Below, piece after piece: positions 1-64,000 of a stretch of 64,000 bases of DNA (positions within the stretch are counted from its first letter, which is position 1; each line of letters starts with the position of its first letter). The notes beneath the pieces are model-generated. The model did no database searches. It was given only the letters and a program-made list of their open reading frames with translations, and was not told the origin of the DNA. Made by a program: the position numbers and the translations under genes. Source of the DNA: Halosegnis rubeus (lineage in GTDB: Archaea > Halobacteriota > Halobacteria > Halobacteriales > Haloarculaceae); assembly GCF_009184545.1 (NCBI RefSeq), contig NZ_QJOW01000004.1, forward strand, positions 62,001 to 126,000, in the 5' to 3' direction.

Positions 1-2
1 GC

Positions 3-47
3 GGGGAAGGGTTCTACGTCTGGGAGGACGGCGAACCGGTTAAGTAG
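3..47 (+). CDS. C-terminal tail of an upstream gene (partial)
   Basis: An open frame enters from the left edge and encodes GEGFYVWEDGEPVK before a TAG stop. The next gene's ATG follows immediately, so the two are probably cotranscribed. Too little is present to name the protein. Confidence 0.5.
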   Translation, partial: GEGFYVWEDGEPVK

Positions 48-593
48 ATGAGCGACTCGGATTCCGACCACGCCGACATCATCGACGAGCTGGAAGAGCT
101 TCACGACAGAGTCGACGCGGAGACCCGCGAACACGTCGACGAGCTGATGGAGCAAGTGACGGAACTCCAGTCTCGCGGTCGAGGGAACGTCATCGTGGGC
201 TTCGACCGGACCGACCTCTCCGAGGCGGCCATCGGTTCGCTCGTGTTCGGAATTCCGATGTTCGTGGAGGGGGGAACCAACGAGGTCGGGGGCTATCTCG
301 CAACCAGACCGCTTCAGCTCCTTGCGACGATTGCCGTCGCCGTCGCCATCGTCTACGGTATCGTCTACGTCGCCGACTTTCAGGACGTGCGAGTCCACCG
401 GCCCTTCCTCGGCATCGTGCCGCGACGGATGGTCGGTATCTGTGGCGTGACATTCCTCGTCGCGCCGCTGGGGCTGACGGGATGGGGGCGAATCGAGTGG
501 GAGACACCGCTGCTCGCGGTCGCGACGACGACCGTCGCGTTCGTCCCGATGTCCATCGGCGCGACACTGGGTGACATCCTGCCCGGCTCATAA
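48..593 (+). CDS. DUF2391 family membrane protein
   Basis: This 181-aa protein has an acidic, probably coiled N-terminus (residues 1-45, rich in Asp and Glu). Several hydrophobic segments follow, at about residues 60-75, 88-110, 128-145 and 155-178. The pattern fits the DUF2391 putative membrane family of haloarchaea. The function is unknown. The start is the ATG directly after the preceding stop codon, which suggests translational coupling. Family assignment is from recall of the sequence pattern. Confidence 0.7.
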   Translation: MSDSDSDHADIIDELEELHDRVDAETREHVDELMEQVTELQSRGRGNVIVGFDRTDLSEAAIGSLVFGIPMFVEGGTNEVGGYLATRPLQLLATIAVAVAIVYGIVYVADFQDVRVHRPFLGIVPRRMVGICGVTFLVAPLGLTGWGRIEWETPLLAVATTTVAFVPMSIGATLGDILPGS

Positions 594-641
594 TCGGCCC
601 TTTTGACAAAGGTTAAACCGCGCGCACACCGACGCGTGAGT

Positions 642-821
642 ATGAGCGAAACCGAGCAGAAGCGCGCACGCAAGTGCGTCTCCTGTGGAATCAACATCTC
701 CGGCACAGCGGCCGCCCGGTTCGACTGCCCGGACTGCGGCTGTGAGATTTTCCGCTGTGCGACGTGTCGCAAACAGAGCAACCTGTACGAGTGCCCGGAC
801 TGCGGGTTCACGGGGCCGTAA
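642..821 (+). CDS. HVO_2753-type zinc-finger micro-protein
   Basis: This 59-aa protein carries four CPxCG-like knuckles (CVSCG, CPDCG, CATC, CPDCG), enough to bind two zinc ions. Length and knuckle layout match the haloarchaeal HVO_2753 family, small zinc-finger proteins studied in Haloferax. A longer reading from TTG at 603 adds a basic, unrelated extension, so the internal ATG is preferred; it sits about 25 bases after an AT-rich GGTTAAACC stretch. The gene lies 2 bases upstream of the EF-1 beta ATG, and this pairing also occurs in Haloferax. Confidence 0.85.
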
Positions 822-823
822 CG

Positions 824-1090
824 ATGGGACAGGTCGCTGTCAAGATGAAGGTCATGCCGCAAAACCCCGACGTTGACCTCGATGCGCTCCAGGACCGACT
901 CGAGCAGTCGCTCCCGGAGGGTGCAAAGATCAACGGCTTCCAGCGCGAAGACGTCGCCTTTGGTCTCGTCGCGCTCTTGCCGACCGTCATCGTTCCCGAC
1001 GACGCCGGCGGCAGCGGTGCCGTCGAGGAGGCGTTCTCGACCGTCGAGGGCGTCGAGTCGCTCGAAGTCGAGTCGCAGGGTCGACTGTAG
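824..1090 (+). CDS. ef1b: Elongation factor 1-beta
   Basis: The 88-aa product matches archaeal aEF-1 beta, the guanine-nucleotide exchange factor that recharges EF-1 alpha during translation. The start [12 protein letters not shown], the central ING(F)..[10 protein letters not shown] segment and the C-terminal [11 protein letters not shown] strand are typical. The ATG is 2 bases after the stop of the zinc-finger gene. A longer frame from 764 overlaps that gene and is rejected. The size is normal for the archaeal form. Confidence 0.93.
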
Positions 1091-1153
1091 GTTCGTTCGC
1101 TGCGGTTTTCGGTCACTTCGCCCGTGAGCGGCGCGGCCGGGCCGGAACGCACG

Positions 1154-1160
1154 TTTTATA
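1154..1160 (+). promoter_or_regulatory. TATA box for the L21e operon
   Basis: TTTTATA lies 31 bases before the rpl21e ATG, the spacing expected for an almost leaderless haloarchaeal transcript. It is the first promoter-like site after the EF-1 beta stop. Confidence 0.55.
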
Positions 1161-1190
1161 ACGCTGACCGAGTTACCGTGGGGTACGACA

Positions 1191-1481
1191 ATGCCAAGTT
1201 CCAACGGACCCCTCCACGGTACGCGGAACAAACTCAAGAACAAGCCTCGAGACCGCGGCACCTCCCCGCCACAGCGCTCGGTCGAGGAGTACGAGACCGG
1301 CGAGAAGGTCCATCTCAAGATCGACCCGTCGGTCCACAAGGGCCGCTTCCACCCGCGCTTCGACGGTCAGACCGGCGAAATCGAGGGGTCGCAGGGCCGC
1401 GCGTACAAGGTGCTCATCACCGACGGCGGCAAGGAGAAGACGCTCATCTCGAACCCGGCACATCTCCGCCGGCAGGAGTAA
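1191..1481 (+). CDS. rpl21e: 50S ribosomal protein L21e
   Basis: The 96-aa product matches archaeal/eukaryotic L21e. It has a basic N-terminus ([20 protein letters not shown]), the [19 protein letters not shown] core and a C-terminal SH3-like barrel ending NPAHLRRQE. It is a structural component of the large ribosomal subunit. It starts the conserved archaeal gene order L21e-RpoF-DUF655-RsmA and is 4 bases from rpoF. Confidence 0.95.
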
Positions 1482-1485
1482 CCCG

Positions 1486-1842
1486 ATGACCATCTTCAAG
1501 GAGATCGTCGACGAGGAGTATCTCACCACCAGCGAGGTGAAGGAGGAACTCGAAGTCATCGAGGAGGAGCGGTCCGGCGAGGACAGTCCCGAGATGCCCT
1601 ACGAGCTGGCGCGTGCAATCGAACACGCCAACCGGTTCGGTGATCTCTCGGCGGAGGATTCGCGTGCGCTCGTCGCAGACCTACTGGAGTTGGAGAAGGT
1701 GTCTGAAGCGACCGCCTACAAAATCGCCGACCTCCTTCCCGAGGACCGTGCGGAACTGCGGTCCATCTACGCACAGGAGCGCTACTCGCTGTCCGGCGAC
1801 GAACTCGACGACGTGCTCAACGTCGTCTCGCAGTACGCCTGA
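1486..1842 (+). CDS. rpoF: RNA polymerase subunit F (Rpb4-like)
   Basis: This 118-aa acidic protein is the archaeal Rpb4 homologue, which pairs with RpoE (Rpb7) to form the stalk of RNA polymerase. The N-terminal LTTSEVKEELEVIEEER segment and the C-terminal HRDC-like helices (KIADLLPEDRAELRSIYAQER) fit the family. It sits between rpl21e and DUF655, as in other haloarchaea. Confidence 0.9.
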   Translation: MTIFKEIVDEEYLTTSEVKEELEVIEEERSGEDSPEMPYELARAIEHANRFGDLSAEDSRALVADLLELEKVSEATAYKIADLLPEDRAELRSIYAQERYSLSGDELDDVLNVVSQYA

Positions 1843-1852
1843 GGCCGGCGGA

Positions 1853-1860
1853 TTTTAAAT
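1853..1860 (+). promoter_or_regulatory. TATA box for the DUF655 gene
   Basis: TTTTAAAT is centred about 27 bases before the DUF655 ATG, which suggests a separate, nearly leaderless transcript start between rpoF and DUF655. Confidence 0.5.
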
Positions 1861-1883
1861 ACACTGTTGCCATACAAATCACT

Positions 1884-2465
1884 ATGAGTAACGCCGACAG
1901 CAAACCGTCCGGCGACCGCATCGACGTGATTACGCTGGACGTGCTTCCGAACGGTCTCCCTTCGGACAATCGCCCGCGATCACAGGCGACGCCGATCGCG
2001 TACGGACTCGACACCGACGCGTTCCGGCTGTACGAGCTGACGCTGACGGACGAGGCCCACGTGCTCGTCGGTAACACACTCACGCTCGCGCCGGCCGCCG
2101 AACAGAGCGAGGACGTGAAGCGCAGCCGGCGGATCGAGTACGCCGACCTCTCGGGGACTGCCCAGTCGGAACTGGAGTACGCCATCGAGGACCTCATCGA
2201 CGAAGAGGAACGCCGGTTCGTCGACTACTACAACGAGGCACAGCCCATCACGATTCGGCTCCACCAGCTGAACCTGTTCCCGGGAATCGGGAAGAAGCTC
2301 CGCAACGACATCCTCGACGAGCGAAAGCGCGAGCCGTTTGAGTCGTTCGAGGAGGTGTCCGACCGTGTCTCCGGGCTTCACGACCCAAAACAGACCATCA
2401 TCGACCGCATCCTCGAAGAGCTTCGCGAGGACGACCTGAAGTACCGCATCTTCGCCGCCGAGTGA
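1884..2465 (+). CDS. DUF655 family nucleic-acid-binding protein
   Basis: The 193-aa product belongs to the archaeal DUF655 family. An N-terminal OB-like beta region (ITLDVLPNG...LTDEAHVLVG) is followed by helix-hairpin-helix segments, the clearest being LNLFPGIGKKLRNDILDERK. HhH motifs usually bind nucleic acid without sequence preference. The gene always neighbours rsmA in archaea, so a role in rRNA maturation is likely but unproven. The 45-base gap to rsmA suggests one operon. Confidence 0.88.
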   Translation: MSNADSKPSGDRIDVITLDVLPNGLPSDNRPRSQATPIAYGLDTDAFRLYELTLTDEAHVLVGNTLTLAPAAEQSEDVKRSRRIEYADLSGTAQSELEYAIEDLIDEEERRFVDYYNEAQPITIRLHQLNLFPGIGKKLRNDILDERKREPFESFEEVSDRVSGLHDPKQTIIDRILEELREDDLKYRIFAAE

Positions 2466-2510
2466 GGCGACTCGTGAAGGCTTTTCTCCGCCGCCTGCAA
2501 ACCACGGGTA

Positions 2511-3347
2511 GTGACCGACCCTGAGTATCGTGACCCGGACGCTCTCATCCGCCGGGCAAAGCGGGGCGACCCGGAGTTCGACCAGCACTTCCTCGTCGAC
2601 GACCGGGTGCTCGACCGGATTCCAACGCATCTCCCCGCCGACGCCGACACCAGTCACCTCCTCGAAATCGGTGGCGGTACGGGCGCGTTGACCGACCGCC
2701 TGCTCGTCGCCGGCGAACGCGTCACCGTCGTGGAGCGTGACCCCGACCTCGCGGATTTTCTCCGGCGAGAGTTCGCCGACGCCGTCGACGAGGGCCGGCT
2801 GACCGTCGTCGAGGGGGACGCCCTCGACGTGTCGCTGCCCGACTTCTCGGCCTGCGTCTCCAATCTCCCCTACGGCGTCTCCTCCGAAATCGCCTTCCGA
2901 CTGCTCCCCGAGAAGCGACCGCTCGTCTTGATGTTTCAGTACGAGTTCGCCGCGCGGATGGCCGCCGACGCGGGGACCGACGAGTACGGCCGGCTCTCCG
3001 TCACTGCGGGCCACTACGCCGACGTGGAGCTGGTCGAGACCGTCCCGAAGGAGGCGTTCGACCCACAGCCTCGCGTCGAGAGCGCGCTCGTCCGGTGTAC
3101 GCCACGCGACCCCGAGTACGAGGTGCCGGACGACGAGTTCTTCCTGGATTTCGTGACGGCCTGTTTTACGCAGCGCCGGAAGACGATGCGCAACGCCGTC
3201 CGAAACACGACCCACATCTCCGGGCTGGCAGACGGTGATGCCGTCGTCGCTGCCGCCGAGGAGTCGCTGCTCTCGAAGCGAGCCGGCAACGTGACCCCGG
3301 CCGAGTTCGCCGAACTCGCCGCAGTCGCGTGGGAGGTCGGTCGGTGA
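2511..3347 (+). CDS. rsmA: 16S rRNA adenine dimethyltransferase RsmA (KsgA/Dim1)
   Basis: The 278-aa enzyme dimethylates two adjacent adenines near the 3' end of 16S rRNA using SAM. Visible motifs are the N-terminal DQHFLVDDRVLDRI, SAM motif I LEIGGGTGALT, the acidic VVERD loop and the catalytic NLPYGVSSEI (N-L-P-Y). The C-terminal small domain includes FTQRRKTMRNA. The start is GTG at 2511. The stop overlaps the mechanosensitive channel ATG. Confidence 0.95.
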   Translation: MTDPEYRDPDALIRRAKRGDPEFDQHFLVDDRVLDRIPTHLPADADTSHLLEIGGGTGALTDRLLVAGERVTVVERDPDLADFLRREFADAVDEGRLTVVEGDALDVSLPDFSACVSNLPYGVSSEIAFRLLPEKRPLVLMFQYEFAARMAADAGTDEYGRLSVTAGHYADVELVETVPKEAFDPQPRVESALVRCTPRDPEYEVPDDEFFLDFVTACFTQRRKTMRNAVRNTTHISGLADGDAVVAAAEESLLSKRAGNVTPAEFAELAAVAWEVGR

Positions 3348-4534
3348 TGGCGGGTCAGTCGACGGCAACTCCGACGCCGAGGACGCCGCCAGAGCCGTCG
3401 GCGTTCGCGCTCAACCTCGCAGATATGCTCGCGCCCACGCGTCCGATGCAGTATCTCGTCAGCGCCCTCGCGCTCGTCGGTTTCCTGCTGGGAACGTATC
3501 TCGTCTATCGGGCCGGCCCGCTGTTGAAGCGCCGGCTCACCGACGACGGTGCCGAGGGGCTACAGGTGGCCGTTGCGACGCTGTTAAGCATCTGTTCTGC
3601 CGGCGTGCTCGTCGTGGTCTGGCGGCGGACGCCGGCGGTCAGGCTCGCGCTCGATAGCATCAGTCCCTCGCCGGTCGCCGGGGTTCGACTGTTCATCGTC
3701 CTCGTCGCGTTGAGCATCACCTACACTGCGACGCGGGTCGCGAAGCGATTTGTCCGGGTCGGCGAGAGCCGCAACGCCATCACGTCACACCAACGGGAAG
3801 TGCTCCACCATCTCGTCCAGATTCTCCTGTTCATCCCGGCGTTCCTGTTTTCGCTCACGCTGTACGGGATTCCGGCACAGAACCTGCTCTTGTCGGCGAG
3901 CGCGCTCGGTGTGGTGCTCGGGCTGGCGGCCCGCCAGACACTCGGGGCTGTACTCGCCGGCTTCGTCCTCCTCTTCGCGCGTCCCTTCAAGATGGGAGAT
4001 TGGGTCGAAATCGACGACAACGAGGGTCTCGTCACCGACATCTCCATCGTCAACACGCGGCTCCAGACGTTCGACGACGAGATGGTGATGATTCCAAACG
4101 ACCAGATTACCGACTCGGCGATTACGAACCGGTCGCGCAACGAACGACTCCGCGTCCAGGCGGACGTGGGGGTCGACTACGACACCGACGTACCCGAGGC
4201 CTGCCGGATCGCGACCGAGGCGATGGACGGTATCGAGATGTTGATGGACGGTCCCGAACCGGAGGTCGTCGTCAAGGAGTTTGGCGACAGCGCCGTCACC
4301 CTGAACCTCCGATTTTGGATTTCCGACCCGACGATACAGAAGAAGTGGGCGGCCCAAAACGCCGTGATGGAGGCCGTCAAACAGGCCTTCGAGGCACACG
4401 ACGTCGCGATTCCGTTCCCACAGCGCGTGCTCTCGGAGCGTGAACAGACCGACGGGCTTGACGTGCGCGCTGTCGACACGGACGCGTCGGCGGACGGAGA
4501 CGCCCCCGACGAGACAGGTGACGCCGGTGAGTGA
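3347..4534 (+). CDS. MscS-family mechanosensitive ion channel
   Basis: The 395-aa membrane protein has hydrophobic segments at about residues 28-48, 72-92, 108-125 and 150-200, then the MscS pore and beta domain (SALGVVLGLAARQTLGAVLAGFVLLFARPFKMGDWVEI, read in parts). A cytoplasmic vestibule and an acidic tail follow. Such channels release solutes when membrane tension rises during osmotic downshock. The chosen ATG overlaps the rsmA stop by one base. A GTG 18 bases earlier is possible but lies inside rsmA. Confidence 0.9.
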   Translation: MAGQSTATPTPRTPPEPSAFALNLADMLAPTRPMQYLVSALALVGFLLGTYLVYRAGPLLKRRLTDDGAEGLQVAVATLLSICSAGVLVVVWRRTPAVRLALDSISPSPVAGVRLFIVLVALSITYTATRVAKRFVRVGESRNAITSHQREVLHHLVQILLFIPAFLFSLTLYGIPAQNLLLSASALGVVLGLAARQTLGAVLAGFVLLFARPFKMGDWVEIDDNEGLVTDISIVNTRLQTFDDEMVMIPNDQITDSAITNRSRNERLRVQADVGVDYDTDVPEACRIATEAMDGIEMLMDGPEPEVVVKEFGDSAVTLNLRFWISDPTIQKKWAAQNAVMEAVKQAFEAHDVAIPFPQRVLSEREQTDGLDVRAVDTDASADGDAPDETGDAGE

Positions 4535-5126
4535 CCTCGCCGACCAGCGCGGGATGGAGACGGCGGTGTACCAGCCCGCGGAGGACTCGAAATTGCTCGC
4601 GGACGTGGCCGTCGAGTCCGTCGACGGCTCCGACCGCGTGCTCGATGTGGGAACGGGGTCGGGTTACGTCGCCGGGCGAATTGCCAGCGCAACCGCGGCG
4701 AGTGTCGTTGCGAGCGACGTGAATCCCCACGCCTGCCGCCAGGCGCGCGACAACGCCCGCGAGGAGACTATCCCGCTTGACGTGGTTCGGGGCGACTGCA
4801 CGCGTCCGTTCGACGCCGAGACCTTCGACGCCGTGACATTCAATCCGCCGTATCTCCCGCGCGACGAGGCGGCCGAACGCGACGACTGGATGGAACGCGC
4901 CCTGACGGGGGGTGAGACCGGCCGTGAGGTCATCGAGTCGTTCCTCGACGACGTGGCCCGCGTGCTCACCTCGGACGGCGTGGTCTTTCTCCTCGTCTCG
5001 ACGCTGACCGACATCGAGGCGGTAGCGGGCTATGCGGCCGACCGCAGCCTCGCCGCCGAGACGGCCCGCGAGGAGTCGTTCCCGTTCGAGCGACTCGCCG
5101 TGTTGAGAATTACTGAAGAGCATTAG
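4527..5126 (+). CDS. HemK2/MTQ2-type protein methyltransferase
   Basis: The 199-aa class I SAM methyltransferase has motif I VLDVGTGSGYVAG, the acidic DVNPHA loop and the catalytic NPPYLP. The NPPY plus the small size point to the HemK2/MTQ2 branch, which methylates the GGQ glutamine of the peptide release factor. Start at GTG 4527 overlaps the channel gene by 8 bases; GTG at 4518 is an alternative. The longer frame from 4440 has an Arg/Thr-rich, unlikely N-terminus. Confidence 0.88.
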   Translation: MSDLADQRGMETAVYQPAEDSKLLADVAVESVDGSDRVLDVGTGSGYVAGRIASATAASVVASDVNPHACRQARDNAREETIPLDVVRGDCTRPFDAETFDAVTFNPPYLPRDEAAERDDWMERALTGGETGREVIESFLDDVARVLTSDGVVFLLVSTLTDIEAVAGYAADRSLAAETAREESFPFERLAVLRITEEH

Positions 5127-5137
5127 AACGCTTCGGA

Positions 5138-5146
5138 AATATTAAG
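5138..5146 (+). promoter_or_regulatory. TATA box for the methionine synthase pair
   Basis: AATATTAAG lies about 28 bases before the ATG at 5171, with a GGAA BRE-like stretch just upstream. This supports a separate promoter and the ATG rather than the upstream GTG at 5162. Confidence 0.5.
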
Positions 5147-5170
5147 CCTCGGTATGTCTACGTGTTCGTA

Positions 5171-6166
5171 ATGACGGAACTAGTCGCGACGACGCCGGGG
5201 CTGTTTCCCCTCCCCGACTGGGCGAAAGACCGGCTTTCGGACCTGAAGGGCCACCAGAAGTCCGACCTCATCGCCGGCGACGAGACGGGCGAGTTGGCCG
5301 AGACCTACGACGACGTGCGAACGGAACTCGTCGAGACACAGATCGATGCCGGGCTCGACCGCGTCACCGAGGGCCAGGGCCGGTGGGACGACATGCTCGC
5401 CCACCCGCTGACGGTCCACGACAGCGTGGAGACCCGCGGTATCGTCCGCTACTACGACAACAACAACTTCTACCGCGAGCCGGTGGTCGCCGGCGACCTC
5501 ACGCCCGGCGGCGACGTGGCACAGGAACTGGAGGCGGCCGCCACGCAGACCGACGACCTACAGGCCGTGCTCCCGGGACCGTACACGCTCGCCGAACTCG
5601 CGACGAACGAACACTACGCCGACCGGTCGGCGTTTCTGAACGCGGTCGCGGAGTTCCTCGCCGGTGAGGTGGCAGAGTTTCCGGCCCACGAGACGCTGTT
5701 CTTACTCGAACCCTCACTCGTGGAAGACGCGCCCGAGGACGGTTTCGACGCGCTCGCGAGCGAGGCAATCGACGCCGTGGCCGAGGCGACTGACGCCGAA
5801 GTCGTCGTCCACCCCTTCTACGGTGCCCTCGACGAGAAGGTGTACGCCCACCTGATGGACGCCGACGTTGACGCCATCGGCTTCGACCTCGTCGCGAACC
5901 ACGAACAGAACGTCTACAACGTCCAGGAGTACGGGACGAAAGACTCGGTCGCGCTCGGCGTCGTCGACGGTCAGAACACGCTCGTCGAGGACCCCGAGAC
6001 CGTGCGCGAGCGGTTCGAGTGGTTCGATTCCCAGATTCCGGCCCAAGAGTTCGATACCGTCTACCTGACGAGCAACACCGAACTGTTCTATCTGCCAGTC
6101 AACAAGGCCGAAGCGAAGGCGGAGACGCTTGCAAACGCCGCAGACCTCGAAGAGGTGACACAATGA
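5171..6166 (+). CDS. MetE-like methyltransferase, first of two adjacent subunits/paralogues
   Basis: The 331-aa TIM-barrel protein belongs to the cobalamin-independent methionine synthase superfamily. Family signatures are VATTPGLFPLPDWAK at the start, a central LPGPYTLAELA and a C-terminal LTSNTELFYLPVNKA. No obvious His-x-Cys zinc site is seen, so it may be the substrate-handling or regulatory partner of the next gene. The two overlap by 4 bases (ATGA), which implies coupled translation. The same tandem pair occurs in Haloferax. Confidence 0.88.
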   Translation: MTELVATTPGLFPLPDWAKDRLSDLKGHQKSDLIAGDETGELAETYDDVRTELVETQIDAGLDRVTEGQGRWDDMLAHPLTVHDSVETRGIVRYYDNNNFYREPVVAGDLTPGGDVAQELEAAATQTDDLQAVLPGPYTLAELATNEHYADRSAFLNAVAEFLAGEVAEFPAHETLFLLEPSLVEDAPEDGFDALASEAIDAVAEATDAEVVVHPFYGALDEKVYAHLMDADVDAIGFDLVANHEQNVYNVQEYGTKDSVALGVVDGQNTLVEDPETVRERFEWFDSQIPAQEFDTVYLTSNTELFYLPVNKAEAKAETLANAADLEEVTQ

Positions 6167-7236
6167 GCGACAACCGAGCGCAGTTTAGACCGCCGAACCA
6201 CCCGACGGATAGCTTCCTCCTCACCACGGTCGTCGGCTCGTACCCGAAGCCGAAGTGGCTGAACCGTGCCGAGGAGCTGACTGACGACGAGGAGTACGAC
6301 TTCGACGAGACCCACCTCGGCGAGGCCCACGACGACGCCTGCCGGCTCATCACCAACGAGCACGAGCGCGCCGGTCTCGACGCCGTCGTCGACGGCGAGA
6401 TGCGCCGCAACGAGATGGTCGAGTTCTTCGCCCACCGCATCGATGGATACGAGTTCAACGGCCCGGTCAAGGTGTGGGGACACAACTACTTCGACAAGCC
6501 GTCGGTCGCAGAGGAGGTCGAGTACGACGAGCCGTGGCTGGTCGACGAGTTCGAGTTCACGACTGGGGTCACCGACCGCCCGGTAAAGGTCCCAATCACC
6601 GGCCCGTACACGCTCGCGAACTGGGCGTTCAACGAGGCCTACGAGAGCGAGGAGGAGCTCGCGTACGACCTCGCCGACCTCGTGAACGAGGAGATCGAGC
6701 GGCTCGTCGACGCCGGCGCACGCTACATCCAGATCGACGAGCCGGCGCTCGCGACCACGCCCGACGACCACGCCATCGTCGGCGAGTGTCTCGAACACAT
6801 CGTCGCTGGTATCCCGGACGACGTTCGCATCGGGCTTCACGTCTGTTACGGTGACTACTCGCGCATCTACCCCGAGATGCTGGAGTACCCCGTCGACGAG
6901 TACGACCTCGAACTCGCGAACGGCAACTACGAGCAGCTAGACGTGTTCACCGCCGACGAGTTCACGAAAGACCTCGCGCTCGGCGTCGTGGACGCCCACG
7001 TCGCCGAGGTGGAGTCCGTCGCCGAAATCAAGGAGAACATCAAGAGGGGCTTCGAGGTCGTCCCGCCACAGCGGCTCACCGTCAGCCCCGACTGCGGGCT
7101 GAAGCTCCTCCCCCGTGAGGTCGCTTATGCGAAGATGGAGAACATGGTCCAGGCTGCCCGCGAAGTCGAGGCCGAACTTGACGCCGGCAAAATCGACGTC
7201 GGCTACGCCGGTACGCAGGCCCCCGCAGACGACTGA
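6163..7236 (+). CDS. metE: Cobalamin-independent methionine synthase, catalytic domain
   Basis: This 357-aa protein corresponds to the C-terminal catalytic barrel of MetE, which moves a methyl group to homocysteine to form methionine. Zinc ligands typical of the family are visible in LHVCYGDY (His, Cys) and SPDCGLKLLP (Cys). The start has the conserved TTVVGSYPKPKWL. It is shorter than bacterial MetE (about 750 aa) because archaea lack the fused N-terminal half. Confidence 0.93.
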   Translation: MSDNRAQFRPPNHPTDSFLLTTVVGSYPKPKWLNRAEELTDDEEYDFDETHLGEAHDDACRLITNEHERAGLDAVVDGEMRRNEMVEFFAHRIDGYEFNGPVKVWGHNYFDKPSVAEEVEYDEPWLVDEFEFTTGVTDRPVKVPITGPYTLANWAFNEAYESEEELAYDLADLVNEEIERLVDAGARYIQIDEPALATTPDDHAIVGECLEHIVAGIPDDVRIGLHVCYGDYSRIYPEMLEYPVDEYDLELANGNYEQLDVFTADEFTKDLALGVVDAHVAEVESVAEIKENIKRGFEVVPPQRLTVSPDCGLKLLPREVAYAKMENMVQAAREVEAELDAGKIDVGYAGTQAPADD

Positions 7237-7239
7237 CGC

Positions 7240-7803
7240 TTACTCGTCCCGAACTGCGGCGACGAACAGTGTCTCCGGCCGGTCTGTGGCCAACTCCATC
7301 TCGAAGCCGGCCCCGGCGAGCGCACGTGTGACGGTATCGAGGTCGTATCGCTCGGTCAGCGGCGGCCCCGCCTCGCCCTCCCCGCCGGCGGACCAGTCGG
7401 CGACAACGAGCCGTCCCCCCGGACGAATCGTCCGCGCGAGTTCGGCGAGCGCGTCGTCACTCGCGAACTCGTGGTAGGTCATCGTCGAGACGGCGGCATC
7501 GAGCGCGTCGTCTGCGAACGGAAGCGTCGCCACGTCCGATTCGACCAGCTCAACGTTGTCGGGCAGCGACTTCTCCCGGTAGTAGTCGTGCATCGCCGGC
7601 TGGATGTCGACCCCGTAGACGTGACCGGCGCGGGCCGCCACGTCGTCGGTGTAGAAGCCGGTGCCGCTGCCGAGGTCGGCGACCGTCTCGGTCCCGTCGA
7701 GCGCGAGCGCCCAGAGCAGCTCTTCGCGGGAGACGTACCGGTAGCGACGGCCGGCGTCTTCGAGGGTGGCGGCTCTTTCGGCGTCGAACGTGTGGTGGCC
7801 CAT
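7240..7803 (-). CDS. Class I SAM-dependent methyltransferase, sulfur module A
   Basis: The 187-aa protein has SAM motif I VADLGSGTGFYTDDVA, the acidic GVDIQ loop and a conserved STMTYHEFAS segment, giving a small UbiE-like fold. A close paralogue sits at 22767-23327 at the far end of module B, so the family is repeatedly linked to sulfane-sulfur genes. The substrate is unknown; a thiol or persulfide is an inference from context only. The ATG (MGHHTFD) matches the paralogue's start. The gene is transcribed away from the metE pair, tail to tail, with a 3-base gap. Confidence 0.8.
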   Translation of the reverse strand: MGHHTFDAERAATLEDAGRRYRYVSREELLWALALDGTETVADLGSGTGFYTDDVAARAGHVYGVDIQPAMHDYYREKSLPDNVELVESDVATLPFADDALDAAVSTMTYHEFASDDALAELARTIRPGGRLVVADWSAGGEGEAGPPLTERYDLDTVTRALAGAGFEMELATDRPETLFVAAVRDE

Positions 7804-7842
7804 ATCACACCCCTCCACTCGCGGACGGAAGTAGCCCGCGGT

Positions 7843-8391
7843 TCATACGAGCAGCTGTACGTCGGCGTCGGCCATGCGTGACAGCGCCGTCGCCGCGCCC
7901 ACGCCCACGGTGACGCCATCGTGGAAGCGCTCCTCGTCGTGGCCCATCAGGTCGATGGTCATCTGACACGCCTGGAGTTCGACGCCCATCTCGAGTGAGG
8001 TGTCGAGCAGCTCCTCGACGGTCGCCACGTCGTTGTCGGCGATCTTCCGCTCCATCATCGCCGTGGCGAGCCGGTCCATCCCGGGGAGGGCGGCGACGGC
8101 GTTCGGCATCGGCATGCTCGGATTGCCCACCGCGCTCAACTGGAGGTCACTGGAGTGGTCCTCGTGGAGGATATCCAATCCCCAGAAGGTGTGGAAGACG
8201 GTCACGTCCCAGTCGAAGGCCGCGGCCGTCGAGGCGAGAATCAGTGGTGGATACGCCATGTCGAGAGTGCCCTGCGTGGCGACGATGACCATCGACCGCT
8301 CGCCTTCGGTCCCCTCGTCGGCTTCCAGTTCCTCGATGCGGGCCTCCAGTTGTGCGATTCGCTCGCTCGCCTCGCTCGACGTGGTGCTCAT
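7843..8391 (-). CDS. DsrE/DrsH-like sulfur relay protein, module A
   Basis: This 182-aa protein has an N-terminal coiled-coil-like stretch (residues 5-28) and then a DsrE-type fold with TQGTLDMAYPPLILASTAAA and FHTFWGLDILHED. The single conserved cysteine of this branch is in ELQACQMT, the expected persulfide carrier. Its ATG overlaps the TusA stop by 4 bases, so the two are cotranslated. It probably accepts sulfane sulfur from TusA or the rhodanese protein. The module B copy (19162) is very similar. Confidence 0.87.
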   Translation of the reverse strand: MSTTSSEASERIAQLEARIEELEADEGTEGERSMVIVATQGTLDMAYPPLILASTAAAFDWDVTVFHTFWGLDILHEDHSSDLQLSAVGNPSMPMPNAVAALPGMDRLATAMMERKIADNDVATVEELLDTSLEMGVELQACQMTIDLMGHDEERFHDGVTVGVGAATALSRMADADVQLLV

Positions 8392-8636
8392 TCGACGCGC
8401 ACCCGGTGGACGTACACCGTCTCGCCGTCGTCTTCGGTCTCTGTCTGGTCGACGAGCGTGACGCCGGGCGTGCCCGCGGCCCAGCCGTCGATGTCGCTCA
8501 CGCTCCCCGAATCGGTCGCGAGTACTTCGAGTACCTCCCCGGCGTCGAGGTCATCGATAGACTGTTTCGTCTTGACGACCGGCATCGGGCAGGCTTCGCC
8601 TTTCACGTCGACTGTCTCCGTCGGAGTGTCCGTCAT
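8388..8636 (-). CDS. tusA: TusA-type sulfur carrier, module A
   Basis: The 82-aa protein carries the TusA signature KGEACPMPVVKTKQ with the reactive Cys at residue 16, which holds sulfur as a persulfide. Start at ATG 8636; an upstream extension to 8753 runs through the promoter and is rejected. It is divergent from the rhodanese-MBL gene at 8869, with a 230-base control region between them. Confidence 0.9.
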   Translation of the reverse strand: MTDTPTETVDVKGEACPMPVVKTKQSIDDLDAGEVLEVLATDSGSVSDIDGWAAGTPGVTLVDQTETEDDGETVYVHRVRVE

Positions 8637-8639
8637 GGT

Positions 8640-8839
8640 TTGCAATCGAACTGCAATCAGGTACGGTGCGACAAGAGCCTTTCGTCCACCGTGCAATCTA
8701 CCTTGCTCGTGAGAGTATTGGTGACTCGATTTGTATCCAGTGTGTGACGGCATTTGCGCCGAAATGTCTTTTTGGCTCCTATATCAGGTACGCGGTGGCC
8801 AACGTTCAGTTGCAAGACGAGTGCAATACTAACGCAATC
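8640..8839. promoter_or_regulatory. Divergent control region with phased GCAAT repeats
   Basis: GCAAT occurs at 8642, 8653, 8693, 8823 and 8834, and GCAAG at 8812. The pairs 8642/8653 and the triplet 8812/8823/8834 are spaced exactly 11 bases, one helical turn. The octamer CAATACTA (8824-8831) also occurs in module B promoters. The 8642/8653 pair lies right against the tusA start and the triplet 30-57 bases before the rhodanese-MBL ATG, so binding would block both promoters. The binding protein is unknown; the linked winged-helix regulator is the natural candidate. Confidence 0.55.
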
Positions 8840-8868
8840 CTTTTGACGGCGAATCCACGAATGGGAGT

Positions 8869-10041
8869 ATGAGCAAACCGATGTTTCCGGAGACGGACGC
8901 GGAAATCGACCCGACGACGCCGGCCGAGTTGAAGACTCGTCTCGACGCCGGTGAGTCCGTGACTCTCCTCGATACGCGGGCGGAATCAGAGTATGAAACG
9001 TGGCACATCGACGGGCCGACCGTGCGGACGGTGAACGTCCCGTACTTCGAGTTCCTCGACGGCTTCGAGGCCGACCTCGTGGCTGACGTGTCGACCGACG
9101 AGCCGGTGGTCGTCGTCTGTGCGAAGGGGAAATCCAGCGAGTTCGTCGCGGAGCTACTCGCCGACGCGGGGTATGACACCTCGCACCTCGAAGACGGGAT
9201 GCGCGGCTGGGCGCGGCTCTACGAGCACACCGACCTCGAACTGCCGTCGGGGTCGCTCGTGCGCCAGTACCGCCGGCCCTCTTCGGGCTGTCTCGCGTAC
9301 ATGGTCGTGAGCGACGGCGAGGCCGCCGTCGTCGACCCGCTGCGCGCGTTCACCGACCGCTACGTCGCGGACGCACGCGACCTCGGCGTGAACATCGAGT
9401 ACGTGCTCGACACGCACATCCACGCCGACCACGTGAGCGGGCTGCGTGACCTCGCCGACGCGACCGGAGCCGAGATGATTCTCCCCGCTGCTGCTGTGGC
9501 CCGTGGCGTCGTTGATGGCGATGAGATGCGTCCAGTCGAGGGTGGCGACTCACTCGCGGTGGGGACGGCGACCATCGCCGTGCGTCCGACGCCGGGCCAC
9601 ACCTCCGGGATGACGACCTACCGCGTCGACGACCACCTCGCGCTCACCGGCGACACCCTGTTTCTCGACAGCGTCGCCCGTCCCGACCTCGAAGACGGCG
9701 ACGACGGTGCCCGAGCCGCGGCCGAGCAGCTGTACGACACCCTCCACGACCGCCTGCTCACGCTTCCCAACGACACGCTGATCGGCCCGGCCCACTTCGG
9801 CGATGCCGAGACCGCCCGCGATGACGGTGCTCACCTCGCCACGCTCGGCAGTGTGGTCGACCGGCTTCCGCTGCTCAGCGTGGATAAAGAGGTCTTCGTC
9901 GACCGCGTGCTCGCGAACATGCCGCCACGCCCCGCGAACTACGAGGAGATCATCGCGGCCAACCTCGGACAGACGACCCCAAGCGCCGCAGACGCGTTCA
10001 CGATGGAACTCGGCCCGAACAACTGCGCGGCGGGTGAGTGA
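8869..10041 (+). CDS. Rhodanese-metallo-beta-lactamase fusion (persulfide dioxygenase-like), module A
   Basis: This 390-aa protein has an N-terminal rhodanese domain (about residues 15-115) with catalytic Cys84 in VVVCAKGKSSE. A metallo-beta-lactamase domain follows, with the H-x-H-x-D-H metal site at residues 183-188 (THIHADHVSG) and later His/Asp ligands in TPGHTSGM and TGDTLF. The tail MPPRPANYEEII is shared with its module B paralogue. ETHE1-type MBL enzymes oxidise glutathione persulfide; haloarchaea use other thiols, so the substrate is uncertain. The domain order is the reverse of the common bacterial PDO-rhodanese fusions. Confidence 0.88.
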   Translation: MSKPMFPETDAEIDPTTPAELKTRLDAGESVTLLDTRAESEYETWHIDGPTVRTVNVPYFEFLDGFEADLVADVSTDEPVVVVCAKGKSSEFVAELLADAGYDTSHLEDGMRGWARLYEHTDLELPSGSLVRQYRRPSSGCLAYMVVSDGEAAVVDPLRAFTDRYVADARDLGVNIEYVLDTHIHADHVSGLRDLADATGAEMILPAAAVARGVVDGDEMRPVEGGDSLAVGTATIAVRPTPGHTSGMTTYRVDDHLALTGDTLFLDSVARPDLEDGDDGARAAAEQLYDTLHDRLLTLPNDTLIGPAHFGDAETARDDGAHLATLGSVVDRLPLLSVDKEVFVDRVLANMPPRPANYEEIIAANLGQTTPSAADAFTMELGPNNCAAGE

Positions 10042-10042
10042 G

Positions 10043-10498
10043 ATGCTGTTTCCGAACGGCTGGCTCCCGTATCTGGTCGGCGGCGTCCTCATCGGTCTCG
10101 GGACGGCGATTATCTACCTGACGACGGCCATCCCAGCCGGCGCGAGCACGTTCCTCGAATCCACGCTCTCGTACGCCTCCGACCGACCGCGATTTCAAAA
10201 GTATCGCGGCTCCCGGGACTGGCGTGTCGTCTTCTCCGTCGCCATCGTGCTCGGCGCGGCCGCCTACGCCTTCACCTTCGGTGACGGGCCGTGGACGACG
10301 GACGTGCAGCCGTGGCGACTCGCCGCTGGTGGGCTTCTCGTCGGCGTCGGCACCCGGCTCGGGAAGGGGTGTACCTCGGGACACGGGGTCTGCGGTATCG
10401 GTTCCGGGTCGCGCACCTCGCTCGTCGGCGTCGCCACGTTCGTCGCCGTCGCAATCGGGACCGCACAACTGGTAGCAGCACTGGGGGTGTCGCCGTGA
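10043..10498 (+). CDS. YeeE/YedE half-transporter A, module A
   Basis: The 151-aa membrane protein has hydrophobic segments at residues 8-28, 60-75, 90-103 and 125-148. It carries the cysteine motif GKGCTSGHGVCG typical of one half of YeeE/YedE (TsuA-like thiosulfate permeases). The ATG is 1 base after the rhodanese-MBL stop, and it overlaps half B by 4 bases. Together the two halves make about 300 aa, close to a single full-length TsuA. Confidence 0.87.
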   Translation: MLFPNGWLPYLVGGVLIGLGTAIIYLTTAIPAGASTFLESTLSYASDRPRFQKYRGSRDWRVVFSVAIVLGAAAYAFTFGDGPWTTDVQPWRLAAGGLLVGVGTRLGKGCTSGHGVCGIGSGSRTSLVGVATFVAVAIGTAQLVAALGVSP

Positions 10499-10956
10499 GC
10501 GACCACGACCAGCACCCGCTGTTTCTGCCGGCGGTGTTCGTCGGCGGGCTCGTTTTCGGTGTCGGGCTTGCCGTCAGCAGGATGGCCCGCCCGGAGGTCG
10601 TGCTCGATTTCCTCCAGTTCGAGGACTTCGGGCTCCTGCTCGTTATGGGCGGTGCGGCGACCGTGACGGCCGCGACCGTGACACTCGCGGTCAAATCCGG
10701 AGGAACGGCCCCGCTCACCGGTCGTCCTTACGGCCGTCGGCTGAAGGAGTTCGATTCGAACGTCCTGCTCGGCGGCGGTGTCTTCGGGATCGGCTGGGGA
10801 CTGTCGGGTATCTGTCCTGGCGCGGCCTACGCGAGCCTCGGCGTCGGCAATCTCCCGATTCTGTGGGCCATCGCCGGGATGTTCGCCGGCGCGTACCTGC
10901 AGGGGTGGCTCCGCGACGCCGTGCGGGCAGCGGACGCGACGGAGGTGGGTGCATGA
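10495..10956 (+). CDS. YeeE/YedE half-transporter B, module A
   Basis: This 153-aa membrane protein supplies the other signature of the family, GWGLSGICPGAAYASLG, with its conserved cysteine. FVGGLVFGVGLAVSRMARPE is the first membrane segment. The GTG start overlaps half A (GTGA), so equal amounts are likely made. It probably forms a heteromeric channel for thiosulfate or a related sulfur compound. Confidence 0.87.
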   Translation: MSDHDQHPLFLPAVFVGGLVFGVGLAVSRMARPEVVLDFLQFEDFGLLLVMGGAATVTAATVTLAVKSGGTAPLTGRPYGRRLKEFDSNVLLGGGVFGIGWGLSGICPGAAYASLGVGNLPILWAIAGMFAGAYLQGWLRDAVRAADATEVGA

Positions 10957-11002
10957 CGCCGCACACAAGCGTTTTCGCCGTCGCTCTCGGAGGGGTCAGA
11001 TA

Positions 11003-11419
11003 ATGCCGGACTCGATGGCCGCGATGCTGGAACAGGACCTAGAGTGTGAGTCGCTGCTCGACTGCTTCCACGGGCTGAACGACTTGGACCGGCGCGTCTT
11101 CCGGCTGCTCGTCGAGTCCGACGACCCGCTCACGGTCGATGAACTCGCGGAAGAGATCGACCGCGAGCGGACGACCGCCTACCGGTCGCTCCAGCGGCTG
11201 CTCGATGCCGGTATCGTCGAGAAGAACCGAGAGAGCTTCGAGTCGGGCAGCTACTACGACGTGTTCTCGCCCGTCGCTCCGGACGAGATTGCAGACGACA
11301 TGCAGCGGCTGCTCAACGACTGGTACGCTACGGTGGGACAGCTCATCGCCGAGTTCCGCGACAAGTACGAGACGCAGGCGACCGAGCCGACGGAGCCGAC
11401 GCCCCCGGATCCAGAATGA
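11003..11419 (+). CDS. Winged-helix regulator with C-x5-C, module A
   Basis: The 138-aa protein has an N-terminal LECESLLDCFHGLNDLD segment (Cys15 and Cys21). A MarR/TrmB-like winged helix follows (VDELAEEIDRERTTAYRSLQRLLDAGIVEK) and a C-terminal helix DDMQRLLNDWYATVGQLI, probably for dimerisation. Two paralogues lie at 12825 and 21754. The Cys pair next to the helix-turn-helix could sense persulfides; this is inference. The gene follows the transporter pair closely and overlaps DUF2270 by 4 bases. Confidence 0.8.
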   Translation: MPDSMAAMLEQDLECESLLDCFHGLNDLDRRVFRLLVESDDPLTVDELAEEIDRERTTAYRSLQRLLDAGIVEKNRESFESGSYYDVFSPVAPDEIADDMQRLLNDWYATVGQLIAEFRDKYETQATEPTEPTPPDPE

Positions 11420-12108
11420 GCGACCCGACCGACCCAACCGACTCACCCGACCCCGGTGTCGGTCGCGGTCTGCTCGAGGAAGAGATGGGTCCCTCGGGCG
11501 CGATGGCCCACCTCTATCGCGGCGAAGTCCACCGCATGAAGCTGTGGCGTGAACGGCTCGACCGAACGACGAACTGGACCGTTCTGCTGTTGGCCGCGAT
11601 TCTGACGTGGGCGTTCACCAACGAGTCGAACCCGCACTACGTGCTGCTCATCGGAAACCTCGCCGTCGGGCTGTTTCTGGTCATCGAGGCCCGCCGGTAC
11701 CGCGCGTACGACATGTGGCGCTCGCGAGTCCGAACGCTCCAGCGAAACGTCTGGGCGCTCGGCTTGGACCCGATGCGGGAGCCGACCGACGGCTGGCGGG
11801 AGCGACTCGCTGAAGACTACCATCAGCCGACGCTGAAGATATCGGCCGAAGAGGCCATCGCTCACCGTCTCCGTCGGGTTTATCTCCCGCTGTTCGCCAT
11901 CCTCAACGGCGCGTGGGTCGTTCGCGTGACCGCATTCAGCTCACTGCCGTGGCCGGAAAGCGCGGCTATCGGTATGGTGTCTGGTGCCGTCGTCACCGTG
12001 GCTGTCGCCGCTGCGTTCGCCTGTGGACTCGCCGTTGCGCTCCGACCGCGGACATGGCGCGCACGCGACGAGCTCCGGCGAGAGAATCTCCGCAGTCCCC
12101 ACGAGTGA
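11416..12108 (+). CDS. DUF2270 family membrane protein
   Basis: The 230-aa protein has four hydrophobic helices in two pairs (about residues 55-70, 76-90, 157-175 and 180-205), separated by a charged middle. This fits the haloarchaeal DUF2270 family of unknown function. The ATG overlaps the regulator stop, but DUF2270 is also found without sulfur genes, so membership in the module is not certain. It is the last clearly core-type gene before the island. Confidence 0.8.
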   Translation: MSDPTDPTDSPDPGVGRGLLEEEMGPSGAMAHLYRGEVHRMKLWRERLDRTTNWTVLLLAAILTWAFTNESNPHYVLLIGNLAVGLFLVIEARRYRAYDMWRSRVRTLQRNVWALGLDPMREPTDGWRERLAEDYHQPTLKISAEEAIAHRLRRVYLPLFAILNGAWVVRVTAFSSLPWPESAAIGMVSGAVVTVAVAAAFACGLAVALRPRTWRARDELRRENLRSPHE

Positions 12109-12161
12109 GCCGACGCTAGCTGGCGAAAAATCACACATCAAGACAAAAACACGAGCACAAT

Positions 12162-12269
12162 ATGAGTGATGTCGAGAGCTTCATTCGATTCTGTGAGAGC
12201 GAGTTCGGGACGGCGGTCATGGACCGCGAAACTGGCGCATTCGCGCCTCAAGAACAGGTCACGTCGTGA
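12162..12269 (+). pseudogene. Chimeric ORF: methyltransferase N-terminus joined to a TnpB tail
   Basis: The 35-codon frame starts MSDVESFIRFCESEFGTAVM, which resembles the N-terminus of a haloarchaeal class I methyltransferase. It then continues DRETGAFAPQEQVTS and stops. The second part matches TnpB C-termini elsewhere in this window (ESGRFPPREQV, ESGTFTTREQA). A TnpB element has therefore replaced the rest of the methyltransferase. No function is expected. Confidence 0.6.
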
Positions 12270-12322
12270 ACCACAATATCCCAACGTGGGAATCCTCGCC
12301 CTTCAGGACGGGGAGGATGTCA
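12222..12322 (+). mobile_element. Solo IS200/IS605-type right end with TnpB tail
   Basis: The remnant holds the last codons of a TnpB gene, the AATATCCCAACGTGGGAATC stretch, and the terminal hairpin CGCCCTTCAGGACGGGGAGG followed by the end GATGTCA. In TnpB elements this 3' region is transcribed as the guide (omega) RNA. The TCA end forms the stop codon of the opposite-strand thioredoxin gene. No transposase body remains. Confidence 0.65.
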
Positions 12323-12679
12323 ATCGGTGTAGGTTTCGATAAGTGTTCGGAGTTGGTCTTCGCCTTGGAGACCGACAATTTCCTCGACCTGCTCACCGTC
12401 GGCAAACAGGACAAGGGTGGGAACCCCTCGAACGCCGTAAGCAGCAGCGAGCTGCTGGTTTGCATCGACATCAACTTTCGCGACGGTAGCACCCGTGTCG
12501 GCGGCTAACTTCTTGACAATCGGCTCGAGCATCTGACACGGCCCACACCAGTCAGCGTAGAAGTCAGTAAGGACTACTTCATGTTCCGCGATAACCTCGT
12601 CAAGTTCGGACTTGCCACTAATGTGGAGTGGTTCATTCGCGGCCGATGCGCCTGTCTCTGCACTTGTTTCTGTCGCCAT
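12320..12679 (-). CDS. trxA: Thioredoxin, module B
   Basis: This 119-aa thioredoxin has the active site YADWCGPCQM (Cys45, Cys48) and the cis-proline in GVRGVPTLVLF. It reduces protein disulfides and, in this setting, could release sulfide from persulfidated proteins. The start is ATG 12679, with a TTGTGT-N7-ACACAA palindrome 34-52 bases upstream. Its stop codon TGA is formed by the end of the adjoining TnpB remnant, so the native tail may have been trimmed. Confidence 0.92.
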   Translation of the reverse strand: MATETSAETGASAANEPLHISGKSELDEVIAEHEVVLTDFYADWCGPCQMLEPIVKKLAADTGATVAKVDVDANQQLAAAYGVRGVPTLVLFADGEQVEEIVGLQGEDQLRTLIETYTD

Positions 12680-12712
12680 CACTGGTTAGTATGCACTGGT
12701 CTAAATTAAGAC

Positions 12713-12736
12713 TTGTGTGTAGAGTACACAATACTA
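12713..12736. promoter_or_regulatory. Palindromic operator upstream of thioredoxin
   Basis: TTGTGT (12713-12718), a 7-base spacer and ACACAA (12726-12731) form a perfect inverted repeat that overlaps the octamer CAATACTA (12729-12736). It lies 34-52 bases upstream of the thioredoxin start, over the expected promoter. Similar sites precede the regulator at 12825 and the second thioredoxin. Confidence 0.55.
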
Positions 12737-12824
12737 CCCACATTCAACCGAGTCAGTCAGATTCCTCGGGTATCTCTGAATCGAGAGTGAGATGCAAGAG
12801 CCCGCGCGCCTTGAAAGACAGCGA

Positions 12825-13229
12825 TTAGCTCTCGGCGGCAGGGACTGCCGTTTCAGACTGCTCATACTTCGTTTCAAACTCCTGGATAAGCTGTCCCATC
12901 TTCGCGTACCAGTCGTTGAGCAGTCGTTGCATGTCGTCTGCGATCTCTGACGGGTCCGTCGGCGAGTAGACGTGATAGTATCCGCCTTGGTCGTAGTTGA
13001 TCTGGTCCTTCTGAATGAAGCCCGTTTGCAACAGCCGCTGAACTGCGCGATAGGCGGTCGAACGCTCCCGTTCGACAGCGTCTGCGATTTCATCAACGGT
13101 TAGTGCTTCGCCGGATCCGACGAGTGCCCGGAAGCAGTCTTTATCAAGCTCTTTCAGTCCGTGGAAACACTCGAGGAGTCCTTCACACTCCATGTCTCGA
13201 CGGAGTTGTTCAGACATTGAATCTGGCAT
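12825..13229 (-). CDS. Winged-helix regulator with C-x5-C, module B
   Basis: The 134-aa paralogue of the 11003 regulator shares MPDSM, the MECEGLLECFHGL segment with Cys15 and Cys21, and the winged helix VDEIADAVERERSTAYRAVQRLLQTGFI. It also shares the terminal DDMQRLLNDWYAKMGQLI helix. ATG 13229 is chosen because it aligns with the paralogue; the longer frame upstream crosses the operator. An imperfect palindrome 40 bases upstream suggests autoregulation. Confidence 0.82.
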   Translation of the reverse strand: MPDSMSEQLRRDMECEGLLECFHGLKELDKDCFRALVGSGEALTVDEIADAVERERSTAYRAVQRLLQTGFIQKDQINYDQGGYYHVYSPTDPSEIADDMQRLLNDWYAKMGQLIQEFETKYEQSETAVPAAES

Positions 13230-13268
13230 TGGTATCACCGCACAGTACGTCTTACACGAATAAAAGAC

Positions 13269-13287
13269 TTGTGCGCAGACTGCACAC
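13269..13287. promoter_or_regulatory. Palindromic operator upstream of the module B regulator
   Basis: TTGTGC, a 7-base spacer and GCACAC repeat the architecture of the thioredoxin operator. The site ends 40 bases before the regulator ATG, consistent with autoregulation. Confidence 0.45.
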
Positions 13288-13335
13288 ATTCGCGCACAAA
13301 GCCTCAGTGAAAAATAGCTGCCGCGAGGTTTATCA

Positions 13336-14367
13336 TTAGTCTGCCGCGGTAGGCGTCGGGGCTTCTTCTGAACGAAGCGCCTGAATCGAACTGACAACGA
13401 CGGCTCCGGCGACTAGTGTGGCAGCACCAAGGATCATAACCAGCGAGACGGTCTGCAGGACTGGTATATCCATGACGTTCCCAATCTTTCGGACGGCAAC
13501 GGCGAGTGCTCCCAAGAGCAACATCACTCCAAAGTAAACCTTGATCTCGTCTTCGTTGACAAGGCTCGTTGCTCCTGCACCAAGCCGCGCACCTAGCGCA
13601 CTCCCTGCGAGTAGCGGCACAACAATCGAGAGATTAACTGCTCCGTCCATTGCATAGAGGAAGCTCCCGATACCGCCTGAGAAAACAATCTCGAACAGGT
13701 CTGTACCGACTGCAATTGGGACGGGAACCCCGATGAGGTAAAAGAGGGCTGGCATCCGGATGAAGCCACCTCCGACACCGAGGAATCCGGAAAGGAGTCC
13801 GGTTACGAATGCAACACCGAGAATCATCCATAAAGAAACGGTAATGTCGCCCCGAAGATTCATCATCGGGGGGACTCGATAGGACTGAATTTTCTTTGCG
13901 ATATCTGGAATATCCTCTGCGTCGGCTTCAGCGTCGGCATCGTGACTGATGCCACCACTACCATCCCCCTTGGTCGCCTGATAGGTGATGAAGGCACCAA
14001 TCCCGCCCAATAACCCGACGTAGATGATGCTCACAACAGTATCAGCGAGGCCCATCCCTTGGAGGAAATGGAGACCGATTTTGCCTACTTCAATACCGGC
14101 AGTGGTTCCAGCAATCATGAGCACGCCGAGCTTGTAGTCCACCTGCCCGAGATCTCGGTGTTTGAGTGTTGCAATGACAGACGTTGCAAACACGAATGCA
14201 AGTCCGGATGCAACGGCGACATCGGTCTTATACCCCATCACCATCAGCGCAGGAGTCACTAAGAATGAGCCGCCCATGCCGAAGAAGCCGAATAACAGCC
14301 CAATGAGGACGCCAAAGCCTACAAACAGGCCAAGCAGCCATGCCGGGCTTCCGAGTAATTCAATCAT
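13336..14367 (-). CDS. TauE/SafE-family sulfite/anion exporter
   Basis: The 343-aa membrane protein has about nine hydrophobic segments and two TauE/SafE repeats. The first contains LIGLLFGFFGMGGSFLVTPAL and the second GLLSGFLGVGGGFIRMPALF, each with the Gly-rich signature. A cytoplasmic loop rich in Asp (residues 140-165) separates them. The family exports sulfite, sulfoacetate or similar anions, so here it would remove the sulfite formed by the rhodanese-MBL enzyme. It overlaps the 50-aa DUF7512 gene by 4 bases. Confidence 0.9.
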   Translation of the reverse strand: MIELLGSPAWLLGLFVGFGVLIGLLFGFFGMGGSFLVTPALMVMGYKTDVAVASGLAFVFATSVIATLKHRDLGQVDYKLGVLMIAGTTAGIEVGKIGLHFLQGMGLADTVVSIIYVGLLGGIGAFITYQATKGDGSGGISHDADAEADAEDIPDIAKKIQSYRVPPMMNLRGDITVSLWMILGVAFVTGLLSGFLGVGGGFIRMPALFYLIGVPVPIAVGTDLFEIVFSGGIGSFLYAMDGAVNLSIVVPLLAGSALGARLGAGATSLVNEDEIKVYFGVMLLLGALAVAVRKIGNVMDIPVLQTVSLVMILGAATLVAGAVVVSSIQALRSEEAPTPTAAD

Positions 14368-14516
14368 TCTTGACGACTCACGGCATTGATGATAGCCTTG
14401 CCAAAGACGCGCTCGAGTAGGCCATAGCCCAGATACAGGACGATTGCCTCTATCAATACAGCTCCGACGACGAGCATAGCGCCGTCAATGCCACTGGCAT
14501 TTTCAAGTCCGAACAT
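14364..14516 (-). CDS. Small single-helix membrane protein (DUF7512-like), TauE partner
   Basis: This 50-aa protein (MFGLENASGIDG...) has one hydrophobic helix AMLVVGAVLIEAIVLYLGYG followed by a basic tail. Small proteins of this type commonly precede TauE/SafE genes in haloarchaea. The stop overlaps the exporter start (ATGA), so it is probably a subunit or assembly factor. The family name is from recall; the function is unknown. Confidence 0.7.
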   Translation of the reverse strand: MFGLENASGIDGAMLVVGAVLIEAIVLYLGYGLLERVFGKAIINAVSRQE

Positions 14517-14888
14517 TCGCCACCACCGTTCGTAGTATTGTGTAGTTCATGGTTTGCTACTCATCTCTGCCTAACCGATTGCATGATATAACAGTTTTGG
14601 AAGATATACACAATACTATCGGGTGTGGGAAGCAGTAAGTTATATCAAACTCACAGTCACTCTCTTAGGCAAAGTATCCCCCAAGGGTTCTGATACTGCC
14701 TCTGTGGAATCACTGGTAAAATCCAGAGGATGGTAACGGTGAATATCTAATTAACTGAGGATAATGAATTGTCCTATCAATGATATATTGCTGGATTATC
14801 GAAGTCAAAGCCTGCGTACATCATTCGTTGTGTGTCCCGTCTCGATGGGAGAGATACATTTTCCATACGCAATTCCGTGCGTTTGGTT
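14517..14888. promoter_or_regulatory. Gene-free control region with inverted CAATACTA sites
   Basis: TAGTATTGTGTA (14533-14544) and its reverse complement TACACAATACTA (14607-14618) face each other, separated by 62 bases, upstream of the DUF7512-TauE operon. The rest, to 14888, is AT-rich, with short unsupported frames and no gene I can recognise. Confidence 0.5.
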
Positions 14889-15212
14889 ATGGCAGTTCAT
14901 AACAATCAACAAGCCAGCATCGATGGCGTGGAACTTCCTGATGTGGTGCCTCTTGAGCTGTCGAATCTAACACGGCAGAGTTGGGAGCTAGGGAAGCGTA
15001 CCGTCGAAGCTGAGACGACAACGACCCTCAGTAAATGGGAGTCTCAGCATGGTCAGTGGCAACTGTCAATCTCCGAGGTTACAACGGAAACTGCGATTCT
15101 GTCTCTCCGGACTCCTGCGGGTCGAGAGCGATTTTATGCAGCAATTCAATCAGAGGTCCAGTCTGCTCTCGACACTCTCAACACAAGTCCTTCTTGGAGC
15201 AAAATTAGATGA
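14889..15212 (+). CDS. Hypothetical protein
   Basis: This frame would encode 107 aa beginning MAVHNNQQASIDGVELPD. The composition is soluble, with a regular beta-alpha pattern (WQLSISEVTTETAILSLRTPAGRERFYAAIQ) that looks like real coding sequence. I do not recognise a family. It is the only plus-strand gene in this part of module B, convergent with the PiT permease. A GTG at 14832 would add 19 residues. Confidence 0.45.
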   Translation: MAVHNNQQASIDGVELPDVVPLELSNLTRQSWELGKRTVEAETTTTLSKWESQHGQWQLSISEVTTETAILSLRTPAGRERFYAAIQSEVQSALDTLNTSPSWSKIR

Positions 15213-15261
15213 ATTGATTCGGGTCGTGAAACACAGGGTTGCGTTTGAGCACGCGATGAGT

Positions 15262-16437
15262 TCACAGCAGGACCATTCCAGCGAGATATGCGAGGGTGAA
15301 TGACAGAGCGAACGACCCTGCCCACGCACCTACTGTCATGAGGATTTTTCGTGCATCTATAGCTGCTCGACCCCCAACCGCTGCGCCACTGCCGATAATG
15401 GCACTGACGACGATCTCGTTGAACGATACCGGGACACCCAACAAGACTGCAAGTTGGGCGATGAGGAACGACGGCACCAGTGCAGATATCGACCGACGGG
15501 GCCCAAGCGACGAGTAATCTTGTGCAAGCGATTTAATCATCCGAGGTGCCCCCGTCCATGAGCCGATAAGCATCCCGAGCCCCCCGCCGACAAGGACGAC
15601 AGACGTCGACACCATTCCAATCTCATCAAGCAACGGTAACAGCGGCCCAACAGCAAGCCCGACCTGACTGCCACCGGCAGAGAATGCGACGAGGGCTCCA
15701 AGACTCAGTAAGACATGTCGCAGGCCACTGGATTTGTCGTGACGGATATCTAACCAGGTAAGACTCGCAATCACGAGTGAGACAATCGCTGTGATTCCAG
15801 CGACTGACCCAAGCCCCTCCATCGCTAATCTCCGCTGTATAACCCCGCTAATCGTCCCCGGTGTAGCTCCGACACCAAGGAAGCTGAACTGAATATTCAC
15901 GAGCACAGCTCCAACGAGAGCGACGAGGATCGGGATGCTATAGCGTTCTGGAACCGTTTCGCGGGGAAGTAAACTTGCAATAACGAATGCGACTCCTCCG
16001 CCGACAAGTGGTGTAAGAGCCCAGACGGCAGCAATTTGTTGATACTTTACCCACACGGGGGTACCCCCAAGGGCTAGTCCGACACCAATCACTGCGCCCG
16101 TCACAGTGAATGCTGTCGCAATCGGGTATCCAGTCAGGATTCCGATAGCCATCAGTCCAGCTCCCAACACCAGTACAAGAATCACACCAGCTATGGGGAG
16201 ACTGACTCCACCGATGAGACCACTGCCAACTGCCTCTGAGATACTCCCCCCTTGAATAACGGCTCCGGCAAAGCCGAAGATTCCAACAAGAAACGCCGCC
16301 CGCATCGTTGAGATTGCATTCGCGCCAACGGCAGGTGCAAACGGGGTTGCACCGCTTGATCCAGCACCGATGACCCAAGCCATGAACAGGCTAGCGAGTG
16401 CTGCAGCAACGAAGAGGGAAATAAGAGCGAAATCCAT
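15262..16437 (-). CDS. PiT-family anion permease, module B
   Basis: The 391-aa membrane protein has about ten hydrophobic helices and PiT-family features: MAWVIGAGSSGATPFAPAVGANAIS near the start (read in parts) and the second repeat VSFNEIVVSAIIGSGAAVGG. PiT members carry phosphate, but the CysP branch carries sulfate or thiosulfate. The setting, 11 bases from a YeeE/YedE gene, makes a sulfur anion the more likely substrate; this is inference. A different PiT gene is at 39017. Confidence 0.8.
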   Translation of the reverse strand: MDFALISLFVAAALASLFMAWVIGAGSSGATPFAPAVGANAISTMRAAFLVGIFGFAGAVIQGGSISEAVGSGLIGGVSLPIAGVILVLVLGAGLMAIGILTGYPIATAFTVTGAVIGVGLALGGTPVWVKYQQIAAVWALTPLVGGGVAFVIASLLPRETVPERYSIPILVALVGAVLVNIQFSFLGVGATPGTISGVIQRRLAMEGLGSVAGITAIVSLVIASLTWLDIRHDKSSGLRHVLLSLGALVAFSAGGSQVGLAVGPLLPLLDEIGMVSTSVVLVGGGLGMLIGSWTGAPRMIKSLAQDYSSLGPRRSISALVPSFLIAQLAVLLGVPVSFNEIVVSAIIGSGAAVGGRAAIDARKILMTVGAWAGSFALSFTLAYLAGMVLL

Positions 16438-16448
16438 TAGATCGGGAA

Positions 16449-16907
16449 TTAATCCGCGTTAACTGCGGTGGAGTCCCGTTCTGCACGGCTACTCCGCCAG
16501 TAGCCTTGGGCATACGCGCCGAGGAACATCCCTGCTAGTGCCCAGAGGATGGTGATGTTTCCAACACCGAGACTAGCATAGGCGGCACCGGGACAGATTC
16601 CTGAGAGTCCCCACCCGACGCCGAAGATTGCACCACCAATGAGCACGTTACGGTCAAACGGCTTCAAGCGCCGCTCGTAGCGGTTTCCGGTGAGTGGTGC
16701 GGTTTCTCGGATGCGCGGCAGCAGGGCGAACGCGATGCCGGAGACGATTGCCGCTCCGAACATCACGAATGGGAGTCCCAGGTCCTCGAACAGGAGGAAG
16801 TTCACCACGACCTCTGGTCGTGCCATATGGCTGAACCCGAGTCCGAATCCGAACACTAAGCCGCCAACAAAAATCAGCGGCTTGAACAGCGGATGTCGGT
16901 TACTCAT
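16449..16907 (-). CDS. YeeE/YedE half-transporter B, module B
   Basis: The 152-aa membrane protein matches the module A half B: FVGGLVFGFGLGFSHMARPE in the first helix and GWGLSGICPGAAYASLG as the signature. It overlaps half A by 4 bases, the same arrangement as in module A. The Arg/Ser-rich C-terminus differs, which indicates old divergence rather than a recent duplication. Confidence 0.87.
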   Translation of the reverse strand: MSNRHPLFKPLIFVGGLVFGFGLGFSHMARPEVVVNFLLFEDLGLPFVMFGAAIVSGIAFALLPRIRETAPLTGNRYERRLKPFDRNVLIGGAIFGVGWGLSGICPGAAYASLGVGNITILWALAGMFLGAYAQGYWRSSRAERDSTAVNAD

Positions 16908-17461
16908 GGGCTCACCCCTAGGGCTGCAACGACCTGTGCAGTACCAATAGCTACCGTCAGGAACGTCAATACACCCACTAACGATGTCTTCGATGCCGAT
17001 CCAACCCCGCAGACGCCGTGACCTGACGTACATCCCTTCCCAACGCGGGTACCGATACCCACGAGGATGCCGCCAAGGAAGAGGCGCCACGGCTGGATAT
17101 CAGTCGTCCAGAGTGTGACGCCAGCGACCTCGTACAGCTGGCCGGTCGTTCCGGGTTCATACAGCGGGCTTGTGATGAGACCGGACTGGAACGTCGCGGC
17201 AAACGCGAGCGCTCCAAGGATGATGCCTGCAGTGAAGAGTACTCGCCAGTCTCTTGAGGCGACATACTGTTGGAACCGCGATTGATCGGATACATACGAT
17301 AACGTCGACTCTAAGAATGTACTCGCTCCGGCTGGAATTCCCGTTCCAACATAGATGAGAACGGTCCCAAGTCCAACGAGAAGGCCGCCGACGGCGTAGC
17401 GACTAATCCCATTTGGGAAGAAGTCGGCGGCTGCTTGGAGCAGTACTGGATCAGGGACCAT
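16904..17461 (-). CDS. YeeE/YedE half-transporter A, module B
   Basis: The 185-aa membrane protein carries GKGCTSGHGVCGVGSASKTS and starts with about 10 residues more than its module A counterpart. It also has an inserted loop (SGLITSPLYEPGTTGQLYEV) between helices. It sits 8 bases downstream of the rhodanese-MBL gene, as in module A. It probably works with half B as a thiosulfate-type importer. Confidence 0.87.
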   Translation of the reverse strand: MVPDPVLLQAAADFFPNGISRYAVGGLLVGLGTVLIYVGTGIPAGASTFLESTLSYVSDQSRFQQYVASRDWRVLFTAGIILGALAFAATFQSGLITSPLYEPGTTGQLYEVAGVTLWTTDIQPWRLFLGGILVGIGTRVGKGCTSGHGVCGVGSASKTSLVGVLTFLTVAIGTAQVVAALGVSP

Positions 17462-17469
17462 TGGCGTCG

Positions 17470-18663
17470 TTAGTCACCCGCGAGGGAGTCCTGGCTGGCT
17501 GCGCAGTTGTTCGGCCCGAGCTCAAGAGTGAATGCCTCCTCGTCGTCGACAGCATTCTGGTCGAGATTTGTCGCGATGATGTCCTCGTAGTTGGCCGGCC
17601 GCGGCGGCATGTCCGAGAGGATGAGGTTGACGAATTCGTCTTCGTCCATCGTGAGCGCATCCATCTCCCCGACGAGTTCGCCGATGGGCGCGGTGTACGT
17701 GCCGTCGTCGGCCGGCTCGGCGGCGTCGCTGAAATGTGCGCCACCGATGAGCGTGTCGTCGGGCAGTGACAGCACGCGCTCCTGCAGCGACTCGTAGAGC
17801 ATTCGTGCGGCGTCAGGCGCCCCGTCGTCACCCTCTTCCAGGTCAGGGCGGGCGACGCTCTCGATGAACAGCCCGTCGCCCGTCGCGAGCAAGCTCTCAT
17901 CTAGGAGGTACGACGTCATCCCAGTCGTGTGGCCAGGTGTGGCGACCGTCTCGATGGCCGCGTCGCCAATCTGGAACGTGTCGCCGTCCACGGCCTGCGT
18001 CAGTTCGTTCGCGTACGTGACGCCGCGGTCGACGGCAGCCTCGGGGATGACGCCCTCGACGCCCTCGTCGTCAATGTCGCGCACACCCGAGATGTGGTCA
18101 GCGTGGACGTGCGTGTCGAACGCATACTTGAGGTCGATATTGAGCTCATCAGCGTCATCAAGGTAGCGATCGGTGAAGGCGCGCAACGGGTCGATGATGG
18201 CAGCTTCATCGTCATCGTATAGGAGATATCCGAGACATCCCGAAGATGGGCGCTGGTACTGGATGAGGGTCCCTTCCCCATCGTATCGTTCGACCTCGAC
18301 GGCCTCGTAGATACTGGCCCAGCCATTCATGCCGTCTTCGAGATGATCGACATCGTATCCGAGTTCTACGAGCGTGCCCGCGACGTATTCGCTGGCACCA
18401 CCCTTGGCACAAAGCACCGTCAGCTCGCGGTCATCCGGTATCTGGTCGAGCACCTCGGTGTCGATGTCGTCCTCGAGGAACTCGAAGTAGGGGATGTTGA
18501 TTGACGTGACGTTGTCGCCGCTAATCCGCCACTCATCGTAATCCGATTGCATACGCGCGTCGAGGAGCGTGATGTCCTCGCCGGCGTCGATGCGGTCTTT
18601 GAGCGATTCTGGGTCGACTGATTCGACCTCGACATCCGGAGTCGGGAAGTCGTCTGCGTTCAT
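17470..18663 (-). CDS. Rhodanese-metallo-beta-lactamase fusion, module B
   Basis: This 397-aa paralogue of the 8869 gene has the rhodanese catalytic Cys85 in LTVLCAKGGASE. The MBL metal site is at residues 185-190 (DTHVHADHISG), and the same MPPRPANYEDII tail and LGPNNCA ending are present. The two proteins are clearly homologous throughout but differ at many positions. It should oxidise or cleave a persulfide in the cytoplasm. CAATACTA lies 65 bases upstream of its ATG. Confidence 0.88.
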   Translation of the reverse strand: MNADDFPTPDVEVESVDPESLKDRIDAGEDITLLDARMQSDYDEWRISGDNVTSINIPYFEFLEDDIDTEVLDQIPDDRELTVLCAKGGASEYVAGTLVELGYDVDHLEDGMNGWASIYEAVEVERYDGEGTLIQYQRPSSGCLGYLLYDDDEAAIIDPLRAFTDRYLDDADELNIDLKYAFDTHVHADHISGVRDIDDEGVEGVIPEAAVDRGVTYANELTQAVDGDTFQIGDAAIETVATPGHTTGMTSYLLDESLLATGDGLFIESVARPDLEEGDDGAPDAARMLYESLQERVLSLPDDTLIGGAHFSDAAEPADDGTYTAPIGELVGEMDALTMDEDEFVNLILSDMPPRPANYEDIIATNLDQNAVDDEEAFTLELGPNNCAASQDSLAGD

Positions 18664-18727
18664 CTTGTGCGGTCATTTCTATCGGTGGGATACAGAAAAG
18701 CGTTTGCATAGCAATTCAACTATTAAA

Positions 18728-18890
18728 CAATACTACACTTGCTCAACCCACTGCTCAAATTCATAAAGTGGCTTTAGATGGTTGTATGAGGCGTATAGAC
18801 TACTTATTCCGTTAGCACAGAAGTCCATGTAGTGCACAATAATCGATATGCTTTTACTCCCAAAGCCAATATTGTGTGGTAGCTCCAATA
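18728..18890. promoter_or_regulatory. Divergent control region between rhodanese-MBL and TusA
   Basis: CAATACTA (18728-18735) lies near the rhodanese-MBL promoter. TTGTGT-N7-CCAATA (18872-18890) lies 24-42 bases before the tusA ATG. GTGCACAATAAT (18832-18843) recurs at 23328 near the module B methyltransferase start. The divergent layout mirrors module A. Confidence 0.45.
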
Positions 18891-18913
18891 CAGACTAACG
18901 GAGCAGATAACCA

Positions 18914-19159
18914 ATGAGTGTAGAATTCGACATTGCGGAGACGCTTGATGTGAAAGGTGAATCGTGCCCGATGCCAGTAGTGAAGACCAAATCAACGATT
19001 GATGGTCTCACTCAGGGAGAGGTACTTGAGGTCCTGGCGACGGATTCGGGGAGTATGAGCGATATTGACGGCTGGGCGGATGGTACCGATGGCGTCGAGC
19101 TCATCGAACAGCAAGAAGGAGACAGCGTGTACAAACACTACGTGCGCAAGACCGAGTAA
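18914..19159 (+). CDS. tusA: TusA-type sulfur carrier, module B
   Basis: The 81-aa protein has KGESCPMPVVKTKSTIDG with the reactive Cys at residue 18. Its ATG is 2-3 bases upstream spacing from the DsrE-like gene that follows, as in module A, and the operon is divergent from rhodanese-MBL. It would pass sulfur between the rhodanese domain and the DsrE-like partner. Confidence 0.9.
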   Translation: MSVEFDIAETLDVKGESCPMPVVKTKSTIDGLTQGEVLEVLATDSGSMSDIDGWADGTDGVELIEQQEGDSVYKHYVRKTE

Positions 19160-19161
19160 TA

Positions 19162-19734
19162 ATGAGTACGGACACCCCTGACGCGCCGACTGGCGACGTG
19201 CCATCGCGTGCGGAGCTGGCCGCACGTGTTGACGAACTCGAGACCGCTCTCGCTGACGCTACCGATGAGGAAGGGCAAAAGAAGATGAGCATCATCGCCA
19301 CGAAGGGAACGCTCGATATGGCGTATCCCCCGCTCATTCTCGCCAGCACTGCGGCCGCCTTCGGGTACGAGGTGACGGTTTTCCACACCTTCTGGGGGCT
19401 AGATATCCTCCATGAAGAGCGTTCGAAGAACCTCAAGCTCAGCTCTGTCGGGAATCCCAACATGCCTGTTCCGAACGCGGTTGCCGCGCTGCCGGGGATG
19501 GACCGGGTCACCACCAAAATGATGGAGCGGAAGATCGACGACAATGACACCGCAACCATTGAGGAACTCATCGAGACGAGCCTCGATATGGGTGTGGAGT
19601 TCCAAGCCTGCCAGATGACCATCGACCTCATGGACTACGATGAGGAGAACTTCTATGATGGTGTGACCACCGGAGTTGGTGCAGCAACCGCACTCCAAGA
19701 TATGGCCGATGCAGATATCCAGCTGCTCGTCTAA
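19162..19734 (+). CDS. DsrE/DrsH-like sulfur relay protein, module B
   Basis: The 190-aa protein has an N-terminal helical extension (residues 10-36) and the same core as its module A paralogue: TKGTLDMAYPPLILASTAAA, VFHTFWGLDILHEE and the single Cys in EFQACQMTIDLM. The end ADADIQLLV is also shared. It probably forms a complex with TusA. Confidence 0.87.
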   Translation: MSTDTPDAPTGDVPSRAELAARVDELETALADATDEEGQKKMSIIATKGTLDMAYPPLILASTAAAFGYEVTVFHTFWGLDILHEERSKNLKLSSVGNPNMPVPNAVAALPGMDRVTTKMMERKIDDNDTATIEELIETSLDMGVEFQACQMTIDLMDYDEENFYDGVTTGVGAATALQDMADADIQLLV

Positions 19735-20103
19735 GCAGTAGATCTCTGATTTCTCCCATCGTTGGCGTTCTGGAGCCGTACCGTCTATGCTGTCGGTTTC
19801 ACAAATCAAGAGCTGGATGCATTGCTTACCGATCTGGCTCAGTCACCAATCGGCCACTGGTGTCGGCAGGGTCGTATCTTCAGAATTTGTAGGTCTCGAA
19901 GCGCACTCAGGGGGGAGTATGGTCCAAGTGCCATCTCGGTGCGGTGTCACAACCTTCCTCTGACGTTACCCGAACTGCGTCTGCACCTGTTCGCTCACAT
20001 TTACCGGAGTTAACCATTTTGCCAGTGTGTCTATCCTATATGAAAGTGTATACCTGTGTTCAAGAAAGAGCGAGAATATCTCAACGCGGGTACACGGACA
20101 TCC
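19735..20103. other. Intergenic stretch with no recognisable gene
   Basis: Short open frames exist on both strands, but none has a convincing start, composition or family resemblance. It separates the TusA-DsrE operon from the convergent aminotransferase gene. Confidence 0.5.
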
Positions 20104-21222
20104 TCAGTCCCACTCCGTCTCCAGTTCGTGTATCAAATCCGCAATCTCGGTAGACGTATTCACCGCATGGACTGATGCACGGATTGCGTTCGGTGAGGGT
20201 AACGACCGAACAACAATACCCCTCGAACTGAGCCGATTTACTGTCCGTTCTGGGGCCTCAACTTCGATTGTCACAAGTCCAGACTCTGGGTCGGTCGGGC
20301 TGTGGAGCTGTTCGTCAGGCACTCCATCAACCAACTGCTTGGACAGCAGCTGAATCCGGTCTGCAATGCGGTGGACGCCGACCTCATCAATTACATCAAT
20401 TGCTTCGGCCAGCGCAACATGTGAAGCCGGATTGGCTGACCCGACTTCGAACCGACGAGCGCCCGGAGAGAATTCATACGGGTCTGAACTTGGTGTTTCA
20501 ACGCCCCGGTAACCGATACTTGAGGGTTTCAGTTTTTCTGCAGCTTGGTGGTCGACATACAGTACCCCACCACCCCACAGCCCTAGGAGCCATTTGTGAC
20601 CGGCAGCTGCGACTGCATCAGCCCCCCATTCGTTGACATCCATCGGAAGCTGCCCTGGCACTTGTACAGCATCAACGAGGACGAATGTGCCAGCATCATG
20701 GGCAATCTCGACGAGTTCTGTGACCGGTAATTGAGTCCCATGAGTCCAGGTGACTGCACTAAAACAGACTAACTTTGCATTACTGACTGCATCGGTGAAC
20801 GTATCGGCATCAAGCCGTCCGTGGTCGGTTTCGATTACTTCGACATCGACACCCTGTTGAGCTAACCGCTGCCATGGAAGGGTCACCGCTGGGTGTTCAA
20901 GATCAGTCCGGACGACCGTGTCTCCCGGCTCCCAGTCGATCGCGTTTGCGATTGCGTTGATTCCAGCAGAGGTACTCTCGGTCAGCGCAACCTCACTCTG
21001 TTGGGCACCGATGAACGCGGCAGTTCGCTCGCGCACTTGATCATACGTCTCAAACGCAATCTCGTATGGATCTCTCCGACTGTTCGTGTCGTATTCGTGC
21101 GTTTGTATGAACTCATTGGCTGCATCGACAACATACTGTGGACTCGGCCCATGTGCGCCGAAGTTCAGGTACGTATCTTTCTGCAGCGCAGGAATATCCG
21201 CACGGAGTTCTTCTGGGTCCAT
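20104..21222 (-). CDS. Class V (PLP) aminotransferase, cysteine-desulfurase-like fold
   Basis: The 372-aa enzyme has fold-type I features: TESTSAGINAIANAI, the cofactor-binding VDAVQVPGQLPMDV and the PLP lysine in AAGHKWLLGLWGGGVLY. It looks like the NifS/SufS or isopenicillin-N-epimerase-like branch. I do not see the usual C-terminal active-site Cys loop of desulfurases (the matching region reads RSLPSPNAIRASVHAVNT), and the only Cys is in LVCFSAV. It may be a lyase or epimerase rather than a desulfurase. It lies 14 bases from the second thioredoxin. Confidence 0.82.
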   Translation of the reverse strand: MDPEELRADIPALQKDTYLNFGAHGPSPQYVVDAANEFIQTHEYDTNSRRDPYEIAFETYDQVRERTAAFIGAQQSEVALTESTSAGINAIANAIDWEPGDTVVRTDLEHPAVTLPWQRLAQQGVDVEVIETDHGRLDADTFTDAVSNAKLVCFSAVTWTHGTQLPVTELVEIAHDAGTFVLVDAVQVPGQLPMDVNEWGADAVAAAGHKWLLGLWGGGVLYVDHQAAEKLKPSSIGYRGVETPSSDPYEFSPGARRFEVGSANPASHVALAEAIDVIDEVGVHRIADRIQLLSKQLVDGVPDEQLHSPTDPESGLVTIEVEAPERTVNRLSSRGIVVRSLPSPNAIRASVHAVNTSTEIADLIHELETEWD

Positions 21223-21236
21223 GGTTGGGAGTCTGC

Positions 21237-21575
21237 TTATGCAGTATACTGTTTAATCAGGTCCGTGAGCGACTCCTTGCGTTGGCTACCACGAAGTCGC
21301 TTCACCGGGTTCCCTGAGACGAACAGGACGAACGTGGGTGTACTTTGGGCACCAAACTCAATCGCGGTCTCGAGATTCGTTTCGATATCCACTTTCACGA
21401 CTGCCGCATCAGTTTCGCGTGATAGGTCCGCAAGGACTGGCTCCATCTGTGTACACGACCCGCACCATTCGGTGTAGAACTCGACGAGGGCGACATCTTC
21501 CTCACCGACAATAGTGGTTAACTCACCGCTTTCAAGTGAGCGAACAGTACTTGCTCCGGTTGACTGTGCTTCCAT
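21237..21575 (-). CDS. Thioredoxin-family protein with WCGSC site, module B
   Basis: The 112-aa protein has the thioredoxin fold with an unusual active site EWCGSCTQ (Cys38, Cys41) in place of WCGPC, and the cis-Pro in GAQSTPTFVLF. The Ser next to the second Cys should change the redox potential. ATG 21575 is used; GTG-type starts upstream enter the operator. It is probably cotranscribed with the aminotransferase. Confidence 0.86.
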   Translation of the reverse strand: MEAQSTGASTVRSLESGELTTIVGEEDVALVEFYTEWCGSCTQMEPVLADLSRETDAAVVKVDIETNLETAIEFGAQSTPTFVLFVSGNPVKRLRGSQRKESLTDLIKQYTA

Positions 21576-21608
21576 CAGTAGCACATACGCACCGCTCAGT
21601 TAATAGTC

Positions 21609-21627
21609 TTGTGTATATTATACAATA
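21609..21627. promoter_or_regulatory. Operator-like repeat upstream of the WCGSC thioredoxin
   Basis: TTGTGT, a 7-base spacer and ACAATA occupy exactly the same distance (34-52 bases) from the start codon as the palindrome of the other thioredoxin gene. The right half is imperfect. Confidence 0.45.
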
Positions 21628-21753
21628 CAGTGAACCATGAAGGAGCTCGCCCGGACAAAGGAGACGTAGAACTGCCACCAGTTTGCCTGGGGCCCCTATC
21701 GTCCCATACCAGTCTGAATAGTCAATTACAGAACAGCGACAAGCGTGAGAAGG

Positions 21754-22146
21754 CTAATCTTGAGGAATCGAATCTTCGTCAGTCGGGTATTCACATCGGT
21801 GAAGTAGTTGTCTTGTGACGGAATACCAGTCGTTCAACAGCGTCTGCATATCCTGTGCAATCTCGGCTGGCTCTCGGAGTTCGTACTCATAATGATAGCC
21901 GTTGTTGTCTTTCACCCTCTGTTGAACCACGATATCTCGCTCTACGAGCCGCGACAGAGATCTGTGTGCCGTTGACCGGTTACATCCAAGTTGGGTCGAT
22001 ATATCCTCGGTGGTGTTCGGTTCTGATGCTTGGTGTATTAATTGAAATACGGCTTTGTCTCGGTCGTTGAGGCCGTAGATACAATCTAGTAACTCGGGAG
22101 TGTGTAATTCGGTGCTTAGTCCTTCACTGACTGATGTGATGGTCAT
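21754..22146 (-). CDS. Winged-helix regulator, third paralogue
   Basis: The 130-aa protein shares the winged helix (TEDISTQLGCNRSTAHRSLSRLVERDIV) and the terminal AQDMQTLLNDWYSVTRQLL helix with the other two regulators. Only the second of the two N-terminal cysteines is kept (ELLDCIYGLNDRDK), and a new Cys lies in the recognition region. Its sensing may therefore differ. ATG 22146 aligns with the paralogues; the upstream 25 residues are hydrophobic and unlikely. Confidence 0.78.
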   Translation of the reverse strand: MTITSVSEGLSTELHTPELLDCIYGLNDRDKAVFQLIHQASEPNTTEDISTQLGCNRSTAHRSLSRLVERDIVVQQRVKDNNGYHYEYELREPAEIAQDMQTLLNDWYSVTRQLLHRCEYPTDEDSIPQD

Positions 22147-22304
22147 TAACGGATATATTGGGCCAACGGCAATGAAGGTTATTCTGTAAAATCGCAATAC
22201 TGTGGCAGTCATGATCTCCAATATATTTTGAAACGGCCGATATACGTCTTAGAGGCGAATTCTCTCGAAAGAGATTTGTATTGTACATCCACTATACTAC
22301 ATAG

Positions 22305-22745
22305 ATGTCAGTTCCGATTAACCCCGAAAACATTGATCCAGAAGATATCGGCGAGGCCCGTGCTACACTCAACATGAGCCATGAAGACGCGATTGAGCAC
22401 GTCCGTCGTGTATTTACAGATACCGGGTTCGGTGTCCCGGTCGAATTTTCACCCTCTGAGATGCTCAACGAGAAGATCGACGCGGGCCGCGATCCGTACT
22501 ACGTACTTGGTGCCTGTAATCCATCAGTTGCCGACCGCGCGCTCGAAGCCACTGATAACAAACTCGGAGCGCTCATGGCTTGTAACGTCGTCATATGGGA
22601 AGAAGACCCGGGTACACAGATCGTATACCACACCTCGATTATGCGTATTGCCCGGCTAATTGGGATGGCGCCGGATAATGAAGAGATGGCAGATATCATC
22701 GCCGACACGGGTGAGCTCGTCGACGAAGCATTCGAAAATCTGTAA
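22305..22745 (+). CDS. DUF302 domain protein
   Basis: The 146-aa protein fits DUF302: a central segment DPYYVLGACNPSVADRALEA, and GALMACNVVIWEED with the family's conserved cysteine region. DUF302 proteins accompany sulfur-oxidation and thioredoxin genes in many prokaryotes, though no activity is established. It is preceded by an AT-rich stretch TTGTATTGTACAT. It is convergent with the methyltransferase. Confidence 0.85.
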   Translation: MSVPINPENIDPEDIGEARATLNMSHEDAIEHVRRVFTDTGFGVPVEFSPSEMLNEKIDAGRDPYYVLGACNPSVADRALEATDNKLGALMACNVVIWEEDPGTQIVYHTSIMRIARLIGMAPDNEEMADIIADTGELVDEAFENL

Positions 22746-22766
22746 CACGGGAGAACCGCTGTCGTC

Positions 22767-23327
22767 TCAGTCTGGTGAGGCTATCACAAGAAATGTATCT
22801 GAACGCATCGCCTGGAAAGAAACGTCGAATCCCGCGGCGTTGAGTTTCGTAGTTGTCTCGTCGATATTATATCGCTCATCAACTGGTGGTCCGGCATTTC
22901 CTGGTCCGTCAGCTGCCCAGTCGAATATAACCAGCTTTCCGTCCAATACGAGCACACGTCTTAGCTCTTCCAGAGCGGCTTCACTCGCAAACTCATGGTA
23001 CGTCATCGTTGACAACGCCGCATTCAGCTCATCAGTCTCGAATGGCAACTCCTCAATCCCAGAGCGGACGAGGTCAACATTCTCGGGGACTCCCTTCTCT
23101 CGATAGAATTCATGCATCTCCTCCTGGATATCGACGGCATAGACATGGCCAGACACTGGCGCAATCACATCGGTGAAGAACCCAGTCCCACTTCCTAGAT
23201 CCGCGACTGTCGTCTCTGATGACGGCTCAAGCGCCCACAACAGTTCCTCTTCTGAAATACGTCGATACCGTTTCGATGCATCCTCAAGCTCCGCTGCTCC
23301 ATCTGCATCAAATGTATGATGTCCCAC
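22767..23327 (-). CDS. Class I SAM-dependent methyltransferase, sulfur module B
   Basis: This 186-aa paralogue of the 7240 gene has the same GHHTFDADGAAELEDAS start, motif I VADLGSGTGFFTDV, the VDIQ loop and STMTYHEFAS. The start is taken as GTG 23327 to match the paralogue (GTG 23333 is also possible). Its recurrence with the sulfur genes in both modules suggests a function in the pathway; the substrate is unknown. Confidence 0.8.
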   Translation of the reverse strand: MGHHTFDADGAAELEDASKRYRRISEEELLWALEPSSETTVADLGSGTGFFTDVIAPVSGHVYAVDIQEEMHEFYREKGVPENVDLVRSGIEELPFETDELNAALSTMTYHEFASEAALEELRRVLVLDGKLVIFDWAADGPGNAGPPVDERYNIDETTTKLNAAGFDVSFQAMRSDTFLVIASPD

Positions 23328-23372
23328 GTGCACAATAATGGGCGTGTCGTGATATACTTGACGAGCCAGCCT

Positions 23373-23804
23373 TCACCACGTAATACCGCCAATAACCAGA
23401 TTTGCTACGAATCCGATTGAGAACAACATCGGTGCAGTCAGCCTAATCTTTCCATTCCACATCGTTGCAATCCAATTGAATAGCTTGACGGCTGTTGGTA
23501 TCGCAATCGCGAGGGTAATCGCCATGAAACTCGCCCGAATGCGGGGGTCAACGCCGGAGGAGAACATGTGGTGGGCCCACACGCCGAAGGAGAGTACACC
23601 GATTGCCAGTGTCGAATAAATAACGAATTTATATCCGAAGAGCTCTCTCCCCGGGAACTTCGGAATAATCCATGAGACAAGCCCCATCGCTGGGAGAATA
23701 AGGATGTACACCTCGGGGTGTCCCCAAAACCAGAACAGGTACGCCACCACCACAACAAGGGCGACTCCCATCAGTACTGTCCCAGCCAATTGTTCGCCTG
23801 CCAT
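23373..23804 (-). pseudogene. Fragment of cytochrome c oxidase subunit I
   Basis: The 143 codons cover the central part of a heme-copper oxidase subunit I. FWFWGHPEVYILILPAMG (a copper B histidine region) is followed by FGVWAHHMFSSGVDP with the paired His and PTAVKLFNWIATMW. A complete subunit is about 550-600 aa; both the N-terminal 230 and C-terminal 200 residues are gone, and the frame ends at TGA right after GGITW. No partner oxidase genes are nearby. Confidence 0.8.
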
Positions 23805-23992
23805 GGATTTCGTTCATACAGGGGTAGGGATATTCCCACGGTTGGTGTAGAACAAGTCTACATCTTTCTGTGAATCTAGCCGTTGTAATCGTGCGGTATT
23901 TGAACAACAGTACCTAGAGGGAAAGTCGCTTAGTGGCCTTTTGTGTGTTCTGTACGTCTTGAATATTGTTGAAAGTTTGCAAACCAACAGAA

Positions 23993-24001
23993 CAATTTAA
24001 G
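23993..24001 (+). promoter_or_regulatory. TATA box for the DUF2892 gene
   Basis: CAATTTAAG with an upstream AGAA BRE-like stretch lies about 27 bases before the ATG at 24026. Confidence 0.45.
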
Positions 24002-24025
24002 ATGCCAGACCTCGTGGCATAGTGT

Positions 24026-24250
24026 ATGGAAACAAACGTCGGCTCAGTAGATCAGAGCGTACGTACTGCCCTCGGAGCATTTGCAGGTGGTCTCTCTTTA
24101 GCTGTCCTCGCTGGACAGGTAGGACTCCCGATGATTGCTGCTCCAGTGCTTGGCGTTGTCGCACTCGTCGCACTGTTTACAGCAGCGACCAAGTCCTGTG
24201 GTGTTTACTCAGTACTTGGTGTCAGCACTTGTCCGAGAGACGCACGATAG
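24026..24250 (+). CDS. YgaP-type / DUF2892 small membrane protein
   Basis: The 74-aa protein has METNVGSVDQSVRTALGAFA, two close hydrophobic helices (residues 18-31 and 36-54) and a C-terminal KSCGVYSVLGVSTC. This matches the DUF2892 family, the membrane-anchor half of rhodanese protein YgaP. It may belong to the sulfur module, tethering a rhodanese. The end of the gene abuts a TnpB fragment. Confidence 0.82.
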   Translation: METNVGSVDQSVRTALGAFAGGLSLAVLAGQVGLPMIAAPVLGVVALVALFTAATKSCGVYSVLGVSTCPRDAR

Positions 24251-24480
24251 ACCGTCAGTGAACTACCCTACTCACTCACCGCTGACGCGGTTCGCTCCTT
24301 GAGGGTAGGGCTTCCTGATTCCACGACGCGCTTTGCAGACACGGAGGTGTCCACAGGGAGTGCAGTCCCCACAGGCGTTGATTCGGAATGTCCCACCCCT
24401 ACATCGTTGAGGCCGCGAGAACGGATGTTCCACACCGCGTTTGCGTCCCTGTCCGCCTCAAACCCGCAGCCATGCCTCGA
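24251..24480 (-). mobile_element. C-terminal TnpB fragment with right-end sequence
   Basis: On the minus strand the frame reads CGFEADRDANAVWNIRSRG, the third RuvC catalytic aspartate region of TnpB. The typical variable tail follows (GTALPVDTSVSAKRVVESGS) and then a stop at 24268. The TnpB right-end hairpin (CTCACTCACCGCTGACGCGG and the flanking ACCCTAC/GTAGGG arms) lies at the end. The N-terminal 330 residues are missing, so this copy is inactive. Confidence 0.75.
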
Positions 24481-24568
24481 ATGAGTATTAGATATATGGA
24501 ATGAACATACCAGTAGTGAGGTTTGCAGGCACAACGTCTATTTCTGTTCGTGGGTCCACTTGGCTTAG

Positions 24569-24822
24569 ATGAGTCTGTACAAGAGACTGAAGCAGGGGAT
24601 TCAAAACATAGGGGCACAGTCACCTCATCAGCGGATGTCACGGGCGCTCATCAAGACGCTCCTATATCGGACACTCATGGTGGTCATCACTATCTCTGTC
24701 GCGTTCTTCTTTACTGGAATACCGGTGATGCCCTCAGTATCGGCCTTGTTTCAAACGTCATCAAGACAGGGACCTACATGGGTACGAGCGGCTGTGGGAT
24801 AGAGTCTCGTGGGGGGTAGCGA
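24569..24822 (+). pseudogene. DUF2061 membrane protein gene with two frameshifts
   Basis: Reading starts MSLYKRLKQGIQNIGAQSPH and SRALIKTLLYRTLMVVITIS, as in DUF2061. It then needs one base restored near 24720 to continue NTGDALSIGLVSNVIKTGTY, and another near 24778 to reach YERLWDRVSWGG and stop. The three pieces in three frames reconstitute one 80-85-aa domain, so this is a decayed gene. Confidence 0.7.
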
Positions 24823-24932
24823 CTACTGATCGATAGGCAAGTCTACTGAGCAGTTGGTCCAGAATCTATGATAGACACAGGGTTCTCCCGAGGTCAAGAG
24901 TCAATCTACTACCTGAACGTCCAGCTGTTGGG

Positions 24933-25403
24933 CTATTGTGATCGCGGTGGACTCCGTTCGACCGTACTCGTGGATGTATCCCCTGAGCGCCTCAACCAGC
25001 AAGCTGAGCCAGAACGTCGTCGTGAACGCAGTATACCCGAAATCGCTACCCAAATCGGTGCCACTATTGGCAGCCAGAGCAACTCCGACAGCGGCCCGGC
25101 GGACCCGACAGCCAACTGTTGAAGCGGCAATACGACCACCACGTCGAGTAGGGCGCTCGCGGGGTACATCAAGACCATCGCCGTGAGCCCGGCTGGAACG
25201 CCGCGCCACACGCGAAGTCGCGGGACTCGCCAGACGACGAATCCAGCGAGGAATCCCTCAGGAACCGTCCCGGCCATTCCGATCACCTGCCCGAGCAGCG
25301 GTCCATCGTACGCCTCGTACCCCGAGGGTATAATCGTCGAGATACCGACGAGTTGTGTCACTGTAATAAACGCAGTCTTGGTGAGTACTGCGACAGTTGC
25401 CAT
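24933..25403 (-). CDS. Predicted multi-helix membrane protein, unrecognised
   Basis: The 156-aa product from MATVAVLTKTAFITVTQLV has four hydrophobic segments (about residues 3-25, 40-56, 70-87 and 105-124) and a basic Arg/Ser-rich tail. The tail could be a frameshift: the other minus frame gives WLSLLVEALRGYIHEYGRTE, which also looks coding. I do not recognise the family. The start is next to the breakpoint of the helicase pseudogene, so its promoter may be lost. Confidence 0.4.
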   Translation of the reverse strand: MATVAVLTKTAFITVTQLVGISTIIPSGYEAYDGPLLGQVIGMAGTVPEGFLAGFVVWRVPRLRVWRGVPAGLTAMVLMYPASALLDVVVVLPLQQLAVGSAGPLSELLWLPIVAPIWVAISGILRSRRRSGSACWLRRSGDTSTSTVERSPPRSQ

Positions 25404-25445
25404 CGCATAGTCGGCGCCCGCATCCCGTCGGTGTGGGTACGGAAG

Positions 25446-27221
25446 GTGAGCAGCGTCGGCGCGATTCACGCGACGCTCCGTCGACGGCTGGACGACCTCC
25501 TCGACGAAGAGGCGGAAACTGAGGGCCTCTCCGACGAAGCATGAGCCTACCTCGATGGCGAGGATCTAGATGAGGACGACAAGCAACACGCGGAAGACGA
25601 GATCGCTGGCCTGACCGTCACCAGTACCGACGAACAGCTCCAAGAGGAGATCGATACGCTCCGCGACCTCGTCTCGCTGGCGGAGGATTTGCCGGTCGAC
25701 TCCAAGGCTCAAAAGGTCAGGCGCTTCATCTCCCAACTACTTGAGGAGCAACCGGACGAGAAGCTCCTGTTGTTCACGGAGTACCGAGACACACTCGACT
25801 ACCTCCTCGAGTACGTACAGGATGAGCCGTGGACCGACGAGATTCTCGTGATTCACGGCGACGTGGACAAGGATGAACGGACGCGGATCGAAGACGAGTT
25901 CAATCGTGGTCAATCGCGACTCCTGTTCGCGACCGATGCAGCGAGTGAGGGGATCGACCTCCAGCACAGCTGCCACACCATGGCCAACTACGAACTCCCG
26001 TGGAATCCGAACCGGCTCGAACAGCGGATCGGACGCATCCATCGCTACGGACAGGAGGAGGAGGTCAAGCTCTGGAACTTCCTCTTCGACGACACCCGCG
26101 AGAGCGAGATATTCGAGATGCTTCAAACCAAGGTCGAGGAGATCCGTTCCCAGCTCGGAAACACGGCGGACGTGCTCGGCATCCTCGACGACATCGACGT
26201 GGACTCACTCATCATGGAGTCCATCGAGAACGACGAACCGCCGAGTGCGACCAAAGAGGAACTCGAGGAGATGATCGAGGAGCGTCAGCGAACGCTTGAG
26301 GAGTGGTACGAGCGGAGCCTCGTCGATACGAGTACGTTCGACGCGGAGAGCCGCCGGCAGATTCAGGAGGTCGTCGACGAGTCAGAGGACGTCTACGGAA
26401 GCGAGGGCGACATTCGCGGGTTCTTCGAACGAGCAGTCGAAGCCTTCGGAGGCGAATTCGAGAACCGCGGCACCAACCTCTATCAAGCCGAGTTGCCTGA
26501 TGGGATCAATTCGCCCGGCCAAGACGCGACGTTCGGCCCGTTCACGTTTGATCGCGACTTCGCGATGGATCACGAGGACATCACCTACCTCGCTCCCGAT
26601 ACGGACGTTTTGCAACGACTTATGGCACGCGTGTTGGAGGACGAGCGTGGAGAGGTCGGACTCAAACTGCTTCCGTTCGTCGACACGCCGGGGATCACCT
26701 ACAACTATCGCGTGGCGTTCGAGGACGGCACTGGCGATGTGATTCGAGAGGAGACCATCCCCGTCTTCGTGGATGCTGCGCAGGAGGACGCTCAGCAGGC
26801 GCTTGGTGAGCGTGTCGTCGAGGGCGACTCCGTAGCAGCAAAGCCCGACATCGACGACCTTCGGACGGTTCTCGACGCTCAATCCGGCTTACGGGCGGCT
26901 GCCGATCGGTATGTGAGCGTGCGAGTTAACGAGATCAAGAACCATCTTCAGGAGAAGCGTTACGAGGAGACCGCTCGGGAGCTGGAGAATCTCGAGGAAT
27001 ACGCACAGGCTGAACGAGAACGGATTGAGTCCTTCATCGAGGAGTACGAGCGCAAAGCCGACGCCGGCTCGGATATGGACATCGCGATCCGGGGCCAACA
27101 GGAGCGTCTCGAACAGCTTGAGCATAGAATCGAAACGCGTCGCGAAGAACTCCGGCGTCGAGAGCAGATCATCTCCCTTGCGCCCGAGGTCGAGAACTAC
27201 TCCCTCACGCTACCCCTCTAG
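25446..27221 (+). pseudogene. C-terminal half of a SNF2/HepA-type helicase (DrmD-like)
   Basis: About 590 codons encode the second RecA domain of an SF2 helicase: KLLLFTEYRDTLDYLLEYV, HGDVDKDERTRIEDEFN, LFATDAASEGIDLQ and motif VI RLEQRIGRIHRYGQ. A long coiled-coil tail follows (residues about 440-570). Motifs I-III are missing, and a TGA interrupts the frame at 25542. The layout resembles large SNF2-like helicases of defence loci such as DISARM DrmD. That name is inference. A 510-aa product could still start from GTG/ATG codons near 25689. Confidence 0.75.
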
Positions 27222-27284
27222 TCTGTTGTGGATTTCGGGATGCAGGCAGTAAACGTATCTCTGAATCCCATGTCGGCATAGGAG

Positions 27285-27402
27285 TAACGGCTGGTTGGCA
27301 CAGCCAGTAGCCGTCTTTCGAGGCCGCTACAAAGCATAAATATCCCAACCCAGCGGTGCGGTGCCGTGGGAATCTTCGCCCTTCAGGGCGGAGAGGATGT
27401 CA
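27285..27402 (+). mobile_element. Solo TnpB tail and right end
   Basis: The last 19 codons of a TnpB gene (RSNGWLAQPVAVFRGRYKA, stop) are followed by AATATCCCAACCCAGCGGTG and the terminal hairpin CGCCCTTCAGGGCGGAGAGG, ending GATGTCA. The upstream part of the gene is gone. The terminal TCA is the stop codon of the opposite-strand AI-2E transporter. A sister copy lies at 34417-34560. Confidence 0.65.
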
Positions 27403-28437
27403 AGTGGTCAACTCTCCAGTATGCTCCCGCGCAAAGCAATCAAACACGAGCTTTGCACCGCCGATAACAACGGGGCCGATAAACAGACCGACAGCCCCGA
27501 ATACGGCGATTCCACCGAAGATACCAACAACAACCACAGTGGAATTGAGTGCGCCGCTCCGACCGATCAGCGCTGGCCGGAGGTACGTATCTGAGACAGT
27601 GACGAGTAGACCATACGCCACTATCGCCGCGCTGGCGACCGGCCGCCCAACTCCGAGGAGATACACTGCGGCCGGAAGCCAGACTCCGAACGCTCCGACA
27701 AGCGGGAGCAGTGTCAGTACGAACGTGGCGACAGTGAGAAAAATCACGAGCGGGAGGCCAGCGAGTGCTAGTCCGATGCCGAGCAGTCCCGCCTGAATAG
27801 CTGCTACAAGAACATTTCCCACGACCGAGGCCCACATAAGTTCATCCAGTCCTTCGCGGAGTTCTTGTAAAATCTCCTCGTTGATCGGTATGACCCACTG
27901 GACCCACTCTATCAGATCTTCCCCATCGCGCAACAAGGCGAAGAGAACGAACAATGTGATACTCAGTCCGATAAGCAACCCTGGCACACCGCCGACAAAC
28001 CCGATCGCCTCTGAGGTGATCTCTTGAATCCCCGCCGCGATCCGTTCCTGATTCGACTCATACGCACCAACGAGATTGAGAGAGTACCTCGAACCTTCGA
28101 GTAATTCTTCAATCGATGCGATATCAAGTTGTCCGCTCCTGATTGCGCTCACAACACTGAGTGACTGTTGGACGGCAACCGTGAGGAGGTAGAGAAGTGG
28201 AATAAGTATAACAAGAAGCGTAGCCACGACGACTGCGAACGCCGCAACTGTAGGTCTAGCGTACCGCTCGGCCTGTTGCTGGAGGGGAAACAGAACATAT
28301 GCCAGAACTCCACCGAGTAAGACGAACTGGAGATACGGCAGAAAAATCATAAGCGCGAGGACACCGCTCAATAGCGTGAGTACCGTCAGTCCGGGTTGCC
28401 TGCGGACCCACGCAGGCGGGTCGGGTCGGCCTCCCAT
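27400..28437 (-). CDS. AI-2E family transporter (UPF0118)
   Basis: The 345-aa membrane protein has seven to eight hydrophobic helices and family features such as LLGGVLAYVLFPL, LFVLFALLRDGEDL and FGVWLPAAVYLL. The family includes exporters and Na+/H+ or signal-molecule permeases; haloarchaeal substrates are unknown. The last codons ELTT end in a TGA supplied by the TnpB right end, so the native tail may be cut. Confidence 0.88.
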   Translation of the reverse strand: MGGRPDPPAWVRRQPGLTVLTLLSGVLALMIFLPYLQFVLLGGVLAYVLFPLQQQAERYARPTVAAFAVVVATLLVILIPLLYLLTVAVQQSLSVVSAIRSGQLDIASIEELLEGSRYSLNLVGAYESNQERIAAGIQEITSEAIGFVGGVPGLLIGLSITLFVLFALLRDGEDLIEWVQWVIPINEEILQELREGLDELMWASVVGNVLVAAIQAGLLGIGLALAGLPLVIFLTVATFVLTLLPLVGAFGVWLPAAVYLLGVGRPVASAAIVAYGLLVTVSDTYLRPALIGRSGALNSTVVVVGIFGGIAVFGAVGLFIGPVVIGGAKLVFDCFAREHTGELTT

Positions 28438-28582
28438 ATCCAGAGATTCAGCAGCCTCTTATATAATTCCACAGGCGTGGTGGTGAGACTTCAGAAACAC
28501 GAGGGTCGGGGATGATGGTTCTAATTTTGCAGAGCAATCGAACGCCCGAACCAGCGGTACATCTCGCCAGAGGCCTCTTGAG

Positions 28583-28837
28583 GTGAGTAGACTCCGCGGG
28601 CGATTATCCCTTCTTCGCCCAGCGTTCCGATGTTCAGAACGTGTGCGGGCGGCACTCGATGACGGCGTGTTCCATCCGACGCTGCTTGACGAGGAGACGG
28701 CTGGCTGTTCTCACTGTGAATTTGCACACGTGTGTGATGTTCGGCATCATCACCGACAGGCGCGGCTCGAGGGGCTTGGCGATGCACCGGCGTACGGGCC
28801 GGCAAAAAAAACTCCCCGTGAACCTCCTTGGAGTCAA
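28583..28837 (+). pseudogene. C-terminal remnant of a PD-(D/E)XK nuclease-like protein
   Basis: The plus-strand frame contains ALDDGVFHPTLLDEETAGC and CSHCEFAHVCDVRHHHRQAR. The C-x2-C-x5-C layout resembles the iron-sulfur-binding C-terminus of AddB/Cas4-like nucleases. The upstream nuclease body is missing and the 5' part is out of register. It is cut at the 3' side by a TnpB right-end scrap (28838-28857). Confidence 0.45.
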
Positions 28838-28857
28838 GCCTTGAGGCTTCCCGTGGG
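28838..28857 (-). mobile_element. Scrap of a TnpB right end
   Basis: CCTTGAGGCTTCCCGTGGG on the plus strand matches the GAGGCTTCCCGT part of right ends at 38890-38955 (complement) and 43526-43563. Only about 20 bases survive, so the assignment is weak. Confidence 0.3.
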
Positions 28858-29001
28858 TTAGTCGTGAGCGACAGTTGTGTTTCGCATTGGCCCACCACAG
28901 TCAGGGCACTCATCTTCAGGTTCCGGGCTTTCAACACCAGCTCCACACTCTTGACACACATACAACGTCGACTCGGCGGGGTCAGGATCAGATTCTACCA
29001 T
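28858..29001 (-). CDS. Rubrerythrin-like zinc-ribbon micro-protein
   Basis: The 47-aa protein (MVESDPDPAESTLYVCQECG...) has two CxxC knuckles, CQECG and CPDCGG, which form one zinc ribbon. It resembles the small haloarchaeal rubrerythrin-like domain proteins (DUF7129 type). The function is unknown. An AT-rich stretch (TTATATAT in 29006-29016 region) upstream of the ATG could be the promoter. Confidence 0.65.
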   Translation of the reverse strand: MVESDPDPAESTLYVCQECGAGVESPEPEDECPDCGGPMRNTTVAHD

Positions 29002-29215
29002 TATCAATTATTATATATGGAGACATATAAGCTACGGGGTCAAAATCGCGAGGCTTTTTGCTCGACTCTTACCCATTCTTTGCCACGCTGGACGGATGCC
29101 GACACAGTGGCTGCCCACCAACTCGCCCACAGGAACTTCCTTTGCCATCTTGCAACCACACACCGAGCCTGTCATACAATAGTTCTCAACACGTATGATT
29201 CATACTTTTTAGTTT

Positions 29216-29314
29216 GAATAAAATCGTTGAATAGCGAGACAACGGTCTTAATCGTAAATTTCGGGCTGTATAATCATCAGGTAGAGGGCGTGAGACGTAT
29301 TCTATGACACGCTG
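29216..29314. repeat. About 100-bp inverted repeat, copy 1
   Basis: This 99-base segment is the reverse complement of 44081-44181, with one substitution and one single-base length change. It holds no gene. It lies directly upstream of the truncated ion-channel frame, so both copies sit at gene-fragment junctions, as expected for an insertion-element end. Confidence 0.75.
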
Positions 29315-29881
29315 GTGAATAAAGCTAAACCTGTGTGTCAGACGCTTGAGGAACTGGCGAGCACCGCAGCCCGGACTCGGTTACAATCACGATGTTTTGT
29401 CCGGAGACAGGATATTCAGACAAACGCGTATAAAATAGCGCTATTCGAAGGACTGCCACGCGACGACGAAAACACACAATCGCCACTTCTATCGAAACTC
29501 GCCTCACTTGAGATTCGAACGATCGCTGGGATGCGGTATGCTCGTGCGAAAACAGCCCGACTGACACTCCTCTATGGAGAGAGCCCGTGGCGGATTATCG
29601 CGCTGAGTCTTGGATTTATCCTTGCCGTTGCACTCATTTACCCGCTGAACGAGTGGTTGCGACCGGCTGATGGCGTGCCAATCACGTATACTCAGATCGC
29701 CCAAGACCCGTCTCTCTTCCTCGAATCACTCTATTTCAGCACACTCACATTCACGACGCTGGGGATGGGGGGGTACGAACCGCTCGGATGGGGACAAGTA
29801 ATTGCGACGCTCAATACCACCTTCGGAGCGATCTTGGTTGCGCTACTTGTCTTCGTCTTCGGTCGCCGCGCTGCGAGGTGA
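29315..29881 (+). pseudogene. C-terminal part of a potassium-channel-like protein
   Basis: The 188-codon frame carries a two-helix ion-channel domain: WRIIALSLGFILAVALIYPL, a pore-like SLYFSTLTFTTLGMGGYEPL and the helix FGAILVALLVFVFGRRA. The filter reads TLGMGG rather than TVGYGD. The N-terminal part before residue 70 looks like the end of a longer cytoplasmic (possibly pentapeptide-repeat) region. The gene begins exactly at the edge of the 100-bp repeat, so its 5' part is probably lost. Confidence 0.6.
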
Positions 29882-29997
29882 TACTCTGTTGCGAGCGTGA
29901 GCGTCATCTGCGCTGGTACGCTTGTCTCACGGTGAGTCCTGGCGGATGAATGAGACTTCAACAGAGCCAGAACGTTTCTTGTTGGTGAATGGCGCGC

Positions 29998-31380
29998 TCA
30001 GCCGTGTTGTGTGATGTCGCGTAGGTCGAACACGTGTACGTCATCGCGTTCGGAGACCGCTTCTTGTACGGATTGTGTAACGCCGCTACGCGTGAACAAT
30101 GCGTATTCCATATTGGTGTCGCCAGTATCTGGAGTCCAGCGGATTTCCGCAGAATGGTCTTCGAGTGAGGTGAGCGCACTGTAGTCAAGGGGTGCGTTCG
30201 TGAACTTACATTCCCCCGCGACCATGGTTCTATCTGTGGTAAATCCGACGACGTCAACCTCATGCTCTTTGTACCACCAGCGGCCGATATCGAGGAACGT
30301 CTCCTCGGGAAACAGATTCGGCAGCACATCCTGACAGAGCTTCTCGAATTCTTGGCTCACGAAGTCAGGGAGTTCTGGTTCGATAACCGCCTCGTAGGCG
30401 TCTTCACCCAAACGTTCGTATCGGTCTTCGTTGCCGTAGACGAAGCGGAACCAGAAGCGAAACAGGGGATCAAGGATTCGATAGCGTCCGCGGCGTGATT
30501 CCGCTTTCTCTTCGGTTAGTGGAACCTCACGCTCGATGAGCCGGAGGCGTTCTAACTTCTGGGTGTACGTCGAAATCTGCTTTCCATCAATCCCCACTGC
30601 TTGCGCAATCTCGTTCGATGTCGTCTTCCCTGCAGCGATCGTGGTAAGGATCGCAAAGTACCGATTCGGGTCTGTGAGTTCAGTTCGGAGGACGTACTCT
30701 GGTTCATTGTGGAGATACCCCTTCTGAGAGAGTACTTCCTCAGTGAGAACAGCTCCGAGATCCTGATCAAGATTGACACCGTCAAGATAGTACGGGACAC
30801 CGCCGAAAATGCCCCACGTGAAAATCTGCTCTTCAGGCGAGTAGTCGTCCGGAAGGAACGCCTGTGCGGCTGCGAAATCGAGTGGTCGGAGGTCAAGTTT
30901 CTCGGTAAATCGCCCGTACAACGGGCTGTTTCCAAGCAGAGTCGCTTCTTCCATCATGCTAATCGAGGATCCAACCAGAATGAGCGTACCCGAGGTGTTC
31001 TGGAAGCGTCGGTCCCACAGCCGCTGAATAACCGACGGGAGGCTTTCCTCAGCATCGATGAGGTAGGGGAATTCGTCAAGGACCACAATCCCATCGTGGT
31101 CGCCGAGATACCCCAAGAGGGACTCCCAGTTCTGTTTAATATCCGTAATCCCAGGAAACGTGTCGGCCGCAACATTGACGAACTCGTCAAGTTGTATCTG
31201 TGAAGTGGTCTCCGTGGCTTGGTAGACGACGGCGTCGTCCCGGTCGGAAAGCGAGTGCTGGACGAGCTGTGTCTTCCCGAGTCGTCGCCGACCGAAAATA
31301 ACGGCCATCTCGGCGTCGTTGGATTCGTAACATCCACGCAGCCGTGAGAGTTCTTGCTCCCGATCCACGAAGCGTTCCAT
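29998..31380 (-). CDS. Archaeal AAA ATPase with DUF234-type C-terminus
   Basis: The 460-aa protein has Walker A GRRRLGKTQL, Walker B GIVVLDEFPYL and a sensor-like ILVGSSISMMEE. It then has a winged helix (TSNEIAQAVGIDGKQISTYT) and a C-terminal PD-(D/E)XK-like region with EVDVVGFTTD and GECKFTN. This is the archaeal ATPase/DUF234 family, common in archaea and suspected of involvement with mobile DNA. It appears complete. The nuclease residues D and E-x-K are present. Confidence 0.85.
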   Translation of the reverse strand: MERFVDREQELSRLRGCYESNDAEMAVIFGRRRLGKTQLVQHSLSDRDDAVVYQATETTSQIQLDEFVNVAADTFPGITDIKQNWESLLGYLGDHDGIVVLDEFPYLIDAEESLPSVIQRLWDRRFQNTSGTLILVGSSISMMEEATLLGNSPLYGRFTEKLDLRPLDFAAAQAFLPDDYSPEEQIFTWGIFGGVPYYLDGVNLDQDLGAVLTEEVLSQKGYLHNEPEYVLRTELTDPNRYFAILTTIAAGKTTSNEIAQAVGIDGKQISTYTQKLERLRLIEREVPLTEEKAESRRGRYRILDPLFRFWFRFVYGNEDRYERLGEDAYEAVIEPELPDFVSQEFEKLCQDVLPNLFPEETFLDIGRWWYKEHEVDVVGFTTDRTMVAGECKFTNAPLDYSALTSLEDHSAEIRWTPDTGDTNMEYALFTRSGVTQSVQEAVSERDDVHVFDLRDITQHG

Positions 31381-31503
31381 GTCTCTACTCTTTCCCCTTG
31401 GAGAATAATACTTCCGAATAGCCTATTTCAAAATAGGCTAACTCAGGATTGGCTATTTGCCAATTCCTTCTCCTGATATACCCGGATGGGTTGAGAAACA
31501 GCC

Positions 31504-31516
31504 GGCTCTGTTGAAA
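31504..31516 (+). repeat. Solo IS5-like left end
   Basis: GGCTCTGTTGAAA is identical to the outer end of the truncated IS5-like copies at 43567 and 51521. No transposase follows, so this is a leftover terminal repeat or a chance match. Confidence 0.35.
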
Positions 31517-31600
31517 CCCTTAGAACATGACCGGTATGGGGCTGTCTGCGTTCAGTACAGCGAGCGCATTTATCAGTGCAGGCTGTGTACGTTCTCGTGT

Positions 31601-31888
31601 ATGCCTGAAGAAGTCCTGTTCAAATCAGAGAGCAACCAGAGTCGAGAAGAGATCGCATCGTACTTCCGGAAAGTCGCGGACAACCTCGAAAGCGGAGACC
31701 CCATCAACCTGAAAGCAGGGTCCGAGTCTGTAACACTGAATCCCCCTGTCCGACCGACCTTCGAGGTCAAAGCTGAACGCGAAGGTCCGGCTGGCAACAT
31801 GACTGAACGCAGTATCGAGTTCGAACTCGAATGGGACGAGAACGACGGTGGGGAGGGCAGCAACAGTGGTCAGTTAGAAATCGAGTAG
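31601..31888 (+). CDS. Amphi-Trp domain protein
   Basis: The 95-aa acidic protein (MPEEVLFKSESNQSREEIAS...) has the amphi-Trp layout: an N-terminal helix FRKVADNLESGDPI, a beta hairpin and a C-terminal strand SIEFELEWDEND. The role is unknown. ATG 31601 is chosen because the upstream extension to 31457 is Cys-rich and unlike the family. Confidence 0.8.
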   Translation: MPEEVLFKSESNQSREEIASYFRKVADNLESGDPINLKAGSESVTLNPPVRPTFEVKAEREGPAGNMTERSIEFELEWDENDGGEGSNSGQLEIE

Positions 31889-31989
31889 TCACCCCGCAGA
31901 GATCTACATGCGAGTCATTACGCGAATTTCGCGCACGCTGCAACACGATATCGACACCGTCATCGATGGATAGGGCAAGAGTCGATCGT

Positions 31990-32031
31990 TGATATCCTCC
32001 CCGCCCTGAAGAGCGAGGCTCTCTCCTCGCA
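31990..32031 (-). mobile_element. Degenerate TnpB right end
   Basis: TGATATCCTCCCCGCCCTGA and GAGCGAGGCTCTCTCCTCGC resemble minus-strand right ends such as 43526-43563 (TGACATCCTCCCC...). One base of the end has changed. The 320 bases between the amphi-Trp gene and the stress protein gene hold nothing else recognisable. Confidence 0.45.
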
Positions 32032-32207
32032 CCTCCGACAATTCGTCTACAGCTACGACCCAGGTCCATCATCTGCGACCCCGCTTGAACTCACAGTAGT
32101 ACGATACTCGCCGCTCTGTCGCCGAACGCAGGTGTCGTCTGTAGCCCACCGGAGTACATATGGTGGCAACGGCTTTGTGACTGTTCGCCGTACTAATCGG
32201 TAGTGAC

Positions 32208-33077
32208 ATGTACGATTCGATTCTGCTCCCCGTTGACGGCAGCGAACACGCAACCAAAATCGTCCATCACGCGGCCAAGCTCGCGCAGCGGACTGGGGCG
32301 ACGATTCAGGTGCTGTTCGTCGCCGATACGACTCAGGACAGCGTTACTGTTGTCGACGGAACCGTCGTTGACGCACTGGAACAGGACGGACAGACGATTG
32401 TCGCGGACGTCGCGGAGACGCTCGAGAGCTTAGGTGTTGAGCATGGTACCGATGTCGTTCAGGGTAACCCAGCGCCGACAATCGCCGACTACGCCGAGCG
32501 ATACGACTACGACCTGATCGTCTTGCCCACCCACGGACGGACCGGCATCTCACGCTATCTCCTCGGGAGTGTCACGGAGAAAGTGGTACGCTTGTCCGAC
32601 GTCCCCGTTCTGACCGCTCGTATGCAATCCGATGAGCAGTTGACGTTCCCATACGAGACTATTCTTATCCCGACCGATGGGAGTCCAGCTTCGACCGCTG
32701 CCGTCAGGCATGGCTTGGCGCTCGCGGCGACGCTTGACGCCACTGTCCACGTCCTTTCTGTCGTGGATGATACGTCGCTGGGTCCTGGCGTTCGCTCTGC
32801 ATTCTCTGCGGACGAGCTTGAACGCCAGGCAACTGAGGCTGTTGAACGCGTGGTCACGGAAGCTGATGATTACGATCTGGCGCACGTCCAAACGGACGTT
32901 GAACATGGGCCACCTGCGGAGGTAATCAGCGAGTATGTTGAAACGAGTGATATCAACGCCGTCGTGATGGGGTCTAGTGGCCGCCGTGGCGTCGATCGAA
33001 TTCTCCTTGGGAGTGTCGCTGAAAAGACGGTCCGATCAGCACCTGTTCCGGTCATCACCGCCCACGAGCAGTCATAA
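32208..33077 (+). CDS. Universal stress protein with two UspA domains
   Basis: The 289-aa protein has two tandem UspA folds (residues 1-140 and 148-286), each with the start ILLPVDGS/ILIPTDGS. Each has an ATP-binding G-x2-G-x9-G-S/T: THGRTGISRYLLGSVTEKV and SSGRRGVDRILLGSVAEKT. The family helps cells survive stress. It looks intact in spite of the surrounding debris. Confidence 0.92.
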   Translation: MYDSILLPVDGSEHATKIVHHAAKLAQRTGATIQVLFVADTTQDSVTVVDGTVVDALEQDGQTIVADVAETLESLGVEHGTDVVQGNPAPTIADYAERYDYDLIVLPTHGRTGISRYLLGSVTEKVVRLSDVPVLTARMQSDEQLTFPYETILIPTDGSPASTAAVRHGLALAATLDATVHVLSVVDDTSLGPGVRSAFSADELERQATEAVERVVTEADDYDLAHVQTDVEHGPPAEVISEYVETSDINAVVMGSSGRRGVDRILLGSVAEKTVRSAPVPVITAHEQS

Positions 33078-33184
33078 AATGTCTCAGCTGAGAAGGCTGT
33101 CTAGATACACTATCTAAAAAATCTTGGTGGTAAGTTTAGCTGGAATCACTTGACCCCGGTGAGTTCACCCTCTCACGGTGGCAA

Positions 33185-33685
33185 TCAGTTGGAGAAGTCC
33201 TCATCAGTAGCATCTAATCGCTCACGGCGACGCCTATACTCCTCCTCGTCAATTTCGTCCCTGGCATAGCGGTTCTGGAGCGTTTTTCTGGCTGAGTCGT
33301 CGGTAGTCGATTGAGGAGATTTTTGCTTCCCAAGCCAGTAGAGCCCGCCACCGAGAACGCCCAGCATTCCGAGTACGCCACCAACAGCTTGTAGCCCTCC
33401 AACTCCACCTCCGTTGCGGCCACTCATCATTCCAGAACCACCTCGTCCCATCATTCCACCACCAGTATCCCCGCTTCCATCGCTGCTTGAGCCGTAGGCG
33501 ACTGTACCCTGGTCAACAATCGCCTCACTCGATGGGACCTCTCCATCCGGGATTGAACCCTCCTCTGCCGGTCCGCCAGGACTGCCAACCACGGTCCGTC
33601 CGACCATCCCAATCGACTTGTGCGGGATGCAGTAGTAATCATACGTCCCTGGCGTTTCGAACGTATATTCGAAAACTCGTGATTG
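33185..33685 (-). pseudogene. C-terminal part of a halocyanin-like copper protein with SHOCT tail
   Basis: The minus frame retains the blue-copper site EYTFETPGTYDYYCIPHKSI (Cys, His and a Met in GMVG). A Gly/Met-rich linker, a membrane helix (VGGVLGMLGVLGGGLYWLG) and a SHOCT motif (LQNRYARDEIDEEEYRRR) follow. The signal peptide and first His of the cupredoxin are missing. The 5' part is replaced by the start of a permease gene in another frame. Confidence 0.7.
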
Positions 33686-33779
33686 TGAGTCCCATGATGA
33701 TGGCCCACGCTGCCGTCCAGAGGAACCCGACACCGATGCGGAGGGATTCGAGAACGCCGTCAAGTAACGCTACCTGCAT
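33639..33779 (-). pseudogene. N-terminal remnant of a permease
   Basis: The frame from ATG 33779 reads MQVALLDGVLESLRIGVGFL and WTAAWAIIMGLTITS, the first membrane helix of haloarchaeal DUF318-type permeases. It then runs out of register into the halocyanin fragment near 33680. The join lies at ACGAGTTTTCGAATAT, shared by both frames. The product would stop after 46 codons. Confidence 0.55.
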
Positions 33780-34112
33780 ACGTGTATGATCGGAGGGATC
33801 ATCTATTGCGGTTGTGTTTAGAATATGGTCTCTTTGAGGACGACAATTCTGTGGAATCGTAATTCTTTGATCATACACTATTTGCTAGAGTGAAAAATAA
33901 CCCCCGCAAACCCCCTCAGGAGCCGTAATATCCGACTTCGAATTCGCAAGGAGAATCGGATTAAATCATGCTGACGTATCGTAGGCTAATGGAATCAGTA
34001 CAGATCAGAGATATTCCAACGATGAGGAATACCACTACTCGTAAGAATAATATTCACCAGCCTGCTCGTCTACTCGGTCTGATCGCTGGAACATCCACTT
34101 TCTGATTCACCA

Positions 34113-34437
34113 ATGGGTGTCGATTTGCTGATCCACGATGCGCTCGTTCTCATAGTCGACGAACGGAACCGGCTGTATAAGCGCGGAACGGTACTCGTTA
34201 CCGACGGCTGTATCGAAGATGTACGAACCTCACGTGGGGGAGATTCCGAGATAGATGCGTCCACCATTATCGACGGGAACGGGAAACTAGTGATGCCGGG
34301 GTTGGTCAACGCACACACGCACCTGGAAATGACACCACTCATCGGTGCGTTTAGCGAGCTCAACCTGACAGAGATGCTTGGGAGTGGGACGGCCTTGTTC
34401 AACAGACTAGGGAACGGCGACTTCACGGGGATTCCCA
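34113..34437 (+). pseudogene. N-terminal fragment of an amidohydrolase
   Basis: About 108 codons encode the composite domain and metal site of a cytosine-deaminase/SAH-deaminase-type amidohydrolase: GKLVMPGLVNAHTHLEMTPL with the H-x-H ligands, then FSELNLTEMLGSGTALFNRL. Homology stops where a TnpB tail in reverse orientation begins. The rest of the barrel (about 320 residues) is absent. Confidence 0.7.
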
Positions 34438-34560
34438 CGGCACCGCACCGCTGGGTTGGGATGTTTACGCTTTGTAGTCGCCCCAAAAGACAACTACTGG
34501 CTGTGCCAACCAGCCGGTACTCCTATCCCGGCATGGGATTCAGAGATACTTCTTGGCCGC
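34417..34560 (-). mobile_element. Solo TnpB tail and right end (minus)
   Basis: On the minus strand this matches 27241-27370 closely: both share TATCTCTGAATCCCATG, GGCTGGTTGGCACAGCCAG and ATCCCAACCCAGCGGTGCGG. The final hairpin is truncated. The copy interrupts the amidohydrolase gene. Confidence 0.6.
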
Positions 34561-34728
34561 AACCCTCGGTCTGACGGCAGAAAGGGGTGCTTTCTGTGTG
34601 GAACCGGGGGAATCCCGATACTGTCCGATTAGCAGGGCGGGCAGGCCGCCTCGGTTGACTGGTAGTACCGTGACTGCTTGCTTAAAACATCTGTTCAGCA
34701 CGTCGGACGTGGTTTGTGGGAGAGGTGT

Positions 34729-34785
34729 CGGATTCATCCCCGCGCTAAACCACGGGGCTTTCTCCTCGTACTTCGGTAAAATTGA
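34729..34785 (-). mobile_element. TnpB right end (minus, degenerate)
   Basis: GATTCATCCCCGCGCTAAAC and CACGGGGCTTTCTCCTCGTA form the hairpin of a right end. The terminal TGACATCC has decayed to GGATTCATCC. Confidence 0.45.
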
Positions 34786-34904
34786 CTACTCTTCCGTCGA
34801 TGCCACACCTCGTGTGCGAAATGAATTCATCACCGGCGTCAAGGACTCTTCGAGTTAGTTACCCTCGAAGAAATCCCCTATCTGCGCATTAACGACAGAC
34901 CGGA

Positions 34905-35367
34905 TCAAATCCTCGTCGTGTTCCACTTTTTCGAGCCGATATCGGCTTGAAGCGTCTCAGCGACTACTTCTGGATCGCCAACGAAGGTGTACTCCTTGTG
35001 GACACCACTTCCGTAGCCGCGCTTCCGTTTCTCCGACGTCACGAAGTTGTAGGTCTCTGCCTCACTCATATACCGTAAGTAGGAGTCCCGAGACTTTTCG
35101 TCGGCATCGAGCAGGTCAGAGAGGTACTGATATACGCGGTATGCAACCGTGCTAGGAACAGCGTTCAGGTTTCGCTTGGAGTGGACAGGGATGATTGCAG
35201 TAGCGTACAGCGAGAGCTTCTTTTGCGTCGAGAGCCCTTGCATCTGCGTTAATGTCCGGTCTCGTTCGGCCTCTTTCTGGGCGTCACGAACGTGCTCTTC
35301 ACGGATCGTGTCTTCGCCGGCTCGGTCCGCTATCTCACCGGCTTTCCTGAACAGATCAATCAGAAAT
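34905..35367 (-). pseudogene. C-terminal fragment of an Orc1/Cdc6 initiator
   Basis: Minus-strand codons read LDLFRKAGEIADRAGEDTI, VRDAQKEAERDRTLTQMQGL, STQKKLSLYATAI, VPSTVAYRVYQYLSDLL and YGSGVHKEYTFVGDPEVVAE. This is the lid and winged-helix domain of a haloarchaeal Orc1/Cdc6 replication initiator. The ATPase core (about 230 residues) is missing. It points to a former plasmid or extra replicon in this region. Confidence 0.8.
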
Positions 35368-35371
35368 AGGC

Positions 35372-35710
35372 CTGGATTGGGAGCGGTTCGAGGAGAATCT
35401 GGATGATGTGGAATTGGAGGCCGGTGAGCGTGGTGAGTTTCCGTTCACGCTTATGTAGATCCAAGGGAAGCCGCTTCCGAAGAATAGCCGTGTCCGGTAC
35501 TCGGAGTTCAATACACAGTTCACGTTCAAAGGGATAGAGGGGCAGGAGCCTCAGGAACTGCAGGGCTTCGTAGATGAACACGGGTCTGTGGCGACTCCGG
35601 AAGTGATGGAGGTGTACGAAGTGCAGCGGAAGGAGACTGTTCAGCGTCTCCAGGCCCTGGATAGTGTTTCGTCATTCGAGGTCGGCGGCGAACAGTTCTG
35701 GACTTTCTGA
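35372..35710 (+). pseudogene. Unrecognised protein C-terminus with an in-frame stop
   Basis: One frame reads DWERFEENLDDVELEAGERG, EFPFTLM, a TAG, then IQGKPLPKNSRVRYSEFNTQ and on to GGEQFWTF and stop. The codon use and composition are those of a real haloarchaeal gene. I do not recognise the family. Its 5' part is cut at the Orc1 junction. Confidence 0.45.
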
Positions 35711-35773
35711 CGTTCTGAAGCAAATTATCTGATGGCTGCTTGGTGGATTTGGAATTGTAGACGTTGGCGATGA

Positions 35774-35912
35774 CAGCCCGGAGTCTTCTTGTTCGACCGC
35801 GAGAGCGGACGGTTCCCACCGAGAGAACAGGTAGATTGCAAACGTTAATATCCCAATTCAGCGGTGTGATGCCGTGGGATTCCTCCGCCTTCAGGCGGAG
35901 GCGGATGTCAAG
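35774..35912 (+). mobile_element. Solo TnpB tail and right end
   Basis: The last 24 TnpB codons (QPGVFLFDRESGRFPPREQV, DCKR, stop) are followed by AATATCCCAATTCAGCGGTG and the hairpin CCTCCGCCTTCAGGCGGAGG, ending CGGATGTCA. The rest of the gene is absent. Confidence 0.65.
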
Positions 35913-36013
35913 ATGAGTTTCGGCTGATTGTTTCGTTCTGCTGGTATGATTCAATAGCCGAGTAGTCCATCAGTAACTGTTAAGACTGTCAGTCCTGTAC
36001 GTCCACACAGACC

Positions 36014-36208
36014 ATGTCTGCTGACAAACGTCTCCCAGTGACTGAAGAGACCCGGAAGGAACTCCACGAGCTGAAGGAGCCTGGCCAGACCTACGACGAG
36101 CTTCTCCAGGAGCTGGCTCAGCAGCGCCGGCGGCAGGATCTGGAGCAGCGCTTCCAGGAGTTGGAGGACGCGGACAACGACGAGTTGACGCCGCTCTCGG
36201 ATGTCTGA
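36014..36208 (+). CDS. Antitoxin-like protein (DUF7557/RelB-like)
   Basis: The 64-aa protein (MSADKRLPVTEETRKELHEL...) has a short ribbon-helix-like N-terminus. Its tail is charged, coiled-coil-like and rich in Gln, Arg and Glu. Size, charge and the 8-base overlap with a RelE toxin gene indicate the antitoxin of a type II pair. Confidence 0.75.
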   Translation: MSADKRLPVTEETRKELHELKEPGQTYDELLQELAQQRRRQDLEQRFQELEDADNDELTPLSDV

Positions 36209-36494
36209 GTACGACGTCCTGCTCGGTGACGACCCCCGCGAATTCCTCGATGTCGCCGACGAGAAGACCGAGCGGGTCTGCACGGAGAAACTCGGGTACC
36301 TAGCGGAAAGTCCGTACCCGGGCCGTGGTCGTGGGGACAAAGAAAAGCTCCCCATCGATGGCCGGCGCGACCGGTACCGGCTGCACGTCTCTCGGACCTA
36401 CACGGCTATCTACACCGTCTTGGAGGACGAGAACGAGGTGCGCGTGCTGGAGATTGTCTCCATCGATCAGGCGCACAAGCGGTACGGATTTTAG
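36201..36494 (+). CDS. RelE/ParE-family toxin
   Basis: The 97-aa protein fits the RelE fold: YDVLLGDDPREFLDVADEKT, then LPIDGRRDRYRLHVSRTYTA and the C-terminal strand VRVLEIVSIDQAHKRYGF. The Arg-rich strand and final Y-G-F match RelE mRNA interferases. Overlap with the antitoxin gene ensures coupling. Confidence 0.85.
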   Translation: MSEYDVLLGDDPREFLDVADEKTERVCTEKLGYLAESPYPGRGRGDKEKLPIDGRRDRYRLHVSRTYTAIYTVLEDENEVRVLEIVSIDQAHKRYGF

Positions 36495-36507
36495 ATAACA
36501 GGTAGTC

Positions 36508-36520
36508 GACTCTGTTGAAA
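36508..36520 (+). repeat. Solo IS5-like end (variant)
   Basis: GACTCTGTTGAAA differs by one base from the IS5-like ends at 43567 and 51521. No transposase is attached. Confidence 0.25.
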
Positions 36521-36674
36521 TCCTATTGATCAGACACTATCTGCGGTGAAATTGACCAGTACAATGTCGGGGAGACAACCACGGCCTATGTCGTGCAAGG
36601 CTCGCCCTCGAAATCATATCTTAAGATAAAGTAGCCCTCTACTACTTATATTCGGCATCTTAGGCCTATTCCTG

Positions 36675-37226
36675 ATCGGAAGACCAGTCTTGTGGGATTG
36701 AAGCGGAACGGTTCGACCATTCTGGGTGATTCTCGCCGATTGTTACAGACGAACCCTTGTGGGATTGAAGCCGATATTCTCGAAGAGGGGCCGCCTGGGA
36801 GCGGTGAGTTACAGGCGAACCCTTGTGGGATTGAAGCCCGTGCTCGCGTGCCCACTTGACGACCGGCCGGGTTACAGACGAACCCTTGTGGGATTGAAGC
36901 CGTAAGCCGATGACGGCCGCCGAGCGACGTGTCGCGTTACAGACGAACCCTTGTGGGATTGAAGCACCCCCTCGCCGGTGAACATCCGAACGGCGTCGCG
37001 GTGCGGGTTACAGACGAACCCTTGTGGGATTGAAGCAGAAATGGATATTACACACCTAACCCGTGGCCCAGTTACAGACGAACCCTTGTGGGATTGAAGC
37101 GCTGCGTCGGTCAGCGTCATGTAGCTGTGAACTGTTACAGACGAACCCTTGTGGGATTGAAGCGCTGTCGTTGTGACAGTCGCGGCTCTCGCGGCTGTTA
37201 CAGACGAACCCTTGTGGGGTTGAAAC
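36675..37226 (+). CRISPR. Orphan CRISPR array, type I-B-like repeat
   Basis: Eight 30-base repeats (36742, 36808, 36871, 36936, 37007, 37071, 37134, 37197) have consensus GTTACAGACGAACCC plus TTGTGGGATTGAAGC. The repeat at 36808 has one change and the last (37197) has three-prime changes. A ninth, at 36675-36704, keeps only the 3' half. The eight spacers are 37, 36, 33, 35, 41, 34, 33 and 33 bases. The ATTGAAGC handle is that of haloarchaeal type I-B, so transcription is expected left to right. The leader-proximal repeat is the damaged one. No cas gene is in the window. Confidence 0.93.
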
Positions 37227-37388
37227 AGGATCGACTTGGCAGACAACCAGATACGTACCGACAAAATCGCTCCCGCGCGTCCCACCGACGGCCGGGAGTA
37301 ATCCACCAAATCGCCAAACAGCGTTCAGACACCCTCGATGCCACCCATTGACCGTAGCTGATTTTCACTCAGCGCCTCGTGGAACTGG

Positions 37389-37718
37389 CTAACGACGACA
37401 CAAGCCTCCGTCGCTTCTGCCCCCCTCTCCCTCTCTCAGCCCCCGCTCGATCATGACATGGCTCCAAGACGGAGCAGTGCCTGCGAGAAACGAACCAGCC
37501 ACAGCGGTGAGGAGGAAGCCAAGGTTGAGAACCCTGGCATAAATCAACAACACCCATGCCGTTTGGCTCTGGCTCAGTAAGGCACTGACACTCCCGTCGA
37601 TTGCCACGGCATCGGCGTCGAAGTCGGTCGCAAGTCGGGCAAACAACGTCCAATCACTCGGCCCCACCCGGCTGAGACAGGCGATCATCAATGCCACCGC
37701 TGTGGCCAGCGTCGCCAA
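37389..37718 (-). CDS. Possible membrane protein, unrecognised
   Basis: The 109-aa frame has two hydrophobic stretches (ATLATAVALMIACL and WVLLIYARVLNLGFLLTAVA) and an Arg/Gly-rich tail. Coding character continues upstream of the ATG (GAGYAVALATLAT), so it may be the truncated end of a longer gene. I cannot name it. Confidence 0.3.
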   Translation of the reverse strand: MATLATAVALMIACLSRVGPSDWTLFARLATDFDADAVAIDGSVSALLSQSQTAWVLLIYARVLNLGFLLTAVAGSFLAGTAPSWSHVMIERGLREGEGGRSDGGLCRR

Positions 37719-37864
37719 AGCGACGGCATAGCCGGCACCGATAGCCGGTCAGTGTCGCACACGGACTGAAGGACCGCGCGGTGATCGGATCCGTCACGAC
37801 GGACTGGGTCGCTGGGCCACAGGGTTGCGGACCTTTATTCTCTATTGGACCGCAGTGTTGGACG

Positions 37865-38179
37865 ATGACTGAAGAGACCGACACCGTCTACATCGCTGCA
37901 CAGATACAGGTCGAGGACTGGGAGACCTACCAAGAGGAATACATACCGAAGACGTTCGAGCGCATCACCGCCAACGGGGGCGAGGTCCTAGTCGCCACCG
38001 AGGAGGCCGAAGCGCTCGAGGGCGAGTGGGACGGCAACTGGACCGTCCTCATCGAGTTCCCAAACGAGACGGCGGCTCACGAGTTCATGCAGGACGAGGA
38101 GTATGTCGAGGTGATGAGCGCGCGCCACGAGGCCAGCGCGTGGAGCGACATCGCGATGCTCCCGAAGTTCTCGGGTTGA
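37865..38179 (+). CDS. DUF1330 family protein
   Basis: The 104-aa protein has the dimeric alpha-beta barrel pattern of DUF1330: VYIAAQIQVEDWETYQEEYI, NGGEVLVATEEAEALEGEWD and TVLIEFPNETAAHEFMQDEE. Function is unknown. The ATG at 37865 is preferred because the upstream extension is Cys/Pro-rich. Confidence 0.82.
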   Translation: MTEETDTVYIAAQIQVEDWETYQEEYIPKTFERITANGGEVLVATEEAEALEGEWDGNWTVLIEFPNETAAHEFMQDEEYVEVMSARHEASAWSDIAMLPKFSG

Positions 38180-38221
38180 TACTGCCAAACGTTCACTAAC
38201 GGAAGTCACGAACTCATATCT

Positions 38222-38311
38222 ATGACAACAATTGAAATTGACGATACAATTTACGATGCACTGCGACTGCCCGAACAGGAGCGGTCGCAGCGGCTCACTC
38301 AGGAACTCGCT
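38222..38311 (+). pseudogene. N-terminal remnant of a UPF0175-like antitoxin
   Basis: The frame begins MTTIEIDDTIYDALRLPEQE and RSQRLTQELAQA, which resembles UPF0175 (VapB-like) proteins. It then runs out of register into a TnpB fragment whose reading starts at about 38298. The remaining 50 residues are lost. Confidence 0.5.
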
Positions 38312-38955
38312 CAAGCAGGACAAGCACTACTTCACCCGAGCAGAGTACGACACCGAAGGGAAAAACGGTCCGTCAGAGACGTCGATGTGGGCACGTCGGA
38401 AACCTTCAGAGCGCGAGACGCACTTCTATCACACGCTGACAGATGCCATCATCACAGAGTGTGTCGAACGCGGTGTTGGGACGCTCGCAGTGAGCTGGCC
38501 CGAAGATGTGCGTGAGTCCGATTGGGGCAAGACTGGCAACAAGAAACGCCATACGTGGGCGTTCGACCGCATCTCCCAGTACCTCGAATACAACGGCGAG
38601 ACGCGCGGTGTCGAGGTGCTGAAGGAGAACGAGTGGAATACATCAGAGACCTGCTCACGGTGTGGTGACGACACGAGGTCGAACCGTGTCGAACGTGGGC
38701 TGTACGTCTGCTTGTCGTGCGAGTTGGTAGCCAACGCGGATTGTAATGGGGCGGAGAATATGCGGCAAAAGATAACTCCGAGTCCGCACGGCGCAGATAG
38801 GAGTACCGGCTGTGTGGCACAGCCATCGACACACCTGTTCGACTGCGAGAGTGGGACGTTCACCACGAGAGAACAGGCCGTGTCGTAGACAGGCAAATAT
38901 CCCACCTGCGGGACGGGAAGCCTCGCCGTTTACGGCGAGGAGGATGTCACCAGTC
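38298..38955 (+). mobile_element. C-terminal half of TnpB with intact right end
   Basis: The frame to 38888 encodes about 196 aa of TnpB: WGKTGNKKRHTWAFDRISQY, the zinc finger CSRCGDDTRSNRVERGLYVC with LSC, and RuvC-III ADCNGAENMRQ. The first half with RuvC-I is missing. The right end follows: AATATCCCACCTGCGGGACG and the hairpin CCTCGCCGTTTACGGCGAGG, ending GATGTCA. This is the longest TnpB remnant in the window and is inactive as a nuclease. Confidence 0.82.
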
Positions 38956-39016
38956 GTAGCCAACAGTTTCGCAGCGAAACGGCACTATTTTTCGCGTGCG
39001 AACTAATCACACGCAC

Positions 39017-40276
39017 GTGACAGAATTGCTAATTCTCGTGGGTTTGCTGGTGGCGGTATTCGTCGGGTACAATGTCGGTGGGTCATCAACCGGTGTTGCC
39101 TTCGGTCCGGCAGTCGGCAGCCGGGCCGTCAGAAAAGTCACCGCCGGAGCCCTGTTTACCGTGTTCGCATTCCTCGGAGCGTGGACGATTGGGCGGAAGG
39201 TCATCACGACGATGAGTACCGGAATCGTCGATGCAGCAGCCTTTACGCCCGCAGCGAGCGTTGGCGTTCTCTTTTTTACCGGGCTCGCACTCCTGATCTC
39301 GAACCTCTACGGTGTCCCGGCGTCAACCTCGATGACAGCCGTCGCAGCAATCGTCGGACTCGGATTGGCAACGGGGACGCTCAACACTTCCCTGATGCTT
39401 ACCATCCTGTCGGCATGGATCGTTGCCCCACTGGTCGCCGTCTTCACAGGTGCGTTGATCGGCAGATATCTGTATCCGCACCTCGACGCCAAATTCGAAT
39501 TTGGTCGCCTTACGAACCCGTTGATCGCAATCGATACTCAGGAGAGGCTCCCATGGCTATCGGTCAACGATACCGTCTCGCCTCGGGATCTGATTGGGTC
39601 AGCACTTGTGGTGGTAATTGCCTGCTATATGGCGTTCAGTGCCGGAGCCTCGAACGCGGCGAACGCAGTCGCCCCGCTTGTCGGTAACGGTTCCCTCGAT
39701 CCCAACCCGGCGATTCTCCTCGCAGTCGGGGCCATCAGCGTGGGCGGCTTTACGATTGCCCGACGGACGCTGGCGACCGTTGGCAACGATATTACTAAGA
39801 TGCCGATTCTGGCAGCGCTTATTATTTCGACCGTGGGGGCGACGATTATCACCATCCTCTCGTGGCTCGGAATTCCGGCCAGTCTCGCCGTGAGTACAAC
39901 CAGTTGTATCATTGGGCTCGGGTGGGGCCGTGCAAGCCGAGCGCGGACGCTCGCAGAAATAGTCACACGGTCCCCGGCTGATGCATCCGCTCCACAGTTT
40001 ACGACTGGTGCACTCAAAGTTCACCCAGTTGAAGGAAAAAAGGAGGTCGCTGCGGGCCCGACTGTGGGCGAACTCGCTGAAGGCGAGACTCCACACCCGG
40101 ACAGGCAGCACGCATCCAGGGATGGTGTGTCTAGTGCCGGCGAGAGAGATCCAAAAGAATTGTCCGCCGAAGGGCTGTTTCACCGCGCAGCGGCAGCTCG
40201 CGTCGTGACACTCTGGGTGATTACGCCGATACTGTCGCTCGTGGGGTCTTATGCTTTGTTTTCACTCCTCGGCTAA
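39017..40276 (+). CDS. PiT-family inorganic phosphate transporter
   Basis: The 419-aa membrane protein has the two PiT signature repeats: GYNVGGSSTGVAFGPAVGSR near the start and AFSAGASNAANAVAPLVGNG in the second half. About ten helices and a hydrophilic loop (residues 320-395) are present. It is a cation-coupled phosphate symporter by family. GTG 39017 is chosen; GTG 38996 is also possible. The stop is 2 bases from a TnpB right end. Confidence 0.88.
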   Translation: MTELLILVGLLVAVFVGYNVGGSSTGVAFGPAVGSRAVRKVTAGALFTVFAFLGAWTIGRKVITTMSTGIVDAAAFTPAASVGVLFFTGLALLISNLYGVPASTSMTAVAAIVGLGLATGTLNTSLMLTILSAWIVAPLVAVFTGALIGRYLYPHLDAKFEFGRLTNPLIAIDTQERLPWLSVNDTVSPRDLIGSALVVVIACYMAFSAGASNAANAVAPLVGNGSLDPNPAILLAVGAISVGGFTIARRTLATVGNDITKMPILAALIISTVGATIITILSWLGIPASLAVSTTSCIIGLGWGRASRARTLAEIVTRSPADASAPQFTTGALKVHPVEGKKEVAAGPTVGELAEGETPHPDRQHASRDGVSSAGERDPKELSAEGLFHRAAAARVVTLWVITPILSLVGSYALFSLLG

Positions 40277-40335
40277 GAGAACACCTTCTCCACCTACGGA
40301 ACGGGAAGCCCCGCCGTTCACGGCGGAGGATGTCA
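40277..40335 (+). mobile_element. Solo TnpB right end
   Basis: CACCTACGGAACGGGAAGCC is followed by the hairpin CCCCGCCGTTCACGGCGG and the end AGGATGTCA. No TnpB codons remain except possibly a few before 40290. The terminal TCA is the stop codon of the minus-strand trkA gene. Confidence 0.6.
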
Positions 40336-40980
40336 CCCGTGCATCAATTGGAGCACCTCGTCAACGACGTCCGGTTCGACAGCCACCACGTATTGGCTTC
40401 CCGGTGTCAACGTCGTCTCCGGCTTCAAAATCTGGCTGCCGTCCTCACCCGAAATAACCAACGTTCCCGCCGGGAAGGACACCTCGGCGAGCGTCCTCCC
40501 GGCCGCTGGTGCACCCTTAGGAACGCGGATCTCAAGGATCTCGATGTTTCCGGTGACAGCTGCCAAGGTCTGAACTTCCCTCCCTGTGGTCTGGTTTGCT
40601 ACGACCCGTGCGCCTGCTTCTTCGGGGTAGACGACGGCATCCACGAACCGATCGTATGCCCCGTCAGTCTCCCGATCGACACGAGCGACCGTTCGGATGC
40701 CATCCGCGAGCTGCGTGGCGAGCAGACAGACCGCGAGGTTCAATCCCGTCAATTCCGTCAGCGCGGCAATGGTATCTACATACTTGATACCGGCTTGTTC
40801 GAGAATATCCGGATCGGACGCGTCAGCTTGGATCACGGTTGCGATCCACGCATCGGCGATCTCCGTAATCCGGTCCTTGTCCTCTTCGATGATCGTCACG
40901 TTTTCGTCTCGGGCAGCGAGCAGTTCGGCCGCCTGAAAGCCGATACGACCGCCACCGGCGATGATGATGTCTCGTGTCAT
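40333..40980 (-). CDS. trkA: TrkA-type potassium channel regulator
   Basis: The 215-aa protein has an N-terminal Rossmann RCK domain (IIIAGGGRIGFQAAELLAAR, acidic EEDKDR) and a C-terminal RCK-C domain (EIRVPKGAPAAGRTLAEVSF to the end). These subunits gate Trk potassium uptake or other transporters in response to nucleotides. It is probably cotranscribed with the permease upstream. Its stop codon comes from the TnpB right end. Confidence 0.9.
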   Translation of the reverse strand: MTRDIIIAGGGRIGFQAAELLAARDENVTIIEEDKDRITEIADAWIATVIQADASDPDILEQAGIKYVDTIAALTELTGLNLAVCLLATQLADGIRTVARVDRETDGAYDRFVDAVVYPEEAGARVVANQTTGREVQTLAAVTGNIEILEIRVPKGAPAAGRTLAEVSFPAGTLVISGEDGSQILKPETTLTPGSQYVVAVEPDVVDEVLQLMHG

Positions 40981-40981
40981 G

Positions 40982-42466
40982 TTAGTCCTCTTCCGCTCCG
41001 CCCGCGGCAGGCTGATCGGTAGTCGACTCGGTCCCTTCCCCGGTAGTGGCTCGTGCCCTGTACTTGTTGAGCAACACGTACATCACCACGCCAGCAGCTA
41101 ACCACCCGGCACTGAGCAGCAGCGCGAGCATATCCGTCTGGATGAGGAACCCGATCAGCACGACAGCGAGTATTCCGTTCAGGGCGATCGCTAATATCGG
41201 TGGGATCGGGTAGTAGGGAATCTTGTAGGGACGGTTCATGTTCGGTCGCTCCCGGCGGAGTCTGATCACTGCAACGTTGACGATGATGAACGACAGCAGG
41301 AAGAACAGGCTCGACATGTTGCCAGCGCTCTGGGTCGGAAGGACGACCGACCCGAGCATGACGACCGCGCTCAGCAGCACTGCGACGAACGGCGTCCCGA
41401 ACCGGTGGTGGATCTGACCGATCGACTGGAGCAACTGCCCCTCTCGGCCCATCGAGAAGGCGACCCGCGAGGAGGCGATCACCACCGCGTTCAACGCGGT
41501 GATCGTTGAGAAGACGGCCCCGAAGACGATGAGCGCGCCACCGTTCTGGATGACGGGTAGCCCCGTCGGCATGAACGAGGTCGCCGCCGCCGCGATACCG
41601 GCCTCGCCGGCAGCGGCCAGTTCCTCGGCACCCAGCGTGCCGATCGCAACCGTCACGACCAACAGATACACGACGACGGTCGCGGCTAAGCTGGCGAAGA
41701 TCGCTTTGGGAATGTTCTCGCGGGGGTTTTCGACCTCTTCGGTGACAGTCGTGATGAGGTCGTATCCCTCGAACGCGATGAACGTCAGGCCCATCGCGGG
41801 GAGGATGCTGAACGCTCCGGATCCCTCGGGAAATAGCGGGTCGAAGTTTTGGAACGTGAAACTGGTTTCGCCGCCGCCGCCGGCCGAGAGGAACCCGAAC
41901 GCGACGAACGCTACGAGGATCGAGACCTTGATAATCGTGAACACCGTTTCGGCGCTTCCGCTCGCGGCGGTCGACGCCGCGTTCAACGCCACGAGCCCGG
42001 CGACTGCAACGAACGCGAGGACGAACTTCGCCGGCACACCGACTCCGAGCAGCGGAAGGATCACCGCGCCGACCTGGTCCGGTGGTGCTACTACACCATA
42101 CACGTGGAGCAGTTCGAGGAAGTTCGGTGCGAACCCGAGCGCGTACAGCGCGCCGGCGATCATATACGCGAACCAGAGCATCCAGCCCATGATGAACGAG
42201 CCGAAGTCGTCGAAGATCTCCCGTACGAACGCGTAGCCACCACCGCTTTTCGGGATCGCGGACGCCAGTTCCGCGTATGAGAGCCCGGTGAACGCGGTCA
42301 CGACCCCGTTCAGCATGAAGACGAGCAGCGCGGCCGGTCCGGAGATATCGGCCGCAAGGCCCGTCAATACGAAGATCCCTGCGCCGATCATCGCGCCCAT
42401 CCCGATCATCGTCGCATCCAGCAGCCCCAACTCGGCTTCCGGCTCCCGCTGATCGTGGCCGCTCAT
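40982..42466 (-). CDS. APC superfamily amino acid permease
   Basis: The 494-aa membrane protein has about twelve helices and APC features: DATMIGMGAMIGAGIFVLTG in the first helix, YAELASAIPKSGGGYAFVRE and FEGYDLITTVTEEVENPREN. It imports amino acids or amines. It sits 1 base from trkA, and a second TrkA gene is divergent, so RCK subunits may regulate it. ATG 42466 (MSGHDQREPE) is preferred over a longer start. Confidence 0.9.
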   Translation of the reverse strand: MSGHDQREPEAELGLLDATMIGMGAMIGAGIFVLTGLAADISGPAALLVFMLNGVVTAFTGLSYAELASAIPKSGGGYAFVREIFDDFGSFIMGWMLWFAYMIAGALYALGFAPNFLELLHVYGVVAPPDQVGAVILPLLGVGVPAKFVLAFVAVAGLVALNAASTAASGSAETVFTIIKVSILVAFVAFGFLSAGGGGETSFTFQNFDPLFPEGSGAFSILPAMGLTFIAFEGYDLITTVTEEVENPRENIPKAIFASLAATVVVYLLVVTVAIGTLGAEELAAAGEAGIAAAATSFMPTGLPVIQNGGALIVFGAVFSTITALNAVVIASSRVAFSMGREGQLLQSIGQIHHRFGTPFVAVLLSAVVMLGSVVLPTQSAGNMSSLFFLLSFIIVNVAVIRLRRERPNMNRPYKIPYYPIPPILAIALNGILAVVLIGFLIQTDMLALLLSAGWLAAGVVMYVLLNKYRARATTGEGTESTTDQPAAGGAEED

Positions 42467-42758
42467 GTCTTCTCTGTCTGATATGTTTGGATAAGAACGG
42501 TCATGCCGTGGCTTTGTCAAGTATCACAACTGTTTCTATATTAATCTGGTTCTGGTGGATCGATTGATACTGTTTCTGAGCATCGAACAGTATTCGTGCC
42601 CCAGTAGTGTGGAACCAGCAAAGAGACGACTCTGGTAACGGGTCAGATCGCGGAGCGGATCACCGCTGCACCAGAGCGTGGCGGTCACCTCGGGAATTGC
42701 CACCGAGCCGGTCCGAACGAGCGTAACTTACAACTAGTTGTGTACGAAACCCAGACAA

Positions 42759-43424
42759 GTGAGCGCTGACCTACGAGTCGTGATCGTCGGAGGTCAACAC
42801 GTCGGCTATCACGCTGCGCGACACCTGTCCGAGCGCGGCCACGACGTCGTCATCGTCGAAAAGGACCGCGACCGGGTGGAGTTCCTGAGTGACCAATACG
42901 ACGCGACCGTCATCCAAGGGGACGGTGGCCGCCAGTCGATCTTGCGGCAGACCGGTCTTGAGCGGAGTGACGTCATCGCAGCACTAACCGGGTACGGCGC
43001 GATGACGAACATCGGAATCTGTACGATGGCGGCGGATCTCGAACCCGATATCGGGACCGTCGCGCGGATCGATCACGGCGATAGAGACGAGTATACCGGA
43101 CTCGTGGACCGCGTGGTCTATCCGGAGGAGTTGGCCGCGCACGCAGCGACCAACGAAATCATGCACGTCGCCGGCAGCGGCGTCCAGACGATAGAACAGC
43201 TCACGGGAGACCTCACGCTGCTTGAACTCACCGTGACGGCAGACGCTCCGGTTGCCGAGCGTGAACTCCGCGACGTCAGCTTCCCACGAGGGGCCGTCGT
43301 CGTCGGCGGACGTGATAGCAATCAACTTCCGGGCCCGGAGATGGTGCTGGAACCCGGATTCCGATACTTGGTTGCCGTCAGGACGAGCGTCAGCGATGAG
43401 GTGGTCCGGCTGTTCAGGGGGTGA
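42759..43424 (+). CDS. trkA: TrkA-type regulator, second copy
   Basis: The 221-aa protein has the nucleotide-binding RVVIVGGQHVGYHAARHLSE and the RCK-C domain from about residue 140 (LELTVTADAPVAERELRDVS). The Rossmann loop reads GGQHVG rather than G-x-G-x-x-G, which may alter ligand choice. The start is GTG 42759. It is divergent from the permease, and the 290-base gap holds only promoters. Confidence 0.88.
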   Translation: MSADLRVVIVGGQHVGYHAARHLSERGHDVVIVEKDRDRVEFLSDQYDATVIQGDGGRQSILRQTGLERSDVIAALTGYGAMTNIGICTMAADLEPDIGTVARIDHGDRDEYTGLVDRVVYPEELAAHAATNEIMHVAGSGVQTIEQLTGDLTLLELTVTADAPVAERELRDVSFPRGAVVVGGRDSNQLPGPEMVLEPGFRYLVAVRTSVSDEVVRLFRG

Positions 43425-43525
43425 CTCCGAGCTGTCCGTGTAGTTTCGCCCGGAGATGATCGCTCTTCATTCATTTGCATCTCCGGAACAACCACCGCTA
43501 CTGCGTTCGGTCGGTACACGACAGG

Positions 43526-43563
43526 TGACATCCTCCCCGTCGTAAACGACGGGGCTTCCACAC
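43526..43563 (-). mobile_element. Solo TnpB right end (minus)
   Basis: TGACATCCTCCCCGTCGTAA and ACGACGGGGCTTCCACAC form the terminal hairpin in minus orientation. The TnpB gene is absent; an IS5-like element starts 4 bases later and may have cut it. Confidence 0.6.
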
Positions 43564-43566
43564 GGT

Positions 43567-44080
43567 GGCTCTGTTGAAATTCACAGAGATTTACATGTTC
43601 GCCGCATAATTCCACGAGATGAAACCCCTTCCGAAGTCGCAAATTCTCCGGTTTACTGAGAAGGCGATCAATCTGGCACGCCGAGCGGTCTCTCGATACT
43701 CTTCAGAGTTCTCCAAACACCGCTACACACTTCCGCAGCACGTTGTTCTGCTCTGTCTCAAAGTGCGGAAGAACACGACCTATCGTGGTCTACTTGACCA
43801 ACTGATCGAGATGCCACACATTCGTCGCGTCCTCGGATTAGCTGAACTTCCCGCACCATCAACGCTCTGTAAGGCGTTCAACCGGCTTGATATGGCTGTG
43901 TGGCGTATTATATTGACTCTCTCAGCGACGCTACTTCCGACGAGCGGAGTTGTTGGAGTTGATGCGTCAGGGTTCGACCGCAGTCACGCTTCGAAACACT
44001 ACACAAAGCGGGCAGAACTGACGATTCAGCAGCTCAAAGTGACGCTGCTGGTCGATACGAAAGTGAACGCAATCCTCGAT
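43567..44080 (+). mobile_element. Truncated IS5-like element with transposase N-terminus
   Basis: The left end GGCTCTGTTGAAATTCACAG precedes a transposase frame from ATG 43619 (MKPLPKSQILRFTEKAINLA). It keeps the first DDE residue in VVGVDASGFDRSHASKHYTK and ends after VTLLVDTKVNAILD. The remaining half with the other catalytic residues is absent. Sequence after 44080 is a copy of the 29216-29314 repeat. A shorter inverted copy is at 51272-51521. Confidence 0.82.
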
Positions 44081-44181
44081 CAGCGTGTCATAGAATACGT
44101 CTCACGCCCTCTACCTGATGATTATACAGCCCGAAATTTGCGATTAAGACCGTTGTCTCGCTATTCAACGATTTTTATTCG
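44081..44181. repeat. About 100-bp inverted repeat, copy 2
   Basis: The segment is the reverse complement of 29216-29314. It replaces the 3' half of the IS5-like transposase on its left and abuts the metallophosphoesterase fragment on its right. Confidence 0.75.
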
Positions 44182-44186
44182 TTACC

Positions 44187-44435
44187 GACCTCCTCGCACT
44201 GGGCCATACGCACGTGCGGGGTGCCGAATCCGTCGACGGGAGCCTCGTCGTCAACTCTGGAAGTGTCGGACAGCCCCGCGACGGGGACCCCGGAGCTGCC
44301 TACGCGGTCGTCGACATGGACGACCTGTCAGCCGATCTTCGGCGGGTCGAGTACGACATCGACGCCGTTCGAGAGCGTGTCCGTGCAGCCGGATTACCCG
44401 ACGAGACCTGGGAGCGTCTTGAGGATGGGCGGTAG
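44187..44435 (+). pseudogene. C-terminal fragment of a YfcE/MJ0936-type phosphoesterase
   Basis: The frame reads DLLALGHTHVRGAESVDGSL and VVNSGSVGQPRDGDPGAAYA. The G-H-T-H metal-binding motif and the NPGSV-like strand are typical of the end of calcineurin-like phosphoesterases. The N-terminal 140 residues are missing, and no start codon is present before the repeat. Confidence 0.7.
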
Positions 44436-44757
44436 GTGACGACAGGGACGCGGCGCTCGGGTTCACGGGTAAGCGACTAGCCGGGGACGTTCAGGCATGT
44501 GCGGCCGTACCCCACCGCCGTTGACGAGGGGCGTCTCACGAACCGCTTCGGTGCACCCGACAACGGCGCCGAGATCACGGAGCGGTCTGACTGTCGCCCG
44601 CCCAAGCTCGAGCGATGGGGGCGGGAGCATGACCGCGTGTTCCGGAAGCGGTTCCGGAAGTGTTCTAGGTGCTCCCCATCCTGCGGTTTCTGAAGTTTCG
44701 GAAGTGGTCGGAACTCGCCAGACGGCACTCATCCCCCGGACGGTCGGAGAAGCGGAC
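44436..44757. other. GC-rich stretch with no recognisable gene
   Basis: Several overlapping open frames exist, all rich in Arg, Ser or Pro as expected from shadow frames in GC-rich DNA. None shows a family motif. Confidence 0.4.
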
Positions 44758-45039
44758 ATGGCGTCGAAAGCCAATGCCGACGGAGGAATTGTTGTCTACC
44801 GAACCGTCCAGCGGTCGCCGGGCCTGATGGGGCGGACGGTCGGCCCGTTGTTCTCGACGATGGCGGAAGCGAAGGCCGTCGCAGAGGATTTTGCGGCAAA
44901 CGGATTGAACGCGGAGCCGACGACGTGGGTCGACGCCGACGACGGTCGTGGGACCGTGGAAATGGTGCCGGCGTCGACACGTTACTTCCCATCTCGGAAG
45001 CGGACCGCCTGGGCGCGTGATCGGCTCCTATATCGATGA
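44758..45039 (+). CDS. Hypothetical protein, possibly 3'-truncated
   Basis: The 93-aa frame (MASKANADGGIVVYRTVQRS...) looks coding up to about residue 80 (TRYFPSRKR). It then overlaps a universal-stress-protein fragment in another frame, so the original end is probably lost. I do not recognise the family. Confidence 0.35.
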   Translation: MASKANADGGIVVYRTVQRSPGLMGRTVGPLFSTMAEAKAVAEDFAANGLNAEPTTWVDADDGRGTVEMVPASTRYFPSRKRTAWARDRLLYR

Positions 45040-45175
45040 CCACGGGATCGGCCTGGTCGTGATGGGTACTCATGGGCGTACCGGGACCGAACGCTACCTC
45101 CTCGGGAGCGTTACGGAAGCAGTCCTCCGGAAGGTCACAGTCCCTGTCTGCTGTGTCCCGATGAGTGAGCTGTAG
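45011..45175 (+). pseudogene. C-terminal fragment of a universal stress protein
   Basis: GRVIGSYIDDHGIGLVVMGT followed by HGRTGTERYLLGSVTEAVLR is the last third of a UspA domain with its ATP-binding glycines. The first 95 residues are missing. Confidence 0.65.
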
Positions 45176-45193
45176 TGCTGTTCGGGGAGTCGC

Positions 45194-46261
45194 TTACCGC
45201 GTTTCCAGTTCGAGATCGAGGGGGTCTACGATCTCCCCCATCACTGCTTCTAACGCGTCCGTCGCGGTAATCAGGCCCACCACCTCGGTGCCGTCCGCTT
45301 CGACGACGAGTGCGAGCTCCTGGTTCTCCTCCTGAAACTGGTCGACGGCGTCGCTGATAGAGGTCCCACCAGTGATCGTCATCGGTGCAGCGGCAACGTT
45401 CTCGAACGTAATCTCTCCGTCCTGAAGAGCGTCGAGACGATCGACAACCGCAGGAACGTAGACGATTCCTCGGAAGTCGCTCGGCGCGTCACCGATCAGT
45501 GGGAACCGAGTGTGAGGGCTACTCCCGATACGGTCGAGGTTCTCATCGACAGAGGCGGTAGAACTGAGGAAGACAACGTCGTCGACCACAGTCATCACCT
45601 CGTTCACGGGCTGTTCACCGGCTTTGAGGGCGTTAATTACCTCGGTTTTGCGCTCCTCAGTGAGACCCCCTCGTTCGAGCAACGACCCGAGCCGGTGGCG
45701 AAGGTCAGCCCGTGATTCAACCCGGTCAGATTCGGTCTCGAGCCAAGCACCGGTCATTTCCACGCCGAACAACCGCAGCGTCCATTTGGCGACGTAATCC
45801 CCGAGGACGATGACGGGAAAGAGCAGCTTCGCAAACCAGTACAACGGCGTCGCGCCGTAGCGAGCCACGAACTTGGTTCTCTCGACGCCAAGGTACGTCG
45901 GTGTCTGTTCGCCGTGGGTCAGATGCAGCAGGTTAATGATGACGAACGAGATGATCCCGGCGGCGCCGATTGAGGCGAGCAACGTGTTCTCGAAGAACGG
46001 TTCGAAAATAGACGCGAGTGCCGGTTCCGCCACGATTCCGACGGCGATACTCGTCGCGGATATGCCCACCTGACAGCTCGTGAGATAGATTTCCAGGTCC
46101 TGTGTCATCTCCCAGGCACGTTCGAGCGCTGGGACGTCGAACTCGGACTTGGGGTACTGGCGCACGCGTGTGAGCGCGAACTCAATGGCGACGAAAAACC
46201 CGTTCGCGAGAATAAGCAAAACACCGCTCAGTAGGCGGAGCGTTAGTTCGAGACCATTCAT
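45194..46261 (-). CDS. CNNM/CorC-type transporter with CBS pair
   Basis: The 355-aa protein has an N-terminal CNNM membrane domain (ILANGFFVAIEFALTRVR, LTSCQVGISATSIAVGIVAE, LLHLTHGEQTPTYLGVERT). A CBS pair follows at about residues 215-345 (VMTVVDDVVFLSSTASVDEN, VVEADGTEVVGLITATDALE). The family is linked to magnesium or cobalt efflux. The usual C-terminal CorC domain is absent, which is normal for short haloarchaeal forms. Confidence 0.88.
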   Translation of the reverse strand: MNGLELTLRLLSGVLLILANGFFVAIEFALTRVRQYPKSEFDVPALERAWEMTQDLEIYLTSCQVGISATSIAVGIVAEPALASIFEPFFENTLLASIGAAGIISFVIINLLHLTHGEQTPTYLGVERTKFVARYGATPLYWFAKLLFPVIVLGDYVAKWTLRLFGVEMTGAWLETESDRVESRADLRHRLGSLLERGGLTEERKTEVINALKAGEQPVNEVMTVVDDVVFLSSTASVDENLDRIGSSPHTRFPLIGDAPSDFRGIVYVPAVVDRLDALQDGEITFENVAAAPMTITGGTSISDAVDQFQEENQELALVVEADGTEVVGLITATDALEAVMGEIVDPLDLELETR

Positions 46262-46717
46262 TTCGTAGGGCTATTCCCCGTGGTATCAAGAATGTCGTCA
46301 TCTCGCTCACCGGTACGAGCTGAGCCTCGTCACCCGGTCTACTTGTCGGCAAACTCCCCAACGAGGTCGTCTTCGTCCTCGTCGAAATTATACAGTTCTA
46401 CTGCGTCGCGGGGGCTGAGGGGTTACAGCCCGTCGTCGTTTTGTCGTGCCATTGGTCTGAGCACGGGCGGGTTCGCGGGCCAAGCGCGACGCGCTGCCGT
46501 CGGCCTCAGACGGTGGAAGCGGAGCGCAGGGGGCGGAGGCTGCGGAGCCCCCGAGCACCGAACCGCGAAACCGACCGGAGCGTTGGCCGTAACCGCGTTC
46601 TCGTGCTCGAAGCGAACGAGAGTATGCGAGACGAACGGAGTGAGTCTCGCAGCGATTCGAATTCGCGCCATTGAGATATCCTCTCGTGCGTTGTGTAGCG
46701 ATCAGCCGACCTAGTCA
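46262..46717. other. Gap with a GC-rich block and no recognised gene
   Basis: The minus strand could end an unknown protein at 46339 (ELYNFDEDEDDLVGEFADK, stop). A GC-rich block at 46430-46675 has an open frame in which codon periodicity is poor and every frame is Arg/Pro/Ala-rich. It may be a mobile or structured element. I see no supported gene. Confidence 0.35.
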
Positions 46718-48148
46718 CTACCCGAGCGATCCCTCCATCTCGAGTTCGATGAGCCGGTTCATTTCGACCGCGTACTCGATGGGCAGTTCCTCCGTGAGCG
46801 GCTCGATGAAGCCAGCGACAATCATCTGCTTTGCGTCGTCGTCGTCCAGTCCGCGCGACTGGAGGTAGAAGACATCCTCGTCGCCGATCTTCCCGACCGT
46901 CGCTTCGTGGGCGACGTCGACCTTGCTCTCCTGAATCTCCATGTAGGGCATCGTGTCCGACGTACTCTCGTTGTCGAACATCAGCGCGTCACACTCCACC
47001 GACGTGGAGGAGTTCTCGGCGCCGTCTGCGATGTGGACGAGCCCGCGGTAGTTCGTCCGGCCGCCGTCCTTCGAGATGGACTTGGACTCGATAGTCGACT
47101 TCGTGTCAGGCGCGTTGTGGTACACCTTCGCGCCGGTGTCGATGTTCTGTCCTTCGCCAGCCATGGCGATGGTGATGTGGTTGTCCGTCGCGCCCGGTCC
47201 CTTGAGAATCGTCGACGGGTACAGCATCGTCGCCTTCGACCCCATCGATCCGGACACCCACTCCATGGTGGCGTCTTTCTCCGCGATGGCGCGTTTGGTG
47301 TTCAGGTTGTAGGTGTTCTTCGACCAGTTCTGGACCGTCGAGTACTGAACGTGCGCGTTCTCCTTGACGAACACCTCGACGCCGCCGCTGTGGAGATTGA
47401 ACGCCGAGTACTTCGGCGCGGAACAGCCCTCGATGTAGTGCACTTCGGAGTTCTCCTCGGCGACGATGAGCGTGTGTTCGAACTGGCCCATCCCCTCGGA
47501 GTTCATCCGGAAGTACGCCTGGACGGGCATGTCGACGTTCGTGTCCTCGGGGACGTAGACGAACGAGCCGCCCGACCAGATCGCGCCGTGGAGCGCGGCG
47601 AACTTGTTGTCGCTGGGCGGGACGGCCTTCGTCATGAAGTACTCCTTGACGATGTCTTCATGTTCTTGGACGGCCTTGTCCATGTCACAGAAGATGACGC
47701 CCTTGTCCTCCCAGCGCTCCTGCATGTTCTGGTAGACAATTTCGGACTCGTACTGGGCGCCGACGCCCGAGAGAGCGTTTTTCTCGGCTTCCGGGATGCC
47801 GAGCTTGTCGAAGGTATCCTGAATCTCCTCGGGGAGGTCTTCCCAGTTCTCGGCGCCGCCGCGCGTCTCGATGTCCGGGCGAATGTACGGGACGATCTCG
47901 TCGATGTCGACCTCGCTCAGGTCAGGCTGACCGGGCCAGTCGGTTGGCATCGGCATCTGCTGGAACTGCTTCAAGGCTCGCAGCCGGCGCTGAAGCATCC
48001 ACTCGGGCTCGTCTTTGTCGTCCGAGATCAGGCGGATAGTCTCCTCGGTGAGCCCTTTCTCAGCCTCGAAGGCCGACTTCTCTTGCTTCTTGAATTCGAA
48101 GCGAGCTTCGGTATCGGTGTCCTGAAGATGGTCTTGTTCTGAACTCAT
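46718..48148 (-). CDS. sufB: Fe-S cluster assembly protein SufB
   Basis: The 476-aa scaffold protein belongs to the SufBCD complex, which builds iron-sulfur clusters. Family segments are AALHGAIWSGGSFVYVPEDT, FRMNSEGMGQFEHTLIVAEE, YIEGCSAPKYS with the conserved Cys and HNAPDTKSTIESKSISKDGG. ATG 48148 (MSSEQDH) is used, and a TATA-like stretch lies near 48172. sufC and sufD are not adjacent, unlike the usual haloarchaeal arrangement. Confidence 0.93.
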   Translation of the reverse strand: MSSEQDHLQDTDTEARFEFKKQEKSAFEAEKGLTEETIRLISDDKDEPEWMLQRRLRALKQFQQMPMPTDWPGQPDLSEVDIDEIVPYIRPDIETRGGAENWEDLPEEIQDTFDKLGIPEAEKNALSGVGAQYESEIVYQNMQERWEDKGVIFCDMDKAVQEHEDIVKEYFMTKAVPPSDNKFAALHGAIWSGGSFVYVPEDTNVDMPVQAYFRMNSEGMGQFEHTLIVAEENSEVHYIEGCSAPKYSAFNLHSGGVEVFVKENAHVQYSTVQNWSKNTYNLNTKRAIAEKDATMEWVSGSMGSKATMLYPSTILKGPGATDNHITIAMAGEGQNIDTGAKVYHNAPDTKSTIESKSISKDGGRTNYRGLVHIADGAENSSTSVECDALMFDNESTSDTMPYMEIQESKVDVAHEATVGKIGDEDVFYLQSRGLDDDDAKQMIVAGFIEPLTEELPIEYAVEMNRLIELEMEGSLG

Positions 48149-48476
48149 GAAGTTAGCTTGAGACTCTGGATACATAACTTTGATCTATAACTATCTTTGA
48201 TTGCAGTCTAAGCAAATAACCTCTTGGAACTTTACTCTAAAGATCGAGATAAGTAATATATTTTTGCGATATAAAAACTTACTATCACACAGGCTCAAAC
48301 GCGGTATATGGTATCATTATCCACTGCTCGTCAGTCCAGTGAGCAATCTGACAGCCAACCTCTACTCAGAGCCGGTTTACCCGGCTCGTATACTACTTTT
48401 GTGAGTTGCCGGGTGTGGGATATCCGCTTGCCCCGCCGGCAGCGACCCCCCCGCTCTATTATCAGGGGAACCGAAC

Positions 48477-49469
48477 ATGACTGATTCATTTACTCCGCCA
48501 AGGGTTCGTCAAGAAAGCTCTCCAGAAGAACACGGCGAGACGGACGAGAAAGAACAGAATGACCTGTCGGGCAAAACGTGTCCGGAGTGCAGTGGACGTA
48601 TCGTCCACGACGAGGCACAGGCCGAAACCCACTGTGAAGACTGTGGTTGCGTAGTTGAATCAGATCAGATTGACCGCGGACCTGAATGGCGTGCGTTCGA
48701 TTCGCGCGAAAAGAATGACAGGTCACGGGTTGGAGCTCCTCAAACCCAGCAATTACACGATCGTGGCTTATCGACGGTTATCGACTGGCGAGACGAAGAC
48801 GCGTATGGACGGTCGCTTTCGTCTCGTCAGCGAAAGAAAATGCGACGTCTCCGGAAATGGGACGAGCGGTTCCGGACGAAAAACGCTGGAGAACGGAATC
48901 TAAAGCATGCGCTGGGAGAGATTAATCGGATGGCCTCCGCGCTTGGATGTCCCGATCCTATCAGGGAAACGACGGGTGTGTTGTATCGGCAGGCACTGGA
49001 AAAGGACATGCTCCGGGGCCGGTCGATCGAGGGAATGGCGACAGCAGCCCTCTACGCCGGGTCACGCCTGGAGAATGCACCCCGGACACTCGATGAAGTT
49101 GCTGCCGTGAGTCGGGTGGATAAAATCGAGATCGAGCGCACCTATCGCTATCTGGCAGATGAACTGGAACTCGAAATGGTCCCGACAGATCCTGAAGCAT
49201 ACATTGCTCGGTTCGCTTCCGAGCTGGGATGTCCCGACGAAACGGAGCGCCGAAGTCGCGAACTGACTCAAGCCGCGGTCGAGGCGGGCGTTCACAGTGG
49301 GCGAAACCCCGTCGGGATTGCTGCATCAGCGCTGTATGCAGCTGCCAAGCTGACAGATCAGGACGTCATTCAAAACGATCTGGCCGAAATCGCTAACGTG
49401 AGTAAGGTCACGATTCGGAACCGGTACACGGAAATTCTCGAAGCGGCAGACAAAGTGTCGAACGGGTGA
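48477..49469 (+). CDS. tfb: Transcription initiation factor IIB (TFB)
   Basis: The 330-aa protein has an acidic leader, the zinc ribbon (CPECSG...HCEDCGCVV, residues 35-57), the B-finger EWRAFDSREKNDRSRVGAP and two cyclin-like repeats (about 125-220 and 228-320). The second ends NVSKVTIRNRYTEI. TFB recruits RNA polymerase to TBP-bound promoters. Haloarchaea carry several TFB paralogues, and this one sits among mobile debris, so it may serve a special set of genes. Confidence 0.93.
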   Translation: MTDSFTPPRVRQESSPEEHGETDEKEQNDLSGKTCPECSGRIVHDEAQAETHCEDCGCVVESDQIDRGPEWRAFDSREKNDRSRVGAPQTQQLHDRGLSTVIDWRDEDAYGRSLSSRQRKKMRRLRKWDERFRTKNAGERNLKHALGEINRMASALGCPDPIRETTGVLYRQALEKDMLRGRSIEGMATAALYAGSRLENAPRTLDEVAAVSRVDKIEIERTYRYLADELELEMVPTDPEAYIARFASELGCPDETERRSRELTQAAVEAGVHSGRNPVGIAASALYAAAKLTDQDVIQNDLAEIANVSKVTIRNRYTEILEAADKVSNG

Positions 49470-49499
49470 CCAGATCTAACCCGAAAGCAGTTCTCTTTT

Positions 49500-49905
49500 G
49501 CTGATTATAGGCGCTAAGCCCCCGTCCTCAAGGAGCGAACGAAGTGAGCGAGTAGGGCGGGGATACAGCGCCGTCATCGTTTTAGTTTCACTGCACGGCA
49601 TGGCCTTACTACCTCTGCGGTCGATGCTGGTAGTACGATGCTCACCACGCTTCCGGCGGTGTTCCAGCGCGAGAAGAAGCGCGCACCCTCGGTTGTGGCT
49701 GAGTGTCCATCTGGTAGGAGTGGGACACTCCGAACTACTCATAAAGGGAAGCCGCCTGCGGAGTCTAGAGCCGCTGTGTCCACGTCGGATACAAGCTCCG
49801 ACGCAGAAACAGGAAGCCCTGTCCTCAACAAGCGAGGGGTAGCCCCGAGCGCGGGAGGTCAGGGTAGTTCACACAAGGTCTGTTGCCCATGCATCGAGAA
49901 GTTCG
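49500..49905 (+). mobile_element. TnpB remnants: right-end hairpin and C-terminal tail
   Basis: CCCCGTCCTCAAGGAGCGAA and GTGAGCGAGTAGGGCGGGG (49518-49562) match the right-end type seen at 24251-24310, here in reverse orientation. From about 49700 the plus strand reads GTLRTTHKGKPPAESRAAVS and ETGSPVLNKRGVAPSAGGQG, a variable TnpB C-terminal tail. Two different remnants appear to face one another. Confidence 0.5.
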
Positions 49906-50032
49906 GTCGCAACTACTGAGCACAGCGTGTACGACAGAAGCGCGTTGTATCTAACATACGAGTCTTATCAAGACCTGAACGGGAATGCGTGCAGACGGAG
50001 AGGCTTTTGACCATGGGTCACCCTCTATCACT

Positions 50033-50422
50033 ATGCCCGCACGAAATGTCCTAGGCGAAGAACTTGCCACCTGTAGCACTGATCCGAAGACAGGCTTCGC
50101 CCGCGATGGCTGCTGTGGGACCCATCCCAACGATCGAGGGAGACACGAGCTTTGTGCGGTCATGACCGACGAATTCCTATCGTTCAGTAAAGAACAGGGC
50201 AACGACCTTGTGACGCCGCGCCCGGAGTTGGAGTTTCCTGGGCTCAACGCCGGTGATCGCTGGTGTCTCTGTCTTGGACGGTGGATCGAGGCGCTTGAAA
50301 CCACGCAAGCCAAACGTCTCCCGGAGACGACCGTCCCACCCGTAGTTCTCGAAGCAACCAATGAGGCAGTGTTGGATTCCGTGGACCTGGAGACGCTCGA
50401 AAGCCACTCCTACGACGCGTGA
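50033..50422 (+). CDS. DUF2237 family protein
   Basis: The 129-aa protein (MPARNVLGEELATCSTDPKT) has the DUF2237 signature: GFARDGCCGTHPNDRGRHEL, CAVMTDEFLSFSKEQGNDL, PGLNAGDRWCLCLGRWIEAL and a C-terminal VVLEATNEAVLDSV. Conserved cysteines may bind a metal; no activity is known. ATG 50033 matches the family start, not the ATG at 49985. Confidence 0.88.
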   Translation: MPARNVLGEELATCSTDPKTGFARDGCCGTHPNDRGRHELCAVMTDEFLSFSKEQGNDLVTPRPELEFPGLNAGDRWCLCLGRWIEALETTQAKRLPETTVPPVVLEATNEAVLDSVDLETLESHSYDA

Positions 50423-50568
50423 GGGTCCAACGGACATGAGATTGTGCGATTATACACGACAACTTCGACTGCTTCGGTTTTTCTCCCCACTGGTGTGAAG
50501 GCGTCGAATACGGATGATATCTTGTCGTTTCGCTCTCAATTTTCTGCCTGTTTCCTCTGAGAGCACGG

Positions 50569-50621
<53 letters not shown>

Positions 50622-50672
50622 AATGACAGTTGCTGCCGACAACTTATCTCAATCGACATCCAAGATCGGCTA

Positions 50673-50912
50673 ATGCTCACCATTGATCTTGACGAGTTCA
50701 TGATTGAGATTCAGGACGGGACAATCAAGCACGTCGGTTCGTCCACAACGAGTGTAGACGCGAAACTCTATGACGTGACCGAGGCCGAGGCACGACAGTT
50801 TGGCGATCAGATTAAGTTCGCGTTTGAAGACGGTGAGGGTAATATGATTGAGGTCGCACTCAACGGACCAGAGGTGCAGTCGATTGTTGGGGACCTCAAT
50901 GAGATGGAGTAG
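50673..50912 (+). CDS. Small acidic hypothetical protein
   Basis: The 79-aa protein (MLTIDLDEFMIEIQDGTIKH...) is acidic and beta-rich, with VGSSTTSVDAKLYDVTEAEA and a short C-terminal helix. It looks complete. I do not recognise a family. The ATG lies about 50 bases after the TnpB right end. Confidence 0.5.
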   Translation: MLTIDLDEFMIEIQDGTIKHVGSSTTSVDAKLYDVTEAEARQFGDQIKFAFEDGEGNMIEVALNGPEVQSIVGDLNEME

Positions 50913-51146
50913 TAAGGGCGGGGCGACCGGTCCGGACGAGTGGTAGCGCGGAAACCATTGCCGGTCATCCGTCTTCGGTTAACACTCACACCGTGCTTGT
51001 GTGCCGGCAACGAGTCTCTCTTGTAAGATCAGCCGTCGAATTATTTTTCTCCTGTAACGGCTGTTCGCTGAAGAGTGCGTATTCCTCATTGGCAGTGAGA
51101 TGGAACTCTGGGGGGTATATACAACTAGAGCTTGGGGAGCCACACG

Positions 51147-51275
51147 ATGGCGACTGAGGCGACCTTCACACCACCCACCGATCACTTCCTCTCGAAGCGG
51201 AATTTATTTCCTGGCGACTGCCAGTTACTGCTAAATGTTGACCAATGTTCTTCAATGTTAGAGCGCGTCTCCGAT
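51147..51275 (+). pseudogene. N-terminal remnant of an unrecognised gene
   Basis: The frame MATEATFTPPTDHFLSKRNL and FPGDCQLLLNVDQCSSMLER begins at a good ATG. It runs into the inverted IS5-like fragment at about 51272 and stops a few codons later. Confidence 0.35.
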
Positions 51276-51521
51276 ATCTCGATCAGTTGGTCAAGCAGCC
51301 CACGATAGGTCGTGTTCTTCCGCACTTTGAGACACAGCAGAACAACGTGCTGCGGAAGTGTGTAGCGGTGTTTAGAGAACTTCGAGGAGTATCGAGAGAC
51401 CGCTCGGCGTGCCAGATGGATCGCCTTCTCAGTAAACCGGAGAATTTGCGACTTCGGGAGGGGCTTCATCTCGTCGAATTACGCGATGAACATGTAACTC
51501 TCTGTGAATTTCAACAGAGCC
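51272..51521 (-). mobile_element. Truncated IS5-like element (minus)
   Basis: The left end GGCTCTGTTGAAATTCACAG begins at 51521 on the minus strand. The transposase start at 51469 (MKPLPKSQILRFTEKAIHLA) differs from the 43619 copy at few residues. Only 66 transposase residues remain, to LLDQLIE. It faces the copy at 43567 across 8 kb. Confidence 0.8.
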
Positions 51522-51737
51522 AAACAGACCGGAACCCGATGGGCACACGAAAATGTTCAACGGGTCGGTCGCAAGCAGACAGGCCGATTCGAACAGATGC
51601 TTCACACGATGTCGAACGAACTGGTAGAGGAAGCTCTTGAGAACGACTGTACGCATATTGTGTTCGAGCAACTCAAAGGCATCCGCGAACGCCTACCGCA
51701 CGCGAAAGCGGTTCACCAGTGGGAATTTCATCGTTTC
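51522..51737 (+). mobile_element. Internal TnpB fragment
   Basis: The plus frame reads QTGTRWAHENVQRVGRKQTG, RFEQMLHTMSNELVEEALEN and THIVFEQLKGIRERLPHAKA. This is the middle of TnpB with the RuvC-II glutamate. It is bounded by the IS5-like end on one side and the cut lipoprotein gene on the other. Confidence 0.75.
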
Positions 51738-52263
51738 CCAATACCGGCGTTGAGGAGGATTCGAGACTCCACTCGCCGCCCCGCCAGTCGTGAATTAGTG
51801 CGCCGTACCGCGGGTAGTAATGTGCGCCCACATCTCGAACGCGGTCGGGCCATGCGGCCCGGATCAGAACCTCCCCGACCGGTTCGCGACCGAAGCTGAT
51901 CGCCTGTATTCCGGTCGTCTCGACTGTCGTCGTGAACTCGACCGTCTCGGTTTCGCCGGCACCAACGGCGAGTCGCTCGGTTGTGAGCCGCCGTCCTCCG
52001 ATCACCAGTGGCACCTCCATCTCGATGGACGAGGCCGCCGTATTCTCGATCTGCGCGGTCACCCGGGGTGTTTCTCCTGCGGTAAGTGTCGACTCCGCGA
52101 GCGTAAGCTCGTTGAACACTAGTCCACCGGCGGACGTGGTGGCTTCCTCCTCAGTCGGAGTGTCCTCACCGCCATCTCCTCGGCTTACACATCCCGCGAG
52201 GGCGCTACTCCCAAGCATCGATGCCGTGTATAGCAGCGAGCGACGCGAGATATTTTCAGTCAC
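51673..52263 (-). pseudogene. Tat-type lipoprotein gene, 3' end replaced by a TnpB fragment
   Basis: The N-terminus MTENISRRSLLYTASMLGSS, ending ALAGC, carries a twin-arginine signal and a lipobox. A Glu/Thr-rich linker and a CARDB-like beta domain (LTAGETPRVTAQIENTAASS) follow. From about residue 177 the frame is the antisense of TnpB, so the native C-terminus is missing. A secreted, lipid-anchored protein may still be made. I do not know its ligand. Confidence 0.65.
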
Positions 52264-52305
52264 GTATCACGTTCGCGCGACCGGATAAAATAGCTACCGC
52301 CGAAC

Positions 52306-52554
52306 TCAAGCCTCCGCTTCGTCCTTCTCTGCGCCACCGCGCTGCTGCTTCTTCTTTTTTATCAGTCCGAGCAGCCCGACGAGTACCGTGGCGAGCCCCT
52401 GTACCCGGACCGCCTTCACGTACCACTCCTTCGGCTCCAGGTCCTCGGGGTTCTCATACCCCGCAAGCAGCACCTTGCCGGCGACGGCGAGGACGCGCCG
52501 CGGCAGCAGTATCTGAACGATGCCAGACAGTATCGTGAGTAGCTCTTTGCCCAT
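52306..52554 (-). CDS. Small membrane protein, uncharacterised
   Basis: The 82-aa protein (MGKELLTILSGIVQILLPRR...) has two hydrophobic stretches (residues 6-30 and 52-65) and a basic/acidic tail KKKKQQRGGAEKDEAEA. ATG 52554 is used, since the upstream frame is Ser/Thr/Arg-rich antisense to ndk. It is 76 bases from ndk. Function unknown. Confidence 0.6.
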   Translation of the reverse strand: MGKELLTILSGIVQILLPRRVLAVAGKVLLAGYENPEDLEPKEWYVKAVRVQGLATVLVGLLGLIKKKKQQRGGAEKDEAEA

Positions 52555-52630
52555 ATCTGATAGTTGGCGCTGCTGACATGAAAAGCTGTGGCTCGCGCCC
52601 CGACGCCGAAAGAGAAGAGAAGTCGCCGAC

Positions 52631-53110
52631 TCAGTGGTCTTCATCCTCGTAGACCCACGCTGCCGTGTCGAGCGTGTAGTCGACGAGTTCGTCCTCATCG
52701 AAGAACAGGTCGATCTCTCGTTCGTTGGCCCCTTCGTCCTCGTGGTCGGAGCCGTGGATGACGTTGTGGCCGAGGTCGAGACCGAAGTCACCGCGGATGG
52801 TGCCCGGCGCGGAGTCGGCCGGGTCGGTCTCGCCCATCATGTTGCGAACCTGTCGGGTCGCGTCAGCACCCTCCCAGACCATCGCGAAGACGGGCCCGGA
52901 GGTGATGAACTCGACGAGACCGTCGAAGAACGGCTTGTCCTCATGTTCGCCGTAGTGTTCGTGGGCGAGTTTCTCGTCAATCTGCATGAACTTCCCACCG
53001 ACCATCTTCAGCCCGCGGTCCTCGAACCGCGAGACGATGTCGCCGATGAGCCCGCGCTGGACGCCGTCGGGCTTGACCATCACGAACGTCCGCTCGTCGT
53101 GGTGGCTCAC
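52631..53110 (-). CDS. ndk: Nucleoside diphosphate kinase
   Basis: The 159-aa enzyme exchanges gamma-phosphates between nucleotides. Visible are [13 protein letters not shown] at the start, [20 protein letters not shown] and the active-site histidine in [18 protein letters not shown]. The C-terminus is longer and more acidic than bacterial Ndk, as in other haloarchaea. The start is GTG 53110 (53119 is possible). It is the last gene of the ribosomal operon. Confidence 0.94.
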
Positions 53111-53186
53111 GCGTGACACCTCGTGTCACGCGTGAGGGTGTCAGCCGCAGCCCGCGAGCGAAGCGAGCCGGAACGTCTGACTGAAC

Positions 53187-53543
53187 TCATTCCTCGTCGC
53201 CCTCCTCGTCTGTGTCAGCCGACTCCTCAGCCTCCGAATCGTCCGAATCGTCCGATTCCTCGGCGTCTTCGGTGTCGGCTTCCTCGATCTCCTCAGCCTC
53301 TTCGGCCTCGGTGTCTTCAGACTCTTCGACCGGTTCCGGCTCCGGCTCGGTCGTCTGCGGGCCGGACTGGCGCTGGCCGGATTCGGTCCACTCGAGATCG
53401 CGGGCTTCGCGCCCGAGGTCGACGTTCTTCTCGCACTTCGCCGAGCAGAAGTGGTGTGTGCTACCGTCGTTGAGCACGAGCATCGTCCCCGTGCCGGGTT
53501 CGATGTCCGCGCCACAGAAATCACATTCTCGCGTTCGTGGCAT
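53187..53543 (-). CDS. rpl24e: 50S ribosomal protein L24e with acidic extension
   Basis: The first 60 residues are archaeal L24e: RECDFCGADIEPGTGTMLVL and HHFCSAKCEKNVDLGREARD give the four-cysteine zinc site. A 55-residue tail made almost only of Glu, Asp, Ser and Ala follows. The core is needed for the large subunit; the tail is a haloarchaeal addition, longer than usual. The ATG overlaps the S28e stop by one base. Confidence 0.92.
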   Translation of the reverse strand: MPRTRECDFCGADIEPGTGTMLVLNDGSTHHFCSAKCEKNVDLGREARDLEWTESGQRQSGPQTTEPEPEPVEESEDTEAEEAEEIEEADTEDAEESDDSDDSEAEESADTDEEGDEE

Positions 53544-53767
53544 TACTGACCTCCGATGGAGTCCGCCTCTCGGGCGGTTTCGCGCAGTTGCACCACATCA
53601 CCGACGCGGACGGGACCGAGACAGTTCCGCGTGATGATGCGGCCCTGATTCTCGCCCTCCTTGATGCGGCATTTTACCTGCATCGCCTCGCCGTGCATCC
53701 CGGTCTTTCCGACGACCTCGATGACTTCGGCGGACGTGGCGTCGCTCTCAGTCTCTTCTGCCGACAT
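53543..53767 (-). CDS. rps28e: 30S ribosomal protein S28e
   Basis: The 74-aa protein has the OB-fold sequence [20 protein letters not shown] and [18 protein letters not shown], ending with the conserved LRETAREAD. It is part of the small subunit near the mRNA exit. It lies between rpl7ae and rpl24e. Confidence 0.95.
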
Positions 53768-53771
53768 AAGC

Positions 53772-54134
53772 TTAGTTCAGCTCCTCGACCTTCGAGGCGA
53801 TATCCTCGACGTCGTTGACGGCCTCGCCCGCGTCCGTGATGGCGGCGGCGGCGGAGCCGACCGACAGCCCGGCCGCGTGTCCGAGGTCGTCCTGTGTCTC
53901 GACGAAGATGTGTGGGATGTCACGCTCGCCCGCGATCTCGGGGAGGTGCATCACGACCTCCTCCGGAGAGACATCCTCTGCGACAAAGACGAGCTCGGCG
54001 TTGCCGCGCTCGACTGACTTCGTCGTTTCATTCGTTCCCTTCTTCACCGCGCCTGTGTCCCGTGCGACCTCGAGCGCCGCGAGGGCGTCGTCTTCGAGGT
54101 CTGCAGGAACGTCGTAGTCTACGTATACTGGCAT
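53772..54134 (-). CDS. rpl7ae: 50S ribosomal protein L7Ae
   Basis: The 120-aa protein binds kink-turns in rRNA, box C/D RNAs and RNase P RNA. The RNA-binding segment [20 protein letters not shown] and the [15 protein letters not shown] region are clear. ATG 54134 ([10 protein letters not shown]) is the family start. It is the first gene of the L7Ae-S28e-L24e-Ndk operon. Confidence 0.95.
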
Positions 54135-54334
54135 GTGTGTGGTCACCTCCGACACGTCAGCTCGCACCCCCCCGCCTCGACCCGAGTGGGTCTACGGCAC
54201 AGTTTCCCGTACCGCGTTAATCCTTGGCTAGGGGCATCACAACTGCGTGTCGGCTGTAGCCTGTCATACCGAACGCGAGCATAAAAGGGTGTCCGAACGC
54301 GGCCGGGCGTGGGCCGCTGTCGCACGGCCGTTCG

Positions 54335-55357
54335 TCAGATATCTGCGTACTCCGCGTCGCCAACCTTCACGACCTGCTTGCCGATGTTGACGCCCTCGAA
54401 CAGCCCGAGGAACGCGTCGGGCGCGTTCTCGAAGCCCTCGACCACGTTCTCGCGGTAGCCGACCTCGCCGGTCGCGACCCACTCGCCCAACTGCTGGAGC
54501 GCCTCGCCCCACTGCTCTGGACCGTAGTCCCGCACGAGCACGCCCTCAACCTTCGCGCGCGTCTCGATGAGCTTCGCGAGCTTTCGCGGGCCGGTCGGCA
54601 CCTCAGTTGCGTTGTACAGTGCGATCTGGCCACAGACGACGACGCGGGCGCGGACGTTCAGCAGGTCCCACACCGCGTCGGTCACCTCGCCGCCGACGTT
54701 GTCGAAGTAGACGTCGACGCCGTCGGTCTCCTCGCGCAGGCGCTCGTGGACGTTTTCGGTCTTGTAGTTGATCGCCGCGTCGAAGCCGATCTCCTCGGTG
54801 AGCCACTCCAGCTTCTCGTCAGCGCCGGCGATGCCGACCACGTCACACCCACCGAGTTTGGCGACCTGTCCGACGACGCTGCCGACCGCGCCCGCGGCCG
54901 CGCTGACGACGACCGTGTCGCCCGGCTGTGGCGAGCCGACGTCGAGAATCCCCCAGTAGCCCGTCACGCCCGGCATCCCGAGCACGCCGAGGGCCGTCGA
55001 GACCGGAGCCGCGCCCGTCCGCGCGGGACGGAGACTGTCACCGTCGAGGACGGCGTGTTCGGCCCACAGCCCCTCCTCGGCCTGCACCACGTCGCCCTGC
55101 TCGAACTCCGAGTGTGCCGACTCAACGACCTCGCCGACGACCGCAGCGCGCATCGGGTCGCCGACCTCCCACGGGTCGGCGTAGCTCTCGGCGTCTCGCA
55201 TCCGACCGCGCATATACGGGTCCACGGACTGATACAGCGTGTGGACGAGTACTTCACCCGGCTCCGGGTCGTCGAGTTCTGCGCTCTGTAGCTCGAAGTT
55301 CTCCATCGTCGGTTCCCCCGTCGGCCGCGAGGCCAGCGTCCACTGTCGTGTCTCCAT
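54335..55357 (-). CDS. NADP-dependent MDR oxidoreductase
   Basis: The 340-aa zinc-independent medium-chain reductase resembles leukotriene B4 12-hydroxydehydrogenase and CurA-like enzymes. Features are YQSVDPYMRGRM near the N-terminus, the nucleotide-binding VVSAAAGAVGSVVGQVAKLG and YFDNVGGEVTDAVWDLL. It reduces alkenals or quinones with NADPH. It is divergent from tmcA, and the first 90 bases upstream of its ATG belong to tmcA's leader. Confidence 0.9.
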   Translation of the reverse strand: METRQWTLASRPTGEPTMENFELQSAELDDPEPGEVLVHTLYQSVDPYMRGRMRDAESYADPWEVGDPMRAAVVGEVVESAHSEFEQGDVVQAEEGLWAEHAVLDGDSLRPARTGAAPVSTALGVLGMPGVTGYWGILDVGSPQPGDTVVVSAAAGAVGSVVGQVAKLGGCDVVGIAGADEKLEWLTEEIGFDAAINYKTENVHERLREETDGVDVYFDNVGGEVTDAVWDLLNVRARVVVCGQIALYNATEVPTGPRKLAKLIETRAKVEGVLVRDYGPEQWGEALQQLGEWVATGEVGYRENVVEGFENAPDAFLGLFEGVNIGKQVVKVGDAEYADI

Positions 55358-55442
55358 GCCTCCGTCTCCACGCGGCGACCCCTTGACCGTTCCGCACCCG
55401 GAGACCGAAAGCGGCTTTCGGCTCGACCGCCCGCTCACGGGC

Positions 55443-57740
55443 ATGGACGCGACCGTACGCGCGCTACGCGAGGAGGCTCGACGGACGAACGAGCGACGGG
55501 CACTCCTCGTCCACGGGTCGCGTGTGAACTGCTACGCTGCGGCGCGACGGACTCTCGACAGCGCCGACATCGCTGGCACCGACACCACCTGTCTCAGCGA
55601 CGGCGACATCTGTCCGGCCGAGCATCTGCGCATCGACCACTCCGATGACCTGCTCGGGCGCACCCGCGAGGCCGTCGTCGCGGACTGTCACGATAGCTGC
55701 CGACCGAACGCTCTCGGCCGCGCCGTCGGTGCCGTCGACGGTGGCGGTCTCCTGCTCGTGCTCGCCCCGCCGCTCGACGAGTGGCCGACGACCCACGACC
55801 AGTTCACCGAACGACTCGCCGTTCCCCCGTTCGAACGGACGGAAGTCACGGGCCGGTTTCGCGAGCGACTCGCCGCGACGATGCGTGTCCACCGCGGTAT
55901 CGCCGTCTACGACGCCGACGCCGAGACGTGGGAGGCGGACGGGCGCACGCATCCGGCTCCGCGCCGTCCCGCTCCTGCTCCCACGGTTCCCGACGACTAC
56001 GACTTCCCGACCGCGGTGTATGAAGCGTGTCTCACGACCGACCAGCGCGATGCCGTCCACGCGTTGGAGACGCTGCGCGGCCCGGACGGTGCCGTCGTCG
56101 TCGAGGCCGACCGCGGGCGCGGGAAATCCGCCGCTGCCGGACTCGCTGCTGCCGCTCTCGTCGCCGAGGGACGGGACGTGCTCGTCACCGCACCGGGCTA
56201 CCGGAACGCCGCCGAGGTGTTCGACCGCGCCGAAGTCACCCTCGACGCACTCGGTGAACCCTTCGACCGCCCCGCGGAACACCCAATCGTCGCGACCGAC
56301 GGGCGAATCCGGTACGCGCCGCCGCCGGAGGCTGTCGATGACGAGACGGCCGACGTGGTTCTGGTGGACGAAGCCGCCGCCGTCCCCGTCCGTCTCCTGA
56401 AGTCCCTCGTCGAGACGGGAGCCCCTATCGCCTTCACGACGACCGTCCACGGCTACGAGGGGGCCGGCCGCGGCTTCGACGTGCGCTTTCGCGACTGGCT
56501 CCGCGACGCCGACCGCACGGTTCTGGAGCCGACGCTCGCCGACCCGATTCGGTACGCTCCCTGCGACCCAATCGAGGTGTGGGCGTTCCGGGCGCTGTGT
56601 TTCGGCGCTCGCCCGCCGGCCGAGCCGCTCATCGCCGACGCGGCTCCGGACACGACCGAGTACGTCCAGACGCACCCCGACACCCTGCTCGACGACGAAC
56701 ACCTGTTGCGCGAAACGTTCGGTCTGCTCGTGGCGGCCCACTACCGGACGGAGCCGGACGACCTCGCGCGGCTGCTCGACGGACCGAACCTCACCGTTCG
56801 CGCGCTCCGCCACGATGGTCACGTCGTCGCCGTCGCGCTGCTGGGGTGGGAGGGCGGTCTCTCGCCCGCTCGCTGTGAGCGGATGTACGAGGGCGAGCGG
56901 GTCGCCGGCAACATGCTTCCCGACCTGCTCACCTCACAGCTTCGTGACCCCGAGGCCGGACTCCCGCGCGGGCTTCGCGTCGTCCGCATCGCCGTCCACG
57001 AACACGCCCGCGACCGAGGTCTCGGCACCGAACTCCTCGATTCGATCCGCGAGGAGTTCTCGACCGCCGGGACGAGCGCACCACACGCCGGTGACACCGA
57101 CGCGCAACGACCGCTCGCCGTCCGTCACGAGCAGGCCGGCGGCGCGTTCGACTATCTCGGCGTCGGTTTCGGCGCGACCCCGCCGCTGCTCCGATTCTGG
57201 CGGGCGGCCGGCTACCGGACGGTCCATCTGTCCACGACGCGCAACGACCGCTCCGGCGAGCACTCGACGCTGCTTGTCCACCCGCTGACTGACGACGGCG
57301 AAGACCTGCTGGCGCGCAACGACCGGTGGTTCCGCCGACGCATCGGCTCGGTGCTCGCCGACGGTCTCGCCGACTGCGAGCCGGCCATCGTCGCCGGAAC
57401 GCTTCGGGCTGTCGACGGCGAGTTCGGACTCGACCTCACGGAACGAGAGTGGCGGACGGTCGCCTCGGCCGCCTACGGGCCGGGCCACTACGACTTCGCC
57501 CCACGGCCGTTCCAGGCGCTCGCGCTCCGGGGACTCGCCGACGGGGTCGCGACCGGTGAGGACGCCACGCTGCTCGTCGCGAAGGCGCTCCAGTGTCGCT
57601 CGTGGGAGCAGGTCGCCGCAGACCTCGAGTACGTCTCCACCCGGCAGTGTGCGCTCGCGTTCGGCGAGGCGGTCGAGACGCTACTCGATGTCTACGGTAC
57701 CGAGACGGTCGTCCGTGAACGCGCCCGGTATCAGGCGTAG
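55443..57740 (+). CDS. tmcA: tRNA(Met) cytidine acetyltransferase TmcA
   Basis: The 765-aa enzyme makes N4-acetylcytidine in RNA with ATP and acetyl-CoA. An N-terminal domain (DUF1726) is followed by a RecA-like helicase core with Walker [15 protein letters not shown] (from about residue 221) and [25 protein letters not shown] domain has [20 protein letters not shown] and a C-terminal tRNA-binding region ends it. ATG 55443 fits the family; ATG 55356 adds 29 residues. In hyperthermophiles and haloarchaea TmcA/Nat10 homologues modify many RNAs. Confidence 0.93.
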
Positions 57741-58387
57741 AGGCGGCTCGTCTGCGAACTCGAATCGCACCCCGCCCGACGCACTCTCGGTGATTGACGG
57801 CTCCCAGCCGTGGGCTTCGGCCGCGGCTTTCACGATAGCGAGCCCGAACCCCGTCCCGCTGTCGGAGGTGGTGAAGCCGTCGTCGAACACTTGCTCGCGG
57901 TCCTCGGCCGGGATGCCCGGCCGTTGTCACCGACGTAGAATCTCTCCTCGCCGTCCAGCGGGCCGACGCGCAGCTCCGTCGCGTTCCCGTGCTCGATGGC
58001 GTTGCGAAAGAGGTTCTCGAACAGCCGTTGGAGCTGGTCGCCGTCGCCTTCGACGGTGACGGAGTCGGCCGTGAGCGTCGCCGATTCGGCCTCGGTGACG
58101 TCCCACGCGCTCCGTGCGAGCGCGGCGAGATCGACCGCCGTCGGGTCGGTCACCTCACCACCCTGTCGCGTCACCGCCAGGACGTCGTCGATAATCTCGT
58201 CTATGCGTTCGAGCGAGTTGACGACGCGCTCGTAGGCCTCCTCGTCACCCTCCTCGTATGCCATCTGCATGTAGCCCGTCGCCACCGACAGCGGGGACCG
58301 GAGGTCGTGGCTCACGACCGACGCGAACCGTTCGAGTCGCTCGTTCTCGCGGCCCAGTTCGGCGGCGGCCTGTTCGCCGAGATTCAA
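57681..58387 (-). pseudogene. Sensor histidine kinase with a frameshift in the ATP site
   Basis: From TTG 58387 the frame has RFASVVSHDLRSPLSVATGY (H-box), LFRNAIEHGNATELRV (N-box) and FYVGDNG. One base is then missing near 57917, and [20 protein letters not shown] continues in the next frame to the G-box [10 protein letters not shown]. Restored, it would be about 235 aa with no sensor domain. The 3' end overlaps tmcA by 60 bases on the opposite strand. A sequencing error cannot be excluded. Confidence 0.65.
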
Positions 58388-58403
58388 AACAGTATTTCCG
58401 CGC

Positions 58404-58757
<354 letters not shown>

Positions 58758-58820
58758 TTAACCTCGGGCACCTCCAATCAGCGCGTATAGCCCTTTTGTC
58801 AGCGGGCGAATCCGGATATT

Positions 58821-58834
58821 CGAAAGAGTATATG
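58821..58834 (+). promoter_or_regulatory. BRE/TATA promoter of the proteasome operon
   Basis: CGAAA (58821-58825) and GTATATG (58828-58834) form a clear archaeal BRE and TATA, about 26 bases before the psmB ATG. The psmB mRNA is expected to be leaderless. Confidence 0.7.
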
Positions 58835-58859
58835 AAGGCCCCCCTCCTATGGGGACAGT

Positions 58860-59495
58860 ATGGAAGGATTCACTTCAGGTAAGGGTACCTCCGAGAGTAC
58901 CCCCGAGGAATTCAAGACCGGCACGACAACGGTCGGCATCGTCGCCGACGGGGGAGTCGTGCTCGCCACCGACCGCCGGGCGAGTCTCGGCGGCCGGTTC
59001 GTCTCGAACAAGAACGCCGACAAAATCATCGAGATTCACCCGTCGGCCGCCATCACGATCTCCGGCAGCGTCGGCGCGGGTCAGAGCTTCGCCGACCAAC
59101 TGCAGGCCCAGACCAGCCTGTACGAGACGCGCCGCGGGACGGAGATGAGTATGGAGGCCCTCTCGACTACGGCGTCGAACGCCATCCGCGGGATGCGCGT
59201 CGTCCCGCTGTTGGGCGGCGTCGACGAGTCGGGCGGTCACCTCTACTCGCTCGACCCGGCTGGCGGTCTCATGGAAGACACGTACGGCGCGACCGGCTCC
59301 GGGATGCAGATGGCCTACGGCGTGCTCGAAGGCAAGTACGAGGACGGCATGAGCATGGACGAGGCCGAGGAGGCTGCGCTGAAGGCCGTGAAGGCAGCGA
59401 GTGCACGCGACACCGCGTCCGGCAACGGCGCGCTCGTCGCGCGCATCACGAGTGAGGGTATCGAGCGCGAGGAACTCTCTGCGGAGGAACTCTAA
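58860..59495 (+). CDS. psmB: Proteasome beta subunit
   Basis: The 211-aa precursor has a 21-residue propeptide ending FKTG, which is removed to expose the catalytic Thr22 (TTTVGIVADGGVVLATDRRA). The Lys in NKNADKIIEIH is the expected partner. With alpha subunits it forms the 20S protease core. It lies 2 bases upstream of psmA, an unusual adjacency for haloarchaea. Confidence 0.95.
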   Translation: MEGFTSGKGTSESTPEEFKTGTTTVGIVADGGVVLATDRRASLGGRFVSNKNADKIIEIHPSAAITISGSVGAGQSFADQLQAQTSLYETRRGTEMSMEALSTTASNAIRGMRVVPLLGGVDESGGHLYSLDPAGGLMEDTYGATGSGMQMAYGVLEGKYEDGMSMDEAEEAALKAVKAASARDTASGNGALVARITSEGIEREELSAEEL

Positions 59496-59497
59496 GT

Positions 59498-60268
59498 ATG
59501 CAAGGAAACTCACAACAGCAGGCGTACGACCGCGGGACGAACATCTTCAGCCCTGACGGGCGACTGTATCAGGTCGAGTACGCGCGTGAAGCGATCAAGC
59601 GCGGCTCGCCGAGCATCGGCATTCGCTACCGGAACGAGGACGACGCGGGCGTCGTCTTCGTCGCCAGCGGCCGACTCCGCTCGTCGCTGCAGGTCCCCGA
59701 CAGCATCGAAAAAATCCACAAGGTCGACGACCACGTCGGCGTCGCGAGCGCCGGCCACGTCGCCGACGCGCGCCAGCTCGTCGACGTCGCGCGCCGACAG
59801 GCGCAGGTCGAGCGGCTCCGATTCGGCGAGGACGCCGGCATCGAGGCGCTGACGAAGGAGATCACCGGCTACATCCAGGAGTACACGCAGGCCGGCGGCG
59901 CGCGCCCGTTCGGCGCGGCCCTCCTCGTCGGCGGTATCGACGAGGACGGTAGTCCCCACCTGTTCGAGACGGATCCCTCGGGCACCCCGTACGAGTGGGA
60001 AGCCGTTGCCATCGGGGGCGACTCCGAGAAGATTCAGGGGTACCTCGAAGCCGAGTACGAAGCCGACACCGACGCCGACGGCGCGCTCGAACTCGCGCTC
60101 CACGCGCTCGAAGACGCCAGCGAGGGCGGTCTCGAATCCGAGGGAATGAGCGCTTCCATCGTCAGCACCGACGGGTTCCGCTCCGTGTCGGACGCTAAAC
60201 TCCACGAGATGATCGACGGATACGACCTCACCCCCGACGCGGAAAGCGAGGAAGACGACGAGGAGTAA
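59498..60268 (+). CDS. psmA: Proteasome alpha subunit
   Basis: The 256-aa subunit forms the gated outer ring of the 20S core. The N-terminal gate and helix YDRGTNIFSPDGRLYQVEYA and REAIKRGSPSIGI are typical. An acidic C-terminal tail (ESEEDDEE) is present. The HbYX pocket lysine lies in the region KIHKVDDHVGVASAGHVADA. Cotranscribed with psmB. Confidence 0.95.
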   Translation: MQGNSQQQAYDRGTNIFSPDGRLYQVEYAREAIKRGSPSIGIRYRNEDDAGVVFVASGRLRSSLQVPDSIEKIHKVDDHVGVASAGHVADARQLVDVARRQAQVERLRFGEDAGIEALTKEITGYIQEYTQAGGARPFGAALLVGGIDEDGSPHLFETDPSGTPYEWEAVAIGGDSEKIQGYLEAEYEADTDADGALELALHALEDASEGGLESEGMSASIVSTDGFRSVSDAKLHEMIDGYDLTPDAESEEDDEE

Positions 60269-60308
60269 CGACGGCGAAGCTAAGTAGCTCCCACCACTTT
60301 CTGCGTCC

Positions 60309-61283
60309 GTGTTGTCGGACGACTTCGACCGCGAGGTGTCCGGGCTCCGCGTCTCGCTCACCGACCGGTGTAACTTCGATTGCGTCTACTGTCACAACGA
60401 GGGACTGGGCGACACCCGCGGTCCCCTCGACCCGAGCGACGCAGAGATGCGCACCGATACCGTCGTCCAGACGCTCGAAGTCGCCGCCGAGTTCGGCATC
60501 GACTCGGTGAAGTTCACCGGCGGCGAGCCGATGCTCCGGCGCGACCTGGAAGAGGTCGTCCGTCGAACGCCCGACTCGATGACCACCTCGCTTACGACCA
60601 ACGGGACGTTCTTGCCCGGCCGAGCCGACGCCCTCCGCGAGGCCGGCCTCTCTCGTGTCAATATCTCACAGGACACGCTCGACCCCGACGCTTTCCGCGA
60701 ACTCACGCAGTCGGGAGCCTACGAGTCCGTCATCGACGGCGTCGACGCCGCGCTCGATGCCGGACTCGTGCCCGTGAAGCTGAACATGGTCGTCTTCGAG
60801 CAGACCGCCGGCTACGTCCCGGAGATGGTCGACCGCGTGGCGAACACCGACGGGCTTCGGCTCCAACTCATCGAGTACATGCCCGAAATCGCGGGCCACC
60901 CCGAGTGGGCCATCGACATCGACCGAGTCCACGACTGGCTCGACGAGCAGGCCGCACGCGTCGAACACCGCGAGATGCACGACCGCCGGCGCTACCACAT
61001 CGACGGCGACAGCGACGAAGGGCTCGTCGAAATCGTCGACCCCGTCGGGAACCACGACTTCTGTGCCAACTGCCACCGGGTGCGCGTCACTCACGACGGC
61101 CATCTGAAGGGGTGTCTCAACCGCCACGACGACCACCGACCACTCGGCGAGACGAAAGCCGAGATGCGCGAGACGTTCCGCGAGACGGTTGCCAATCGCG
61201 TCCCCTACTACGGCGAGTATCTCGTCGAGGAGGACGGCGAGTGGACCGTGAACGAGGCGTATCTCGACGGCGCGGCGGACTGA
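60309..61283 (+). CDS. moaA: GTP 3',8-cyclase MoaA
   Basis: The 324-aa radical-SAM enzyme starts molybdopterin synthesis from GTP. The N-terminal cluster motif [12 protein letters not shown] (C-x3-C-x2-C) and the C-terminal cluster [18 protein letters not shown] are both present, as is [13 protein letters not shown]. The start is GTG 60309, with TAAGTAG in the 40-base gap after psmA. The end is one base from the stop of a convergent gene. Confidence 0.93.
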
Positions 61284-61736
61284 CTACGGCTCGGCGCGCT
61301 TTTCGTCCACGCCCAACTCTTCGAGCGCATCGAGGACGATGCGCGCCTCCACGAGGTCGCGTTCGCTGACGTTGCTGTCGGGGTACTCGGCGACGTGTGC
61401 TTCGGCCTGCTCGCGCTTGCGACGCTCCAGTGGCGTCTGGTTCGGTTCATCGCGCACGTCGTTGAGCAGCGCCTCGAAGTCCTCGCGAAACACCATCGAC
61501 GCGCGGGCGGCGTTACACCGTCCGAGGGGGAGCATACCCATCTCGAGTGTGAGTTCGCGGACGACCTCCCAGTCGCTCTCACAGAAGTGTAAGGAGACCT
61601 CGCCTTCGATGTCGCGCCACGCGATCGGACCGCTGTTCTTCAGCAGTTGGACGGCCCGCGGGAAGATGTCGATACGGTGGGCCGTCTCCGGATCGTCACA
61701 GAGACAGCAGGGCTGTTCCGTCTGCCCGGTGTACAT
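61284..61736 (-). CDS. Uncharacterised haloarchaeal protein with CxLC site
   Basis: The 150-aa protein (MYTGQTEQPCCLCDDPETAH) has CCLC near its N-terminus and later Cys residues (HFCESDW, GRCNAAR) that may complete a metal site. The C-terminal third is helical and charged (PLERRKREQAEAHVAEYPD). I do not recognise a named family. ATG 61736 is chosen; the longer frame is Ala/Arg-rich and crosses the promoter of the plus-strand gene. Confidence 0.6.
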   Translation of the reverse strand: MYTGQTEQPCCLCDDPETAHRIDIFPRAVQLLKNSGPIAWRDIEGEVSLHFCESDWEVVRELTLEMGMLPLGRCNAARASMVFREDFEALLNDVRDEPNQTPLERRKREQAEAHVAEYPDSNVSERDLVEARIVLDALEELGVDEKRAEP

Positions 61737-61818
61737 ATCCGGGTTTGGGACGCCGGAGTCATAACCCTCGCGGCGAACCCCACACAGTATTTTCAGGCTC
61801 GCGACCGATCTCTCGGAT

Positions 61819-61974
61819 ATGCCACCACAGCGAGCGTACACTGGCGAACTCGCACCGTCGACACTCATCGCCGCGGGCGCTGCACTCATCGTCTTCCCCG
61901 AGCCGGCGACGACGACGCTCGGCTTCGGCGTCCTGCTGTTGGGGCTCAGCTGGTGGGTGTACGAGTGGAACTAA
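61819..61974 (+). CDS. Small two-helix membrane protein
   Basis: The 51-aa protein (MPPQRAYTGELAPSTLIAAG...) has two hydrophobic stretches, LIAAGAALIVF and TTTLGFGVLLLGLSWWVY, joined by a Pro-rich turn. Strong third-position GC supports coding. The stop overlaps the end of the convergent gene by 4 bases. Function unknown. Confidence 0.6.
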   Translation: MPPQRAYTGELAPSTLIAAGAALIVFPEPATTTLGFGVLLLGLSWWVYEWN

Positions 61975-62585
61975 CCCAACTCCGGTAGCCCGTCGATCGC
62001 CTCACCGAGGTGGTCGCGAACCGTCGCCATCGCGGCCTTCGTCTGTTCGTCGGCGTTTTCGAGCGGAAGCTGTTCGAGGTAGCCGTCGGCGAGGCGCGCG
62101 TACACGGACGCCTCGTCCATGTAGGTTAAGCCGAGCTGGTTCGCCCAGATGTGACCCGGCCGGTTCTGTCGGGCGTGCCACGCGAGCGACTTGCCGAGTT
62201 CCTCCTCGATAGCAGCGACCGACAGCGACGACAGCCGGGCACGCGCCTCCAGCCACGTGTCGAGCCCGTCTCCCCAAAAGGTTCGAAACCGCTCCGGGTC
62301 GTGAGGGGCCTCGATGCGGTAGTTGTCGGGGTCGTATGTCGTCAGGGCGGCCTGCGTCTGGGCGGCGGCGTGTTCGGGGTCGTCGCTCGCGGCGATGACG
62401 CGAATCACCTTCGTCCCGAGTTCGTCGCCGCCCCAGAAGCTGTGTGACCAGTGTTCGATGTTGCCTTCGAGTTCGAGCGCGTCGAACACCGGGGCGACGT
62501 GGTCGGTAAGCGCCTCGCGTTTCGCCTCGCGAAGCGGCTTGTCGATGAACCGGGGCCACGCCAGCGCGAAGGCGAGATACTCCAT
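61971..62585 (-). CDS. Uncharacterised haloarchaeal protein
   Basis: The 204-aa soluble protein (MEYLAFALAWPRFIDKPLRE) is mostly helical, with Trp-rich segments NIEHWSHSFWGGDELGTKVI and ERFRTFWGDGLDTWLEARAR. It appears complete and its codon use matches the core. I do not recognise a family. Confidence 0.6.
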   Translation of the reverse strand: MEYLAFALAWPRFIDKPLREAKREALTDHVAPVFDALELEGNIEHWSHSFWGGDELGTKVIRVIAASDDPEHAAAQTQAALTTYDPDNYRIEAPHDPERFRTFWGDGLDTWLEARARLSSLSVAAIEEELGKSLAWHARQNRPGHIWANQLGLTYMDEASVYARLADGYLEQLPLENADEQTKAAMATVRDHLGEAIDGLPELG

Positions 62586-62664
62586 ACCCCGACTCTACTC
62601 GCGACAGCTCTTAACGAACCGGGTCGACCGACAGCGTTTTTCACAGCCGGAGCCACCTCCGGCC

Positions 62665-64000
62665 GTGAACATTCGCGGTCCCGTCGTCGCCTGCGAGGAG
62701 CCACGCACAGTCGAGACCTCCGGCGGGACCAGCGAGCTCGCCGAGGTGGAAATTCGCCCCGGTCAGGGCGCACGCGACCCGGTCACGGTCACGCTGTGGG
62801 GGAAGTGGACGGAGACGGCCGCCGTGCTCGACGTCGGGATGGACCTGCTCGTCGTCGACCCCGACGAACGCGAGTATCAGGGGGAGACGCAGTACGCGAC
62901 CGGCCGTGACACCTTCGTCGTCGTGAACCCGGAGTTCCTCGTGGACGTGACCGACGTGCGCTCGTGGGTCCAGTGTCCGCGGATGTACTATCTGAACAAG
63001 CTGTCCGCGACCCCGCTGGCATATCCGGTCGTGCGCGGGACGGTCGTCCACGAGGTCTTCGGCGACCTGTTGCGCGGCCACGACCTCGAAGACTCCATCG
63101 AAGAGCGCGTCGCCGAGGCCGGTCTCGACATCGGCCTGCTCGGCGAGGAACGCGACGCCGTGGCCGAGGAGGTCCGACAGAACGCCGGCGCAATCGAGGG
63201 GTGGCTCGCGCAAGGCACATTGACCGAAGAAGACGAGTGGCGCTCCGAACAGACGCTGCTCTCGGAGACGTTCGGCATCAAAGGACGGGCCGACGCGGTT
63301 CGCCGCGGGATGCCCGTCGAACTCAAGACCGGCAAGAATCTCAAGCGCGACCCCAGATTCCACGATAAGGTACAGGCGGCTTGTTATGCACTCGTCCTCG
63401 GGGAACACGAAGCCCGCCGGGAGGGAACGAGCATCGGCGCGGCGGCCCCCGATACGGGCACGCTCCTCTACACCAAGAACAACGCACTCGACCGAACAGA
63501 AGAAAACGGCGACCTCTCGCCGGCAAAGGAGTTCTCACTCGGCGTCGGCCTCCTGAAGTACGTCGTCCGCCAGCGCAACGAGATCGCCGCGATGGAACAC
63601 GACTTCGACGTACCGACCGGCTACGAGGCCGACGCCGTCTGTGAGTACTGCTTCGAGCAGGACACCTGCATGGTCGTCTCCGGCCGACTGGACCAGGAGT
63701 CGAAGGCCGGGCAAATCGGGACGCCCGTGCCCGAACACGAGCGCGAGTACTTCGACCGCTTCTACCGCGCTCTCGAAGCAGAGCGCCGCGAGGTCCACGC
63801 CGAGTACCGGAAGCTGTGGGAACAGACGGCGACCGAACGGGCCGACGACGACCGCGCGCTCGTCGACCTCGACCCGGTCGACCGGACGGAACGCCCCGAC
63901 GGCTCGTGGGAGCTTCGGGCGCGCCACAGCTCGGATGCGGTGTCGAAACTGCGTGAAGGCGACATCGCGCTCGCGAGCGACGGCCACCCGACCCGGGGGA
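62665..64000 (+). CDS. Dna2/Cas4-type nuclease-helicase, N-terminal part (runs off the end)
   Basis: The open frame from GTG 62665 continues past the window end (445 codons seen). An OB-like N-terminus is followed by a Cas4-type PD-(D/E)XK nuclease: VQCPRMYYLNKL (first cluster Cys), HEVFGDLL, GRADAVRRGMPVELKTGKN with the D...E-x-K site, and CEYCFEQDTC for the remaining cluster cysteines. A superfamily 1 helicase domain is expected downstream, as in archaeal Dna2-like proteins involved in replication and repair. Confidence 0.82.
   Translation, partial: MNIRGPVVACEEPRTVETSGGTSELAEVEIRPGQGARDPVTVTLWGKWTETAAVLDVGMDLLVVDPDEREYQGETQYATGRDTFVVVNPEFLVDVTDVRSWVQCPRMYYLNKLSATPLAYPVVRGTVVHEVFGDLLRGHDLEDSIEERVAEAGLDIGLLGEERDAVAEEVRQNAGAIEGWLAQGTLTEEDEWRSEQTLLSETFGIKGRADAVRRGMPVELKTGKNLKRDPRFHDKVQAACYALVLGEHEARREGTSIGAAAPDTGTLLYTKNNALDRTEENGDLSPAKEFSLGVGLLKYVVRQRNEIAAMEHDFDVPTGYEADAVCEYCFEQDTCMVVSGRLDQESKAGQIGTPVPEHEREYFDRFYRALEAERREVHAEYRKLWEQTATERADDDRALVDLDPVDRTERPDGSWELRARHSSDAVSKLREGDIALASDGHPTRG

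Follow-up and report, generated by a model that had tools for sequence, protein, structure and literature searches.

A conserved haloarchaeal gene module predicted to handle sulfane sulfur, present as native and island-borne copies in Halosegnis rubeus

On how haloarchaea deal with reactive sulfur, the literature that we searched says little, and the window analysed here, a 64,000-nt stretch of the Halosegnis rubeus genome, raises the question twice over: two neighbouring gene clusters, modules A and B, encode much the same sulfur proteins (Table 1). A sequence-only reading had proposed that they are two versions of one system for sulfur import, relay, oxidation and sulfite export. Open reading frames and Pfam calls bear out the gene identities given for both modules. 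Common to A and B are a class I methyltransferase, DrsE_2 (DsrE2), TusA, a Rhodanese + Lactamase_B fusion, a split YeeE pair (Sulf_transp / DUF6691) and a TrmB-type winged helix, and each has tusA and the fusion gene in divergent orientation, as had been stated. The genes reported as additional in module B are likewise present: two thioredoxins, TauE, a PHO4/PiT-family transporter, a class V PLP enzyme and DUF302. Module B also encodes a second TrmB-type regulator. The first listing named its genes correctly but left out the conserved operators and a DUF2270 gene, which shares 4 nt with the module A regulator gene and is also part of other modules (loci L096-L099, L103, L104, L106 and L112).

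Table 1 Genes and predicted operators of modules A and B, with positions in the window
Feature	Position	Strand	Evidence
Module A class I SAM methyltransferase, downstream of dsrE_A	7240..7818	-	Methyltransf_11 2.3e-19; kept in G195; peripheral partner
Module A DsrE2-type sulfur carrier, single Cys142	7843..8391	-	DrsE_2 3.5e-48
Module A TusA sulfur carrier, CPMP motif, Cys16	8388..8636	-	TusA 3.4e-18
Module A operator TTGCA-N7-TGCAA at tusA_A start	8640..8656		Exact copy
Module A operator TTGCA-N7-TGCAA, upstream of fusion gene's TATA-like box	8810..8826		Exact copy
Module A rhodanese - persulfide dioxygenase-like fusion	8869..10041	+	Rhodanese 2.7e-13, Lactamase_B 2.7e-15; C84, HIHADH, PGHT, TGD, PAHF
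Module A split YeeE/YedE, C-terminal-half type (PmpA-like)	10043..10498	+	Sulf_transp profile 177-306/310
Module A split YeeE/YedE, N-terminal-half type (PmpB-like, DUF6691)	10495..10956	+	DUF6691 2e-18
Module A Lrs14/TrmB-type winged-helix regulator, Cys15 + Cys21	11003..11419	+	TrmB 1.8e-14
Module A DUF2270 membrane protein	11416..12108	+	DUF2270 8.2e-66
Module B thioredoxin 1 (WCGPC)	12320..12682	-	4.1e-27
Operator upstream of thioredoxin 1	12712..12734		3 mismatches
Module B Lrs14/TrmB-type regulator, Cys15 + Cys21	12825..13229	-	TrmB 1.5e-15; Sta1 family 68 bits (cut-off 80); predicted model, fold match
Operator at regulator start, module B	13226..13248		2 mismatches
Module B TauE/SafE transporter	13336..14367	-	TauE 5.2e-41
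Operator upstream of tauE	14594..14616		1 mismatch
Module B PiT-family transporter, CysP-like	15262..16437	-	PHO4 1.4e-44
Module B split YeeE, PmpB-like (DUF6691)	16449..16913	-	3.6e-19
Module B split YeeE, PmpA-like	16904..17461	-	Sulf_transp 179-308/310
Module B rhodanese - persulfide dioxygenase-like fusion	17470..18663	-	Pfam; ETHE1-type PDB matches; motifs
Operator just upstream of BRE/TATA, module B fusion gene	18711..18733		3 mismatches
Operator downstream of tusA_B TATA-like box	18869..18891		1 mismatch in 12
Module B TusA, Cys18	18914..19159	+	3.9e-20
Module B DsrE2, Cys150	19162..19734	+	DrsE_2 4.1e-53; SulfCarrDsrE2 163 bits (cut-off 210)
Module B class V PLP enzyme, candidate cystine C-S lyase	20104..21222	-	1elq full-length match
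Module B thioredoxin 2 (WCGSC)	21237..21584	-	1.3e-20
Operator upstream of thioredoxin 2	21606..21628		1 mismatch
Module B second TrmB-type regulator, 35% identical	21754..22221	-	Cys21 equivalent only retained
Operator upstream of DUF302 gene	22278..22300		2 mismatches
Module B DUF302 protein (peripheral)	22305..22745	+	8.7e-14
Module B class I methyltransferase (peripheral)	22767..23333	-	3.1e-15

Co-occurrence outside the source genome, the point on which the claim of a single system had been made to depend, is strongly confirmed. Of 80 related loci, 78 have an intact core, in which tusA-dsrE is divergent from rhodanese/persulfide-dioxygenase-yeeA-yeeB; the order also holds in 17 of 20 divergent loci. 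These counts are taken over loci of common ancestry and do not represent independent events. Among good Halobacteriales genomes, 151 of 157 encode the fusion protein, whereas none of 164 genomes from elsewhere in the phylum does. The methyltransferase (14/80 loci) does not belong to the core; like DUF302 (20/80) and the PLP enzyme (18/80), it is present in a minority of loci. TauE, PiT and thioredoxin dominate among the partners in the 80 loci, and genes for sulfide:quinone oxidoreductase (SQR), CoA-disulfide reductase-like proteins and thioredoxin reductase are frequent neighbours. The conserved order across haloarchaea and the common operator support the view that the module is one recurrent functional set.

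The two copies differ in origin. Module A is the native copy, with synteny preserved in two sister species. The lower GC content noted for module B is real, with a drop from 65-68% to 49-57% at about 12.1 kb (one 1-kb bin at 62%), and the low-GC stretch extends to about 52 kb, well beyond the module. Module B lies within this 40-kb island, the same site in a sister genome is without the island, and the module B type is plasmid-borne in Halobacterium salinarum NRC-1, where it spans VNG_RS12065-VNG_RS12120, has four promoters with operators and includes the regulator VNG_RS12070. Identity between A and B is 70% for TusA, 73% for DsrE, 63% for both YeeA and YeeB, 59% for the regulator, 57% for the methyltransferase and 51% for the fusion. 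In a quick tree the two fusions sit on deeply separate branches, and B groups with a sister-species copy and Halorubrum. The fusion identity, the deep separation and this grouping rule out an origin of B from A by local duplication; the modules are adjacent because the island landed beside a native module. A SufBD-core gene is also found in the island, 25 kb from the module.

The conserved residues agree with the domain calls. Both fusion proteins carry HxHADH, PGHT, TGD and AHF, the metal ligand motifs of an MBL-fold dioxygenase (HxHxDH, His, Asp), and match ETHE1/persulfide dioxygenase structures in the PDB; the N-terminal domain is a PF00581 rhodanese, and the fusion scores 36 bits against the cut-off of 625 for the Blh equivalog (NF040641, DUF442-ETHE1). 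By profile, the split YeeE pair divides into two short halves, and a conserved Cys is found in both (GKGCTSGHGVC and GICPG). The TusA CPxP motif and the DsrE2 family Cys are present in both modules, and DsrE2 falls under its NCBI equivalog cut-off (163 bits against 210). Two of the earlier names need qualification. The PiT protein belongs to the PHO4/PiT family, but its sole NCBIfam match is the CysP sulfate permease (70 bits, below the cut-off of 400); given this match, phosphate is no likelier a substrate than an S-oxyanion, and we predict S-oxyanion transport as at least equally likely. The ‘aminotransferase’ is a class V PLP enzyme whose entire length aligns to C-DES, a cystine C-S lyase (1elq). 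Its assignment as a SufS/IscS cysteine desulfurase was rejected, given that the catalytic Cys of the C-terminal loop is missing and Cys153 is the only Cys.

From these features we infer activities, substrates and directions, and consider it likely that the module lets an aerobic heterotrophic haloarchaeon handle and detoxify sulfane sulfur and does not serve lithotrophy. The split YeeE pair would import thiosulfate or zero-valent sulfur, which TusA and DsrE2 would relay as cysteine persulfide. The rhodanese domain would load a small thiol, probably the gamma-glutamylcysteine that is usual in haloarchaea, and the fused iron dioxygenase domain would use O2 to convert the persulfide to sulfite. 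The export of sulfite or other S-oxyanions would fall to TauE and the CysP-like PiT protein, thioredoxins would strip persulfides and disulfides, and the PLP enzyme may supply extra persulfide through cystine cleavage. The candidate sulfite exporter TauE is encoded in module B and not in module A. The parts of the ‘complete route’ proposed earlier are present, but its completeness is conjectural in a genome without SQR of the type that adjoins the module in 27 of the 80 other loci: none was found in this genome at 1e-20, and the same query matches 16 of 29 family genomes. Lacking SQR, the scheme does not account for H2S entry.

The neighbouring SQR genes in many genomes could instead point to a lithoheterotrophic energy metabolism, in which thiosulfate or sulfur is oxidised for electrons and detoxification is secondary, as could cydAB, which adjoins the module in H. 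salinarum, and the presence of the module in a species named Natronorubrum thiooxidans (L056). We regard this as very unlikely, given that almost all heterotrophic haloarchaea carry the module, that Sox, Hdr-like and sulfite-oxidising genes are not seen among its recurrent neighbours, and that the dioxygenase reaction passes electrons straight to O2 and conserves no energy. An assimilatory role, with thiosulfate import, TusA/DsrE2 delivery to FeS clusters or tRNA thiolation and the dioxygenase as overflow valve, would suit the PLP C-S lyase partner and the SufBD-core gene on the island. This too is improbable to a high degree: SufBD is not a recurrent neighbour, the dominant partners are TauE, PiT and thioredoxin, and the dioxygenase is part of the invariant core.

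A role in detoxification also has bacterial parallels. No description of the archaeal set had been known to the sequence-only reading, and we found no published account of it or its operator in the literature searched, in which only reductive Psr operons surfaced; however, the bigR, cst and yrk operons of bacteria have a similar composition (PMC5823870, PMC9918477), and the module resembles them with an archaeal regulator. According to the consulted parts of the source, the bigR operon of Xylella/Agrobacterium shares the sulfurtransferase-ETHE1 dioxygenase fusion in the same domain order, the TauE-type sulfite transporter and a winged-helix cysteine-switch regulator (cysteine pair Cys42/Cys108 in BigR); its Blh has DUF442 where the fusion here has PF00581 rhodanese, and those parts do not mention TusA/DsrE or thioredoxins, both of which are in the haloarchaeal module (PMC5823870). 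The yrk/sqr-pdo cluster of Bacillus licheniformis and cst of S. aureus cluster DsrE, TusA, rhodanese, persulfide dioxygenase, TauE and thioredoxin, but in another gene layout, with no split YeeE pair listed, with the SQR not found here, and with a CsoR-type repressor (YrkD/CstR) and NreBC, whereas both module regulators are of TrmB and not of CsoR type (PMC9918477). The split YeeE is like PmpA/PmpB (and SoxT/TsuA) in its two short halves with functional cysteines, PmpB-like being the N half and PmpA-like the C half; the same source names Saccharolobus, Sulfolobus and some Thermoplasmatota as archaeal holders of YeeE and leaves haloarchaeal pairs unmentioned (PMC11582611). The dsrE-tusA genes of Metallosphaera cuprina also represent an archaeal DsrE/TusA relay, linked to an Hdr-like complex and not to a persulfide dioxygenase (PMC4175335).

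The module B promoters have a common predicted operator, GTATTG-N11-CAATAC, which appears as conserved blocks in 76 non-redundant intergenic regions. The 80 loci contain 312 sites versus 10 for a mirror control, and 59 genomes contain 193 versus 33. Operators lie at all module promoters in the window and in neither convergent gap. Across homologue sets they are found upstream of tusA (28/28), thioredoxin 1 (38/45, with at most two mismatches) and thioredoxin 2 (7/8), and never upstream of the operon-internal dsrE, yeeA, yeeB or pit. Module A has the variant TTGCA-N7-TGCAA, with only two exact copies genome-wide, one at each promoter of its promoter region and conserved in two sister species; the core common to both palindromes is TTG-N11-CAA. 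The weaker copies rest on conservation, because the chance p is about 0.06-0.09 for the fusion_A and thioredoxin 1 sites taken singly. The remaining sites with at most one mismatch elsewhere in this genome (contigs C1 and C10) were rejected as further regulon members, being inside long ORFs and looking like chance. Operator placement differs, over the start site at tusA and upstream of BRE/TATA at the fusion gene, and so fails to match a single simple repressor acting at both promoters.

Which protein reads these operators? The module regulator is a small Lrs14/OxsR-like (TrmB-type) winged helix; it is not an ArsR-family protein with a Cys42/Cys108 pair, as BigR is. A Cys15-x5-Cys21 pair is near-invariant among 64 regulators (Cys15 in 62, Cys21 in 63) and is a candidate sulfane-sulfur switch, in a segment that the structural model gives with low confidence (block means 54-76). 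The regulator would bind the palindromes of both modules, and its DNA binding would change once the two cysteines take up sulfane sulfur; binding, signal and sense of regulation are all predictions. The regulator co-occurs with the fusion gene (Fisher p = 1e-6), but it lies within 10 kb in only 42 of 80 loci, and another protein could therefore own the operator. The closest published regulator is OxsR of Haloferax volcanii, by description also a single winged-helix TrmB-family protein with a conserved N-terminal Cys; OxsR has one such Cys (C24, required for function) and a CG-rich motif, whereas the regulator here has two and, assuming that it binds the palindrome, an AT-rich and not a CG-rich site beside a sulfur module (PMC9426492). 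This likeness, together with partners such as thioredoxins, thioredoxin reductase, CoA-disulfide reductase-like and Usp genes, would fit an OxsR-type regulon against thiol oxidants (hypochlorite/disulfide) in which the sulfur carriers are incidental. We consider that unlikely, given that the core is sulfur import, carriers and dioxygenase, that oxidant scavengers are not part of it and that the operator differs from the OxsR motif.

Beyond sulfane-sulfur detoxification itself, the data suggest a wider possibility, to which we give slightly less than an even chance: an undescribed haloarchaeal sulfane-sulfur regulon with its own operator, in which archaeal persulfide sensors of a new dithiol class, built on the Lrs14/OxsR fold, would be an independent counterpart of BigR/SqrR/CstR, and the paralogous A and B regulators would be insulated by diverged operator flanks. 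With a near-universal module, a sharp operator and a candidate cysteine-switch regulator, all on plasmids of the model organism H. salinarum NRC-1, archaeal persulfide sensing can be tested with genetics and expression data that are already available. With modules A and B, one cell offers two paralogous circuits whose operator variants can be told apart.

Six-frame ORFs and Pfam scans confirmed every gene that a sequence-only reading had assigned to the two adjacent sulfane-sulfur modules, each at its given position. In both modules, tusA-dsrE faces the rhodanese-MBL fusion gene, and a split YeeE pair comes after the fusion. Reactive residues are complete as expected: CPMP in TusA, QACQMT in DsrE2, GKGCTSGHGVC in YeeA, GICPG in YeeB and, in the fusion, CAKGxxS in the rhodanese domain and HxHADH, PGHT, TGD and AHF in the MBL domain, whose PDB matches are ETHE1-type persulfide dioxygenases. 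To this set we add a DUF2270 gene, which recurs adjoining other modules. The tauE-pit gap of the window holds an ORF with no Pfam match, and in many relatives a universal stress protein occupies this position. In other haloarchaea, an additional rhodanese-domain protein of ~370 aa, related to the fusion and absent from the window, often lies between PiT and TauE (locus L155, with similar ORFs at loci L007, L008, L015 and L016).

Positions of features in the window and in locus L155 (H. salinarum pNRC200)
Feature	Sequence	Position	Remark
Module A with DUF2270	window	7240-12108	
DUF2270	window	11416-12108	4-nt overlap with module A regulator
Stretch missing from the G195 site	window	12109-52248	low GC
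Module B	window	12320-23333	
tauE-pit gap	window	14368-15261	894 bp
ORF, no Pfam match	window	14832-15212	inside tauE-pit gap
Cytochrome oxidase subunit I fragment	window	23373-23804	just past module B; 143 aa; profile 199-324 of 436
cydAB	L155	5376-7812	directly adjoins module B homologue
Rhodanese-domain protein	L155	13179-14288	

The proposal that these families form one set withstood its own check, co-occurrence outside this genome. A scan for fusion relatives over 84,980 species genomes gave 170 loci, of which the best 80, all bearing haloarchaeal names, were examined with up to 10 kb either side. The five-gene core is intact and identically oriented in 78 of these 80 loci, which are close module B relatives by construction and not independent, and is intact in 17 of 20 additional, more divergent loci. 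Partners among the 80 include PiT (67), TauE (43), thioredoxin (43), the regulator (42), SQR (27), a CoA-disulfide reductase-like protein (23), DUF302 (20), the PLP enzyme (18) and the methyltransferase (14). Within Halobacteriales the fusion is found in 174 of 195 genomes (151 of 157 good ones), and all 33 matches among 197 genomes drawn from the whole phylum fall within this order. The module B regulator occurs in 173/195 genomes of the order, and its absence coincides with that of the fusion in 5 of 6 good genomes (Fisher p = 1e-6).

In the sister-species genome G195, the DNA flanking the low-GC stretch is collinear at 89-91% identity, with a gap of only 3.1 kb versus 40 kb here. Both G195 and a second sister species, G196, keep module A and DUF2270 in synteny (fusion identity 91% and 76%, respectively), and the B module of G195 (L123; same gene set plus thioredoxin reductase) is located elsewhere. 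In the tree, copies of module A make up a long-branched clade confined to the genus. Module B is paired with its counterpart from G195, and the copies around these two come from Halorubrum, Halobacterium and Halorussus. Relatives of module B also occur on plasmids, among them those of Haloarcula and of H. salinarum strains NRC-1 and R1. On these findings together, the side-by-side modules are an island beside a native copy, and duplication in place was rejected. The 40-kb stretch also encodes a second PHO4 transporter, an amino acid permease, TrkA-type, CNNM and SufBD-core proteins, a TFB and a possible transposase; the cytochrome oxidase fragment is apparently a truncated copy. Next to the module B homologue on pNRC200 lies cydAB, which encodes a type of quinol oxidase with known tolerance of sulfide.

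Profile matches place the module regulator (134-138 aa) among TrmB/Lrs14-type winged helices. Its closest PDB relatives in sequence and fold are 3r0a (Methanosarcina mazei) and AbfR2 6cmv, the fold being compared through an AlphaFold2 model (pLDDT 81.7, low over residues 1-20). Of 64 aligned regulators, 62 have Cys15 and 63 have Cys21; since 3r0a and the second regulator of module B have a cysteine at position 21 and none at 15, the presence of a second cysteine looks module-specific. The Haloferax regulator OxsR, a TrmB protein with a single domain, requires one N-terminal cysteine for function; its motif is CG-rich, and its sites activate when 5' of BRE/TATA and repress when 3' (PMC9426492).

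Across 76 non-redundant B-type tusA/fusion intergenic regions, two conserved blocks flank an unconserved centre, and both carry the palindrome GTATTG-N11-CAATAC, a candidate operator. At tusA it lies downstream of a TATA-like box, and at the fusion gene it immediately precedes BRE/TATA; given these unlike positions, the regulator, if it binds there, may repress one gene and activate the other. In the window, every gap of module B that holds a promoter has the palindrome, and neither convergent gap does (best, 5 mismatches). Single-site chance values in the window run from <0.002 to ~0.09, and the case for the weaker sites therefore depends on conservation. At ≤2 mismatches the palindrome occurs 312 times in the 80 loci, and a mirror pattern matched in composition occurs 10 times. 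Sites precede tusA in 28/28 cases, the fusion in 50/83 (76/83 at ≤3 mismatches), thioredoxin 1 in 38/45 and thioredoxin 2 in 7/8, and none precedes the operon-internal dsrE, yeeA, yeeB or pit. Over 59 genomes there are 193 sites versus 33 for the control (hand-summed from a table), and pNRC200 has 4 versus 0.21 expected. Both module A promoters carry TTGCA-N7-TGCAA, of which the 2.66-Mb genome has no other exact copy; each of the two sister species retains at least one of these sites in the corresponding position, and TTG-N11-CAA is common to both palindromes.

From family knowledge, import would run through the YeeE halves, relay through TusA and DsrE2, and transfer and oxidation through the fusion, with TauE and PiT exporting sulfite or S-oxyanions. 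The sole NCBIfam match of PiT, below cut-off, is the CysP sulfate permease. The PLP enzyme can be aligned from end to end with C-DES, a cystine C-S lyase; it lacks the desulfurase cysteine, and so may release cysteine persulfide. A homologue search found no SQR in this genome, which means that sulfide itself would have to enter the route by some other step. The closest known counterparts are bacterial: the bigR operon (PMC5823870) and the Bacillus yrk/sqr-pdo cluster (PMC9918477). The haloarchaeal module would work like these, yet is not a member of either, because its regulator family (TrmB/Lrs14) differs from theirs and its fusion scores far below the cut-off of the Blh model. A 2024 YeeE survey leaves haloarchaea unmentioned (PMC11582611), and we found no description of the archaeal gene set or operator in the open-access literature searched.

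One 96% complete genome of the same genus, G187, lacks the fusion gene and the regulator alike, and provides a natural contrast for physiology. No energy is conserved in a dioxygenase reaction, a point in favour of detoxification and homeostasis, rather than lithotrophy, as the role of the module.
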